Shown in pieces: positions 1-64,000 of a stretch of DNA of 64,000 nt. This stretch comes from Agelas oroides (taxonomy: Eukaryota; Porifera; Demospongiae; Agelasida; Agelasidae). The translations under genes were made by a program, and so were the position numbers. The notes under the pieces are model-generated. The model had not been told where the DNA came from and did not search any database. It saw only the letters and a list, made by a program, of their open reading frames with translations. The first letter of the stretch is position 1; each line of letters begins with the position of its first letter. Where the stretch lies: NCBI GenBank assembly GCA_949130485.1, contig OX422184.1, positions 26,106,763 to 26,170,762 on the forward strand, read 5' to 3'.

Positions 1-561
1 ATGTGCTCAGTGCTTGCCGATTTTGAAATGGAGGTAAGCTATGGGGAGTGGAATGCTCACCTGTCCCTGCATGTGTAAGAATGGGATATTCCCTGTTTGC
101 CTACTCTCATTTCGCCTCCTTTAGACCAAAAAGTGACATTTCTCCGTGTCACAAAACCATCGCAGAGGGCCTAAAATAATAGTCAAGAGATGCCACACAG
201 TTTCTCTATTGAGTGCTGCACTTGTTGTTCTTTGTGTATAGTTAGCTGGCTACCTCTTTTCAATGTGATAGTAATGTGCCTTCTCCACCAGTGCCACTCG
301 TTATCCTCCTTCGGTAGCTCAGAGATAGTACACACTCTACTACTTACTGAGGGGGTACTGTGTCAGTAGCTGAAGGACACTGGGGGCCATTGTACACGGA
401 TGTATTAAATGCCATCGTTTTAGCTCGCCTTGAAAAACCAGCCTAAGGCTGACTGGAGAGCTGGTCCACTTCTCAGCCTTGACACACTCACTGACCACCA
501 TGCCAAGGATGGGACCATCAGCGGCAGGGAGGGGACTAGTTATGGCTGTGATGTTTGGTCT

Positions 562-581
562 GGGGGGGGGGGGGGGGGGGG
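562..581. repeat. Poly-G tract (20 G)
   Basis: An uninterrupted run of 20 G on the plus strand after GGTCT. It is a mononucleotide repeat, prone to slippage and to length errors in sequencing; any reading frame across it should be distrusted. Confidence 0.9.
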
Positions 582-1303
582 ACCACTTTTGAGCGAAGAC
601 CATCTACTGCATGACAGGCCTGGTTTTGCATGCATATTGCCTGTGTGTGTATGCATGTGGTCAGAACTTCTGTAGGAGGATCTGGCGGAGAACATTGCAA
701 GCTTTGTGCTATAGGCAATAATCAGTAGGTGGACCAGTTGCTATGGAAATGAACCAGACATGCTTCCTAGAAGATTGTGGGCTTCAAATCTACATGTATA
801 GGTATATACAGCTTGTGGGATGATCAGTGCTTACCTTAATGTTACTTTTAATTGCACATACTAAATTTAGCGATTTTAGCGATCAGTCTTTTCGCTAATG
901 CAATTAATAATGATGTGTCTAATTAATTAGGTTTCTGTTAAAAAACGCTAAAATTAATACATGCTAAACGAGGTGTATTCAGAATTTGCCACATCTAAAT
1001 GATGCTGCTAAAATGTCTAACAAGAATCCTGCTAAAATGGTCATTTTGTGTAATCCTTTAGATGTACATAAGATTTCATGCACATGTGTCTGCAGTTTTG
1101 TGTTCAAATTTGCTATGCTAGCAATTTTATTCAAGATTGCTGCAAATTCTCTCCCACTCTCAGGGTAACTGTCAGCCCGAGAACACCCATGACCCTGAGT
1201 CTGATTTGAAGTTTGTGAGTGTCACTCTCTACTGCTCCTCCAGCCAATGAAAGAGAAGTTGGAAGAAAAGAAACCCAAGCGACAAAACTGGAGATTTTAG
1301 GAC

Positions 1304-1353
1304 TGGTCTCATGCCCAGACTACCTGTGAAAGGGTAGTCTGGGAACGAGACTA
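1304..1353. repeat. Short foldback of the TAGTCTCG-type family
   Basis: The left arm TGGTCTCATGCCCAGACTAC pairs with the right arm that reads, in reverse complement, TAGTCTCGTTCCCAGACTAC. It is one of several such miniature foldbacks in the window. The flanking 9-mers do not match, so no target duplication is claimed here. Confidence 0.6.
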
Positions 1354-4157
1354 GTTGATAGCATCATGATTTGATTGTGCAATTGGGAGGGTGCATGATT
1401 GGGTACGGGAGTAGTCCAGTGTCATGACCCAGCTCCTGACCATGTCAAGACAGCAATTTGAGTCTATGATGGTCCAGCCCTAAGGACCGGAAGTCTCGCT
1501 GCCCCTCGGCAATCTCACTGTGTGTTCTCAGGCATGCCCTATACTGTCTAATGCTAGGAAAACAGTGAGAGTTAATGATTTGCACGTATTATATATAAGG
1601 GTCGCATGCGCTTCTGGCCATGGTGCGAGCCTGCGAGGGATATGTCCGTTGTACAGTTAATCAACTGGAACTAATTTTTCTTTGCTAAACAGGAAACTAT
1701 ACTAAAACCGATAACTTTTTTTCATTGATAACTATAAATACCTTTTGGGGTTTGGGAGTTTTAGTATAATTGAAACTGTAACTAGTTGTAAAATCTAAAA
1801 ACTATGAACTAAACCTTCTAAATCCAAAACTATATAACTAAAACAATACTAATTGCGCCAAGGCGTTTGAGCGCTTCTGGCCATGGCGCGAGCCTGCGTT
1901 GTTGCATAATCTGCGTGTGCCTTTGCAAGGACGAAGGGATACTGATGGCTCGCGTGCATGCGTGCCACGGCGCGAGAACCCTAGCCTTCGGGCGGCAGTG
2001 CGATGAATATGATTGAAAGGCCAGCATGCACTCCTGGCCATAAGTGTGGCGGTGTTGCCTTCATTATTGATAATCCGGAGCCGAATGTTTGCACCGTGTG
2101 TCCGTTGTACAGTTTCAGCTATCTGGAATCTTAATTGTCTATCCACCAATTCTTTGCACCTTCCGTGCTGTTATATTCTCTATAATGTTTTCGTGTCAGG
2201 CGAGCGCTGGCAGGGACTGTATTATTAAATCTCCGTAAACTATCCGTAAACACATGCCATTTCACATCCACCTGTGGTAAGAGTTGCGTAAGGTGCCGGG
2301 TGAAAACCGCATGCGTCATCATTACATCATCATTAATTTTGTACTAAATAGCTATAGGACGGAACATCCCCTGTCAACGTGCACGCGCTGTGCCACGCCC
2401 TCTGCATACTCAGACCTTTGTACCTGGCATAATTTTTACCCTGGGAGGCTGTTATAGTCTTGGATGAAGTCTGGCGTGCTGACATAAGATTGTTCTTAGG
2501 TCCAGGATTAGTCTCGCGTGCACACCCCGTTCAGCAAGACAGCTAGGGAAAGGGTCTGGTAACTTCTTTTACAGCAGTTTGTTGCACTTCTCTGTACAGT
2601 GCGGGACCAATCACAGTGCAGTATAATTTCCGTCACATGAGTGCTGATATCACAAAGGAAATTACAATCTGTGAAGCAACTGTGAAACCATGAGCAGCTG
2701 CTTTGTCCGTCTTCCCAAGATAATTATGCAGCATTTGCACTTATGTAATTTGGATAAATGAAATTCCTGTGCAACAAGCGGCTCGTTGAAAGTTATCAAA
2801 CCCCTTCCCTCACTTGCACAATGAGGTGTGGCTATGTGAGACTAGGTCTAGATGTAGTGTACTACCCTAGGAAACTACTTACTGTCCCAACAGACTGAAG
2901 AAGGGTCTGGGATCTGCATTTCATTTTGACACGTGAGGGTTATTGAACATTTAAAAGCCTCATTTCCATGCCTTATTTACACCACCTTTGATGTCACATA
3001 GTTTTTATTCGAGCATGAACGCAATATCTCAGATACAGTACTTTTGACGAAGCAAAGATTGATGACAGTTGATCCAAGAACTTTGAAATAATGCCTGAGT
3101 GGCAACATAGAACTAACTAGCTTGTTGCATGTTCAAAACCAGTTCTAACTAAATCTGATGGTGTCAATTTTTTGCAGAACACTTCGTACAAGTCTGAATT
3201 TTAGCTCATTCTCACATACATGCAGTGCCTCTGATGTAAGCCTTAGCTTAGTATGCAAATGTGACATAAAATAGTGATTTGATCCATCCATGGAACGTGC
3301 CACAATAACTTGATCAAGAACTATTGCAGCAAGCGATATTGATCAATGCCATGACTGTAGAAAATACAGCTCAGTGGAGTGTGACGAACCAGGAACAATA
3401 AATGCTCACAGACCTTCCTCATTTTCTCCTACTTATATTAAGCAAAACAATGAATTAAGGAGGCCTGAGGTGTGGCTAATTTTCCCTTTATTGAAACATT
3501 ATCCTAACAGGGAGCTCCTCATTTCCCATCTTACTCCCACGCATGAACTATACAGAATCAAAAAAATTGGTTTTCACTCTTTTTTTGCAGCTGTTTTATA
3601 AGGAGAGTCTGCAGGCTACGTCTGACAAATCAAGATCGGAGTTTTTAATTTGTGTGACTTAGCAATACAATGTCAGAATAGTTCTGTTGATTATCCTTTG
3701 ATGAACGGTTGGTGTAGCATCATTCCCAGGCTATAATCACCCAGCTTTGGGTGTCTCTAATCGCTGGAATGGAATAATAAAATTTATTATGGAATGGAAC
3801 GGTGGAATGGAAAATGGAATGGAACGGTGAATGTATGTAGTTACAGTGTAACTGGCGCTGTTCTTCAAGGTTGAGCTAGCTACTACGTGTCTAGGGCTCT
3901 TATCTCACCGCAGAGGCTATATGAGCAAGTTCAATGCATGTTGCCAGCATTCTTCCTTGTCTGGTATCATGATGTCATGGTCAGAACTCGGGGTCCCCGA
4001 AGACCAGCTACAGTACCATGCATAGGAGCCACACTTACTACTGTCAAGGAATACTGCTACTAAGGTTGTGAGACCTAGGAGCGACCGAGGATCAAGTTGC
4101 ACAGACAAAGACCGAAGCGAAGAGACTGAGGATCGAGCGCTGATTTCTGCCATCACA

Positions 4158-4265
4158 TGAATGAATGAATGAATGAAATTTTATTGTCACGCCACAAGGC
4201 AACAGGCCAATTCTGGCCTATGAGACAGAGTACAAAAACACGCATTCAAGTTTGTCCACGAAGAC
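4158..4265 (-). mobile_element. LINE/SINE 3' tail fragment
   Basis: On the minus strand the segment ends with AATAAAATTTCATTCATTCA, that is a polyadenylation-like AATAAA followed by a (CATT)n tail, a common 3' terminus of invertebrate CR1/L2-type retroposons. It lies inside the 3741-4591 element. The inner limit is approximate and no coding part remains. Confidence 0.45.
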
Positions 4266-4281
4266 TATAACTATACTGCTA

Positions 4282-4327
4282 TAGTCTTGCAAAGCCAGAC
4301 CCTTGTCTGTCTGGCTGTGCAAGACTA
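4282..4327. repeat. Short TAGTCTTG foldback
   Basis: TAGTCTTGCAAAGCCAGAC at the left is the near reverse complement of GTCTGGCTGTGCAAGACTA at the right. It belongs to the same loose foldback family as other small elements in the window. No clear target duplication. Confidence 0.55.
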
Positions 4328-4591
4328 CAATAACAAAGCATCTGGTGATGAGCCAGCAACGGTACCATACTTGGATATAGAAGCATGACGGTGGGCAATG
4401 CCGTACTTGCTCATAAAGCTTCTGCGGTGAGATAACAGCCCTAGAGATACACTATATATATAGTTCAACCTAGACTGAGCAGTGCCAGTTACACGAGTTA
4501 GCTACAACTGTGTATCATTGTTCCATTCCATTTTCCATTCCATCGTTCCATTCCATATTCCAGTCCAGCGATTAGAGACACCCCCAGCTTT

Positions 4592-6096
4592 TAGCTGCTT
4601 GCAGCATGTACTGAAAGTGATGGAAAGCTGAGCAGTGGCCTGGGAACATGACTACAGCTTTTGTGTATCACTGATTGATTTTATTTTTGCAGAGCAAGTC
4701 CCATCAACATAGTTCATGTTCGTGTGTATGAGTGTCTGTGTGTAGAGGAGGGGGAGGTCTTCCACATCACTCATTACCTTGTACGTGAACTTCAATGGTG
4801 CTGCACAACTTGTCGACCAGAATCACCAAGTTCCGCTTGTGTCATTTCTAGTGTTAGCTATGTATGCAGATAGCTCCAGATGGTCATCCATAAAGCATAC
4901 CAGGCTGATGCTGATGTCAGCATGACAGATTTCATCCAAGGACTATAACAGCCTCCCAGAGTTAAATCCTATGCCAGAGAGTCAGCTCCAGAGTCCCCTT
5001 TCTCTACCTGAAAATTTAACAGAACCTAGCTTTCCTAAGTGATAGACTGACCTCGTCCAGTGACTTAGCAGATCCTGCTCCACCTCGTAGCTCTTCGGTA
5101 CAAAGGTCATCCTTCCGTGGTGCACCAGATGTGCATGTGAACTTAGCAGTCGTTACGCCAACGGAACCGGAAGTCCTAGAGTTACTGTTGATTTCACCTC
5201 ACTTCGAATGAGCGTGGCGTGAGCGTATCGGCGTGCGTATGTTTGTACAAGTACAGGCGTGTACTTGTACTAGTGTGCTGAGCGATACTGACGCTCTACA
5301 CGCTTACGCTTCACACTCACGCTCATTCGAAGTGAGGTGAAATCAACAGTACGTACACTTTTTACTTGCGCGCGAAAAGTTAAACATGCGTTGCATAAAT
5401 GACTAATAAGCTTTTAATCCTAGGCTTTTCTCAGTAGTAGGAGTTATGGCCATCATGCAAACTCTCAGTCGACAACAACCTATCATAGTTCTCTACGTCA
5501 GAGATATCTCAAGCCCGCGGAACAGTTGCGTGGGTTGTAAGAGACCATTCAGTTCGCTGTTAAGAAGCCGTGTACATGTGGAAATATTTTCTGACTTCCT
5601 GATTTGTCCAACGTTGTGAGCTTACATTACTTGTAAATAGGTCTCACTGCACACAGGAAATTTGAAGTTGTTGTTGTGATTAGTTGTCTGGAGATATGAG
5701 CGGTTGTAAACTTAGGATTAATTATTAACAGCTGAAAATAGCACAATGGAGCCGAGTCTTGGGTAGAGCTTGAATGTTGATCCAGAAATAATAGCATGCA
5801 TAAGCAAGGTAATACAAATATTGTCGTGAAAATAATTCACAAGCATACAATATCCACAATACCAACAGAACACTGTGAGTGAGCCTATTACAGGAGACAG
5901 CTGTCTTGTGCATCTGTAAATGTTACAATGACCACAAGACGTCTACATGGTGTGACGAACGATGACTGAGTCAGACAGCTTGTGATTTTGTACACTTCAC
6001 ATTTCATCTGGCATGGAACTTGGTTTGTTAACCATGCGCAGAAGCAAGATGGCGAAGAATCTCACTTATAAACCTAGGTGGGGAAAATCAGGATAA
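4592..6096. other. No gene seen; contains one foldback element
   Basis: Apart from the 169-bp foldback at 5183-5351, I see only unique-looking sequence with short open frames and no recognisable motif. Confidence 0.5.
5183..5351. mobile_element. MITE with perfect 34-bp inverted termini
   Basis: The left arm starting TACTGTTGATTTCACCTCAC (5183-5216) is a perfect reverse complement of the right arm (5318-5351). The 100-bp centre is also partly self-complementary (GAGCGTATCGGCG against CGCTTACGCTTC). TA at each end may be the target duplication. No coding capacity; a non-autonomous DNA element. Confidence 0.75.
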
Positions 6097-6592
6097 GCTA
6101 TGATTGATTGATTGATTGATTAATTTTAATTTCAAACAGGAAATGTCTCTTCAGCCAGTGGCTGGTCCACCAGGGAGTCCTGTATATACATACAACACCA
6201 AATAACAAAACAAGAAAGGAAACCATACAAGCAAAAGGTTAAATACAATACTGCAAACATGCAGGAAGTAGCAAAAATTAAGAAAACAAGTAAAATACAC
6301 TCAGGTACTAATGCCACGAAAGTATTGAGTTTTGTAAGAGTTTTCTAAATGTGTTAATGCTCTGCACATTTCTCAGATCTGCCGGTAACTTGTTCCACTC
6401 TTGTGCACCTTTAAACATGATAGCTTTCCTGCCAAACTCTGTGTTCACTGACTTTAAATGCAATTTATTGGCTCCCCATGTAACACAATGTCCATACTGT
6501 TTGTTAGTCTTATAACACTCTGCCAGGTAGGCAGGTGCCCGCCCATGCACACACCGGTGGACTAGTACCAACCTGAACAACTCCCGCTATGA
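6097..6592 (-). mobile_element. 5'-truncated CR1/L2-like LINE, 3' end
   Basis: On the minus strand the element runs from the last ~90 codons of a non-LTR ORF2 (6308-6580) through a ~190-bp 3' UTR to a tetranucleotide tail, (TGAT)n on the plus strand at 6101-6121. GCTATGA occurs on both sides (6097-6103 and 6586-6592), a possible 7-bp target duplication. The 5' part with endonuclease and reverse transcriptase is absent, as expected for target-primed reverse transcription that stopped early. Confidence 0.65.
6308..6580 (-). pseudogene. C-terminal end of a LINE ORF2 (reverse transcriptase polyprotein)
   Basis: Ninety residues resembling the extreme C-terminus of CR1/L2/jockey-type ORF2 proteins: VHGRAPAYLAE near residue 12, then NTEFGRKAIMFKGAQEWNKL around 46-65 followed by PADLR and a SINTFRKLL-type ending. 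This is the region downstream of the RT thumb with the conserved 'AP.YL ... WN.LP' signature. The catalytic RT and endonuclease domains are missing, so it cannot be functional alone. The first ATG is internal to the original ORF. The family assignment within non-LTR elements is approximate. Confidence 0.6.
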
Positions 6593-7085
6593 AGTGTTAC
6601 AAATTAACATACATGTATATGCAAGACTATTGTAGAATGGCTAACAACTTTTGAAGATGAGAGTGAAATCAAATCCAACTACAAAGTAGTTTAAACTCAA
6701 AGCCAATGGTGTGGAGGTAAATTCAGTCATGTAATCTTTCATGCATGTCACTAGTCTGTGCAATGTTGCATTACAACAAAAGATGCCAGGCTGTGTTTAT
6801 TCCTTCCAAATGATCTGTGTTTGTACAAGGCTAGGGTATTTGGGGGATGGTACAAAACCTGGACTCTGGACTGGACTCTGGACTGGATTATGGACTCAAT
6901 TGTGGACTCAATCATGGACTAACCAACTCAAGAAACTTAGCAGCAAGATCTATACACAAAAACACAAACACACATACACTGAATACGTAACAGGGAAATC
7001 TGAGCAGCCATAGGAGGTCTGTACAAAGCACAAAAGTATGCGGGAAAAAGGACACAAAGCAATACCAAAATGTAGCAGTCAAAAT
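6593..7085. other. No gene seen; short GGACT-type tandem repeat
   Basis: Contains a degenerate 11-12-bp tandem repeat (GGACTCTGGACT, about 6858-6920) that opens a short frame reading GLWTGLWT. Otherwise nothing recognisable. Confidence 0.5.
6858..6920. repeat. Degenerate GGACTCTGGACT minisatellite
   Basis: About five to six copies of a GGACT(C/G)-containing 10-12-bp unit, degenerating toward the 3' end (TGGATTATGGACTCAATTG). Simple tandem repeat, no gene. Confidence 0.65.
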
Positions 7086-8634
7086 TTACAAGCCAAATTC
7101 AAGGTTTAGATGCTGGTGATGCTGAGGAGTAAGGAGCTGGCTAACATCAGCCAAAACTCTCTGGGTTGAAGCAACAAAATTCGGCTGCAAAGCACGTATA
7201 CATGTGAGACAAGCATGGTAATGAGCCAAAGAAGGGCGCATTGGTGTACGTAGAGTGCCATCAGTATCACAAAAAGATCGTTTCTCCATATGAGCAACAA
7301 CAATGTCAAATGGTGGAGCCAGAACCGAACCATTAGAAAGCCAAAGACTTCCTCTGCATCCTTGACATACCCTAATGTTGCCACTAAGAGGTTTGAGGTA
7401 AAATGGACTGACAGTGGCTTGAGGTGTGTGAATGAGTGGAGGTGGTCCACTACTCACTGGAGGAGGGTGCACATCACTTTCGAAATTGTTGGTTTGTGGT
7501 GTGGATATGTTCACTGCTGTGCAGGTAACTGGAATTGCATAAGCACACTGAGGCCCTAAACTGGCCGCCACGGTGCTTTGGGTTGTCACAACACTTACTG
7601 ACACAGGCTGTGGTGGTGTTGTCAAGTTCATAATTGCACCAATACTTACAGTCCCTCCTGACAGAGCTCGGACAACTTCTTCACGTTGGGTAAAATAATT
7701 ATAAAAGCGTGGCTCAGAGGTTTGCATACAGGTGGACTCTCGTAAATCCCACACTGACTTGAGGCATTCAAAACGCTCATCAAATTCGCTGAGGCTGGCA
7801 CTGTTAATGAGACCAGCATAGAAAGTATTGCCAGCACGCTTTCCAAAAATATCAGCTATGAACTTGGAGGTGACAGATGCTGCAAATCCATACTCTTTCA
7901 GCTTCTCTTGCACATTTCTTTGAAATGAATGAAACGTCTCAGCTGAATAGCATTTGGAAAGTTGTGGGTAAATGCTTCTACTAGTGCCTTGTCCCCATCA
8001 CTTCCAAATGACAAGATCTTCCTGAGTTCTCGTCTGCATCCAACAAGGGTACTTGCAAAGTAGTTGAAAGCTGTGAAATCAACCCTCTGGTGGACTAGAA
8101 CTGGTCCAAGCACCAACAGTGATATTCCAGTTTTTACATCTTGCAGCATCAAGTGGGGATATGTCAGTGGGGTGACATAAAAGTCTCCAAGGTTGTAGGT
8201 AGTATCAGCTGTAAGTACGCCAAAGCGGTGATTGTTTTGTCAGGAAGCAAACCATGTCATCCAACTGCCACTCAGAATGCACATTGGTTGGGCAGCGCTT
8301 TGACATCTTGAACAAAAATCTGTGACGTACCTTGTGCTACTTTGCATGACACTATATAAAGGATTGGTATCCTTTACCTGCTGATGCTGATGGCGATCAC
8401 GTGGTGCTCCATGGGCTTTGAGTTCTCCACCTTGCTCTTTGGTTAGAATATCAGTGGCTTGCTTAGGAGGGTGCTCAGAAGCCACCTTCTTCATGCATTC
8501 TTTAGTCGTCGCTGATGTTCGAAAAAATGGTCTGTCCTGTTTGGAATTCCCATGTGGTTTGATTTTAATTTCCAATTTCAGGGCCATCAAACGTGTATTG
8601 AACCCATGCTGTACGTGTCGCTTTCCCGTCTGAT
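7086..8634 (-). pseudogene. MULE-like transposase pseudogene, 3' exon
   Basis: Minus-strand coding remnant broken into at least three frames. After the splice acceptor (TTTTGCAG, exon from 8634) comes QTGKRHVQHGFNTRLMALKL and a basic segment, then WQLDDMV (frame shift near 8260), VLTADTTYNLGDFYVTPLTY (another shift near 8230; the D is the likely first DDE acid), LGPVLVHQ, FGSDGDKALVEAF (likely second acid), and after a one-base shift near 7915 QEKLKEYGF, ADIFGK, SEFDERFE (possible catalytic Glu). The C-terminus carries CQGCRGSL, a basic/acidic patch and HYHACLTCI, and ends at FGL. This order matches a metazoan Mutator-like transposase family seen in invertebrates; the name rests on motif memory. 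Frame shifts near 8260, 8230 and 7915 mean it is dead, although each fragment keeps family-like residues, so decay is recent or the errors few. Confidence 0.6.
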
Positions 8635-9459
8635 CTGCAAAATTGAGTGTACAATTCAACTACAATGCACTTGTGGGTGAAACCTTAATTAGCATGCAGT
8701 CTAAACGTATATTGAGACATAGGTGAGAAATTTGTGTGTCAAACAAGTCCATTTTTTGGCCTTCATGGGATTAGTATGCCATTCCAAATAGGTATACAAA
8801 ATGGGAAACCTTTTGGTGCTAGTTTTAATTTTAATGTCTCACCAAATAAAAACTGCCTCATGTAGCACAAGCAAAGATCTAGGCACTCTCTAAAGGTTGC
8901 ATGTGTGTAAGATGCTCTACCCATGGGCACTTTTTTTGCAAGACTACAGTAGTTACATACTCTCCGTGTGGAAACTGGTGGAAATACCAAGCAAAATTCT
9001 GTGCTCACTAAAATTAATCCCACCAACTCCCAACTGAAAGACGTTCATTCAGGTTTGCCTGCTGATTTCATTCTGATAAAACTGGTACCTAATTTGCACA
9101 AAACAACAGTAATTATGGTGATGTGTGACCAGTGGCACAATCTTTGCAAAAATGCACTAAAAGTAGCCATTTACAAAATGCACAACTGTTGCGTAATTTC
9201 TACTGCTTCAACACTTTCAAATAGGCATGTTGAGGTACATCAGTAGATAAGCCACAGGGAGGACCAGTTACCTAGGCAACACAGTTCAGATAGGGACTGA
9301 AACTTGTCTGATGCTTTAGACCCTGTCTGTGCACACCCTTAAGTATATTCTCCATATACACAGAAAGTGTAGTAGCACATGAAGTCAGTGTGACAAACTA
9401 GAGCAGACAGTTCCTACAACACCATGTTTATCAATGTTGCATTAGACAAGAAACCTCAC
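8635..9459 (-). other. GT-AG intron of the MULE-like pseudogene (825 bp)
   Basis: On the minus strand the donor reads TTCAAG|GTGAGG (exon ends at 9460) and the acceptor ATTTTGCAG|ATCAGAC (exon resumes at 8634). The upstream exon leaves one base of a codon and the downstream exon supplies two, so splicing joins IDIQ to DQTGKR in the same frame with no stop at the join. The intron itself holds no domain in any frame. Confidence 0.65.
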
Positions 9460-9961
9460 CTTGAATATCAATGATTGTGCGCCGAAAAAGGTGATATGTG
9501 CTGTGCACATAGTATCGCCTAGTCAGGAGGTAGCTTGTTGATCGTGTCACCACCTTTGGTCTGTCTGACAAGATCCGCATAGTACCACTAGGAAGAATCC
9601 GAAAGTAGGTTGCCCTTGTTCCATTTGGCTTCCAAGACCCCAAGTCATCAGCTTTCAGATCTGCAGAGTGTACATCATCTACATCGATGATAAAATATGC
9701 ATTCTCCGTAACACCCATCGGTTGTACGTGACACACTTGTCTTGATCTAGCTTTGGGTCCATCAAAATCCGTACCACCTGCTCTGCAGGGTACCCAGATA
9801 TCACATTAGAAAACAATGGAAACTCGGGATCATCATTGGGAGAAGGTCGTTGTACTCGACTGCTGCTCTTCACAATGGAAGCTCGGGATCATCATTGGGA
9901 GGTCGTTGTACTTGACTGCTGCTCTTCATGTTCATTGCTTGAACTCACTTCAAACTTTAAC
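9460..9961 (-). pseudogene. MULE-like transposase pseudogene, N-terminal exon
   Basis: Minus strand. Contains a Ser/Asp-rich start, SGYPAEQVVRILMDPKLDQD, then after a single-base frame shift near 9736 PMGVTENAYFIIDVDDVHSA and DDLGSWKPNGTRATYFRILP, followed by RRYYVHSTYHLFRRTI and IDIQ at the donor site. The GSWKxNG segment followed by RRYYVH is the N-terminal DNA-binding-like region found in front of this transposase family. A 59-bp tandem duplication (9814-9928) also breaks the frame because 59 is not a multiple of three. A likely acceptor (TTTTCATAG) lies immediately upstream at 9962-9970, suggesting a further 5' exon. Confidence 0.55.
9814..9928. repeat. 59-bp tandem duplication inside the transposase exon
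   Basis: CAATGGAA(A/G)CTCGGGATCA starts at 9814 and again at 9873, with the following TCATTGGGAG...GTCGTTGTACT also repeated. The copies differ by a few bases and a 3-bp gap. The offset shifts the reading frame and creates stops in the coding strand. Confidence 0.8.
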
Positions 9962-10028
9962 CTATGAAAAATGAAACGAAAAGGATCTACACCCAACACC
10001 AACCAGGATGAATGCATGTCCATGCACA

Positions 10029-10677
10029 TTAACTCTTTGCACGCGAAGTGCAGATTTATATGCATACGTGATTAATTTAGTCTACGCGAAGTGCACATAA
10101 ATCTGCACAGGATCTTGGGAAAAGCAGAACCATGCAATAGTAAAGCCAAACAAGAAGTTAGGGTAAATCCCTGTCTATTGAGTAGTAGTAGTAATAAGTC
10201 TAGGCCACACCTTTCCACTTACATTGCTCTCATAAAAGGCAGGAAGGGGCAGTGCTAGTTCGCGAGTGATTGTGAATTTGACCAAGGGCTGCTAAACGCG
10301 AAGCTTTCTCTTCAACACAGGGAGCAAACGGCCTCCAGTTTTCACTCAAGGTTGGAGTACTACCTTTAGATAACTCGGAAATCGGCTGAATCTGTCAAGG
10401 CTGTAGGTAACAAGTGAGAAAATCGGCACCGTTTCGAATTGCTGGTACGCTCCAATGTAAAGCCGCAGATAATGGCTTCAAACAAGTACAAATTGCTTAC
10501 CTAGCAGTGATCAGCTATTTAGTCCAGCCTAGTTACATGCTGTCTATGCAAATTAGCCCACTGGCACTGCCCAGGGCTTGCTAGGCAACGCTTGCCACTT
10601 TGACCTCAGACTGACAACATTAATTTCCGCATTAATAAACGGTAATGTACAAATCATTTCCACGTGCAAAGAGTTAA
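10029..10677. mobile_element. piggyBac-like MITE (TTAA, 649 bp)
   Basis: Both ends are TTAA: TTAACTCTTTGCACGCGAAG at the left and, in reverse complement, TTAACTCTTTGCACGTGGAA at the right. TTAA target sites and a TTAAC(C/T)CTTTG start are characteristic of piggyBac-type elements. A subterminal hairpin is formed by GTGCAGATTTAT and ATAAATCTGCAC near 10048-10108. No transposase; non-autonomous. Confidence 0.7.
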
Positions 10678-11161
10678 GTTGCACCCTTCCTACATTTCCT
10701 TGTGCCCAGGCCCTCTTGTACAAGCAAAAACAGGTGTTCCACTCAGGCAAACTAACAAGGCATGAAATAGAAACGGTTATTGTACTAGATGCAAGACCAG
10801 ATAAATGTGATTTATGTAGCTATATGACTTGAAGCCTTAAACTATCTGCATATTACCATGGAAACTACAATTAACTTGCTATACAAGTTCTGTCACTGAG
10901 CGGAAATCACGCTAACATAAGCCAGTCATCATTTACTGGAATGGAACAAGTTTGAATATGTGTGCTACCACACACAACTGCCAAACATCGCATTGTGCGA
11001 TGAAATGCTGTAGCTACTGGTTGTGATACCGTTTGAGCAGCAACGGTTTTTTTAAAGTGTCTTGTTGACAGCCTCTATATACGGACATTTTAAGGCAATT
11101 GTCGAGCCTTGGACTCGTGTAGACAGACTCTTGCCTGGCGAGAGTTAGTCGCGTCCCCAGA

Positions 11162-11176
11162 CCCCCCCCCCCCCCC
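11162..11176. repeat. Poly-C tract in a CCAGACC foldback
   Basis: Fifteen C following CCCCAGA, facing GGGGGGTCTGG at about 11197-11207. The tract and its partner form an imperfect hairpin related to the CCAGAC foldback family elsewhere in the window. Confidence 0.7.
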
Positions 11177-11701
11177 TTCAATCCTGCAAGAGGAAAGGGG
11201 GGTCTGGTGAATATAGTACAACATTTCTGTACCTCCACAGAATTTCGGTGGCACACAATCTGATTAGTAAGCGCTTACATTTACACTTCAACTAGTGTAT
11301 AAACCTTTACTTACCATTAAAAACAAGTATCACGCCCAGAAACTAAGTAATTCAACGCACGAGGTTGGATTGCATGCCAGTCGTGCACCGGCTCCGTTCA
11401 GCGAAATATTGTGATGAAACTGTTCCGTTCCGTAGGCGTATGTATAATGACGGCCGAACATAACACCGTACAGAAATCCCAACTCAAAAAACACAAATTC
11501 ACTCAGTTGCCTTTCCCAGGACAAGGGGGAAAAAGCATACCTACACGAATAACCGTACAAAGACGGAGAAAATACGTACAAGCGTACTTCCCGTTTCTCG
11601 CAATCAGTGGGAGACTATCGCCGTCATCATGCACCACTGAAACAAAGGCCATTTGAGAATAAGTGGACGTCTCATATGATATTCATCATAAAATGACAAA
11701 C

Positions 11702-11812
11702 CTGGACTCCGATGAGGAAGAAGGCGGACACTTGGTAGGAGTAAAAACCTTGGTCGTAGATCTGCTTGGAGCGGCCTGCTCATCATCACTTTCTGACGAA
11801 ATGACAATATGG
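11702..11812 (-). pseudogene. Candidate 5' exon of the MULE-like pseudogene
   Basis: Minus-strand frame reading VISSESDDEQAAPSRSTTKV and then PPSSSSES, acidic and serine-rich like the start of the next exon. It ends at a donor-like GAGTCCAG|GTTTGT, and joining to the acceptor at 9962 keeps the frame over the junction (TCC AG|G TTA). A TGA lies upstream in this frame and no initiator ATG is evident. Evidence is compositional plus splice phase only; it could be chance. Confidence 0.25.
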
Positions 11813-12718
11813 CCTCGTCGATCGTTTCAAGAATATCCATTCTTTCAGGTACGTTCAACACTTCACCTCATCCGCCAGACTGTTGAAACCAACGTGGCAC
11901 GCAGGGCTACATAAGCGCGTGATGCAATTTATGCCATTAAAACGCACCCCACTTGTGGAAAATTCTATTATTAGTAACATCGTCCACTCCCGTTTTACCG
12001 CCACCCTAACCAAGCTACTTAGTCTCGTTCCTCGCACCACAGAGTTTACATTGCCTCGCGATGATTGCAGCTTGTCTAGTGTGAGCGAGGCTTCGTTTAC
12101 TTGACACATCGCTATTATATATAGCTGGCCGCGAAGGCACTTATCGCCCACCCCAGTTGGGGTGGGTGTTGGAACAAGTCTTATATGGGCAGTTGACCAG
12201 ACTCTCCCTCCCTGCGAGAGTCTGGCTACGCGAGACTAATCCCTACATGTGCTTGTTTCTATTCAGAAAACCTTTTTTGTGACTTTATGAGTGTCCGTAA
12301 CTTCATACAGGAAGTTTAGCTTCCGCTGCAAATAAAATTGTACGCGGGCGGCGACACGGCTGATGCGGGCCACCATTCGTCCTCGCACTGTGAATTGAGG
12401 ACATTTGCTGGCCAGCAACACCTGTTCTCGCACTGCCGCCTGCAGGTGTTCATTATATCTCTCGCAATGTGGCCACCAAATATCTCACTGTGGTTTGAGC
12501 CGCATCCGTGTTATCAATGTTTCCGTGTACCAACACTCTCCCACTAGTCCGAGGAGCAAGTGAGCCTTACAGTGCATGTAGATTCATTATTGTATGCTTC
12601 TAGACTATGGTGCGAAGAGACATGCAGGTATGGAGCCACCGGGTAGCAAGGCTTCAGGCAACCAGGCTGCATGGACCATTAATTCCAGTTGCTGGCTAGA
12701 TGCTACGCTTACACCTGA
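11813..12718. other. No gene seen; one truncated foldback
   Basis: A half-degenerate foldback (CCAGACTCTCCCTCC...GAGAGTCTGGCTACGCGAGA) occurs near 12199-12237. Short open frames only, no domains. Confidence 0.5.
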
Positions 12719-12730
12719 CAGCATGGTTAC
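12719..12730. repeat. Target-site duplication, left copy
   Basis: CAGCATGGTTAC directly abuts the T-rich (minus-strand A-rich) tail of the retrotransposon. The identical 12-mer lies at 15442-15453 on the other side. Confidence 0.85.
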
Positions 12731-12731
12731 C

Positions 12732-12905
12732 TTTTTTTTTTTTTTTTCTTTTTTTTTTTCTTTTTTTTTTTTGTTTGTTGTCAACTCAACTGATGATTCA
12801 ACACACACATGCACTGCACGTGATACAACAACAACAACAACCAAAAAATGTATAGTAAGTGACGTATGTACAAAACAAAAAGGAAACTTGGGTGAAACAA
12901 AAAGA
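12732..12905 (-). other. Retrotransposon 3' UTR and A-rich tail
   Basis: From the stop codon at 12906 to the target duplication: a (GTT)n/(CAA)n microsatellite at about 12827-12842, then on the minus strand three A-runs interrupted by G (12732-12771). The internal G interruptions suggest a templated A-rich tail or later mutation. Confidence 0.7.
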
Positions 12906-14396
12906 TTAAAAATCTGGTGTAATATAGGACTCAGTGATGGCAAGGTCTATGGCTGCTGGAGGGTGGGCGGCTTGGCCTCGAGAGGATCTTGCTCCTCGTA
13001 GGGCTTGGATGGCTGAACGGATGAGGGAAAAGGTCAGACGACACCTTAGCCACCAGAGTGTGGTGCTGTATGGATGATCCCACTTCTCAGCGAGCATGGA
13101 GGCCAGGCGTTTGTAGAAACAGGTTGCCTCTCTCCCCATTCCTCCTGTGGCCGAAAAAACAAGTGGAGTGAAAGACGAGTGCTCCACCTCGCGTATCCTC
13201 TGTTCATAAGCTCCTTTTTTCTCTTTCTCATGCTTTCTGTAACAGGCGGAAGGCGTCTGGTTCTTGTTAGAGGGGGCGTGGGGGTTGAAGACTCGCACAT
13301 CAAAAAATGTCTTTTCAAATCTCCCACCCCACACTCCATTTGCTGAGACATCAAGCCTCGCCCCGTCCTGTGAATTGGCAGTGGCTCCAGACAGTTGGTC
13401 TGACGTGGTTGGCTGCAGGTTGGGTTCAATGCACACCTCGCTACACACTTCTGTGAGGAGATTGGCCGTAAGGTCGCGGATTTCATTGTGCCTGATGGAA
13501 GGAAAACCTCCTTTGGCACATGAGAGTGCATGTTCAACAGTGAAATGGTTGCCGCAGTCGCACATGGGCGGGAGATTTGAGGGAGACCATCTGTATCGCA
13601 GGGCCATGGCATCGTGGAAAGCAGCCCTATGCAGTGAAAAGCCATGTTCCTTGAGGGGGAGAGCTGTGAGCCAGGTGGAGGCACCTTTCTCCTTGGCTAG
13701 ATCCACTGCTTTCTGCAGTTGGGCTGGTAAATGGCTGTAGAGGTGATCTGCTTCTTTGGAGCTCATTTCTTTGTTCCGATTTCTGATAGTGGCCTTGCTC
13801 TGCAGCTGATCGGCTATGATGTCATATCCATACTCCTGGTTTTGTTCAAGGATGTGAGATACGAGGGAGAAGGTGACTAGTTGGGAGGACTGCAGTTCTT
13901 TCTCTGCATTCTTGGAGGGGATTCTTATCCCCAAGCCCCCATGCCGTGCTGGTAAGGCAAAGAGGGCACATTCCTGGTCGTTGGGTGTGGGCCTACTAGT
14001 GAGGGCGGGCAGCAGCTCCGTTCTCAAAGCGGTGTCAAGTGGGATCAATAGGTGACTAATATTAGGGGTTACCCTGCTCAGGTAGGACCATTTGCTTGAA
14101 AGGCCATGTACCAGGGCTGAGTAGGCAGCATGGGGCTGAGACTTTGCGATCTTACTGAGGAGGGTAATACTTGATGTCCATTCCCCGACCTTAGATCGCA
14201 GGTGTTCCTCGATGAAGTCTGGGGAGCCCAAGGCTGCACCAAGGTAAGGCCTACCGTTTGGGGTGATGTTAACCCCTGAGCCAGCAAAGATCTTGGCCGC
14301 ATTTTGGAGGTGCAGGTCTTTAGTCACCAGCCATGTTTTGGAAGGATTCACCTTGTGTTGTTCCTTCCTGTGAAAGGATGACATCACAATCCACAA
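12906..14396 (-). pseudogene. Retrotransposon C-terminal half: zinc knuckle and endonuclease-like domain
   Basis: A 496-codon minus-strand frame. The genuine homology begins at NPSKTWLVTKDLHLQNAAKI (residue ~18), the RT region just after the missing catalytic core; the preceding residues are out-of-frame read-through. GRPYLGAALGSPDFIEEHL and ARHGGLGIRIPS follow (thumb/linker). Near residue 278 comes a CDCGNHFTVEHALSC knuckle, then SIRHNEIRDL, and an endonuclease-like core with GARLDVSANGVWGGRFEK, FFDVRVFNPHA and a KHEKEKKGAYEQRI helix. This C-x-C/H/C followed by RHN, (P/L)D and DVxV arrangement resembles the R2-type restriction-like endonuclease. The frame has no internal stop to 12906 (ends ITPDF), so loss of the RT core was the main lesion. 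Confidence 0.7.
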
Positions 14397-15447
14397 AGAG
14401 CTCTGTTGGGGCTCTGTAAGAGTTGACTAGGATGGTGGCAATTGGGGGACAGAGGCGTCTGATGTTTTGCAGTGCTACTTGGCGGTTAAGGGAGTTGAAT
14501 GCATTCGTGGCGTCTATGAGTAGGGCAGCTTCGCATTCCGCTGAGTCAAATGCTTGACGTGCTGCATGAACAGCAGCCTCAATCCCAGAAATCTGTCCAC
14601 CACACATCTGCTGGCAGCCTGATGCATCCTGGATATCTGGCTGTGTGATGGAAAGGACGGCTTTAGCAATGATACGGCGGGCCGTGTCTCCAATGCCGAT
14701 TGGGCGGACTCCAGGATGTTTGTCGAGTGCGATGAGACGACATGCAAGGAGTGGGGCTATGGATGAGGGGTGCACATATGAGGTGCTGATCCTTATGGCA
14801 ACTGATGCAAGAGAGGCGCAGAGGTCTCTTGATGCACCCTTGTGGCTGGTGCAAAGACGTCTCCATTCGTGGGAGTCCAGGCCAGAGGGGCCAGCGGCAC
14901 CATTCACTCTCAAGGCAGCTGAACGGATGACATTGGCGTCTAGGGACTCAAATATCACGGGGTGGGGGTCCTGTGGTTCATTTGGAATTATACATGAGTT
15001 ATACACTGGTTGGCCTACGGGGTGCTTGCTGATCAGTGATTCTCTGACAGTAGGTGAGTTTGGGTCGTCTGGGTTGACAGGATCGTCAAGATGGAGAATG
15101 CCCCCTTTCTCCTCCCTGGACAAGAGGTCAAGGGCGGCCTTACACTTCCCCATGAACATCAGGTTGGAGAAAGAGCGAGCCAGGTTGGAGTTGACCTTAG
15201 TCGAACCATTTTTGGGTAGCCTCTGTTGTATGGCTCTGCCTTCCCTCACTAGTTCGTCCAATTCTCCGTTGGACCACCACCCCAACCTTCTCTCAAGGTG
15301 TGTAATGTGATGTTTGGTCTTAGAGGCCCTGCTTGGCTTTTGCAGGAGCAGTATTGGGAACACCAAGGCAGCCTTTAAGGCGACAGATTCCATAGCGGAG
15401 GCGGATCCGTAGGCTGAGTAGAGCCTTGATAACTCCCTCACCAGCAT
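14320..15447 (-). pseudogene. Retrotransposon reverse transcriptase, N-terminal part, broken before the active site
   Basis: A 375-codon minus-strand frame whose apparent ATG (15445-15447) lies in the target-site duplication, so the start belongs to the flank and the element's true N-terminus is lost. Visible RT landmarks: RVNGAAGPSGLDSHEWRRLC (finger region), LIALDKHPGVRPIGIGDTAR (residues ~230-250), AALLIDATNAFNSLNRQVAL (first catalytic Asp motif A) and EGTTQG (motif B). Right after TTQG the sequence jumps to DNA that, in another frame, encodes NPSKTWLV. The YADD motif C and its surroundings are therefore deleted and the frame shifted; the last residues (ESFQNMAGD) are read-through. Confidence 0.75.
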
Positions 15448-15453
15448 GGTTAC
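15442..15453. repeat. Target-site duplication, right copy
   Basis: CAGCATGGTTAC, identical to 12719-12730, abutting the truncated 5' end of the minus-strand retrotransposon. Confidence 0.85.
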
Positions 15454-15964
15454 GGTACTCGTGCCACTGAACTCTTGATCAATACTCGATCAAAACCACC
15501 CTTCCCACCATATACATTACATCATGATCATAAAGCTACCCAAATGGTCTGGTTCCCAGACTACACCTTTCACATTACAGTTAGTCCAGGTACAAGATCC
15601 ACTTAAACCTGACATGAAGTTTGGAGTACTATACACTGAAGATCATTTTTTTCCCACATCCAATCATACAACCACACTACCCACCCTCCCACCACATGCA
15701 CCCACATGGACAATCATGAAGCTACCAACTGGTCTGGTTCCCAGACTACACCTCAGTAGTCTGGGTACAAGACTAGTTACTAACAACTAAAGTTTTCTTT
15801 GTCTCTTTGATTTTCTCTCTCTCTTGGTGGTCATTCATACCCTATATAGTGGAAAAAAGTAGAAGGCATTGTCACCTCCACTGTTAACACAAATATACGG
15901 ACAAGTGAGGTGGACTCAGGAAATTAGTGACTCCCTAAAATCAGCATGTTAGCAATGTGGATCA
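15454..15964. other. No gene; local duplication with foldbacks
   Basis: A ~45-bp block (AAGCTACC...GGTCTGGTTCCCAGACTACA) occurs near 15533 and again near 15720, the second forming a full foldback. CCACC/ACACC-rich sequence lies between. No coding potential. Confidence 0.5.
15730..15775. mobile_element. Short foldback with an imperfect 9-bp target duplication
   Basis: The arm GGTTCCCAGACTAC pairs with GTAGTCTGGGTACA. Flanks are GCTACCAAC (15721-15729) and GTTACTAAC (15776-15784), 7 of 9 matching. Because the left half is also part of a local duplication, the target-duplication reading is tentative. Confidence 0.45.
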
Positions 15965-15976
15965 CTGCTAGGTATC

Positions 15977-16219
15977 TCAGGATATACAAGGAATGAAACG
16001 TGGGCAAGACCTGTTTTGGTACCTTCTTAGTGGTGTACCTACCAGGTTCATCAAGGGTGAACTTTCAGTGGCTTCTCTTTGATTCTGCATAAATGAAGAG
16101 AAGGATATCTGGAACCAACTTGAGCTCGGAAAATAACTTGCCAACGTCAGACTGAATGTTCCAGTCGTCATCAGGGCAAAAGTCAAGAGGTGCAAACAAA
16201 TCTTGCTATTTATAGCCAT
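15977..16219 (-). pseudogene. Penelope-like element tail region
   Basis: Minus-strand open frame containing FALMTTGTFSLTLASYF and SSSWFQISFSSFMQNQREAT. Such a frame often appears over the 3' region of Penelope-like elements in invertebrate genomes and is more likely terminal repeat/UTR than a true protein; another frame over the same bases reads SDVGKLFSELKLVPDILLF. Its place downstream of the RT remnant supports the element assignment. Confidence 0.4.
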
Positions 16220-16238
16220 GCACTACTGAGGATACACG

Positions 16239-16472
16239 TTATTGGGGGTCAAAGGTCGGTGAGGATTGCTCCTCCCTCACGTCCTCTGAGGGTGTCATCT
16301 GGATGTGCAGGGCCTCCTTCACCAACAGCTCCTGTCCTTGACCTTGGTCAACATTGAGCAGAGAGTCCACCCGGACAAAGACTACTCTGATGTTGAACTT
16401 CCACCTAACATCCTCACTCATCCCAGTCACATAGGGTATCACTACCATTGGTGAAACGGGAGGAGACATCAA
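16239..16472 (-). pseudogene. Penelope-like polyprotein fragment after the RT
   Basis: Reads VVIPYVTGMSEDVRWKFNIR, the linker that normally follows the RT thumb, then soon EALHIQMTPSEDVR, which in intact elements lies near the end, beyond the GIY-YIG nuclease. The sequence between, including the GIY-YIG core and its catalytic residues, is missing. Frame is open to the stop at 16239. Confidence 0.6.
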
Positions 16473-16713
16473 AGCTCACTAGAATATCATCACTTTCCAC
16501 ATGCACACTTTCCATCATCTCTTTAAAGTGCCTGGAGTTCTTGACAAGGGAACTAGTACGTCCTGCTAGGGGGGATATGAGGGATGTGATGTGCTTGGAT
16601 AGTTGGTAAGTTTGTGATCCTATGCACGAAACAATGGGTCTGAGTGGGACATTAGGCTTGTAGATCTTGGGCAGGCCATAAATCCTAGGGGGTTGGCTTC
16701 CTGTGGGTCTCAA
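16414..16713 (-). pseudogene. Penelope-like reverse transcriptase, N-terminal fragment
   Basis: Residues RIYGLPKIYKPNVPLRPIVS, then QTYQLSKHITSLISPL, NSRHFKEMMESV and DDILVSFDVSSRFTN. This is the Penelope-like RT from the template-binding start through motif A (SFDVSS, first catalytic Asp present; the usual SLFTN has become SRFTN). After FTN the sequence jumps directly to the post-RT linker, so motif B, the YxDD motif and the thumb are deleted. The reading frame continues upstream of 16713 without an ATG; the copy is non-functional. Confidence 0.65.
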
Positions 16714-16800
16714 CCTATTTTACCAAGGCACTAGTGACCTCCCCATTCTTCTCTAACCTTTTAAGTTTATGACTCAGCCTTTTAAGTTTATGACTCAGCC

Positions 16801-17520
16801 AGGTTGCTGGGTGGAAAAACAGTCTCTGGAGCTTCGAGGTAGTGGGCAAAATAGTGGGTTGAATGTACTAACTCGAAATCAGACACATGTGTCTCGGGCT
16901 GATGGTCACCCTGAGAGTAGGAGAGAATATACAACACCCATAAAAAATGCTAGCATCATGAATTTGAACACACTCAAACTGAACACTGTAGACAATGTAT
17001 ACAGCCTGCTAGGCCTTGGCAAATTTTGGAGGTCTACTAACTATATACAGTGCTATCAAAATTTGCTTTCTTATAATACTATTCATGAGCTTGTGGCTTT
17101 GCTCTGACTTCAAACGCACAAAAAAAAACCCTGACCCCCCTTACCTGATGCATTCCTTAATATTAAGCCAGAGTAGCTGTTAGGCTCTTGTGTTCTACAC
17201 TTATCAACAGTACAATCATGCTTCTTGAAGGAGGGATTCTTGGCACCAAGTTCACTCTGAAGGGTTCTCTAATCCCCACTGTGGTAGAGCTACATGCTGG
17301 ATCATAATCATGCCCTTCACAGCTCCCTTTTATGCCAGCATATGCTCCCATGCTTTCACCCCACTCTCAAGCATAATTTGCCAATGAGGTAAATACACAA
17401 GTCCTTACTTGCTCGTCCTCTTCTCCCCTGTTGTGGCACACTGTCTCACCCAGTCCTCCCCCCTCCCCGTTGTTCCACACTGTATGTGTGTGCATGTGTG
17501 TACAAGCAGTGAATCAGTTT
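16801..17520. other. No gene seen
   Basis: Short open frames without recognisable motifs on either strand; A-run at 17119-17127. Nothing further supported. Confidence 0.5.
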
Positions 17521-17608
17521 ACAGTCGAACCTCCGAACAAAGGACACTTTGGGAACGGGTCTTTTGTCCTTTGTTCAGAGGTTGTCCCTATCTCGGAGGT
17601 TCCACTGT
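17521..17608. mobile_element. Tiny pogo/Tigger-like MITE (TA target)
   Basis: Ends CAGTCGAACCTCC and GGAGGTTCCACTG with TA on both outer sides. CAGT(C/G)GAACCTC is the classic terminal motif of pogo/Tigger-type elements with TA duplication. The 86-bp body is self-complementary (AACAAAGGACA against TTTGTCCTTTGTT). Non-autonomous. Confidence 0.7.
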
Positions 17609-18976
17609 ATAATCCTCAAATAATGTTTTAATAATAATATAATGGTAGATAATCAATAAAATGGACTTGAAATCCCATGCATATATAATTTTTATGGACC
17701 CAGATAAAATAAAGAATTGGTGTACTCCTTAACAGCACCTGGACTTGTATAGGCCCTAAATCTAGAGTAAATCTTAAAAAAACTTCTTGACAACAACGTA
17801 GTATTTACCATCTGTGAAAGTTTAATATGGAAGCTTAGCTGTCTACATGTGTTCAAGCGTATGCGTGTGTCTATAATCACGCATGTAAATTCCTGATTGT
17901 CCTCAAAATGTGTGGATGTGCTACAATTTTATAGGTGTGGTTTCCTGGGTGTCCGTTATTGAGAGGCAACTTTGTATTGAAAAGTCACGTTGGGAGTTCA
18001 AATCTTGTCCGCTGTCCGGAATCAAGAAGCGTCCGCCTCTCGGAGGTTATTTATGCATTAGTACTATAGTAATTTCAATCCGTAACACAGCGTTTGTCCG
18101 CTGTAGAGAGGTTGTCCGCTTCTTGGAGGGTCCGTTATGGGAGGTTCGACTGTAAGGGTAACAATGTCCCCTTCCCCACCTCACAGAAGTAGCTACCCAG
18201 TCACTAATGATTTTTAGAAGGCATCATGTGGGTACACTGACCAAAAAAGGATACGAAAAGCACAGCAGCAGGCTGAGGGCAAGCGCATCACTCCGCGTCA
18301 AGCAACAAACAAGTATCTATGCTCAGGCCACTGTCATCAGGGACGAATAAAAAGACAGTAAGGCTACTTGTAGGTTTATCTTAGCTGTTCTAATTCTGGC
18401 CTGAACTTCTATATAATTTGGAGTGCAGCACAACCAATCAGGGCTCCTCAGCCCTTCTTCCACTTGTGTCTACACATCATTAGCAACGTGGTATACTTAC
18501 AAAGAGAGTACATATTGATACGGCTCCCCCCCCACACACACACACACACCGACAGCCTCGGTACTACGCTAGGTCTACTCTACAACAAACTGCACTCAAA
18601 CGTGACTGGACTCACGGCGGATCGGAAATGCTTTGCGGCTGGAATGCTTTGTTCCTTGCAGACACACAGTTATCAAACGAGATGGGCACGCTACTGCCAT
18701 CTGTACGAGTTCTGTAGGCGCTAACAAAACCAAGCTAGCCTTGCATGAGAGGCGTCGACTATGCTGTAAACAAGCGTCGTTACCAGGCAGAACTGTAAAG
18801 GCATGGGAATGATTGTGCAGCAGTGCAATGAGCCAGTAGGTAAGTGCGCATTTCACTGCAGTTAGCCCACTCCCAAGGCTTAAACGTGCTTCCCTGGATA
18901 TCGAACAACGGTTTATTGGCGGAAAGCCCTCGGCTATATGTATTTTCGCAAACTCTGTGTGTATAATGGCTAGAAC
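17609..18976. other. No gene; second pogo-like end and CA microsatellite
   Basis: Contains the pogo-like right end (about 17980-18151) and C8-(CA)n at about 18526-18550. No coding homology. Confidence 0.5.
17980..18151. mobile_element. Solo end of a pogo/Tigger-like element
   Basis: The right terminus reads GGGAGGTTCGACTGTA, the reverse complement of the CAGTCGAACCTCC end at 17522. Upstream it carries repeated GTCCGCT(T/G)...GAGAGGTT-type subterminal motifs. I do not find a matching left terminus, so it is truncated or the partner has diverged; the left limit is approximate. Confidence 0.5.
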
Positions 18977-19131
18977 TACATTAGTCTAACCGCGTAGCCA
19001 GACTCTCAGTGGATAGCCTTCCGTTCTGGACTCCTCGCCATAACTGCGAGACAAATCTAGAACGGAAAACTTGGATTTGAGGCTAGTCTGGCTACGCTGG
19101 CTACGCTGGCTACGCTGGCTACGCTAGACTA
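18977..19131. mobile_element. Foldback element with internal GGCTACGCT tandem, 8-bp flanking repeat
   Basis: Left arm TAGTCTAACCGCGTAGCCAG against right arm GGCTACGCTAGACTA; the right arm contains four to five GGCTACGCT units. GCTAGAAC flanks both sides (18969-18976 and 19132-19139), a perfect 8-mer that may be the target duplication. CTAGAACGGAA and TTCCGTTCTGGA form an inner hairpin. Confidence 0.6.
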
Positions 19132-19139
19132 GCTAGAAC

Positions 19140-20724
19140 GTTGCTCAAACTCACATGCTAACTCTGTCGTTGATACGTGGACTACTTCCAGTACCTGTGG
19201 ACTCACATCGGCTTCATAGTAAGACTTCTTGGAAACTATGGAAGTCTCCCACAAGTCAAGCAACCGTTTACACTACTCTACAACTCCAGTAGTTCATTAG
19301 AACTGTTGCACGTGCAGTATCGGCAAAGAACAAAGCATTCCAGCTGTAAAATTATTTCCGGTGCGAGTCCGCGATCGCGCGAGTCCGTGACTTGGCGGTC
19401 AGCCAATCCATATTATGAAAACAGCCCACAGTTGCCATGGAAGCCTATATAGGGGTATCATGGGATACCTTGGACTAACCCAGCTTTGGTCTGATTTTTT
19501 GGGAAGACTGGGTTTTAGTGCTTCTTTGAAAGTACCACTACTAAACACACTGTCAACATACCTTGGACAGTTCTTGTGCAGCTTCTTCAGAGGAATGGCC
19601 CTCCCTGGGTGCAGTCTAAAGTAACAATAATTAGTTAGATGATTCATCATCATGGGGTCAGCCTGAGCAAGCAGCAAACCGCTGATTTACTACTACATTG
19701 TTATGGCACACAGCAGGATTTGCCACTGTCTACTGTTTAAGCTAAGCTTGATAACGCATAAGGAGCTAGGTCCTCACCAGAGGTAGCTAAGTATCACATA
19801 TGCCAGCCATTTTTCCAGCCAGGGCAGCTAATGTAGCTACACATGCATGTATTAAGCTTTACACCGAAATGATGAGGTAAATTTCTGCATGGCATTTGTG
19901 AGTGGCGTTTATGCATGGCCCTTGACTTGAAGCGACCACAACCACCATCCATATTAAATTTGTACCGCCAGACTGCTGTTGATGGCTTGTAGAAGCACAA
20001 ATAAAAATTAAGTTCCCACGTGTGCTTCAACTTCAGTTGTCTTCGCCCCAGGTCGTCGACGCTGCACTCTGACAGTAGGCCTCCACTAGTGTTTTGTTGC
20101 ACCAGACTAACATGTCCTGCATGTGCTTTCATCGGTTTCATTTCAATCGAATGGAATATCAGGCTATACATGTTACAATTAGAAGCTCAGTTACTTTTGC
20201 CCACTATGGTATGAAAATGTATCTTTAAAGCTAGTTTTGCTTGTGCATGCATCACAGATATAACTAGGTTCTATCTAGGATTTGGAGTTTGGGGGGGCAA
20301 GCTGTATAAGCTTGTCCGGGGGCATCAAAAAATTTGAGGGTTTAGGTTCTCCGAATGATGCAATCGAAGAGGTAAAATCACATCTAGAACTATAAATTGT
20401 TTAGGTAGTTTTTAATTTTTTGGGAAAGCTGGATTGTTGGAGGAGCGTCCCCCGCAGCTCCCAGTAAATTGAACCTTGATCACCAAACACACACACAGAC
20501 TGCTGATTGGGTCTTGTGAAGTTCTCCCTGACCAACCCACCAATGACAGTAGAGTTTGGTGGTTTGGTATAAGATTGAAAAATTGACTTATAATATTTTA
20601 ATTGGTTTAAAGTAAATGTGGCAGTCTCCCGTCCTCACTCACACAAGAAACACTCTCCATGAGGAGTAACCCTCACCTGCTGGGGGCAAACAGAGGCAAA
20701 GGAGTGGTCACAGTCCACATCACA
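19140..20724. other. No gene seen
   Basis: Only short open frames with no motif. A segment near 20460 resembles the GGGGG/CCCCC-flanked low-copy repeats seen again near 25130-25170. Nothing further supported. Confidence 0.45.
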
Positions 20725-21440
20725 CAGGCCTTGGTGCACTGATGTAGGTAGAGGAGTTAGATAGGCATTACTGAGATGAGGGGGGGAAGAGTTAGAGGAG
20801 AAATAAGAGAGAGGAAGAAAGAAGTCACACACATGGTCAGTGTGGATAACTGGCAGTCACACACAAGGCTTATACCATAGGTAGTCATTGATGTACTATG
20901 TAACCAGCTGAGACAAGCAAGAACAATTGACAAGCCTGGCTAGATGTTTTCTGTAGGCATGGGTAACAGGTGTGGCCTACATGTAGTGAAAACCACAAGG
21001 ACAATCAAAGAACTCTTACCTAACAGCAAGTATTTTCATCACACAGGCCTTGGTGCACTGAAGTAGGTAGAGGAGTAGATAGGCATTACTGAGATGAGGG
21101 GGGAAGGAAGAATGGTGGCAGCATTGACTACAACCACTACTGACATGAGAGGGACCCTAGTTATTTATACTGTATAATCCTTGTGGTCTTGGTTAGAGGA
21201 GGAAAGAGAGAGGGAAAAGAAGGAAGTCACACACATAGTCAATGTGGATGACTGGCAGTCACACATAAGGCATTATTTTAAGCCATAGGTAGTCATTGAT
21301 GTACTTAGGGGTCCAGCTGAGACAAGTATCAACAACTGACAAGCCAGATGTTTTCTCTAGCCAGACAGGGATGGGGGATTAGCCATGGGTAACAGGTGTG
21401 GCCTGAAACCCACAAGGACAATCAAAACACCCCCAAGAAA
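20725..21440. repeat. Diverged tandem duplication of ~0.3-0.4 kb
   Basis: TCACACAGGCCTTGGTGCAC occurs near 20720 and 21041, and CACTGACTGG-like AGTCACACACAT...ACTGGCAGTCACACA near 20822 and 21225, each followed by CATAGGTAGTCATTGATGTA. The order is conserved, with offsets rising from ~320 to ~400 bp because of insertions in the second copy. No coding content. Confidence 0.7.
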
Positions 21441-22021
21441 CAGCGCCTGACAGGAAGTACAGTTTCAGCTTGTGACTGTCAGTGGCCAGTGAATGTGTAT
21501 GTGTGCAGTGTGCCATGTATGGTGTGCGTGCATGGGTGATGAAGGAAAGTCAAAATTGGGAGACATTAAGCTAAAGAAAAAGATTTTAGTAGTTTGGACC
21601 TCAAAGAACCAGGCTGATCATTGTGCAGGTATATTATGCATAGATATTCGCGGGCGCATAATCAACATTTCAACCCCGGAGGATCTTCAGGCAAATACAA
21701 CACTTGGAGACACACTTTAGAAAACAGACTGCTTTGAATGTGTCCAGACTAATTTTTGATAAGGTTGAAGGTCACTCACACAAAATTTGGTCTGGGGACA
21801 AAATCTAGTAGTTAAATGGTGAGTGTCCAAAGACTAAGGTTTAGTATACAATAGTATACAAAATTGTGAACTTGAGAGGCCCTCTGCTAACTACAACACA
21901 AGCTGTCGGCATGCCAAGTGAAGTCAGACCGACCAGGCCAGTGGGGAAGTTGGGATGGTTTTGAGGAGGCATCCGAGGATTACCTCACAGGTTTCCCATG
22001 AAGAGTAATGTACCTTTCCAT
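21441..22021. other. No gene seen
   Basis: One 75-codon frame (21493-21720) reads DEGKSKLGDIKLKKKI but lacks recognisable homology; not called. Otherwise unique-looking. Confidence 0.4.
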
Positions 22022-22030
22022 GGTATGCCC

Positions 22031-22116
22031 TAAGTCCTCCACCACAGCTATCGTCGCAGTACGAATAACGCGCTGCAAGTGACGATAGCTGTGGTGGAGG
22101 ACTGGGAACAAGGCTA
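22031..22116. mobile_element. Foldback element with perfect 9-bp target duplication
   Basis: Arms AGTCCTCCACCACAGCTATCG and its reverse complement CGATAGCTGTGGTGGAGGAC; the right side continues TGGGAACAAGGCTA, the family terminus, while the left arm has lost it. GGTATGCCC flanks both sides exactly (22022-22030 and 22117-22125). 86 bp, no coding capacity. Confidence 0.8.
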
Positions 22117-22849
22117 GGTATGCCCCACCTTGCTCGTGCTCAGACTAGTACTTTTCACCAAGTGCATTTTTCCAGCGGGCATGAACAGTGCGGTCTCAGA
22201 ACGAGACTGCCTTGCATACCTGGGGCGGATGTTGCAGAAACAGGGGGATTTGCCATCAGAATCTTTCCTGAGGGGTTAGTACTAGGTTGGGATTGTCCCC
22301 CTCAAATGTAACACCTCATTGTGTTAAATGTCTTGAGAGAATTGTGTGTGAATTCCACACCCATATCTACCTGTCATACACTGTGCATGACAGGGAGGTA
22401 TGGGTATATGTAAGAGATACGTAGGGGGATGGCACGCAGGTTTGTACCTGGCTTGTTCCATTTGGACATGTCAATTCCCCTCCTACCCCTTATCAAGCCC
22501 CAGGTATTGGAGGTAGGGCATACCACTGATACACGCAGGCGCATTACATTGCTCTCATCTACGCTAAAAGTGGCTAAAGTTAGTAATATACATGCTACAC
22601 TTACGTACATTCGCAAGTTCACCCATAGATTACCCGCTGTTCGGCAATGCAGGTGGGCAAGGGTCGAAGCTCAAATAAGGGGCGTGGTCACGCACTAATG
22701 AAGCGGGGCACCCTACTCCACTTGCTGCATGCATTCCATGTTCCGTCCGTGGTATCTATGCACAGGGGGTACTGAGACAACATAGTATCTATGGTCGACA
22801 GGTGCTGCCAATACTTGCCAAGGTGAGGAGCCGCATGGGCATGTAGCTG

Positions 22850-22926
22850 TAGTCTCGCAAGGATTTCTGTTCCGCAGCGCGATCGGATCGCGCTGCGGAA
22901 CGGTAAACGTCTGGCTTGCGAGACTA
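22850..22926. mobile_element. Foldback element, TAGTCTCGCAA family
   Basis: TAGTCTCGCAA at the left and TTGCGAGACTA at the right, enclosing a perfect palindrome TTCCGCAGCGCGATC/GATCGCGCTGCGGAA. No clear target duplication. Confidence 0.7.
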
Positions 22927-22960
22927 CAGCAATTGCGAGAAAACCCTCTGATGAGATCAA

Positions 22961-23353
22961 GTATAATGTGTCCAAGGGGGTCAGGGATGAATCACGTAGT
23001 GTGTCCAAGGTGGTCAGGGATGAATCACGTAGTGTGTCCAAGGGGGTCAGGGATGAATCACGTAATGTGTCCAAGGGGGTCAGGGATGAATCACGTAGTG
23101 TGTTCAAGGGGGTCAGGGATGAATCACGTAATGTGTCCAAGGGGGTCAGGGATGAATCACGTAATGTGTTCAAGGGGGTCAGGGATGAATCACGTAATGT
23201 GTTCAAGGGGGTCAGGGATGAATCACGTAATGTGTTCAAGGGGGTCAGGGATGAATCACGTAATGTGTTCAAGGTGGTCTAGGACTGACCACATAATGTG
23301 TCCAAGGGGGTCTAGGACTGACCGCATAATGTGTCCAAGGGGGTCTAGGACTA
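22961..23353. repeat. 33-bp tandem repeat, about 12 copies
   Basis: Unit contains GTCAGGGATGAATCACGTA followed by (A/G)TGTG(T)CCAAGGGG. Because 33 is divisible by three it is open on both strands (plus GSGMNHV..., minus NTLRDSSLTPL). The last three copies shift to TCTAGGACTGACC and CATAATG, so the array decays at its right side. I regard the open frames as repeat-derived. Confidence 0.9.
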
Positions 23354-24514
23354 CTCTCGTCCCCAGACCGAATTTTTCACACGCGCCCTGCGGACTCGTC
23401 GAAAAATAGGGTCTGGACACTTTCCCTATGAAAACTGGGGCAAGATACATACGACAGTCAGTAAATTGGGTAATTGTAGGTGTTAATTACATTATCAGCT
23501 ACCGGCAGCATGTGCTTTGGCGGGGTTCACTAAGTTCACCCAACTCCATGTGGTGACATCACAATTTGTAATGTTTATTCCTTGCGCATTGCGCGCGCGG
23601 ATCGAAGATGGAACTGGATCCAGACATGTTAATTGGAAGAAGCTCAGTATAAAGTCCCTTGTGAGGTAAACTTTCACTTACAGCTTGCTATAGTTTTACG
23701 GGTCGTAGTTTTATACTTACAGTAACTCTGTGAACTAAATTCAGCATAATTTCCGGACCTGAAGAGCTTCAGTACTTTTCTCATGCCTTTGTGAGTGCAA
23801 CAGCTAGCTCAGTAACATGCTGTGTGACTTACTAGCCTAGTCTTTCACGCTCAGGTCTAGCTTCACCAGTCTATACTAATGATCATGAGCCATGTGCAGA
23901 TTTTTTATAGTAAGTTCTAGTTTGCATGTGATGACCTAAATGTTTACTACAATCTGAGTACAAGAACAAATTTTGTGTGAGCATCTTGGGGTACGGTTTC
24001 ACTTGACTGCATTATTTAAGATACTAAAAACTGGTCCCTCAGCAAGTCATGCAAAACAGTTGCTGGAAGGCATGCAGCAAAACAAAACACCAGAAAAATC
24101 ACAGAGTCTGTATTGTGTCCGAAGATGTGCAACTTTTTAACAAGAATACTGAACTCTAGTGTACATACACTATTTTCAGAGAAAACTGCTCTTGCAAACT
24201 GAATCATGCACAGTGCAATCTGTTGAAGTGTACTCCCAAAGTAGTCTCATTGCCATACTCTCACAAATGTCTCATGTTTTGAGGGACATGTCTTGTCATA
24301 TGTAATGGTTGCTTACTACACAAAGAATGTCATAATTGCATTTAAAATCTTGATCTCATAATGCCGACAGTTTAGTGCTGAAGAACATTTACATCTTCTT
24401 TAATTTTACCTTGCTCCTCCCTATCACAAAAGCCTCTCTGCCCCCAGTTTCCATGACAATGTTCTCATATGGGGTACAGTGTGTGTCAAATTGCTCCACA
24501 GACGTTTAAACTAG
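23354..24514. other. No gene; one half of an inverted dispersed repeat
   Basis: Contains a CCAGACC foldback near 23366-23418 and the repeat copy at 23506-23632. Otherwise nothing supported. Confidence 0.45.
23506..23632. repeat. Dispersed repeat, copy 1 (inverted relative to copy 2)
   Basis: Reading GCTTTGGCGGGGTTCACTAA, then CACCCAACTCCATGTGGTGA, then GCGCATTGCGCGCGCG and CTGGATCC. The reverse complement recurs at 26117-26230. Probably an old mobile-element fragment of unknown type. Confidence 0.7.
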
Positions 24515-24523
24515 CATAAGCCT

Positions 24524-24809
24524 TAGCCTCATTCCCAGCCTCCCCCGTTTTTACCTTCCGTTTGCATTCACAATAATACACGGTAGCGGAAGACTAGCAT
24601 TCACAATAATACACGGGAGCGGAAGACCAGCTGGTCTTCCGCTCCCTTGTATTATTGTGAACACAAACGGAAGGTAAAAACACTGGTCTTCCACTCCCGT
24701 GTATTATTGTGAACACAAACGGAAGGTAAAAACACTGGTCTTCCACTCCCGTGTATTATTGTGAACACAAACGGAAGGTAAAAATGGGGAAGGCCTGGGA
24801 ACGAGGCTA
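24524..24809. mobile_element. Foldback element with 52-bp internal repeats and perfect 9-bp target duplication
   Basis: Left terminus TAGCCTCATTCCCAG, right terminus (reverse complement) TAGCCTCGTTCCCAG. CATAAGCCT flanks both sides exactly (24515-24523, 24810-24818). The right arm contains three 52-bp units (starts 24633, 24685, 24737) with GGTCTTCC(G/A)CTCCC and TATTATTGTGAACACAAACG; the left arm carries inverted copies. The long hairpin and a 9-bp duplication resemble Mutator-like foldbacks. Confidence 0.85.
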
Positions 24810-25576
24810 CATAAGCCTGATGCTAAGACACTTATCCTGGTTTCTATCCAACTTTAATATGCTGCTTGCAGTTTCTGCTCTGGAAACAGCAAGCAACCAA
24901 CGATGGGTACATGACTACATGGCCTAACTCATTTCCGGGCTCCACTAATAAGCTTGCAATAAATCAAGTGAGGATACACTGAGAGTCTGGGAAGGAGGCT
25001 ACACTTTGTCATAGCAACCTGCAAAAACATGAGGAATCCTGTCTAACTGGGACCTTAGTCTTACAGTGCCGTAGCCATCAAATATGGAGTGGCCAGGTTA
25101 GTGCATGGTGCGTGCGTAAGCACGTACGGAACAGGTAGGGGGGTCTGGGGGCATGCCCCCCAGAAAATTTTTTGGATTTAGAGGTTATGAGGTTGCTTCC
25201 GAGACCATTTTTGGGCCAAAACGATGCTTCTTGGAGGCCAGACGACAGAGTTTTATATGCATGAACATCTACCCTTTCTGCCTGTTGCGCCATATAGCAC
25301 TGCATGGTTTCGGCTTTCCAGTCGTTCGCTAGTCTCACAAGCCACACCCTTCGCAGATCGTTCGGTTGGAAGAACGGAAAATTGTTGGAAGACTCGGTCT
25401 TTCGCACTGTTCGCAGCCATCTCGTATTATGTTGCAACATGTCACCACGCTGTGTGGGTGCCATGGGCGTTTGCCGAGCATTGGCCCTATTTGGCGACGC
25501 CAAGCAAGCTATGGGTGAGGGAATAAGTGGTCCGGTTGAAACCGGACTAACCGGACCGGTGGCTACGGCCCTGTCT

Positions 25577-25811
25577 TACAAGGGGTAGTCACTTATATGT
25601 CCCATGTAGAAGCATTTGCGACCGGGATCAAAATTGAATCAAGTGATCAAAGCCCTTTTTGGGGGCTGATCAAGGTGACCTCTGAACTGCTCAAATCAAT
25701 GGATCAAGAACACAGAAGGGAACGATCAAGCAATTAAGCACACTTTTTGCCAATCAAAAACCTTGATCCCAGTCGCAAACGCTTGAACACACGGCATGTG
25801 ACTACCCCTTG
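25577..25811. mobile_element. MITE-like foldback, AAGGGGTAGTCAC termini
   Basis: Left AAGGGGTAGTCAC...TTTGCGACCGGGATCAA; right, in reverse complement, CAAGGGGTAGTCACATG...GTTTGCGACTGGGATCAAGG. Arms are ~60 bp with divergence. GTCTTA lies just outside on both sides (GTCTTAC at left, GTCTTAG at right), a possible 6-7-bp target duplication. The centre is rich in GATCAA. Confidence 0.65.
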
Positions 25812-26116
25812 GTCTTAGTAGGAAAGTCTTAGTTTTAGTAGGTAACAGGTTAGATCACAAGCTAGGGATGAACATGATCACAGTACTCAATATTAAAATA
25901 CTGACTGAACCTGTTGGGGTTTTTTACACGAGTCCAGTATTAGCTACATAATTTTCTTGCTATAAAATTAAGTTGCACAATCTCTTTGAATACAATACAG
26001 ACTACCTGATGTCTTGTTCGACTGGTGTTTTGTTGCTGCATGCCCTCCAGCAACTCAAACTCGACTCGAGGATCTAGCCCTTCGCAGAGAGGTGTGGCTT
26101 GCGAGACTAATGTGCT

Positions 26117-26230
26117 ACATGCCTGGATCCAGTTCCATGGCGCTCTGCGCACGCAATGCGCACATTACAGTTTATGACGTCACCACATGGAGTTGGGTGA
26201 ACTTAGTGAACCCCGTGCTTTGGCGCCGAA
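26117..26230. repeat. Dispersed repeat, copy 2
   Basis: Inverted relative to 23506-23632: CTGGATCCAGTTCCATGGCG, GCGCACGCAATGCGCAC, CACCACATGGAGTTGGGTGA, AACTTAGTGAACCCCG. Similarity is strong over ~115 bp, with a few substitutions and an indel. Confidence 0.7.
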
Positions 26231-26344
26231 AGACGCCAGCAGCCTGAAGCTCATTAAATATGTAACGCAGCAATGACCTTTGTACTGCGCATGTGCAGTA
26301 GCTGTCTATCTTGTAGGTGCCACTAAAATGACAGTAGTATATAA

Positions 26345-26485
26345 TAAATGTATTATTTGATGTGTGAGAAGGCAATTGGATATTGCATTCTTGTGCTGTA
26401 TTTTCACTTGCCGCGGCTCGTGAAAATATGGCCACACACTCGTGCAATATCGAGCCATATTGCCTTCTCACCCATCAAATGATAT
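26345..26485. mobile_element. Foldback, GAGAAGGCAAT arms
   Basis: ATTTGATGTGTGAGAAGGCA at left is the near reverse complement of TGCCTTCTCACCCATCAAAT at right, and TATTGCA...TGCAATA closes the inner stem. Small TIR element with no coding capacity. Confidence 0.6.
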
Positions 26486-26781
26486 AACCTGTTACCTAGG
26501 CAATGTGTAAGAATGTTGCTTATATCTGGTCCAGTGTGTTGCCTAAGTAATAGTTCATTATTTATTAAACCATCTGCAATTGTGGCCAGTGAATGTTACA
26601 AGATTGAACAAACCTAGTGTGACAAGACATGTACCCTCCTCCATCAGACCTTACCAACACTCACACCCTTCTATACACACGTTTCCTCTGCCTGTACACT
26701 TTCACCCACACTCTCCACCCAACACACCACCCCACACACCCTCCACCTCATGCACCCACCATCCCACACACCCACACACAG

Positions 26782-26922
26782 GCACAGGTCATGTGGTGTT
26801 GGCTAGAGACATCCCCACGAAGAATTTTTTTGCTCTCAAGATTGACTCTCAGAGATGATTCTGGTGAGACGAGTGGAGCACTCAACAGCGAGAAATCCAT
26901 TCTTCCATTCTGCATTCAACAT
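26782..26922 (+). pseudogene. Kinase pseudogene exon: ATP-loop region
   Basis: Follows CCACACACAG and ends at CAACAT|GTGAGT. Encodes GTG...VVLAR and FFALKI (VAIK-type lysine). Two frame changes are needed to continue into RRVEH and NSEK, the helix-C glutamate region. The FGxV part of the glycine loop is reduced. Confidence 0.5.
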
Positions 26923-26930
26923 GTGAGTCT

Positions 26931-27808
26931 GCCTCACTTCTCTCCACCTCCCTCTCTTCTCCCCCTCCTCCCTCCCCCTCCTCCCTCCCCCTCCTCCCTC
27001 CCCCTCCTCCCTCCTCCTCCTCCCTCCCCTCCCTTCCCCTCCTCCCTCCCCTCCTCCCTCCCACTCCTCCCTCCCCTCCTCCCTCCCTCCCCTCCTCCCT
27101 CTCCCCTCTCCCTCTCCCATTTCCCTCCACCTTCCTCCATCCTTCCCCTTGCCTCCTCCCAACCCTCCCTCTCTTCCGTAAACCTACTCCCACTCCCTCC
27201 TTCCCCTCCTCCCTCCCTCTTCCCTTTTCCTCCCCTTCCTCCCTCCCCTCCTTCCTCCCCTCCTCCCTCCCCTCCACCCTTCCCCCTCCACCCCTCCCCT
27301 CCCTCCCCTCCTCCCTCCCCCTCCTCCCTCTCTCCCCTCCCTCTTCCCTCCCCCTCCCTCTCCCCTCCCTCCCTCTCTTCCCTCCTCCCTCTTTCCTCCC
27401 TCTCTTCCCTCCCTCTCCCTTTCCTGATTCCTTCCCCTTCCATCCCTCCTTCCCTCTCTCCTCCCTCCTTCCCCTTCCACCCTCTCTCCCCTCCCCCTCA
27501 CCCCCTCCTCCCTCCATCCCTCTTCCCTCCCCCTCCCTCTTCCTCACCCTTCCTCTCTTCTCTCCCCCTCCTCCCCTTCCATCCTCCCTCCCCCTCTTTC
27601 CTCCTCCCCTCCCCCTCTTTCCTACCCCTCTTCCCTCCCCTCCCTTTCTTCTCTCCCTCTTCCCTCCCCTCCCCCTCCCTCTCCCTCTCATTTCTAACCT
27701 TGCTACCCCTCCCCTCCCTCTCCCTCTTTTCTAACCTTACTCTCCCTTCCCTCCTCCCTCCCCTCCTCCCTCCCCCTCCCTCCTCTCCCTTTTTTCCCTC
27801 TCCCCATT
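26931..27808. repeat. Polypyrimidine (CCCTCCTCC)n tract, ~0.9 kb
   Basis: Nearly pure C/T on the plus strand with (CCTCCCTCCC)-like units of varying length. It occupies the intron between kinase exon 1 and the next preserved exon. Mirror symmetry of homopurine/homopyrimidine DNA gives triplex potential. The Pro/Ser-rich and Gly/Arg/Glu-rich open frames over it are repeat-derived. Confidence 0.9.
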
Positions 27809-27837
27809 AGTCACCATCTATCATGGCACTTAAGTCT

Positions 27838-27922
27838 GTACTCTTCCCCCTCTCCCCCTCTCCCCCTCTCCTCCCCCTCTCCCCCTCTCCTCTCCCCCTC
27901 TCCCTCTCTCCCCCTCTTCCCC
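27838..27922. repeat. (CCCCTCTC)n simple repeat
   Basis: Regular CCCCTCTCC units, separated from the larger polypyrimidine tract by 30 bases of mixed sequence. Same intron. Confidence 0.85.
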
Positions 27923-28005
27923 ACGTTTTCAGTTGTCACTTGTGTTATTCAAGTGTATACTAGTAGAATAAGACTAGTGCTTTTGAACACTAGCTGTGTT
28001 CGCAG

Positions 28006-28212
28006 GCCACTTTCTGTCACTCGGAAAACTGTAGACGGCCTGGGAAATATTCCCACAAATGGTAGAAAGACTGATTCCACATGGGCTCACCTCTCCTCCT
28101 GCCCACTGTGGTACGCCACAGTACCTGGCTTCACAGATCATCCAGAGACAGAGGCACGGGAAGGAGGTGGATTGGTGGGCACTTGGTATCTCATCTGTGA
28201 GATGCTTGTGGG
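28006..28212 (+). pseudogene. Kinase pseudogene exon: activation segment to subdomain IX
   Basis: Acceptor TTCGCAG, donor GTAAGT. Contains [20 protein letters not shown] (the canonical APE Glu is here SQ: 'LASQ' for 'LAPE') and VDWWALG. A single-base deletion follows, after which another frame gives YLICEMLVG. The N-terminal third of the exon shows no clear kinase match and contains an in-frame stop. Confidence 0.6.
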
Positions 28213-28394
28213 GTAAGTGGGGATGTGGGTTGTGGAAAGTGGGTGGGTGTGGGCGGTGGTGAAATTTCATCTTTCCCATTCTCCACATTTCTCTTTCCTC
28301 CTCTTTCTCCTTCATTCCCTCCCCTCCCTTTCTGTCCCCTTCCTTTCCTCCCTTTCTCCCTCTCCCTCTTCATCTTCCATCCTCCGTGCTCTAG

Positions 28395-28518
28395 CTATCC
28401 ACCAATTTTTGATGAACATCTGTTTTGTATCTACAAGATCCCAGAGAGGAAGACCAATACAGATCGACCCAAGTGCAAAAGATCTAGAGATGTGATATGA
28501 AGGCTTGGGAGCTTGAAG
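28395..28518 (+). pseudogene. Kinase pseudogene exon: subdomain X
   Basis: Acceptor GTGCTCTAG. Encodes YPPIFDEHLFCIYKI, then in a second frame GRPIQIDPSAKDLE and in a third RLGSLK before a GTGTGT donor-like site. Frame changes between these motifs indicate small indels. Confidence 0.55.
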
Positions 28519-28660
28519 GTGTGTGGGTGCATGAGTATGTGAAGGGGTGTGTGGGGTGTGGGATGAGTGGGAGAGGAAGATAGAGGGTGTGAGGGAGATA
28601 CCATTATTGAGTGCTCCTCTCCCAAGACGTCAAGATGGTGATGTACTCGACTTAAAGAGT

Positions 28661-29787
28661 AAAACTTGTGTTGCACTCTTGTGTGCATGGCTTGTCCAAG
28701 AAAATATACTCTGCTGCCTGCTTAAATCTGTCCTGTGTCTCTCCCCTCTTGCCCCCCTTTCTATTTTTCCCATCTAGTCTAAATAAATCTGAAGCATATT
28801 CCGAAGCAGCAAGATGTGTGCATGCCAACAAACTGAACCTACCAATATGCATGGCTTGTGTTGTCTTAAAATATCCTGCTGTCTGTTGTTCTTGTGTTTC
28901 TCTTCCCTCTTGCCCCTCCCAATTCCCTTCTAGTCTCACACGGAATACTCCATATCGTAAAGCAGTCCTCTAAACAGCAAGACTTAGTACAAGACTTCAA
29001 GGTACCTAGTGTAGATATTAACTACATTTTGCCTTTGGCAGAATGCAGGTGTGTGCAGGTAGGTTTGGAGGTAGCTAAATACTGTGAATGCATATTTAGC
29101 ACGTTACTTAAGTGCCTGACAAACTGGTGAGGTTTGTACCAGGTGTAGGTTAGGGTGTAGGTAAATGCACACCTTAGTTATTTTTATTACAATGCAGTTG
29201 TGAACATTGTTCACAACTGTGTTAAGTTTGGGGCTCCATGATGCTTTGTATTGCTTTTGGTTTTTGTAACCAGCATTGTGTTTTGCAGGTGGTACTTTAG
29301 CTTTCATAGGTAGAAATAGAAACTGATGCAATTTAGTTTGTGTTTTTGTTTGTGCAGTTAAGAGCTAATTAGCCTACACTTAGCTACTATTTTTTTTTAA
29401 TATTCTGAACTGTATATAATCAGAATTGTAGCATTGCAGGTAAATACCAGTTGCATTTCAAGGTGCAACTGATTTACAGCTGTCTGCCCCAATAGCACGT
29501 AATGTCCATTGTTCTCACAATTTTGTGAGAATTGTAATCATGTATGTATGTTGGGCAGGTAAATGCTTCCCTTATGGTAATTACATAGATCTATATCTAG
29601 CAGCATCTATCATGGGGAGAAATGGTAGAGCTACTTGTGATGGTCACTGGGAGGAGGTTTGGAGGTCACATCTATGCATGGAAGCAGTGCTGGGCTAGTG
29701 AAAAGATGGTGCCAACCCTATTCTGAATGTATAGTCTCAACTGGCTTTTCTGAAAGCCATTAACACACAAAAGACCTTTGCCCCTCT
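28661..29787. other. No gene; weak internal duplication
   Basis: Blocks near 28684 and 28849 (GCATGGCTTGTxxTxxxAAAATAT...CTGC) and the following CCTCTTGCCCC resemble each other, so 28.68-28.78 and 28.85-28.94 look like diverged tandem copies. No protein domain recognised. Confidence 0.45.
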
Positions 29788-29885
29788 TACCTGTCCCTGT
29801 CCTTCTCATCCATGTTCCTGTCCATCTGTCCCTGTTCATATTCCTGTCCCTGTCTATCTGTTCCTCTCCCTGTCGATGTATCCCT
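29788..29885. repeat. Degenerate CCTGTC repeat at the array edge
   Basis: Irregular CCTGTCC(C/A)TGT units just before the 20-22-bp array begins. It is compositionally different from the array and marks its left boundary. Confidence 0.6.
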
Positions 29886-32800
29886 ATAGTATATGCAGTG
29901 ATGTGCGATAGTATATGCATTGATGTAATATTGCATGCAGTGATGTCCAATAGTATATGCAGTGATGTGCGATAGTATATGCATTGATGTAATATTGCAT
30001 GCAGTGATGTGCTATAGTATATGCTGTGATGTACTATAGCATGCAGTGATGTGCAATAGTATATGTAGTGATTTACAACAGCATGCAGTGAATGTGCAAT
30101 GGTATATGCAGTGTTGTACTGTAGCATCAGTGATGTGGAATAGTGTATGCAGTGATACACTAGAACATCCAGTGATGTGCAATAGTATATTCAGTGATAT
30201 GCAATAGCATGCAGCAATGTGCAATAGTATATGCAGTGATGTGAAATAGTATATGCAGTGATGTGCAATAGTATTTGCAGTGATGTGCAATAGCATGCAG
30301 GAATGTGCAGTAGTATACGCAGTGATGTAATATAGCATGCAGTGATGTGCAATAGTATATGCAGTGGTGTAATGCATGCAGTGATGTGCAATAGTGTATG
30401 CAGTGATGTACTATCGCAGCAGTGATATGCAATAGTATATTTAGTGATTTACTATAGCGTGCAGTGAATGTGCAATGGTATCTGCAGTGTTGTACTGTGG
30501 CATTCAGTGATGTGGAAAGTGTATGCAGTGATGAGCTGTAGCATGCAGTGATGTGCAATAGTATATGCAGTGATATGCAATAGCATGCAGCAATGTGCAG
30601 TAGTGTATGCAGTGATGTAGCATGCAGTGATGTGCAGTAGTATATGCAGTGATATGCAATATTATATGCAGTGATGTAATATGGCATGCTGTGATCTGCA
30701 ATAGTATATGCAGTGATGTGCAATAGTATATGCAGTGATATGCTATAACGTGCAGTGATGTGTAATAGTATATTTAGTGATATGCGATAGCATCCAGCAT
30801 TGTGCAGTAGTATAGCAGTGATGTAATATAAGATGCAGTGATGTGCAATAGTACCGTATAGCGGGTTATTTTCGTGGGTGGAAATTTTCGTGAAAAGCTG
30901 GAAGAGGCCCTCAGAATTAAATTTCGTGGTTTTAAATTTCGTGGCTCGCATATAACGTAATGTGAACTTTGAACTCGGTACACACGATGCTGTTTCGGCG
31001 AGGAACGTGTAGCCAGACTCTCACCAGAAAGAGTCTGGCTACGCGAGACTAGAGAAAAGATGGAGCGCTTCAGTGTCGAGTCTTGCATGGTAGGCTACCA
31101 TGTCTACAAACCACGAAGTCCGTTGGTGCTCGCATACCTGAACGAGAGGTACTGGTCCCGTTTCTTGGTCGTGCTTCTGCCCTGTTCCGTCACTTCTCTG
31201 TTGACTTCCTCCATGTATCACCACACACGAGACAGCTTGAGAAAGGGGACCCTACGGATCAAGGGCACTGTCAACTGGGCACAAGTAGCGAAAAAGAACA
31301 TCGCCCGGTCCGAACGTTAGCACAGAGCTACAGTGTGAGTAGAAAATTTCGTGGGTGGAAAATTTCGTGACACCAGAGTTGACCACGAAAATAACGAAAA
31401 TTAGCACCCCACGGAAATAACCCGCTATACGGATATGCAGTGATGTAATATAGGATATCAGTGATGTGTTACAAAATGCAGTGATGTGCAATTGTATATG
31501 CAGTTATGTGCAATAGTATATGCAGGGATGTACTATAGCATGCAGTGATGTGCAATAGTATATGCAGTGATATGCAACAGCGTGCAGCAAGTGCAGTAGT
31601 ATATGCAGTGACGTAGTAAGGCATGCAGTGATGTGCAATAGCATATGCAGTGATATGCAATAGTATGAGCAATGTGAAATAGTATATGCAGTTATGTGCA
31701 ATGGTATATGCAGTGATGTACTCTAGCATGCAGCAATGTGCAATAGAATATGCAGTGATGTAATATAGTATGCAGTGATGTGCTATAGTATATGCAGTGA
31801 TGTGCAGTAGTATATGCAGTGATGTACTATTGCTGCAGTGATGTGCAATAGATGCAGTGATATGCAATAGCATGCAGCAGTGCGCAGTAGTATGCAGTAA
31901 TGTAATATTGCATGCAGTGACGTGCAATAGTGTATGCAGTGATGTACTATAGCATGCAGTGATGTGCAATAGTACATGCAGTGATTTACAATAGCATGCA
32001 GTGAATGTGCAATGGCATATGCAGTGATATGCAATAGCATGCAACAATGTGCAGTAGTATATGGAGTGATGTAATATAACATGTAGTGATGTGCAATAGT
32101 ATATGCAGTGAGATGCAATAGTCATGATATGCAATGATGTGAATAGTATATGTAGTGATATGCTATAACATGCAGTGATGTGCAGTAGTCTATGCAGTGA
32201 TGTAATATAACATGCAGTGATGTGCAATAGTATAGCAGTGATGTGCGATAGTATATGCAGTGATGTAATATGGCATGCAGTGATGTGCAATAGTATATGC
32301 CCGGATGTACTATGGCATGCAGTGATGTGCAATTGTATATGCAGTGATGTGCATTAGTATATGCAGTGATTTAATATTGCAAGCAGTGATGTGCAATAGT
32401 GTATGCAGTGATGTACTATAGCTTATGTATAGTGATATGCAATAGTAATGTTGTGATGTGATATGCATGGCATGCAGTGATGTGCAATAGTATATGCAGT
32501 GATGTGAAATACTAATGCAGTGGAATACTATAGTATATGCTGTGATCTGCTATAACATGCAGTGATGTGGACTAGTCTATGCAGTGATATGCAATAGCAT
32601 GCAGCAATGTGCAGTAGTATATGCAGTGATGTAATATAACATGCAATGATGTGCAATGTATATGCAGTGATGTGCGATAGTATATGCGTGATGTAATATG
32701 GGATGCAGTGATCTGCAATAGTATATGCCCGGATGTATGGCATGCAGTGATGTGCAATACTATATGCAGTGATGTGCTATAGTATATGCAGTGATGTGCT

Positions 32801-35800
32801 ATAGTATATGCAGTGATGTAGTATAACATGCAGTGATGTGCTATAGTATATGCAGTGATGTAGTATAACATGCAGTGATGTGCAATAGTATATGCAGTGA
32901 TGTTATATAGTATATCAGTGATGTGTTATAAAATGCAGTGATATGCAAAAGTATATGCAGTTATGTGCAATAGTATATGCAGGGATATACTATAGCATGC
33001 AGTGAAGTGCAATAGTATATGCAGTGATATGGAATAGCATGCAACAATGTGCAGTAGTATATGCAGTGATGTAATATAACTTGCAGTGATGTGCAATAGT
33101 ATATGCAGTGATGTGCATTGGTATATGCAATGATGTACTCTAGCATGCAGCAATGTGCAATAGAATATGCAGTGATATAATATAGTATGCAGTGATGTGC
33201 TATAGTGTATGCAGTGATGTGCAGTAGTATATGCCGTGATGTGAAATAGTATATGCAGTGATGTGCAATAGTATTTGCAGTAATGTGCAATAACATGCAG
33301 GAATGTGCAGTAGTATACGCAGTGATGTAATATAACATGCAGTGATGTGCAATAGTATATGCAGTGATGTAATATTGCATGCAGTGATGTGCAATAGTGT
33401 ATGCAGTGATGTACTATTGCAGCAGTGATATGCAATAGTATATTTAGTGATTTACTATAGCGTGCAGTGAATGTGCAATGGTATCTGCAGTGTTGTACTG
33501 TGGCATTCAGTGATGTGCAATGGTAAATGCAATGATGTACTCTAGCGTGCAGCAATGTGCAATAGAATATGCAGTGATGTAATATAGTATGCAGTGATGT
33601 GCAATGGTATATGCAATGATGTACTCTAGCATGCAGCAATGTGCAATAGAATATGCAGTGATGTAATATAGTATGCAGTGATGTGCAATGGTATATGCAA
33701 TGATGTACTCTAGCATGCAGCAATGTGCAATAGAATATGCAGTGATGTAATATAGTATGCAGTGATGTGCAATGGTATATGCAATGATGTACTCTAGCAT
33801 GCAGCAATGTGCAATAGAATATGCAGTGATGTGCAGTAGTATATGCCGTGGTGTAAAATTGTATATGCAGTGATGTGCAATAGTATATGGAGTGAAATGC
33901 AATAGATTATGCAATGATGTAGTATATATATATGCAGTGTTGTACTATAGCATGCAGTGATGTGCAATAGCATATGCAGTGATATGCAATAGCATGAGCA
34001 ATGTGCAGTAGTATATGCAGTGATGTAATATAGCTTGCAGTGATGTGCAATAGTATATGGAGTGAAATGCAATAGATTATGCAATGTTGTACTATAGCAT
34101 GCCGTGATGTGCAATAGTATATGCAGTTATACTATAACATCCAGTGATGTGCAATAGCATATGCAGTGATATGCAATAGCATGCAGCAATGTGCAATAGT
34201 ATATGCAGTGATGTGATATAACTTGCAGTGATGTGTAATAGTATATGCGGTGATGTACAATGGTATATGCAGTGATGTACTCAAGCATGCAGCAATGTGC
34301 AATAGTATATGCAGTGATGTGATATAACTTGCAGTGATGTGTAATAGTATATGCGGTGATGTACAATGGTATATGCAGTGATGTACTCAAGCATGCAGGA
34401 ATGTGCAATAGAATGTGCAGTGATGTAATATAGCATGCAGTGATGTGCTATAGTATATGCAGTGATGTGCAGTAGTATATGCCGTAATGTGAAATAGTAT
34501 ATGCAGTGATGTGCAATAGTATATGCAGTGATGTACTATAGCATGCATTGATGTGCAATAGTATATGCAGTGATATGCAATAGCATGCAGCAATGTGCAG
34601 TAGTATATGCAGTGATGTAATATAACATGCAGTGATGTACAATAGTATATGCAGTGATGTGCAATAGTATATGCAGTGATGTAGTATGGCATGCAGTGAT
34701 GTGGAATAGTTTATGCAGGTTGTACTATAGCATGCAGTGATGTGCAATAGTATATGCAGTTACATACGATAACATCCAGTGATGTGCAATAGCATATGCG
34801 GTGGTATGCAATAGCATGCAGCAATGTGCAATAGTATATGCAGTGATGTAATATAGCTTGCAGTCATGTGTAATAGTATATGCTGTGATGTGCAATGGTA
34901 TATGCAGTGATGTACTCTAGCATGCAGCAATGTGCAGTAGAATATGCAGTGATGTAATATAGCATGCAGTGATGTTGTGTAGTACATGCAGTGATATGCA
35001 GTAGTATATGCAGTGATGTAGTATTGCATGCAGTGATGTGCAACAATAGATGCAGTGATACTCAATAGCATGCAGCAATGCGCAGTAGTATGTGCAGTAA
35101 TGTAATATTGCATGCAGTGATTTACAATAGCATGCAGTGAATGTGCAATGGCATATGCAGTGATATGCAATAGCATGCAGCAATGTGCAGTAGTATATGC
35201 AGTGATGTAATATAACATGCAGTGGTGTGCAATAGTATATGCAGTGATGTAATATAACATGCAGTGGTGTGCAATAGTATATGGAGTGAAATGCAATAGA
35301 TTATGCAATGATGTAGTATGGCATGCAGTGATGTGCAATAGTTTATGCAGTTATATACTACAACATCCAGTGATGTGCAATAGCATATGCAGTGATATGT
35401 AATAGCATGCAGCGATGTGCAATAGTATATGCAGTGATGTAATATAGCTTGCAGTGATATGTAATAGTATATGCAGTAATGTACAATGGTATATGCAGTG
35501 ATGTACTCTAGCATGCAGCAATGTTCAATAGAATATGCAGTGATGTAATATAGCATGCAGTGATTTGCTATAGTATATGCAGTGATGTGCAGTAGTGTAT
35601 GCAGTGATGTACTATAACATGCAGTGATGTGCAATAGTACATGCAGTGATTTACAATAGCATGCAGTAATGTAATATGAATGGCATGAGTGATGTTCAAT
35701 AGTATATGCGTGATGTGGAATAGTATATGCAGTGATGTGCAATAGTATATGCAGTGATATGCTATAATATGCAGATGTGCAATAGTATATGCTGTGATAT

Positions 35801-37433
35801 GCTATAACATGCAGTGATGTGCAATAGTATATGCAGTGATATGCAAAGCATGCAGCAATGTGCAGTAGTATATGCAGTGATATAATAATCATGCAGTGAA
35901 TTGCAATAGTATATGGAGTTTTGTAATATGGCATGCAGTGATGTGCAATAGTATATGCAGTGATGTGCAATAGTATATGCAGTGATGTGCAATAGTGTAT
36001 GCAGTGATGTAATATTGCATGCAGTGATGTGCAATAGTGTATGCAGTGATGTACTATGGCATGCAGTGATGTGCAATAGTATATGCAGTGATTTACAATA
36101 GCATGCAGTGAATGTGCAATGGCATATGCAGTGATATGCAATAGCATGCAGCAATGTGCAGTAGTATATTCAGTGATGTAGTTTGGCATGCAGTGATGTA
36201 ATATAGCTTGCAGTGATGTGCAATAGTATATGCAGTGATGTGCAATGGTATATGCAATGATGTACTCTACCAGGCAGCAATGTGCAATAGAATATGCAGT
36301 GATGTAATGTAGGATGCAGTGATGTGCTATATAGTATATGCAGTGATGTGAAATAGTATATGCAGTGATGTGCAATAGTATATACAGTGATGTACTATAG
36401 CATGCATTGATGTGCAATAGTATATGCAGTGATATGCAATAGCATGCAGCAATGTGCAGTAGTATATGCAGTGATGTAATATAACATGCAGTGATGTGCT
36501 ATAGTATATGCAGTGATGTGAAATAGTATATGCAGTGATGTGCAATAGTATATACAGTGATGTACTATAGCATGCATTGATGTGCAATAGTATATGCAGT
36601 GATATGCAATAGCATGCAGCAATGTGCAGTAGTATATGCAGTGATGTAATATAACATGCAGTGATGTGTAATAGTATATGCAGTGATGTGTAATAGTATA
36701 TGCAGTGATGTGTAATAGTATATGCAGTGATGTACAGTGGTATATGCAGTGATGTACTCAAGCATGCAGCAATGTGCAATAGAATGTGCAGTGATGTAAT
36801 ATAGCATGCAGTGATGTGCTATAGTATATGCAGTGATGTGCAGTAATATATGCCGTGATGTGAAATAGTATATGCAGTGATGTGCAATAGTATATGCAGT
36901 GATGTACTATAGCATGCATTGATGTGCAATAGTATATGCAGTGATATGCAATAGCATGCAGCAATGTGCAGTAGTATATGCAGTGATGTAATATAACATG
37001 CAGTGATGTGTAATAGTATATGCAGTGATGTGCAATGGTATATGCAGTGATGTACTCTAGCATGCAACAATGTGCAATAGAATATGCAGTGATGTAATAT
37101 AGCATGCAGTGATGTACAGTATATGCAGTGATGTGCAATGGCATATGCAGTGATATGCAATAGCATGCAGCAATGTGCAGTAGTATATGCAGTGATGTAA
37201 TATAACATGCAGTGGTGTGCAATAGTGTATGCAGTGATGTGCAATAGATTATGCAATGATGTAGTATGGCATGCAGTGATGTGCAATAGTTTATGCAGTG
37301 TTGTACTGTAGCATGCAGTGATTTACAATAGCATACAGTGAATGTGCAGTGGTATATGCAGTGTTGTACTGTAGCATTCAGTGTTGTGGAATAGTGTATG
37401 CGTGATGAGCTGTGCATGCAGTGATGTGCAATA
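29886..37433. repeat. Subtelomeric array of 20-22-bp monomers
   Basis: Built from a 22-bp monomer containing CAATAGTATATGCAGTGATG alternating with ~20-bp variants such as AATATAACATGCAGTGATGT and GCAATAGCATGCAGCAATGT. About 7 kb of array after excluding the insertion at 30854-31432. A regular 84-bp higher-order unit (four monomers) is repeated about four times at 33.54-33.84 kb, and a ~176-bp unit near 36.3-36.95 kb. The minus strand lacks stops in the monomer in all frames, which explains the many His/Tyr/Ile-rich open frames up to 431 codons; these are not genes. Confidence 0.9.
30854..31432. mobile_element. TIR element (CCGTATAGCGGG) inserted in the array
   Basis: Starts CCGTATAGCGGGTTATTTTC and ends with the reverse complement (GAAATAACCCGCTATACGG). 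Inner sequence repeats TTTCGTGG(G)TGGAAATTTCGTG at both sides. The target duplication is not clean (left GTA, right ATATG). It carries a nested foldback, GTAGCCAGACTCTC/GAGAGTCTGGCTACGCGAGA-like, at about 31010-31052, and an 86-codon frame (31060-31320) without recognised homology. Confidence 0.8.
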
Positions 37434-37618
37434 GCAAGAGCGCATAAGAACGGGCGGCTAGAGTAAGAACGTGTAACTCCAATAGAAGCCCGTAGTCCGG
37501 GCAAAATTATTGAACCGTACTAAAAATAGAACATCCGGTCACGTGTGCGCTTAGCAACAATGCATAAGGGCTTATGTCAACGCAGCGTGCGCAGTGCGTG
37601 TTACTATTTTTAGTACTG

Positions 37619-40600
37619 CACTGTTAAAAATGAGGTGTTACATTAACACTTAAAAGAGGTGTTACTTGAGTGTCCACTCAGTGACTCTACCTTTGGGTGC
37701 TCGGATAGCACCTCTAAAATGGTGCTAATGCTACACTCTAGTGGTGTAGAACTACACCAGCTTCCTGGGCATGTTTAGCACCAGAGGATTTAGAATAGCA
37801 CCGTATTGTGGAGTTCTTCAAAGGCCAAATATTGGTGACACCAGCTGAGAGTGCTCAATTGGCACCTCTAAATGGTGTAATTGTGTAGGGGTACACCAGT
37901 TTTTGGGTAAATTTAGCACTGGAGGATTCAAAGTTCAAAGTTCAAACACATGTTGAATGTATACTTCAAAAACGAACAAGTACAATAAAATGGATGAATA
38001 ACAGTCCATAAACAAGTCGCACAAATGCAATAACCTAACATGCGATAAAATATGCAGCTTCAGTTTGTCCATGCACACAACAAACTTTAACATTATGGAA
38101 TTCAAAGTTTGACTTGCTTTCTCTGAGAGCAGAATCCGGATCATCCTCGTCCTACATCGAGAGAAAGATTGTGTAGACGCAGTCATAGTGATTTCCTTTA
38201 TGTATTTCAAGCAAGCTAGTGTAAGTGCATGCATTTATAATATTTACATGTATTTGTATTTGTCTTTTAAACATGCAGGTCCATGAAGGGCCAAGTGGAT
38301 GCATGTCATTTCACAATATAAGTGAGAACGCAACTGCCTTCTCTGCATCACTGCTAACTATGTCCATGGATTTCCCTTAATTGACCAGACCATTCACTCA
38401 TGTTTTCACTGGGCCTAGTAAGTAAAATGCCCTCTCCCCTTTTTCTATACCGTAGTCTCGCGAAAAAGGGCCCACTTACAAAAGAGCGCCCACCCCCTAC
38501 TTTTCGCCCAATTTCCTGTACAGGGTCAAAGTTTACTCGAATGAGCGCCCACCCTGAAGCAAGCTTCACGTGGAGTTTGAGAAGCACAGTATGCGTATCT
38601 GAGGTAAGAAACTTCATGTAATACTTCACCGAAGTTGCTACAAGGCATCTTTGCGTAGACGGACGTAGCTAATGTGGTGTGCACTCCGAGTGACACCATG
38701 CTCATGGTGACGTGGTGCCGTTCAGAGTGTTGTGTGCCGTTAGGACTCAACTTCGAAGCTGCTGGTGGTTCTGTTGTACGTTACTGTTTGTCCAATTATT
38801 TGCTTTGAGGGCATCGAGTCCCTGTAAACAAGACATGGGCACTATTTCGTGGTTAAATGCGGAAACACCCGAAAGAGCGCCCACCCCCCTCTTTGGCAGA
38901 CTTGTAAGGTGCTCCGCCCATGGGCCGTTTTTCGTGAGACTACGGCACTACATTTTAGTCTAAAGTGAGGAGGAGGCATTTACTCAAATGTAAACCTCAC
39001 CAACAACTGAAGCCGACTCCAGTTTTGTACCACATCAACAACAGGAGCAGAGTTGCTGCACTCTCATTCTCTACATGGAGAAGATTGACACAACACGCTG
39101 TTAGAGACAGTTTATATATCTTGTAAATTGGAAAAATTTTGGTGTTAACATATTTTGTAGACCTAGACAGCAACGAAAATTAAACTGCCGAAAAATTTTC
39201 AATAGCTAAGTATTAAAACAATGCTACATGAAAACATAGCTCAAGCTAGTGACATGCCTGTGGGGTAAGTGCTGCTAGCGACGAACTTGAGCGCTAGGCA
39301 CAGAAGTCTTGGGTAAGATCAACTGACTCAGATTGAGGCTATAGTTCCAATGCAGTGCGTTGGTTTCACAATTTCACCTTCAAAGAGTCTGCCCAAGGAG
39401 TCGTGTTTTATTCATCTGCCTTCACAAGCGATTGTAGCCAAGGTACATAATGGTAGGCACATATACAGCTATGTCTTGGGCCAGTGGTAGCTCATCAAAA
39501 AAATAACGTTTTCCTGTTGAATGTTGTCTTACCATGTTATCTGCCACCTGTAGTAGAGAAGTCGTCATTGGCTTAGTCCACACAGCTTTGCCACTCCAAA
39601 CGTTTCCCCTCATTTTCTCTCAGTTGATACTCCCTGTTAGCACATCCTCAGCTTTGAGCTTCTTGAGCAGCTACAAATATAGATATGTATAATGGCATTC
39701 CGTACAGTGAAATCAACTGCATGTTGGTATATATAAAAAATAAGCCTATAGATACAGTTATACAGGTTGTGTACTGCATGCATGCTCTGGCAATCTCCTA
39801 GTCTTGTTCACACTAGAGTTTATTGCTTGCAACTCACTGTGATAGCTGATTCCACTGTCTTGTTGCTGTCTCTTAGAAGGACTCCAAAAATACAGAATTG
39901 TTAGTTCTCCTGTTGGAATCTGGGGGAGCGAAGTCCAACCCAGTGCGTGCTTACTATAGCATTCATCTTCCAGCTGTCCTTGATGCGAGAGTCACCGATT
40001 CAACTATCAGTGATACGCCGACTCGGATGCGCGGGATGCGCACACATTTTAAACGTCGACAGCGACTACTTTAAAACAGTAGGAGGTTGCTAGAATCACA
40101 AAAGTTAGAAGTTACAAACCAGGGAAAGGCCACAGAAGGTTCAAATCGCACACAAGAGAAATCAGCAGCTGCTGCGCTGCCCGCGCGCCAAAAATCACGC
40201 GATTGTACAAAGTGCAAAGTACGAAGTTCAGTATGCGCATGCGTAGCACGGAAATACTTACCCAGTGAGACACAGCAGGCTAGAAACTGCATCTCTGCAC
40301 GGATTCCCACCGCAGCAAGCGTCTGGACTTTTACCACTATATGTTTAACTCCAAATTTTAGCAAGTCCATGATATATAGCGCCTTCAAATCGATGTCAGC
40401 AATTGTTTCAAGGTGGTTAACATCAATGTATTGTAGCAAATTAACCGAGGAAGTGTGTAATAAAGTAGCTATCTGTATGTTTTATGAAAAAATACTCAGG
40501 AAATTCTTGTTTGAGGTGCACTAGAGTATGAACCTTATAAACCCTACTGTTGGTGCTGTTTCTACACTAGAGTTTTAAATTAAACTATGTTAGGGCTAAA

Positions 40601-40876
40601 GTAAAACATATAGTGTTACACTGCACCTACTGGGTTAACTTTAGCACTACATAAATAGCACTCCTGGTGTTGGTATAACACCTCCCTTTCTTGCGTGTAT
40701 CATGTGAACCTCACATTGGTGTCAATCCTACTCCAAGGTGGTTTACACTAAGCCATGCTGGTGCTGAACTAAACAACCAAGTGTTATACTACACCTCATG
40801 GGTTGATACTTGCACTGCAGATATATGCTTACTTTAACACTACCAGTGTTAATTTCACACCTCTATTTTAACAGTG
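37619..40876. mobile_element. Inner TIR element, CACTGTTAAAA termini
   Basis: CACTGTTAAAAATGAGGTGT at the left matches in reverse complement CACTGTTAAAATAGAGGTGT at the right. The subterminal ~300 bp on each side repeat motifs such as GGTGTTAC, AGCACC and TACACC in both orientations, which is unusual for a plain MITE. Inserted within the 37434-40954 element. Confidence 0.65.
38450..38945. mobile_element. Third-level TIR element, CCGTAGTCTCGCGAAAAA
   Basis: Left CCGTAGTCTCGCGAAAAAGG then GAGCGCCCACCCCC; right GAGCGCCCACCCCC then GGGCCGTTTTTCGTGAGACT. Note that GAGCGCCCACCCCC is a direct repeat while the termini are inverted. About 0.5 kb, no coding capacity. Confidence 0.7.
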
Positions 40877-40954
40877 TGGCGGTAAATTCCGCCCGGTTTC
40901 GAATTTTACGTAGTTACACGCTCTTACTCTAGCCGCCCGTTCTTATGCGCTCTT

Positions 40955-41142
40955 GCAATAGTATATGCAGTGATACACTTTAACATCCAGTGATGTGCAA
41001 TAGTATATTCAATATGTAATAGCATGCAGCAATGTGTGATAGTATATGCAGTGATGTGCAATAGTATATGCAGTGATGTTAATAGTATTTGCAGTGATGT
41101 GCAATAGTATATGCAGTGATATACAATGGCATGCAGCAATGT
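40955..41142. repeat. Right remainder of the 20-22-bp array
   Basis: CAATAGTATATGCAGTGAT monomers resume directly after the composite transposon and end at about 41142, where GTGCACCC/CCACTTCC-type sequence of the next array starts without a spacer (GCAATGTACGGTTGCACCCA). Confidence 0.85.
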
Positions 41143-44012
41143 ACGGTTGCACCCACTTCCATACGTTCCCCTCGCATTACCCTGCATTCTCCTGTGTTCC
41201 TCTGGTGTTTAGCACCCACTCCCATACATTCCCCTGGCGTTCCCCTACATTTCCATTGCACTTTGCACACACTCCCATGCATTTCCCTGGCACTTTGCAC
41301 CCACTCCCATACGTTCCCATGGCATTCCCCTGCATTCCCCTGCATTCCACTGGTACTTTGCACCCACTCCCAAACGTTGCTGTGCATTTTCTTGCATTCC
41401 CCTGCATTCCCATGGCATTTTGCACCCATTCCCATACGTTTCCCTGGCATTCCTCTGCATTCCCCTGCATTCCCCTGGGACTTTGCACCCACTCCCATAC
41501 GTTGCTATGGCATTCCTCTGCATTCCCCTGCATTCCCCTGGGACTTTGCACCCACTCCCATACGTTGCTATGGCATTCCACTGCATTTCCCTGCATTTCA
41601 CTGGCACTTTGCACCCACTCCAATACATTCCCCTTGCATTTCCTTGCATTCCCTTGCATTCCCTTGCATTCCCTTGCATTCCCTTGCATTCCACTGGCAC
41701 TTTGCACCCACTTCAATATGTTCCTTGGCATTCCCCTGCATGACACTGCGTTCTTGCCCTCCATTTCCCTGGCACTTTGTACCCACTCCCATACATTTAC
41801 CTGGCCCATATGTTCCCCTGGCATCCCCCTGCATTCCCCGGCATTCCCGACACTTAGTACCCACTCCCATACATTCCCTTGGCATTCCCCAGGCACTTTG
41901 CACACCCTCCAATACATTACACTGGTAGTCCCCTGCATTCCCCAGGTACATAGCACTCACTCCCTTACATTCACCTGGTACTCCCTTACAGTAACCTGGT
42001 ATTCCCCTGCATTCCCCTGCATTCCACTGGCACTTTGCACCCACTTCCATACGTTCCCCTGGCATTCCCTGCAATCCCCTTTGTTCCCCTGGCATTTTGG
42101 ACCCACTCCAATGCATTCCCCTGCATTCCCCTGGCACTTTGTACCCACTCCCATTTGTTCCCTGGCATTCCCTTGCACCCACCTGCATTCCTCTACATTC
42201 CCCTGGCAATTTGCACCCTCTCCCATACGTTCCCCTGGCATTCTCCTGCATTCCCTGGCACTTTGCACCCACTCCCATAGATTTACCTGCATTCTCCTGG
42301 CACTTTGCACACATACCAATTCGTTTCCCTGGCATTCCTCTGCATTTGCCTGCATTCCACTGAATTCCCCTCGCATTGCGCCCACTCCCATATGTTCCCC
42401 TGGTATTCCCCAGCATTCCCCTGCATTCACTTGCATTCTCCTGGCACTTTGTACCAAATCCCATATGTTCCCGTTCCCTGCATTCCCCTGCTTTTTTCTG
42501 GCTTTTGCACCCACACCCATACATTCCCCTGGCATCCTCCCACATTTCCATTGCACTTTGCACACTCCCATGCATTTCCATGGCACTTTGCACCCACTCC
42601 CATATGTTCCCTGGCATTCCCTTGCATTCCCCTACATTCCCCTGGCACTTTGTGCCCACTCCCATACGTTCCCCTGGCATTCCCCAGCATTTCCTGCGTT
42701 CCCCTGGCACTGCACCACTCCCATACATTGCTGTGGCATTCACCTGCATTCCCCTGGCACTTTGCACCCACTCCCATATGTTCCCTGGCATTCCCTTGCA
42801 TTCCCCTACATTCCCCTGGCACTTTGCACCCACTCCCATACGTTCCCCTGGCATTCCCCAGCATTTCCTGCATTCCCCTGGCACTGCACCACTCCCATAC
42901 GTTGCTGTGGCATTCCCCAGCATTCCCCTGGCACTTTGCACCCACTCCCATACGTTCCCCTGGCATTCCCCTGCATTCCCCTGCATTCCCCTGCATTCCC
43001 CTGCGTTCCCCTGGCACTTTGCCTCCACTCTTGTACGTTCCCCTGGCATTCCCCTGCATTCACCTTCATTCCGCTGGCACTTTACACCCACTCCCTTGCA
43101 TTCCCCTGGTAGTCCCCTGCATTCCCCTGGCACTATACACCCACTCCCATACGTTCCCCTGGCATTTCCCTGCATTCCCTGCATTCCCCTGGCAGTTTAC
43201 ACTCCCATACGTTTCCCTGGCATTCCCCTGCATTCCCCTGCATTCCCCTCCATTCCCCTGGCACTTTGTATCCACTACCGTACGATCCCCTAGCATTCCC
43301 CTGCATTCCCCTGCATTCCCCTGGCAATTTGCATCCTCTCGTACGTTCCCCTGGCATTCCTTTGCATTCCCCTTCATTCCCCTAGCACTTTACACCCGCC
43401 CCCTTACATTCCCCTGGTAGTTCCCTGCATTCCCCTGGCAGTTTGTACCCACTCCCATACATTCCCCTGGCATTCCCCTGCATTCCCAAGCATTCCCCTG
43501 GCACTTTGCACCCACTCCCATATGTTCCCCTGGCATTCCCCTGTATTCCCCTGCAATCCCCTGCATTCCCCTGCGTTCCCCTGGCACTTTGCCTCCACTC
43601 TCGTACGTTCCCCTGGCATTCCCCTGCATTCCCCTGGCACTTTGCCTCCACTCTCGTACGTTTCCCTGGCATTCCCCTGCATTCCCCTTCATTCCGCTTA
43701 GCACTTTACACCCACTCCCTTGCATTACCCTGGTAGTCCCCTGCCTTCCCCTGGCACTATACACCCACTCGCATACGTTCCCCTGGCATTCCCCTGCATT
43801 CCCTGCATTCCCCTGGCAGTTTACACCCACTCCCATACGTTCCCCTGGCATTCCCCTACATTCCCCAGCATACCCCTGGCATTTTGCACCCACTCCCATA
43901 CGTTCCCCTGGCATTCCCCTGTATTCCCCTGTATTCCCCTGCATTCCCCTGCGTTCCCCTGGCACTTTGCCTCCACTCTCATACGTTCCCCTGGCATTCA
44001 CCTGCATTCCCC

Positions 44013-45355
44013 TTCATTCCGCTAGCACTTTACACCCACTCCCTTGCATTCCCCTCGTAGTCCCCTGCATTCCCCTGGCACTATACACCCACTCCCATAC
44101 GTTCCCCTGGCATTCCCCTGCTTTCCATGCATTCCCCTGGCAGTTTGCACCCACTCCCATAAGTTCCCCTGGCATTCCCCTGTATTCCCCTGGCAGTTTG
44201 CACCCACTACCATACGTTACCCTGGCATTCCCCTGCATTCACCTGAATTTCCCTAGCACTTTACACCCACTCCCGTGGATTCCCCTCTCATTCCTCTGCA
44301 TTCCCCTGGCACTTTACACTCACTCCAATACGTTTCCCTGGCATTCCCCTGCATTCCCCACATTCCCCTGGCACTTTGCACCCACTACCGTACGTTCCCC
44401 TGGCATTCCCCTGCATTTCCCTGCATTCCCCTGGCAATTTGCAATCTCTCTCGTACGTTCCCCTGGCATTCCTTTGCATTCCTCTTCATTCCCCTAGCAC
44501 TTTACACCCACTCCCTTGCATTCCCCTGGTAGTTCCCTGCATTCCCCTGGCGCTATACACCCATTCCCATATGTTCCGCTGGCATTCCCCTGTATTCCCC
44601 TGTGTCCCCCTGCATTCCCCTGTGTTCCCCTGGCACTTTGCCTCCACTCTTGTTCGTTTCCCTGGCCCTCCCCTGCAATCCCCTTCATTCCGCTAGCACT
44701 TTACACCCACTCCCTTGCATTCCCCTCGTAGTCCCCTGCATTCCCCTGGCACTATACACCCACTCCCATACGTTCCCCTGGCATTCCCCTGCTTTCCATG
44801 CATTCCCCTGGCAGTTTGCACCCACTCCCATAAGTTCCCCTGGCATACCCCTGTATTCCCCTGGCAGTTTGCACCCACTACCATACGTTCCCCTGGCATT
44901 CCCCTGCATTCACCTGAATTTCCCTAGCACTTTACACCCACTCCCGTGGATTCCCCTGTCATTCCTCTGCATTCCCCTGGCACTTTACACTCACTCCAAT
45001 ACGTTTCCCTGGCATTCCCCTGCATTCCCCACATTCCCCTGGCACTTTGCACCCACTACCGTACGTTCCCCTGGCATTCCCCTGCATTTCCCTGCATTCC
45101 CCTGGCAATTTGCAATCTCTCTCGTACGTTCCCCTGGCATTCCTTTGCATTGCTCTTCATTCCCCTAGCACTTTACACCCACTCCCTTGCATTCCCCTGG
45201 TAGTTCCCTGCATTCCCCTGGCGCTATACACCCATTCTCATATGTTCCGCTGGCATTCCCCTGTATTCCCCTGTGTCCCCCTGCATTCCCCTGTGTTCCC
45301 CTGGCACTTTGCCTCCACTCTTGATCGTTTCCCTGGCCCTCCCCCGCAATCCCCT
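44013..45355. repeat. 671-bp higher-order tandem duplication
   Basis: Two successive 671-bp copies, 44013-44683 and 44684-45354, nearly identical: for example CTCGTAGTCCCCTGCATTCC, CATAAGTTCCCCTGGCAT and TGGCGCTATACACCCATTC recur at the same offset with only isolated substitutions (such as CCTCTCATTCC versus CCTGTCATTCC near 44284/44955). Much more similar than adjacent array sequence, so it is a recent duplication. Confidence 0.85.
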
Positions 45356-48300
45356 TCATTCCGCTAGCACTTTACACCCACTCCCTTGCATTCCCCTGGT
45401 AGTTCCCTGCATTCCCCTGGTGCTATACACCCATTCCCATATGTTCCCCTGGCATTCCCTTAAATTCCCCTGCATTCCCCTGGCATTTGCACCCACTCCC
45501 ATATGTTCCCCTGGCCTTCCCCTGCATTCCCCAGCATTCCCCTGGCACTTTGCACCCATTCCCATACATTTCCCTGGCATTCCCCTGTATTCCCTTCCAT
45601 TCCCCTGCATTCCCCTGCGTTCCCCTGGCACTTTGCCTCCACTCTTGTACGTTTCCCTGGCATTCCCCTTCATTCCGCTAGCACTTTGCACCCATGCCCT
45701 TGCATTCCTCTGGTAGTCCCCTGTATTCCCCTGGCACTATACACCCACTCCCATACGTACCCCTGGCATTCCCCTGCATTCCCTGCATTCCCCTGGCAGT
45801 TTAAACCCACTCCCATACGTTCCCCTGGCATCCCCCTGTATTCCCCAGCATTCCCCTGGCACTTTGCACCCACTCCCATATGTTCCCCTGGCATTTCCCT
45901 GTATTCCCCTGCGTTCTCCTGCGTTCCCCTGGCACTTTGCCTCCACTCTTGTACGTTCCCCTGGCATTCCCCTGCATTCCCCTTCATTCCGCTAGCACTT
46001 TACACCCACCCCCTTGCATTCCCCTGGTAGTCCCCTGCATTCCCCTGGCACTATATACCCACTGCCATACGTTCCCCTGGCACTATACACCCACTGCCAT
46101 ACGTTCCCCTGGCATTCCCCTGCATTCCCTTCATTCCCCTGGCAGTTTACACTCCCATACGTTTCCCTGGCATTCCCCTGCATTCCCCTGCATTCCCCTG
46201 CAATCCCCTGGCACTTTGTACCCACTACCGTACGTTTCCCTGCCATTACCCTGCATTCCCCTGGCATTCCTGTGCATTCCCTTTCATTCCCCTAGCACTT
46301 TACACCTACCCCCTTACATTCCCCTGGCGCTACACACCCACTCCCACATGTTTGCTTGGCATTCCCCTGCATTCCCCAGCATTCCCCTAGCACTTTGAAC
46401 CCACTCCCATACGTTCCACATGCATTTCCCTGTATTCCCCTGCATTCCCCTGCGTTCCCCTGGCACTTTGCCTCCACTCTCGTACGTTCCCCTCGCATTC
46501 CCCTGCATTCCCCTGCATTCCCCTGGCAATTTGCATCCTCTTGTACATTCCCCTGGCATTCCTTTGCATTCCCCTTCATTCCCCTAGCACTTTACACCCG
46601 CCCCCTTACATTTCCCTGGTAGTTCCCTGCATTCCCCTGGTGCTATACACCCACTCCCATATGTTCCTCTGGCATTCCCCTGCATTCCCCTGCATTTCCC
46701 TGCCTTCCCCTGCATTCCCCTGGCACTTTGCCTCCACTCTCGTACGTTACCCTGGCATTCCCCTGCATTCCCCTTCATTCCGCTAGCACTTTACACCCAC
46801 TCCCTTGCATTCCCCTGGTAGTCCCCTGTATTCCCCTGGCACTATACACCCACTCCCATACGTACCCCTGGCATTCCCCTGCATTCCCTGCATTCCCCTG
46901 GCAGTTTACACCCACTCCCATACGTTCCCCTGGCATTCCCCTGTATTCCCCAGCATTCCCCTGACACTTTGCACCCACTCCCATAAGTTCCACTGGCATT
47001 GCCCTGTATTCCCCTGGCACTTTGCACCCACTACCATACGTTCCCCTGGCATTCCCCTGCATTCACCTGAATTCCCCTAGCACTTTACACCCACACCCGT
47101 AGATTCCCCTGTCATTCCCCTGCATTCCCCTGGCACTCTACACACTCCCATACATTTCCCTGCCACCCCCCTGCATTCCCCTGCATTCCCCTGGCACGTA
47201 GCACCCACTATCGTACGTTCCCCTTGCATTCCCCTGCATTCCCCTGCATTCCCCTGGAAATTTGCATCCTCTCTCATACGTTCCCATGACATTCCTTTGC
47301 ATTCTCCTTCATTCCCCTGGCACTTTATATCACCCCCTTACATTCCCCTGTTAGCTTCCTGCATTCATCTGGCGCTATACACCTACTCCCGTATGTTCCC
47401 CTGGCATTCCCCTGCATTACCCTGGATTCCCCTGGCAGTTTACACCCACTCCCATACGTTGCCCTGGCGTTTCCCTGCATTCCCCTGCGTTCCCCTGGCA
47501 CTTTGCCTCCACTCTTGTACGTTCCCCTGGCATTCCCCTGCATTCCCCTTCATTCCGCTAGCACTTTACACCCACTCTCTTGCATTCCCCTGGTAGTTCC
47601 CTGCATTCCTCTGGCACTCTACACCCACTCCCATACGTATTCCTGGCATTCCCCTGCATCCCCAGCATTCCCCTGGCACTTTGCACTAACTCCCATACGT
47701 TCCACTGGCATTTCCCTGTATTCTGCTGTATTCCCCTGCATTCTCCTGCGTTCCCCTGGCACTTTGCCTCCACTCTTGTACGTTCCCCTGGCATTCCCCT
47801 GCATTCCCCTTCATTCGGCTAGCTCTTTACACCCACTCCCTTGCATTCCATTGGTAGTCCCCTGCATTCCCCTGGCACTATACACCCTCTCCCATACATT
47901 CCCCTGGCATTCCCCTGCATTCCCTGCATTCCCTGCATTCCCCTGGCAGTTTACACTCACTCCCATACGTTTCCCTGGTATTCCCCTGAATTCCCCTGCA
48001 CTCCCCTGCATTCCCCTGGCACTGCACCCACTACCGTACGTTCCCCTGCATTCCCCTGGCAGTTTGCACCCACTCCCATACGTTCCCCTGGCATTTCCCT
48101 GCATTTTCCAGCATTCCCCTGGCACTTTGCACCCGCTCCCATACGTTCCGCTGGCATTCACCTGTATTCACCTGTGTCCCCCTGCATTCCCCTGTGTTCC
48201 CCTGGCACTTTGCCTCCACTCTTGTTCGTTCCCCTGGCCCTCCCCTGCAATCCCCTTCATTCCGCTAGCACTTTACACCCACTCCCTTGCATTCCCCTGG

Positions 48301-49899
48301 TAGTCCCCTGCATTCACCTGGCGTTATACACCCACTCCCATACGTTCCCCTGGCATTCCTCTGCATTCCCTGCATTACCCTGGCAGTTTACACCCACTCC
48401 CATACGTTCCCCTGGAATACCCCTGTATACCCCAGCATTCCCCTGACACTTTCCACCCACTCCCATAAGTTCCCCTGGGATTCCCCTGTATTCCCCTGGC
48501 ACTTTGCACCCACTACCATACGTTCCCCTGGCATTCCCTTGCATTCCCCTGCATTCCCCTGTATTCCCCTGGCACTATACACCCACTCCCGTAGATTCCC
48601 CTGTCATTCCCCTGCATTCCCCTGGCATTTTAAACTCACTCCCATACGTTTCCCTGGCATTCACCTGCATTCCCGTGTATTCCCGTGCATTCCCCTTTAT
48701 TCCCCTGCATTCCCCTGGCACTTTACACTCGCCCCCTTACATTCCTCTGGTAGTTCCCTGCATTCCCCTGGCAATTTGCATCCTCTCTCGTACGTTCCCC
48801 TGGCATTTCTTTGCATTCCCCTTCATTCCCGTACCACTTTACACCCGCCCCCTTACATTCTCCTGGTAGTTCCCTGCATTCCCCTGGCACTATACACCGA
48901 CTCCCATATGTTCCCCTGGCAATCCCCTGCATTCCCCTGCTTTCCCATGGCAGTTTGCACCCACTCCCATACGTTCCCCTGGTATTCCTCTACATTCCCC
49001 AGCATTCCCCTGGCACTTTGCACCAACTCCCATACGTTCGCCTGGCATTCCCATGTATTTCCCTGCATTCCCCTGCATTCCCCTGCATTCCCCTGGCACT
49101 TTGCCTGCACTCTCGTACATTCACCTGGCATTCCCCTGCATTCCCCTTCATTCCGCTAGCACTTTACCCCCACTACCGTACGTTCCCTGGCATTCCGCTG
49201 CATTCCCCTGCATTCCCCTGGGTATTTGCATTCTCTCTCCTACTTTCCCCTTGCATTGCTTTGCATTCCCCTTCATTCACCTAGCACTTTAGACTCGCCC
49301 CCTTACATTCACCTGGTAGTTCCCTGCATTCCCTTGGCACTCTGCACCCACTCCCATATGTTCCACTGGCATTCCCCTGCAAACCCCTGCATTCCCCTGG
49401 CAGTTTGCACCCACTCCCATACGTTCCCCTGGTATTCCCCTACATTCCACAGCATTCCCTGGCACTAAACACCCACTCACATACGTTCCCCTGGCATTCC
49501 CCTGCATTCCCTGCTTTCCCCTGGCAGTTTACACCCACTCCCATACGTTCCCCTGGCATTCCCCTGTATTCCCCTGAATTCCCCTGCGTTCCCCTGGCAC
49601 TTTGCATCCACACTCGTATGTTCCCCTGGCATTCCCCTGCATTCTCCTTCATTCTGCTAGCACTTTACACCCACTCCCTTGCATTCCCCTGGTGGTCCCC
49701 TGCATTCCCCTGGCACTATACACCCACTCCCATGCGTTCCCCTGGCACTTTGCACCCACTTCCATACGTTCCCCTGGCATTCCCCTGTATTCCCCTGAAT
49801 TCCCCTGCATTCCCCTGCGTTCCCCTGGCACTTTGCATCCACACTCGTATGTTCCCCTGGCATTCCCCTGCATTCCCCTTCATTCCGCTAGCACTTTAC

Positions 49900-52800
49900 A
49901 CCCACTCCCTTGCATTCCCCTGGTGGTCCCCTGCATTCCCCTGGCACTATACACCCACTCCCATGCATTCCCCTGGCATTCCCCTGCATTCCCTCCATTC
50001 CCCTGGTAGTTTACACCCACTCCGATACGTTCCCCTGGCATTCCCTTGTATTCCCCAGCATTCCCCTGACGCTTTGCACCCACTCCCATAAGTTCCCCTG
50101 GCATTCCCCTGTAGTCCCCTGGCACTTTGCACCCACTACCATACGTTCCCCTGGCTTTCCCCTGCATTCCCCTGCATTCACCTGAATTCCCCTAGCACTT
50201 TACACCCACTCCAGTAGATTCCCCTGTCATTCCCCTGCATTCCCCTGGCACTTTACACTCACTCCCATCTGTTCCCCTGGCATTCTCCTGCATTCCCCTG
50301 CATTCCCCTGGCAGTTTGCACCCACTCCCATACTTTCCCCTGGCATTCCCCTGCATTCCCCAGCATTCCCCTGGCACTTTGCACCTACTCCCATACGTTC
50401 CCCTGGAATTCCCCTGTATTCCCCTGCATTCCCCTGCGTTCCCCTGGCACTTTGCATCCACTCTCGTACGTTCCCCTGGCATTCCCCTGCATTACCCTTC
50501 ATTCCGCTAGCACTTTACACCCACTCCCTTGTATTCCCCTGGTAGTCCCCTGCATTCCCTTCGCACTATACACCCACTCCCATACGTTCCCCTGGCATTC
50601 CCCTGCATTCCCTACAATCACCTGGCAGTTTACACTCACTCCGATATGTTTCCTTGTCATTCCCCTGCATTCCCCTGCATTCCCCTGGTACTTTGCACCT
50701 ACTACCGTACGTTCCCCTGGCATTCCCCTGCATTCCCCTGGAAATTTGCGTCCTCTCGTACGTTCCCCTGGCATTCCATTGCATTCCCCTTCCCGTAGCA
50801 CTTTACACCCGCCACCTTACATTCCCCTGGTAGTTCCCTGCATTACCCTGGCACTATACACCCACTCACATATGTTCCCCTGGCATTCCCTTGCATTCCC
50901 TGCATTCCCCTGGCAGTTTACACCCACTCCCATACATTACCCTGGCATTCCCCTGCATTCCCCAGCAATCCCCTGGCACTTTGCACCCACTCCCATACGT
51001 TCCCCTGGTATTTCCCTGTATTCCTCTGGATTCCCCTACATTTTCCTGCATTCCCTTGGGACTTTGCCTCCATTCCCATACGTTCCCCTGGCATTCCCCT
51101 GCATTCCCTGCAATTCCCTGGCAGTTTACACCCACTCCCATACGTTCCCTTGGCATTCCCCTGTATTCCCCAGCATTCCCCTGACACTTTGCACCCACTC
51201 CCATAAGTTCCCCTGGCATTCCCCTGTATTCCCCTGGCACTTTACAACCACTACCATACATTCCCCTGGCATTCCCCTGCATCCCCTGTATTCCCCTAGC
51301 ACTTTACACCCACTCCCGTAGATTCCCGTTATTCACCTGCATTCCCCTGGCACTTTACACTCACTGCCATATGTTTCCCTGGCATTCCCCTGCATTCCCG
51401 TGCATTCCCTTGCATTCCTCTGGCACTTTGCACCGACTACCGTACGTTCCCCTGATATTGCCCTGCATTCCCCTGCGTTCCCCTGGCAATTTACATCCTC
51501 TCTCGTACGTTCCCCTGGCATTTCTTTGCAATCCCTTCATCCCCCTGGCACTTTACACCCGCCCCCTTAGATTCCCCTGGTAGTTCCCTGCATTCCCCTG
51601 GCGCTATACACCCACTCCCATATGTTCCCCCGGCATTCCCCTGCATTCCCCTGGCAGTTTGCACCAACTACCATTCGTTCCCCTGGCATTCCCCTGCATT
51701 CCCCTGGCACTTTGCACCCACTTCTATACGTTCCCCTGGCATTCCCCTGTATTCCCCTGCATTCCCCTGCGTTCCCCTGGCACTTTGCCTCCACTCTCGT
51801 ACGTTCCCCTGGCATTCCCCTGCATTCCCCTTCATTCCACTAGCACTTACACCCACTCCCTTGCATTCCCCTGGTAGTCCCCTGCATTCTCCTGGCACTA
51901 TACACCCACTCCCATACGTTACCCTGGCATTCCCCTGCATTCCCTGCATTCCCCTGGCAGTTTACACCCACTCCAATACGTTCCCCTGGCCTTCCACTGC
52001 ATTCCCCAATCTCCCCCTGGCACTTTGCACCCACTCCCATACGTTCCCCTGGCATTTCCCTGTATTCCCCTGTATTCCCCTGCATTTCCCTGTGTTCCCC
52101 TGGCACTTTGCCTCCACTCTCGTACGTTCCTCTGGCATTCCCCTGCATTCCCCTTCATTCTGCTAGCACTTTACACCAACTCCCTTGCATTCCCCTGGTA
52201 GTCCCCTTCATTCCCCTGGCACTATACACCCATTCCCATGCGTTCCCGTCATTCCCCTGCATTCCCTCCATTCCCCAGGCAGTTTACACCCACTTCCATA
52301 CGTTCCCCTGGCATTACCTTGTATTCCCCAGCATTCCACTGACACTTTGCACCCACTCCCATAAGTTCCCCTGGCATTCCCCTGTAGTCCCCTGGCACTT
52401 TGCACCCACTACCATACGTTTCCCTGGCATTCCCCTGCATTCACCTGAATTCCCCTAGCACTTTACACCCACTCCCGTAGATTCACTTGTCATTCCCCTG
52501 CATTCCCCTGGCACTTTACACTCACTCCCATATGTTCCCCTGGCATTCTCCTGCATTCCCCTGCATTCCCCTGGCAGTTTGCACCCACTCCCATACGTTC
52601 CCCTGGCATTCCCCTGTGTTCCCCAGCATTCCCCTGGCACTTTGCACCCACTCCCATACGTTCCCCTGGAGTTCCCCTGTATTCCCCTGTATTCCCCTGT
52701 ATTCCCCTGCATTCCCATGCGTTACCCTGGCACTTTGCCTCCACTCTCATACGTTAACCTGGCATTCCCCTGCATTCCCCTTCATTCCGCTAACACTTTA

Positions 52801-53620
52801 CACCCACTCCCTTGCATTACCCTGGTAGTCCCCTGCATTCCTGTGGCACTATACACCCACTCCCATATTTTCCCCTGGCATTCCCCTGCATTCCCTGCAT
52901 TCACCTGGCAGTTTACACTCACTCCGATACGTTTCCCTGGCATTCCCCTGCATTCTCCTGCATTCCCCTGGCACTTTGCACCCACTACCGTACGTTCCCC
53001 TGGCATTCCCCTGTATTCCCCTGCATTCCCCTGGCAATTTGCATCCTCTCTCGTAAGTTCCCCTGGCATTCCTTTGCATTCCCCTTCCCGTAGCACTTTA
53101 CACCCACCACCTTACATTCCCCTGGTAGTTCCCTGCATTCTCCTGGCACTATACACCCACTCATATGTTCCCCTGGCATTCCCTTGCATTCCCTGCATTA
53201 CCCTGGTAGTTTGCACCCACTCCCATACATTCCCCTGGCATTCCCCTGCATTCCCCAGCAATCCCCTGGCACTTTGCATCCACTCCCATACGTTCCCCTG
53301 GCATTTCCCGGTATTCCCTTGGATTCCCCTGCATTCCCATGCGTTCCCCTGGCACTTTGCCTCCACTCCAATACGTTCCCCTGGCATTCCCCTGCATTCC
53401 CTGCAATCCCCTGGCAGTTTACACCCACTCCCATACGTTCCCTTAGCATTCCCCTGTATTCCCCAGCATTCCCCTGACAGTGCACCCACTCTCATAAGTT
53501 CCCCTGGCATTCCCCTGTATTTCCCTGGCACTTTGCACCCACTACCATACATTCCCCTGGCATTCCCTTGCATTCCTCTGTATTCCCCTAGCACTTTACA
53601 CCCACTCCCGTAGATTCCCC
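49900..53620. repeat. ~2.26-kb segmental duplication within the array
   Basis: The series CACTCC(A/C)GTAGATTC, CACTCCCAT(C/A)TGTTCCCC, TTTCCCC or GTTCCCC blocks, ending TTCCCGTAGCACTTTACACC, appears at about 50.2-50.8 kb and again at about 52.46-53.1 kb with an offset of 2.26-2.28 kb. Flanking blocks (49.9-50.2/52.2-52.45 and 50.87-51.3/53.15-53.6) keep the same order. Confidence 0.6.
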
Positions 53621-54499
53621 TGTTATTCACCTGTATTCCCCTGGCACTTTACACTCACTCCCATACGTTTCCCTGGCATTCCCCTGCATTCCCGTGCATT
53701 ACCCTGCATTCCTCTGGCAATTTGTACCCACTACAGTACATTCCCATGGCATTCCCCTGCATTCTCCTGCATTCCCCTGGCAATTTACATCCTCTCTCGT
53801 ACGTTCCCCTTGCATTCCTTTGTATTCCCCTTCATTACCCTAGCACTTTACACTCGGTCCCTTACATTCCCCTGGTAGTTCCCTGTATTCCCCTGGCACT
53901 ATACACCCACTCCCATATGTTCCCCCGGCATTCCCCTGCATTCCCCTGCATTCCCCTGCATTCCCCTGGCAGTTTTCACCCACTCCCATACATTCCCCTG
54001 GCATCCCTTGCATTTCCCAGCATTCCCCTGGCACATTGCACCCACTCCCTTGCATTACCCTGGTAGTCTCCTGCATTCTTCTGGCACTATACACCCACTC
54101 CCATTCGTTCCTCTGGCATTCCCCTGCATTCACTGAATTCCCCTGGCAGTTTACACCCACTCCCATACGTTCCCCTGGCATTCCCCTGCATACCCCAGCA
54201 TCCCCCTGCCACTTTGCACCCACTCCCATATGTTCCCCTGGCATTCCACTGTATTCCCCTGGCACTTTGCACCCACCAACATACGTTCCCCTGGCATTCT
54301 CCTGCATTCCCCTGTATTTCCCTGGCAGTTTGCACCCACTTCCAATCGTTCCCCTGGCACTCCCCTGCATTACCCAGCATTCCCCTGGCACTTTGCACCC
54401 ACTCCCATACGTTCCCCTGGCATTACCCTGTATTCTCCTGTATTCCCCTGCATTCCACTGCGTTACCCTGGCACAGCCTCCACTCTCGTACTTTCCCCT

Positions 54500-56640
54500 G
54501 GCATTCCCCTGCATTCCCCTTCATTCCGCTAGCACTTTACACCCACTCCCTTGCATTCCCCTGGTAGTCCCCTGCATTCCCCTGGCACTATACACCCACT
54601 CCCATACATTCCCCTGGCATTCCCCTGCATTCCCTGCATTCCCCTGGCAGTTTACACCCACTCCCATACGTTCCCTTGGCATCCCCCTGCAATCCCAGCA
54701 TTCCCCTGGCACTTTGCACCCACTCCCATACGTTCCCCTGGCATTTCCCTGTATTCCCCTGCATTCCCCTGCGTTCCCCTGGCGCTTTGCCTCCACTCTC
54801 GTACGTTCCCCTGACATTCCCCTGCATTCCCCTTCATTCCACTAGCACTTTACACCCACACCCTTGCAAATCCACTCGTAGTCCCCTGCATTCCCCTGGC
54901 ACTATACACCTCCCATACGTTCCCCTGGCATTCCCCTGCATTCCCCAGCATTCCCCGGCCCTTTGTACCCACTACTCCAATAGGTTCCCATGGCATTCCC
55001 CTGTATTACTCTCGTGCTTTGCACCCACTTCTGTACATTCCCTTGGCATATGCCTGCATTACCCAGCATTCCCCAGCATTCCGCTGGCACTTTGCACCCA
55101 CTCCCATACATTCCTCTGGCATTTCCCTGTATTCCCCTGTATTCCCCTGCATTCCCCTGCGTTCCCCTGGCATTCCCCTGCATTCCCCTTCGGCTAGCAC
55201 TTTACACCCACTCGCTTGCATTCCCCTGGTAGTCCTCTGCATTCCTCTGGCACTATACACCCACTCCCATACGTTCCCCTGGCATTCCCCTGCATTCCCT
55301 GCATTCCCCTGCATTCCCTGCATTCCCCTGGCAGTTTACACCCACTCCCATACGTTCCCTTGGCATCCCCCTGCATTCCCAGCATTCCCCTGGCACTTTG
55401 CACCCACTCCCATACGTTCCCCTGGCATTTCCCTGTATTCCCCTGCATTCCCCTGCGTTCCCCTGGCGCTTTGCCTCCACTCTCGTACGTTCCCCTGACA
55501 TTCCCCTGCATTCCCCTTCATTCCGCTAGCACTTTACACCCACTCCCTTGCATTCCCATCGTAGTCCCCTGCATTCCCCTGGCATTATACACCTCCCATA
55601 CGTTCCGCTGGCATTCCCCTGCATTCTCTGCATTCCCCTGGCAGTTTACACCCACTCCTATACGTTCTCCTGGCATTCCCCTGCATTCCCCAGCATTCCC
55701 CGGCCCTTTTTACCCACTACTCCAATAGGTTCCCCTGGCATTCCCCTGTATTCCTCTCGCGCTTTGCACCCACTTCTGTACATTCCCTTGGCATATGCCT
55801 GCATTACCCAGCATTCCCCAGCATTCCGCTGGCACTTTGCACCCACTCCCATGCGTTCCTCTGGCATTTCCCTGTATTCCCCTGTATTCCCCTGCATTCC
55901 CCTGCGTTCCCCTGGCATTCCCCTGCATTCCCCTTCCTTCGGCTAGCACTTTACACCCACTCCCTTGCATTCCCCTGGTAGTCCCCTGCATTCCTCTGGC
56001 ACTATACACCCACTCCCATACGTTACCCTGGCATTCCCCTGCATTCCCTGCATTCCCTGCATTCCCCTGCATTCCCTGCATTCCCCTGGCAGTTTACACC
56101 CACTCCCATACGTTCCCCTGGCATTTCCCTGTATTCCCCAGCATTCCCCTGCGTTCCCCTGGCGCTTTGCCTCCACTCTCGTACGTTCCCCTGACATTCC
56201 CCTGCATTTCCCTTCATTCCGCTAGCATTTTACACCCACTCCCTTGCATTCCCCTCGTAGTCCCCTGCATTCCCCTGGCACTATACACCTCCCTTACGTT
56301 CCCCTGGTATTCCCCTGCACTCCCTGCATTCCCTGCATTCCCCTGGCAGTTTACACCCACTCCCATACGTTCCCCTGGCGTTCCCCTGCATTCCCCAGCA
56401 TTCCCCGGCCCTTTGTACCCACTACAATAGGTTCCCCTGGCATTCCCCTGTATTCCTCTCATGCTTTGCACCCACTCCTGTACATTCCATTGGCATATGC
56501 CTGCATTACCCAGTATTCCCCAGCATTCCGCTGGCACTTTGCACCCACTCCCATACATTCCTCTGGCATTCCCCTGTATTCCCCTGTATTCCCCTGCATT
56601 CCCCTGGTATTCCCCTGCATTCCCTTTCATTCCGCTAGCA
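54500..56640. repeat. ~0.7-kb higher-order repeat, three diverged copies
   Basis: Marker ACTACTCCAATAGGTTCCC at about 54972 and 55707 and ACTACAATAGGTTCCCC at about 56423; each is followed by CTCTCGTGCTTTGCACCC-like, GGCATATGCCTGCATTACCC and later CCCCTTC(GGCT)AGCAC blocks. Spacing 735 and ~716 bp; copies differ by small insertions. Confidence 0.7.
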
Positions 56641-59600
56641 CTTTACACCCACTCCGTTGCATTCCCCTGGAACTATACACCGTTCCCCTGGCATTCCCCT
56701 GCATTCTCTGCATTCCCCTGGCAGTTTACACCCACTCTCATACGTTCCCCTGACATTCCCCTGTATTCCCCAGCATTCCCATGACACTTTGCACCCACTC
56801 CCATAATTTCCCATGGCATTCCCCTGTATTCCCCTGGCTCTTTGCACCCACTACCATACGTTCCCCTGGCATTCCCCTGCATTCCCCTGCATTCCCCTGC
56901 ATTCACCTGAATTCCCCTAGCACTTTACACCCACTCCCGTAGATTCCCCTGTCATTCCCCTGCATTCCCCTGGCACTTTACACTCCCATACGTTTCCCTG
57001 GCATTCCCCTGCATTTCCGTGCATTCCCCTGGCACTTTGCACCCACTCCCATATGTTCCCCTGTCATTCCCCTCTATTCCCCTGCATTCCCCTGCATTCC
57101 CCTGCGTTCCCCTGGCACTTTGCCTCCACTCTTGTACGTTTCCCTGGCATTCCCCTGCATTACCCTTCATTCCGCTAGCACTTTACACCCACTCCCTTCC
57201 ATTTCCCTGGTAGTCCCCTGCATTCCCCTGGTACTATACACCCACTCCCATACGTTCCCCTGTCATTCCCCTGCATTCCCTGCATTCCCCTGGCAGTTTA
57301 CACCCACTCCCATACGTTCCCCTGGCATTCCCCTGCATTCCCCAGCATTTCCCTGGCACTTTGCACCCACTCTCATACGTTCCCCTGGCATTTCCCTGTA
57401 TTCCCCTGCATTCCCCTGCGTTCCCCTGGCACTTTGCCTCCACTCTCGTACGTTCACCTAGCATTCCCCTGCATTCCCCTTCATTACGCTAGCACTTTAC
57501 ACCCACTCCTTTATATCCCCTGGTAGTCCCCTGCATTACCCTAGCATTATACACCCATTCCTATACGTTCCCCTGGCATTCCCCTGCATTCCCTACATTC
57601 CCCTGGCAGTTTACACTCACTCCCATACGTTTCCCTGGCATTCCCATGCATTCCCCTGCATTCCCCTGGCACTTTGCACCCACTACGTACGTTCCCTGGC
57701 ATTCCGCTGCATTCCCCTGCATTCCCCTGGGTATTTGCATTCTCTCTCCTACTTTCCCTGGCATTGCTTTGCATTCCCCTTCATTCCCCTAGCACTTTAG
57801 ACTCGCCCCCTTACATTCACCTGGTAGTTCCCTGCATTCCCTTGGCACCCTACACCCACTCCTATATGTTCCACTGGCATTCCCCTGCATACCCCTGCAT
57901 TCCCCTGGCAGTTTGCACCCACTCCCATACGTTCCCCTGGTATTCCCCTGCATTCCACAGCATTCCCTGGCACTTTGCACCCACTCCCATACGTACCCCT
58001 GGCATTCCCCTGTATTCCCCTGCATTCCCCTGGCATTCTTCTGCATTCTCTGCATTCCCCTGACAGTTTATACCCACTCCCATATTTTCTTTCGTATTCC
58101 CCTGCATTCCCCTACATTGCCCTGGCACGTTGCACCCTCTCCCATACGTTCCCTTGGCATTCCCCTGCAATCCCCTGGCACTATGTACACACTCCCGTAC
58201 ACTCTAATGGGATTCCCCTCCATTCCCCTTGCACTTTCCACCCACCAATTTACGTTCACCTGGCATTCCTCTGCATTCCTCTGCATTACCTGGACACTTT
58301 GCACCCACACACATTCCCCTGCATTCCCCTGGCACTTTGCACCCACTACCGTACGTTCCCCTGGCATTCCCCTGCATTCCCCTGCATTCCCTTTTTATTC
58401 CCCTGGCACTTTACACCCACTCCTGTAGATTCCCGTCATTCCCCTGCATTCCCCTGGCACGTTACACCCACTCCCATACGTTCACCTGGCATTCCTCTGC
58501 ATTCCTCTGCATTCCCCTGCATTACCTGGACACTTTGCACCCACACCCATTCCCATGCATTACCCTGGCAATTTGTATCCACTCCCATACATTCTCATGG
58601 GATTCCCCTCCATTCCCCTGGCACTTTGCACCCACTCCCATACATTCCCTTGGCATTCCCCTAGATTTCCCTGGCACATTGCACCCACCCATTTATGTTT
58701 TCCTGGTATTCCTGTGCATTCCCCTGCATTCGTGGACTCTTTGCACCCACACATACATTCCCCTGCATTCCCCTGGCACTTTGCACCCACTACCATACGT
58801 TTCCCTGGCATTCCCCTGCATTCCCCTGGCACTTTACACCCACTCCAATACGTTCCCCTTGCATTCCCCTCCATTCCCCATGGTACTTTGCACCCACTCC
58901 CATACATTCCCCTGGCACTTTACACCCACTCCCATACATTTCCCTGACATTCACCTGCATTTCCCTGGCACTTTTCACCCACTACCATACATTCTAATGG
59001 GATTCCACTCCATTCCCCTGGCACTTTGCACCCACTACCATACGTTCCCTTGGCGTTCCCTTGGTATTTCCCATCATTCCCCTGCATTCCCCTAGCACAT
59101 TGCACCCACTCCCATGTTAACTTGACATTCCCCTGCATTCCCCTCCTTTCTCCTGGCACTTTACACCTCTCACATATGTTCCCCTGGTATTTCCCTTCAT
59201 TCCCCTGCATTGCTCTAGCACTTTGCACCCAGTTCCATGCAATTCCATGGATTCCCCTGTCATTCCCCTGCATTAACGTGGCACTTTGGACCTATTTCCA
59301 TACATTCTCCTGGCTGCATTCCGCTGCATTCCCCTGCATTCCCCTGGGGAGTTCACCCACTCCCTTACATTCCCCTGGCATTTCCCTGCATTCCTCTGGC
59401 GGTTTACACGCACTCCCAATACGTTCCCTTGGTATTTCCCTAAATTTCCCTGCATTACCCTGGCACTTTTCACCCACTGCCTTAAGATTCGACGGCATTC
59501 CCCTGCATTCCCCTGGCACTTTGCACCCACCCATACGTTCCATTGCATTTCCCTGAATTCGCCTACATTCCTCAGGCACTTTGTGCCCACTCCCATACTT

Positions 59601-59744
59601 TCCCCTGACATTCCCCTCAATTCCCCTGCATTCCCCTGGCACTTTGCACACAGATCCATACATTCACCTGGCATTTCTTTGCATTCACCTGCATCCCTCT
59701 GGCACTTTGCACAGACTCCCGTTCATTCCCCTGCATTCCCCATC

Positions 59745-59910
59745 ATGCTTTGTGCCTGCGGCGCGATGCAGCTTCGCCGCAGCGCGAAATAACCAGTGCA
59801 ATAGGCGGCGCCGCATCATGCCTACAGCACAATGCTGCGCCGGTTATAAATGTAAATAAATGGCGGGCCCGTAGGGCCCGCCATTTATTTACATATTTAA
59901 GCGACGAGCT
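59745..59910. other. GC-rich spacer between the two arrays
   Basis: Non-repetitive sequence with CGGCGCGATGCAGCTTCGCC, then GGCGGCGCCGC and GCTGCGCCGG, several self-complementary stretches (TGCGGCG...CGCCGCA), and the long hairpin at 59851-59893. It separates the C-rich array from the G-rich satellite. Confidence 0.8.
59851..59893. repeat. Perfect hairpin, 20-bp arms, 3-base loop
   Basis: TGTAAATAAATGGCGGGCCC, loop GTA, then the exact reverse complement. No downstream T-run, and eukaryotic context argues against a bacterial-type terminator. It sits 18 bases before the first 55-bp satellite unit. Confidence 0.9.
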
Positions 59911-62900
59911 ACTGAAAGGTGGTTGGGGCGAAGTGTTTGGGGGGTTTGGTGTTAATAGTTAATTGACTGAAAGGGGGTTGGGGCAAAGTGTTTGGGGGGT
60001 TTGGTGTTAATAGTTAATTGACTGAAAGGGGGTTGGGGCAAAGTGTTTGGGGGGTTTGGTGTTAATAGTTAATTGACTGAAAGGGGGTTGGGGCAAAGTG
60101 TTTGGGGGGTTTGGTGTTAATAGTTAATTGACTGAAAGGGGGTTGGGGCAAAGTGTTTGGGGGGTTTGGTGTTAATAGTTAATTGACTGAAAGGGGGTTG
60201 GGGCAAAGTGTTTGGGGGGTTTGGTGTTAATAGTTAATTGACTGAAAGGGGGTTGGGGCAAAGTGTTTGGGGGGTTTGGTGTTAATAGTTAATTGACTGA
60301 AAGGGGGTTGGGGCAAAGTGTTTGGGGGGTTTGGTGTTAATAGTTAATTGACTGAAAGGGGGTTGGGGCAAAGTGTTTGGGGGGTTTGGTGTTAATAGTT
60401 AATTGACTGAAAGGGGGTTGGGGCAAAGTGTTTGGGGGGTTTGGTGTTAATAGTTAATTGACTGAAAGGGGGTTGGGGCAAAGTGTTTGGGGGGTTTGGT
60501 GTTAATAGTTAATTGACTGAAAGGGGGTTGGGGCAAAGTGTTTGGGGGGTTTGGTGTTAATAGTTAATTGACTGAAAGGGGGTTGGGGCAAAGTGTTTGG
60601 GGGGTTTGGTGTTAATAGTTAATTGACTGAAAGGGGGTTGGGGCAAAGTGTTTGGGGGGTTTGGTGTTAATAGTTAATTGACTGAAAGGGGGTTGGGGCA
60701 AAGTGTTTGGGGGGTTTGGTGTTAATAGTTAATTGACTGAAAGGGGGTTGGGGCAAAGTGTTTGGGGGGTTTGGTGTTAATAGTTAATTGACTGAAAGGG
60801 GGTTGGGGCAAAGTGTTTGGGGGGTTTGGTGTTAATAGTTAATTGACTGAAAGGGGGTTGGGGCAAAGTGTTTGGGGGGTTTGGTGTTAATAGTTAATTG
60901 ACTGAAAGGGGGTTGGGGCAAAGTGTTTGGGGGGTTTGGTGTTAATAGTTAATTGACTGAAAGGGGGTTGGGGCAAAGTGTTTGGGGGGTTTGGTGTTAA
61001 TAGTTAATTGACTGAAAGGGGGTTGGGGCAAAGTGTTTGGGGGGTTTGGTGTTAATAGTTAATTGACTGAAAGGGGGTTGGGGCAAAGTGTTTGGGGGGT
61101 TTGGTGTTAATAGTTAATTGACTGAAAGGGGGTTGGGGCAAAGTGTTTGGGGGGTTTGGTGTTAATAGTTAATTGACTGAAAGGGGGTTGGGGCAAAGTG
61201 TTTGGGGGGTTTGGTGTTAATAGTTAATTGACTGAAAGGGGGTTGGGGCAAAGTGTTTGGGGGGTTTGGTGTTAATAGTTAATTGACTGAAAGGGGGTTG
61301 GGGCAAAGTGTTTGGGGGGTTTGGTGTTAATAGTTAATTGACTGAAAGGGGGTTGGGGCAAAGTGTTTGGGGGGTTTGGTGTTAATAGTTAATTGACTGA
61401 AAGGGGGTTGGGGCAAAGTGTTTGGGGGGTTTGGTGTTAATAGTTAATTGACTGAAAGGGGGTTGGGGCAAAGTGTTTGGGGGGTTTGGTGTTAATAGTT
61501 AATTGACTGAAAGGGGGTTGGGGCAAAGTGTTTGGGGGGTTTGGTGTTAATAGTTAATTGACTGAAAGGGGGTTGGGGCAAAGTGTTTGGGGGGTTTGGT
61601 GTTAATAGTTAATTGACTGAAAGGGGGTTGGGGCAAAGTGTTTGGGGGGTTTGGTGTTAATAGTTAATTGACTGAAAGGGGGTTGGGGCAAAGTGTTTGG
61701 GGGGTTTGGTGTTAATAGTTAATTGACTGAAAGGGGGTTGGGGCAAAGTGTTTGGGGGGTTTGGTGTTAATAGTTAATTGACTGAAAGGGGGTTGGGGCA
61801 AAGTGTTTGGGGGGTTTGGTGTTAATAGTTAATTGACTGAAAGGGGGTTGGGGCAAAGTGTTTGGGGGGTTTGGTGTTAATAGTTAATTGACTGAAAGGG
61901 GGTTGGGGCAAAGTGTTTGGGGGGTTTGGTGTTAATAGTTAATTGACTGAAAGGGGGTTGGGGCAAAGTGTTTGGGGGGTTTGGTGTTAATAGTTAATTG
62001 ACTGAAAGGGGGTTGGGGCAAAGTGTTTGGGGGGTTTGGTGTTAATAGTTAATTGACTGAAAGGGGGTTGGGGCAAAGTGTTTGGGGGGTTTGGTGTTAA
62101 TAGTTAATTGACTGAAAGGGGGTTGGGGCAAAGTGTTTGGGGGGTTTGGTGTTAATAGTTAATTGACTGAAAGGGGGTTGGGGCAAAGTGTTTGGGGGGT
62201 TTGGTGTTAATAGTTAATTGACTGAAAGGGGGTTGGGGCAAAGTGTTTGGGGGGTTTGGTGTTAATAGTTAATTGACTGAAAGGGGGTTGGGGCAAAGTG
62301 TTTGGGGGGTTTGGTGTTAATAGTTAATTGACTGAAAGGGGGTTGGGGCAAAGTGTTTGGGGGGTTTGGTGTTAATAGTTAATTGACTGAAAGGGGGTTG
62401 GGGCAAAGTGTTTGGGGGGTTTGGTGTTAATAGTTAATTGACTGAAAGGGGGTTGGGGCAAAGTGTTTGGGGGGTTTGGTGTTAATAGTTAATTGACTGA
62501 AAGGGGGTTGGGGCAAAGTGTTTGGGGGGTTTGGTGTTAATAGTTAATTGACTGAAAGGGGGTTGGGGCAAAGTGTTTGGGGGGTTTGGTGTTAATAGTT
62601 AATTGACTGAAAGGGGGTTGGGGCAAAGTGTTTGGGGGGTTTGGTGTTAATAGTTAATTGACTGAAAGGGGGTTGGGGCAAAGTGTTTGGGGGGTTTGGT
62701 GTTAATAGTTAATTGACTGAAAGGGGGTTGGGGCAAAGTGTTTGGGGGGTTTGGTGTTAATAGTTAATTGACTGAAAGGGGGTTGGGGCAAAGTGTTTGG
62801 GGGGTTTGGTGTTAATAGTTAATTGACTGAAAGGGGGTTGGGGCAAAGTGTTTGGGGGGTTTGGTGTTAATAGTTAATTGACTGAAAGGGGGTTGGGGCA

Positions 62901-63409
62901 AAGTGTTTGGGGGGTTTGGTGTTAATAGTTAATTGACTGAAAGGGGGTTGGGGCAAAGTGTTTGGGGGGTTTGGTGTTAATAGTTAATTGACTGAAAGGG
63001 GGTTGGGGCAAAGTGTTTGGGGGGTTTGGTGTTAATAGTTAATTGACTGAAAGGGGGTTGGGGCAAAGTGTTTGGGGGGTTTGGTGTTAATAGTTAATTG
63101 ACTGAAAGGGGGTTGGGGCAAAGTGTTTGGGGGGTTTGGTGTTAATAGTTAATTGACTGAAAGGGGGTTGGGGCAAAGTGTTTGGGGGGTTTGGTGTTAA
63201 TAGTTAATTGACTGAAAGGGGGTTGGGGCAAAGTGTTTGGGGGGTTTGGTGTTAATAGTTAATTGACTGAAAGGGGGTTGGGGCAAAGTGTTTGGGGGGT
63301 TTGGTGTTAATAGTTAATTGACTGAAAGGGGGTTGGGGCAAAGTGTTTGGGGGGTTTGGTGTTAATAGTTAATTGACTGAAAGGGGGTTGGGGCAAAGTG
63401 TTTGGGGGG
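59911..63409. repeat. 55-bp telomere-adjacent satellite, ~63.6 copies
   Basis: Unit starts ACTGAAAGGGGGTTGGGG, continues CAAAGTGTTTGGGGGGTTTG and ends GTGTTAATAGTTAATTG. Phase is constant: the sequence realigns with the 60-column layout every 660 bases. The first copy has two differences (AAGGTGG and GGGGCGAAG at about 59920 and 59930); all later copies look identical by eye. The unit is G-rich on the same strand as the telomere and contains TTGGGG and TTTGGGG, telomere-like motifs. The last copy ends in GTTTGGGGGGT where telomere begins. Confidence 0.95.
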
Positions 63410-63688
63410 TTAGGGTTAGGGTTAGGGTTAGGGTTAGGGTTAGGGTTAGGGTTAGGGTTAGGGTTAGGGTTAGGGTTAGGGTTAGGGTTAGGGTTAGGGT
63501 TAGGGTTAGGGTTAGGGTTAGGGTTAGGGTTAGGGTTAGGGTTAGGGTTAGGGTTAGGGTTAGGGTTAGGGTTAGGGTTAGGGTTAGGGTTAGGGTTAGG
63601 GTTAGGGTTAGGGTTAGGGTTAGGGTTAGGGTTAGGGTTAGGGTTAGGGTTAGGGTTAGGGTTAGGGTTAGGGTTAGGGTTAGGGTTA

Positions 63689-63724
<36 letters not shown>

Positions 63725-64000
63725 GGTTAGGGTTAGGGTTAGGGTTAGGGTTAGGGTTAGGGTTAGGGTTAGGGTTAGGGTTAGGGTTAGGGTTAGGGTT
63801 AGGGTTAGGGTTAGGGTTAGGGTTAGGGTTAGGGTTAGGGTTAGGTTAGGGTTAGGGTTAGGGTTAGGGTTAGGGTTAGGGTTAGGGTTAGGGTTAGGGT
63901 TAGGGTTAGGGTTAGGGTTAGGGTTAGGGTTAGGGTTAGGGTTAGGGTTAGGGTTAGGGTTAGGGTTAGGGTTAGGGGTTAGGGTTAGGGTTAGGGTTAG
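63410..64000 (+). repeat. Telomere (TTAGGG)n, chromosome end
   Basis: About 98 copies of TTAGGG, G-rich strand toward the right end of the window, as expected for a right chromosome terminus. Perfect except for four isolated variants (listed separately). The window ends within the repeat. Frames reading RVRVRV or GLGLGL are artefacts of the repeat. Confidence 0.97.
63686..63707 (+). repeat. Variant telomere units (TTAG, TTTAGGG)
   Basis: Around 63686-63707 the repeat reads TTAG TTAGGG TTAGGG TTTAGGG, a shortened unit and a lengthened one 12 bases apart. Further single variants are TTAGG near 63841 and TTAGGGG near 63971. They could be real telomerase slippage or long-read consensus errors. 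Confidence 0.7.

Follow-up and report, generated by a model that had tools for sequence, protein, structure and literature searches.

Many chromosome ends of the sponge Agelas oroides share one plan, in which unrelated tandem arrays follow each other in a fixed order towards the telomere. We analyzed a window of 64,000 nucleotides at the very end of contig C2 (last position C2:26170762), together with the other chromosome ends of the assembly. The stack of arrays is present at 34 loci in a single orientation, namely 29 of the 46 tips of the 23 chromosome-sized contigs, four internal positions and one small contig. The inner parts are best read as shared subtelomeric duplicons, blocks of tens of kb copied between ends. 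As judged from its sequence, the outermost array suggests that each end renews its own copy of this repeat, because the array is nearly uniform within an end and often spelled differently between ends.

Order of the arrays at chromosome ends

An earlier note on this DNA had described a complete transition from subtelomere to telomere in one contiguous stretch, and the positions of its three arrays, palindromic spacer and telomere hold in the window, which contains no N and reaches the contig end (Table 1). The first array had been said to accept transposons and does contain two inserts with terminal inverted repeats, the larger of which looks like a DNA transposon; the layered duplications attributed to the second array are likewise present, with the periods listed in the table. 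A steady rise of homogeneity through the three arrays was not borne out. Best self-match at a shift, a measure that is hurt by indels, was 0.54–0.58 for the 22-bp array and 0.999 for the 55-bp satellite; the C-rich array gave 0.45–0.54, with the minimum in its outermost part, and Tandem Repeats Finder likewise scored it no higher than the 22-bp array. The G-rich strand is directed inward in the C-rich array and outward in the satellite, and the GC skew flips sign at the spacer. An Rfam search of the window and a Pfam search with four of its ORFs gave no match.

Table 1 Features of the terminal part of the window, from the inside to the tip
Feature	Position	Strand	Description
Inner block	28560..29785	+	just inside the arrays; recurs at 34 subtelomeric loci
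20-22-bp (42/64-bp) A/T-rich array	29886..37434	+	contains an inverted-repeat insert
Inverted-repeat insert within the 22-bp array	30854-31432		arms of 25 nt, 96% complementary
3.5-kb insert	about 37435..40956	.	terminal inverted repeats of about 43-55 nt
22-bp array remnant outside the 3.5-kb insert	40954..41139 (called repeat 40954-41127)	+	
C-rich array	about 41140..59745	+	10-bp based, with 53/63/116/178/199-bp layers
CpG-rich spacer	about 59745..59918	.	CpG obs/exp 1.37 (window copy); element at 31 loci
Near-perfect palindrome	59838..59906	.	3-base loop (GTA in the window); TATA-like words on either side
55-bp G-rich satellite	about 59919..63409	+	about 63 near-identical units
TTAGGG telomere	about 63410..64000	+	591 bp, reaching the contig end

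The earlier note had taken a conserved order on several ends as support for a general plan and arrays found only at internal loci as evidence against it; the fixed orientation at 34 loci, most of them chromosome tips, supports the general plan. The order of arrays was compared between ends by word matching. Every one of the 28 telomere tracts read, whether at a contig tip or at an assembly gap, directly adjoins the 55-bp satellite on its inner side. The shared unit also extends inward past the first array to an inner block that the earlier note had missed. This block gave 32 full-length and two split matches in fixed orientation with 90–100% identity, including the window itself, and two short, weak matches beyond the 34 loci. 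At the 33 other loci it is 90–99% identical to the window copy, whereas the median difference between spacers is 22%.

Other parts are likewise restricted to this context. A 40-mer of the 22-bp array (44 matches at 26 loci), a 61-mer of the C-rich array (14 matches at nine loci) and the palindrome (31 loci) were found exclusively in subtelomeric positions or adjoining the internal copies of the plan. This confinement to the 34 loci refers to the exact 40-mer, the exact 61-mer and the palindrome, and diverged copies could escape such a search. For the 55-bp units, about 2024 by length in 29 arrays compare with 2097 pattern matches genome-wide. Nothing of the plan is seen at the other 17 of the 46 chromosome-size tips, which are probably unfinished assembly ends, since they lack a telomere too. 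Three of the four internal copies adjoin gaps of 200 N, and C18 begins, outside its telomere, with about 600 bp of DNA that looks foreign.

These last observations indicate that scaffolding errors exist in the assembly, and variants near the tips could be low-coverage errors. That the plan as such is an artefact of collapsed or mis-joined repeats is nevertheless hardly credible, as collapse cannot explain why 34 loci agree in order and orientation or why different single-base spellings are kept through whole arrays, and the window itself is free of N.

The 55-bp satellite within and between ends

Reading 24 arrays over almost their full length gave 1676 units, of which 1662 match the consensus of their own array; among the de-duplicated units from 31 loci, 1301 of 1321 do so. 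The arrays comprise 22–148 units of about 55 bp, and all units are identical in C10L (148/148), C11L (104/104), C17L (92/92) and C6R (88/88). Inner and outer samples of the array agree in 28 of 28 comparisons. Between arrays the consensus units differ on average by 3.3% per site, compared with 0.05% within. A total of 18 consensus units occurs among the 31 arrays; the commonest one is found at 11 of the 31 loci, so that private spelling is not universal. The near-identity that the earlier note had seen in the third array stands for the single end, but it is private to that end and not a genome-wide property. The differences between consensus units do not track spacer distance (Spearman -0.02). 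C5L and C11L have outer C-rich arrays that are 99.6% alike and spacers 2.1% apart, and their 55-bp units differ at two places in all units, first as sampled and then as fully read. Near-uniform and in many cases privately spelled, the 24 near-fully read arrays offer a direct clock of end rewriting relative to their own flanks. The idea that the satellite forms canonical G-quadruplexes was dropped, as no such motif with loops up to 12 occurs in the window's satellite.

The 28 telomere junctions fall into at least four phases of the 55-bp unit, usually at G-runs (11, 9 and 5 in three phases and 3 other). Such varied start points with short matches fit telomerase seeding at broken ends. A fixed junction phase, indicated by eight matches, was rejected because the search pattern had selected them. 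At one end, C11R, array units lie outside a former telomere tract, as expected for recombination-based terminal elongation: from the inside out, this end consists of satellite, about 390 bp of TTAGGG, seven further units of the same spelling and terminal TTAGGG. The template may not have been its own array, because C3R has the same unit spelling. Recombination at telomerase-capped ends thereby becomes a testable question.

We favour with moderate confidence a reading in which the plan is shared, inner blocks are copied between ends, the 55-bp array is renewed locally and the spacer is a candidate promoter of telomere-directed RNA. Copying of blocks of tens of kb would keep the inner parts alike. 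An end would lose DNA back into its 55-bp array, telomerase would start new TTAGGG repeats at G-rich points within the unit, and terminal copying or unequal exchange would then refill the array from its own units; with these inferred cycles of loss and local refill, each end would become uniform for its own spelling. A stronger version appears doubtful to us. Here each end would be self-renewing: after trimming into the 55-bp array, its TTAGGG tip would enter that end's own array at a G-run and use it as a template for outward copying. To license this, the palindromic CpG island would drive RNA outward and possibly also inward, following the G-rich strands that point in opposite directions on its two sides. 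If true, a telomerase-positive animal would have a second, cis-templated layer of end renewal under its telomeres.

One possible, if rather unlikely, alternative is rolling-circle refill, in which a small circle comprising one unit or a few would give rise to a long array in one burst, corresponding to the roll step of roll-and-spread; the units would then be identical because they go back to a single template. The four arrays composed of identical units and the re-grown piece at C11R would be in agreement with such a burst, but the spread is missing, given the 18 spellings across 31 loci. Furthermore, variant units form short runs of neighbours (C12L 12-13, C7R and, near the tip, C3R) and in C22:878k are interleaved, a pattern resembling stepwise turnover.

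The CpG-rich spacer and its palindrome

The CpG obs/exp of the spacer averages 1.34 at 31 loci; the C-rich array has a value of 0.29, the satellite 0.12 and positions 1–29000 of the window 0.46. The lowest value, 0.79, belongs to the window's own frame (1.37 for its spacer alone) and is low because the window spacer is short, shorter than those of the other ends compared. The 31 loci show what is expected of a promoter of TERRA, a CpG island lying shortly inward of the telomere at many ends. TATAWA words occur upstream at 25/31 loci and on the other side at 26/31, compared with 4.5% in shuffled words, where the shuffle preserves base content only and an AT-rich palindrome yields TATA-like words easily. 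Scanning the spacer for bacterial promoters and terminators gave no hit, the bacterial models not being applicable here. In the reading we favour, the CpG-rich palindromic spacer would most likely be a promoter, and RNA running outward from it would contain the 55-bp units followed by UUAGGG. With this putative function, the CpG-island palindrome at 31 loci is a specific candidate for a TERRA promoter of early animals.

Another alternative, also rather unlikely, is ordinary concerted evolution of a passive satellite by slippage and unequal exchange, with the spacer as an inert boundary that is CpG-rich only since it is unmethylated or young. The short runs of shared variants speak for this option, and local homogenisation is the usual account beside Arabidopsis telomeres in the cited part of PMC11406999. 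Passive turnover, however, fits poorly with the outward re-growth at C11R and with a CpG island and palindrome kept at 31 loci even though their flanks differ by a median of 22%.

The palindrome might also act as DNA, either as a hairpin or cruciform site, as a replication start or as a resolvase-like site for chromosome ends. Its stem has 13 of 28 pairs invariant, with 17 cells changed on both sides compared with 8.3 in shuffles, and the loop is inverted (TAC instead of GTA) at nine of 31 loci, amounting to seven changes on the spacer tree. Other covariation measures, however, come close to the shuffles (42 of 500 for the score and 348 of 500 for pair types), chloroplast DNA has loop inversions at hairpins that serve no such purpose in the passages cited from PMC3123225, and the chromosomes end in TTAGGG, which begins 1.3–8.3 kb beyond the palindrome, and not in hairpins. 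Altogether, we consider such a role very unlikely.

Relation to known terminal repeats

Ordered subtelomeric satellites are already known; for this particular arrangement we found no report in titles and abstracts of the literature, which is not a claim of its absence from print. Human TERRA starts in CpG-rich subtelomeric repeats and reads out into UUAGGG, and the terminal satellites of Chironomus form end-specific subfamilies. As far as the cited passages go, the human 61-29-37 promoter repeats, like the spacer described here, form a CpG-rich repeated element just inside the telomere that is common to many ends, with about twenty ends in one account (PMC6600276) and 37 of 46 in an analysis of U2OS (PMC12242772). 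In Agelas, a palindrome and 1.3–8.3 kb of 55-bp satellite precede TTAGGG. A sequence relation to the human promoters is not expected. NRF1 sites as in the human 61-29-37 type were not found in the spacers at 31 loci apart from a single weak match at one locus, with up to three mismatches to the motif allowed.

Chironomus likewise has tandem repeats at its chromosome ends, their units ranging from tens to hundreds of bp, and recombination has been suggested for them, but its repeats of about 350 bp replace the telomerase repeat, whereas TTAGGG caps the array here (cited parts of PMC9498494 and PMC8122249). Roll-and-spread in Kluyveromyces lactis also produces uniform arrays from a single source; in the portion cited, that one source reaches all ends (PMC3486848), whereas in Agelas many spellings coexist, with 18 consensus units at 31 loci in place of one source sequence on all ends. 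The telomere-adjoining variant repeats of Arabidopsis share the local homogenisation but, in the passages cited above (PMC11406999), are 7-bp telomere variants in short runs, compared with 22–148 units of about 55 bp. Finally, the potato repeats CL14 and CL34 resemble the plan described here as unrelated satellite arrays in a fixed order at chromosome ends. According to the cited part of PMC3276127, the telomere-adjoining array is the more variable one in potato, whereas in Agelas it is the most uniform and carries end-private spellings.

The stack across chromosome ends

The assembly comprises 141 contigs (259,295,671 bases in all), of which C1-C23 measure 6.8 to 32.7 Mb and C24-C26 74 to 89 kb. 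In the window, at the right tip of C2 (C2R), the order from the inside to the tip is the inner block, a 22-bp array interrupted by two inverted-repeat inserts, a C-rich array, a CpG-rich spacer carrying a palindrome, the 55-bp satellite and TTAGGG. A pattern search of the genome allowing up to three mismatches located the palindrome at 31 loci; exact-match searches gave 44 places (26 loci) for a 40-mer from the 22-bp array and 14 places (9 loci) for a 61-mer from the C-rich array. All these matches are subtelomeric or lie next to the internal copies, in a single orientation. The inner block was found at 34 loci (32 full, 2 split), namely the 31 palindrome loci and the tips C14L, C19R and C20R (L, left; R, right), where the contig ends within the C-rich array.

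The 49 tips read, among those of the 141 contigs, were both tips of C1-C23 and the left tips of C24-C26. A telomere is present at 24 of the 46 tips of C1-C23, including C18L, and no part of the stack at 17. C8R ends in satellite; C19L reads N at its tip, with palindrome and satellite 5 kb inward. The remaining loci of the 34 are C26 and four internal copies (C2:91k, C13:9.10M, C22:878k and C22:1185k). At C2:91k, C13:9.10M and C22:1185k, where the surroundings were read far enough, the copies adjoin 200-N gaps and are therefore probably misplaced or inverted end contigs. The satellite lay directly inside the telomere in all 28 tracts read (25 tips, 3 gaps), and C7L keeps the same order over the 32 kb read.

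Besides that, high-GC, bacterial-looking coding sequence is joined to C18 beyond its telomere; it probably derives from a contaminant or from a chimeric read. A simple repeat of the window occurs within the C7L stack too, and C7L carries sequence related to the window's minisatellite. Long open frames in the window look like a disrupted reverse transcriptase whose C-terminal part resembles a nuclease; a Pfam search gave no match.

Positions of the window and of features discussed in the text
Feature	Position	Remark
Window	C2:26106763-26170762	reaches the final base of contig C2
Inner block	window 28560-29785	1.2 kb
Open frames	window 12906-15489	minus strand
Minisatellite	window 22964-23345	33 bp, 11.6 copies
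Simple repeat	window 26947-27922	strong C/T bias
Internal whole stack	C2:86126-91181	beside 200-N gap
Internal whole stack	C13:9099946-9104239	beside 200-N gap
Internal whole stack	C22:1181500-1184783	beside 200-N gap
Satellite and telomere, C11R	C11:9509873-9511372	
Sequence outside telomere	C18:~1-620	

Similarity between ends and uniformity within arrays

Copies of the inner block are 90-99% identical to that of the window (98-100% at the two split loci). Further inward, window 19700-22600 is matched almost full length at 96-98% by at least four other loci (C11L, C5L, C21L, C3L) and window 8000-10500 at 98-99% by at least three (C5L, C3L, C21L), both counts being lower bounds because 40 candidates were scored for each. 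Spacers differ pairwise by a median of 22%. At C2R, C3L, C5L and C21L, inner regions are 96-99% alike, while spacers are 6 to 41% apart and the satellites have four distinct spellings (commonest units). Similarity between ends therefore drops outward, and uniformity within arrays climbs at the last step. The description in the earlier note stands, apart from a steady rise of homogeneity. For outer C-rich arrays of unlike ends, median identity equals that against random pieces of array (0.81 vs 0.81), so a register is common only within groups.

Comparing each satellite unit with the commonest of its own array, 1301 of 1321 de-duplicated units were identical to it across the 31 loci, and inner and outer samples agreed at all 28 loci having both. 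In the 24 arrays read almost end to end (C23R minus 110 bp), 1662 of 1676 units equal their consensus, the longest identical run being 148/148 units at C10L; unit counts leave out the C11R telomere tract and 140 bp of scrambled sequence close to the tip of C14R. Across the 31 loci, 18 consensus units occur, the commonest at 11 loci. Per-site difference, counted before de-duplication, is 0.05% within arrays vs 3.3% between consensus units. The 14 variant units of the 24 arrays lie mostly towards the tip, the region that is also most prone to sequencing error; C12L and C3L have internal ones, and C22:878k mixes two unit forms. The last 420 bp before the C14R telomere consist of degraded, scrambled units, unlike the uniform array further inward. 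The C11L array has a private base that is also present in the old part-unit adjoining the spacer, where it stands between two differing bases; long conversion tracts would not readily account for this.

Telomere junctions fall at no fewer than four points of the 55-bp unit; telomerase re-seeding after truncation would produce such varied points. At C11R, the array gives way to a TTAGGG tract of about 390 bp, to which seven more units of the same spelling are joined at a G-run; the terminal tract comes after these. This is a single case of satellite added outside a former telomere; C3R carries the same spelling.

The spacer and its palindrome

Mean CpG observed/expected is 1.34 in the spacer (31 loci) vs 0.29 in the adjoining C-rich array and 0.12 in the satellite. 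The window's spacer is the shortest and forms the longest branch of the spacer tree. The palindrome core is almost fixed, 13 of 28 stem pairs lacking any variation. In the stem, 17 cells are altered on both sides vs 8.3 in shuffles, with 0 of 500 shuffles as high; the covariation score (42/500 shuffles) and the number of pair types (348/500) are ordinary. The loop reads GTA at 22 loci and TAC at 9. On the spacer tree, its state changes seven times (5-7 over bootstraps, at least two by well-supported branches; shuffle mean 8), so loop inversion recurred. TATA-like words flank the palindrome on both sides. GC skew is about -0.54 inward of the spacer and +0.84 outward of it, and G-rich strands therefore run away from the spacer both ways. 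This arrangement would, judging from sequence, suit divergent transcription and R-loops.

Known systems

In humans, CpG-rich 61-29-37 repeats are the start sites of TERRA at many ends (PMC6600276, PMC12242772), and potato has ordered satellites (PMC3276127). K. lactis mutants form uniform arrays from one source (PMC3486848), homogenisation is local in Arabidopsis (PMC11406999), and loop inversions in chloroplasts are linked to hairpins (PMC3123225).
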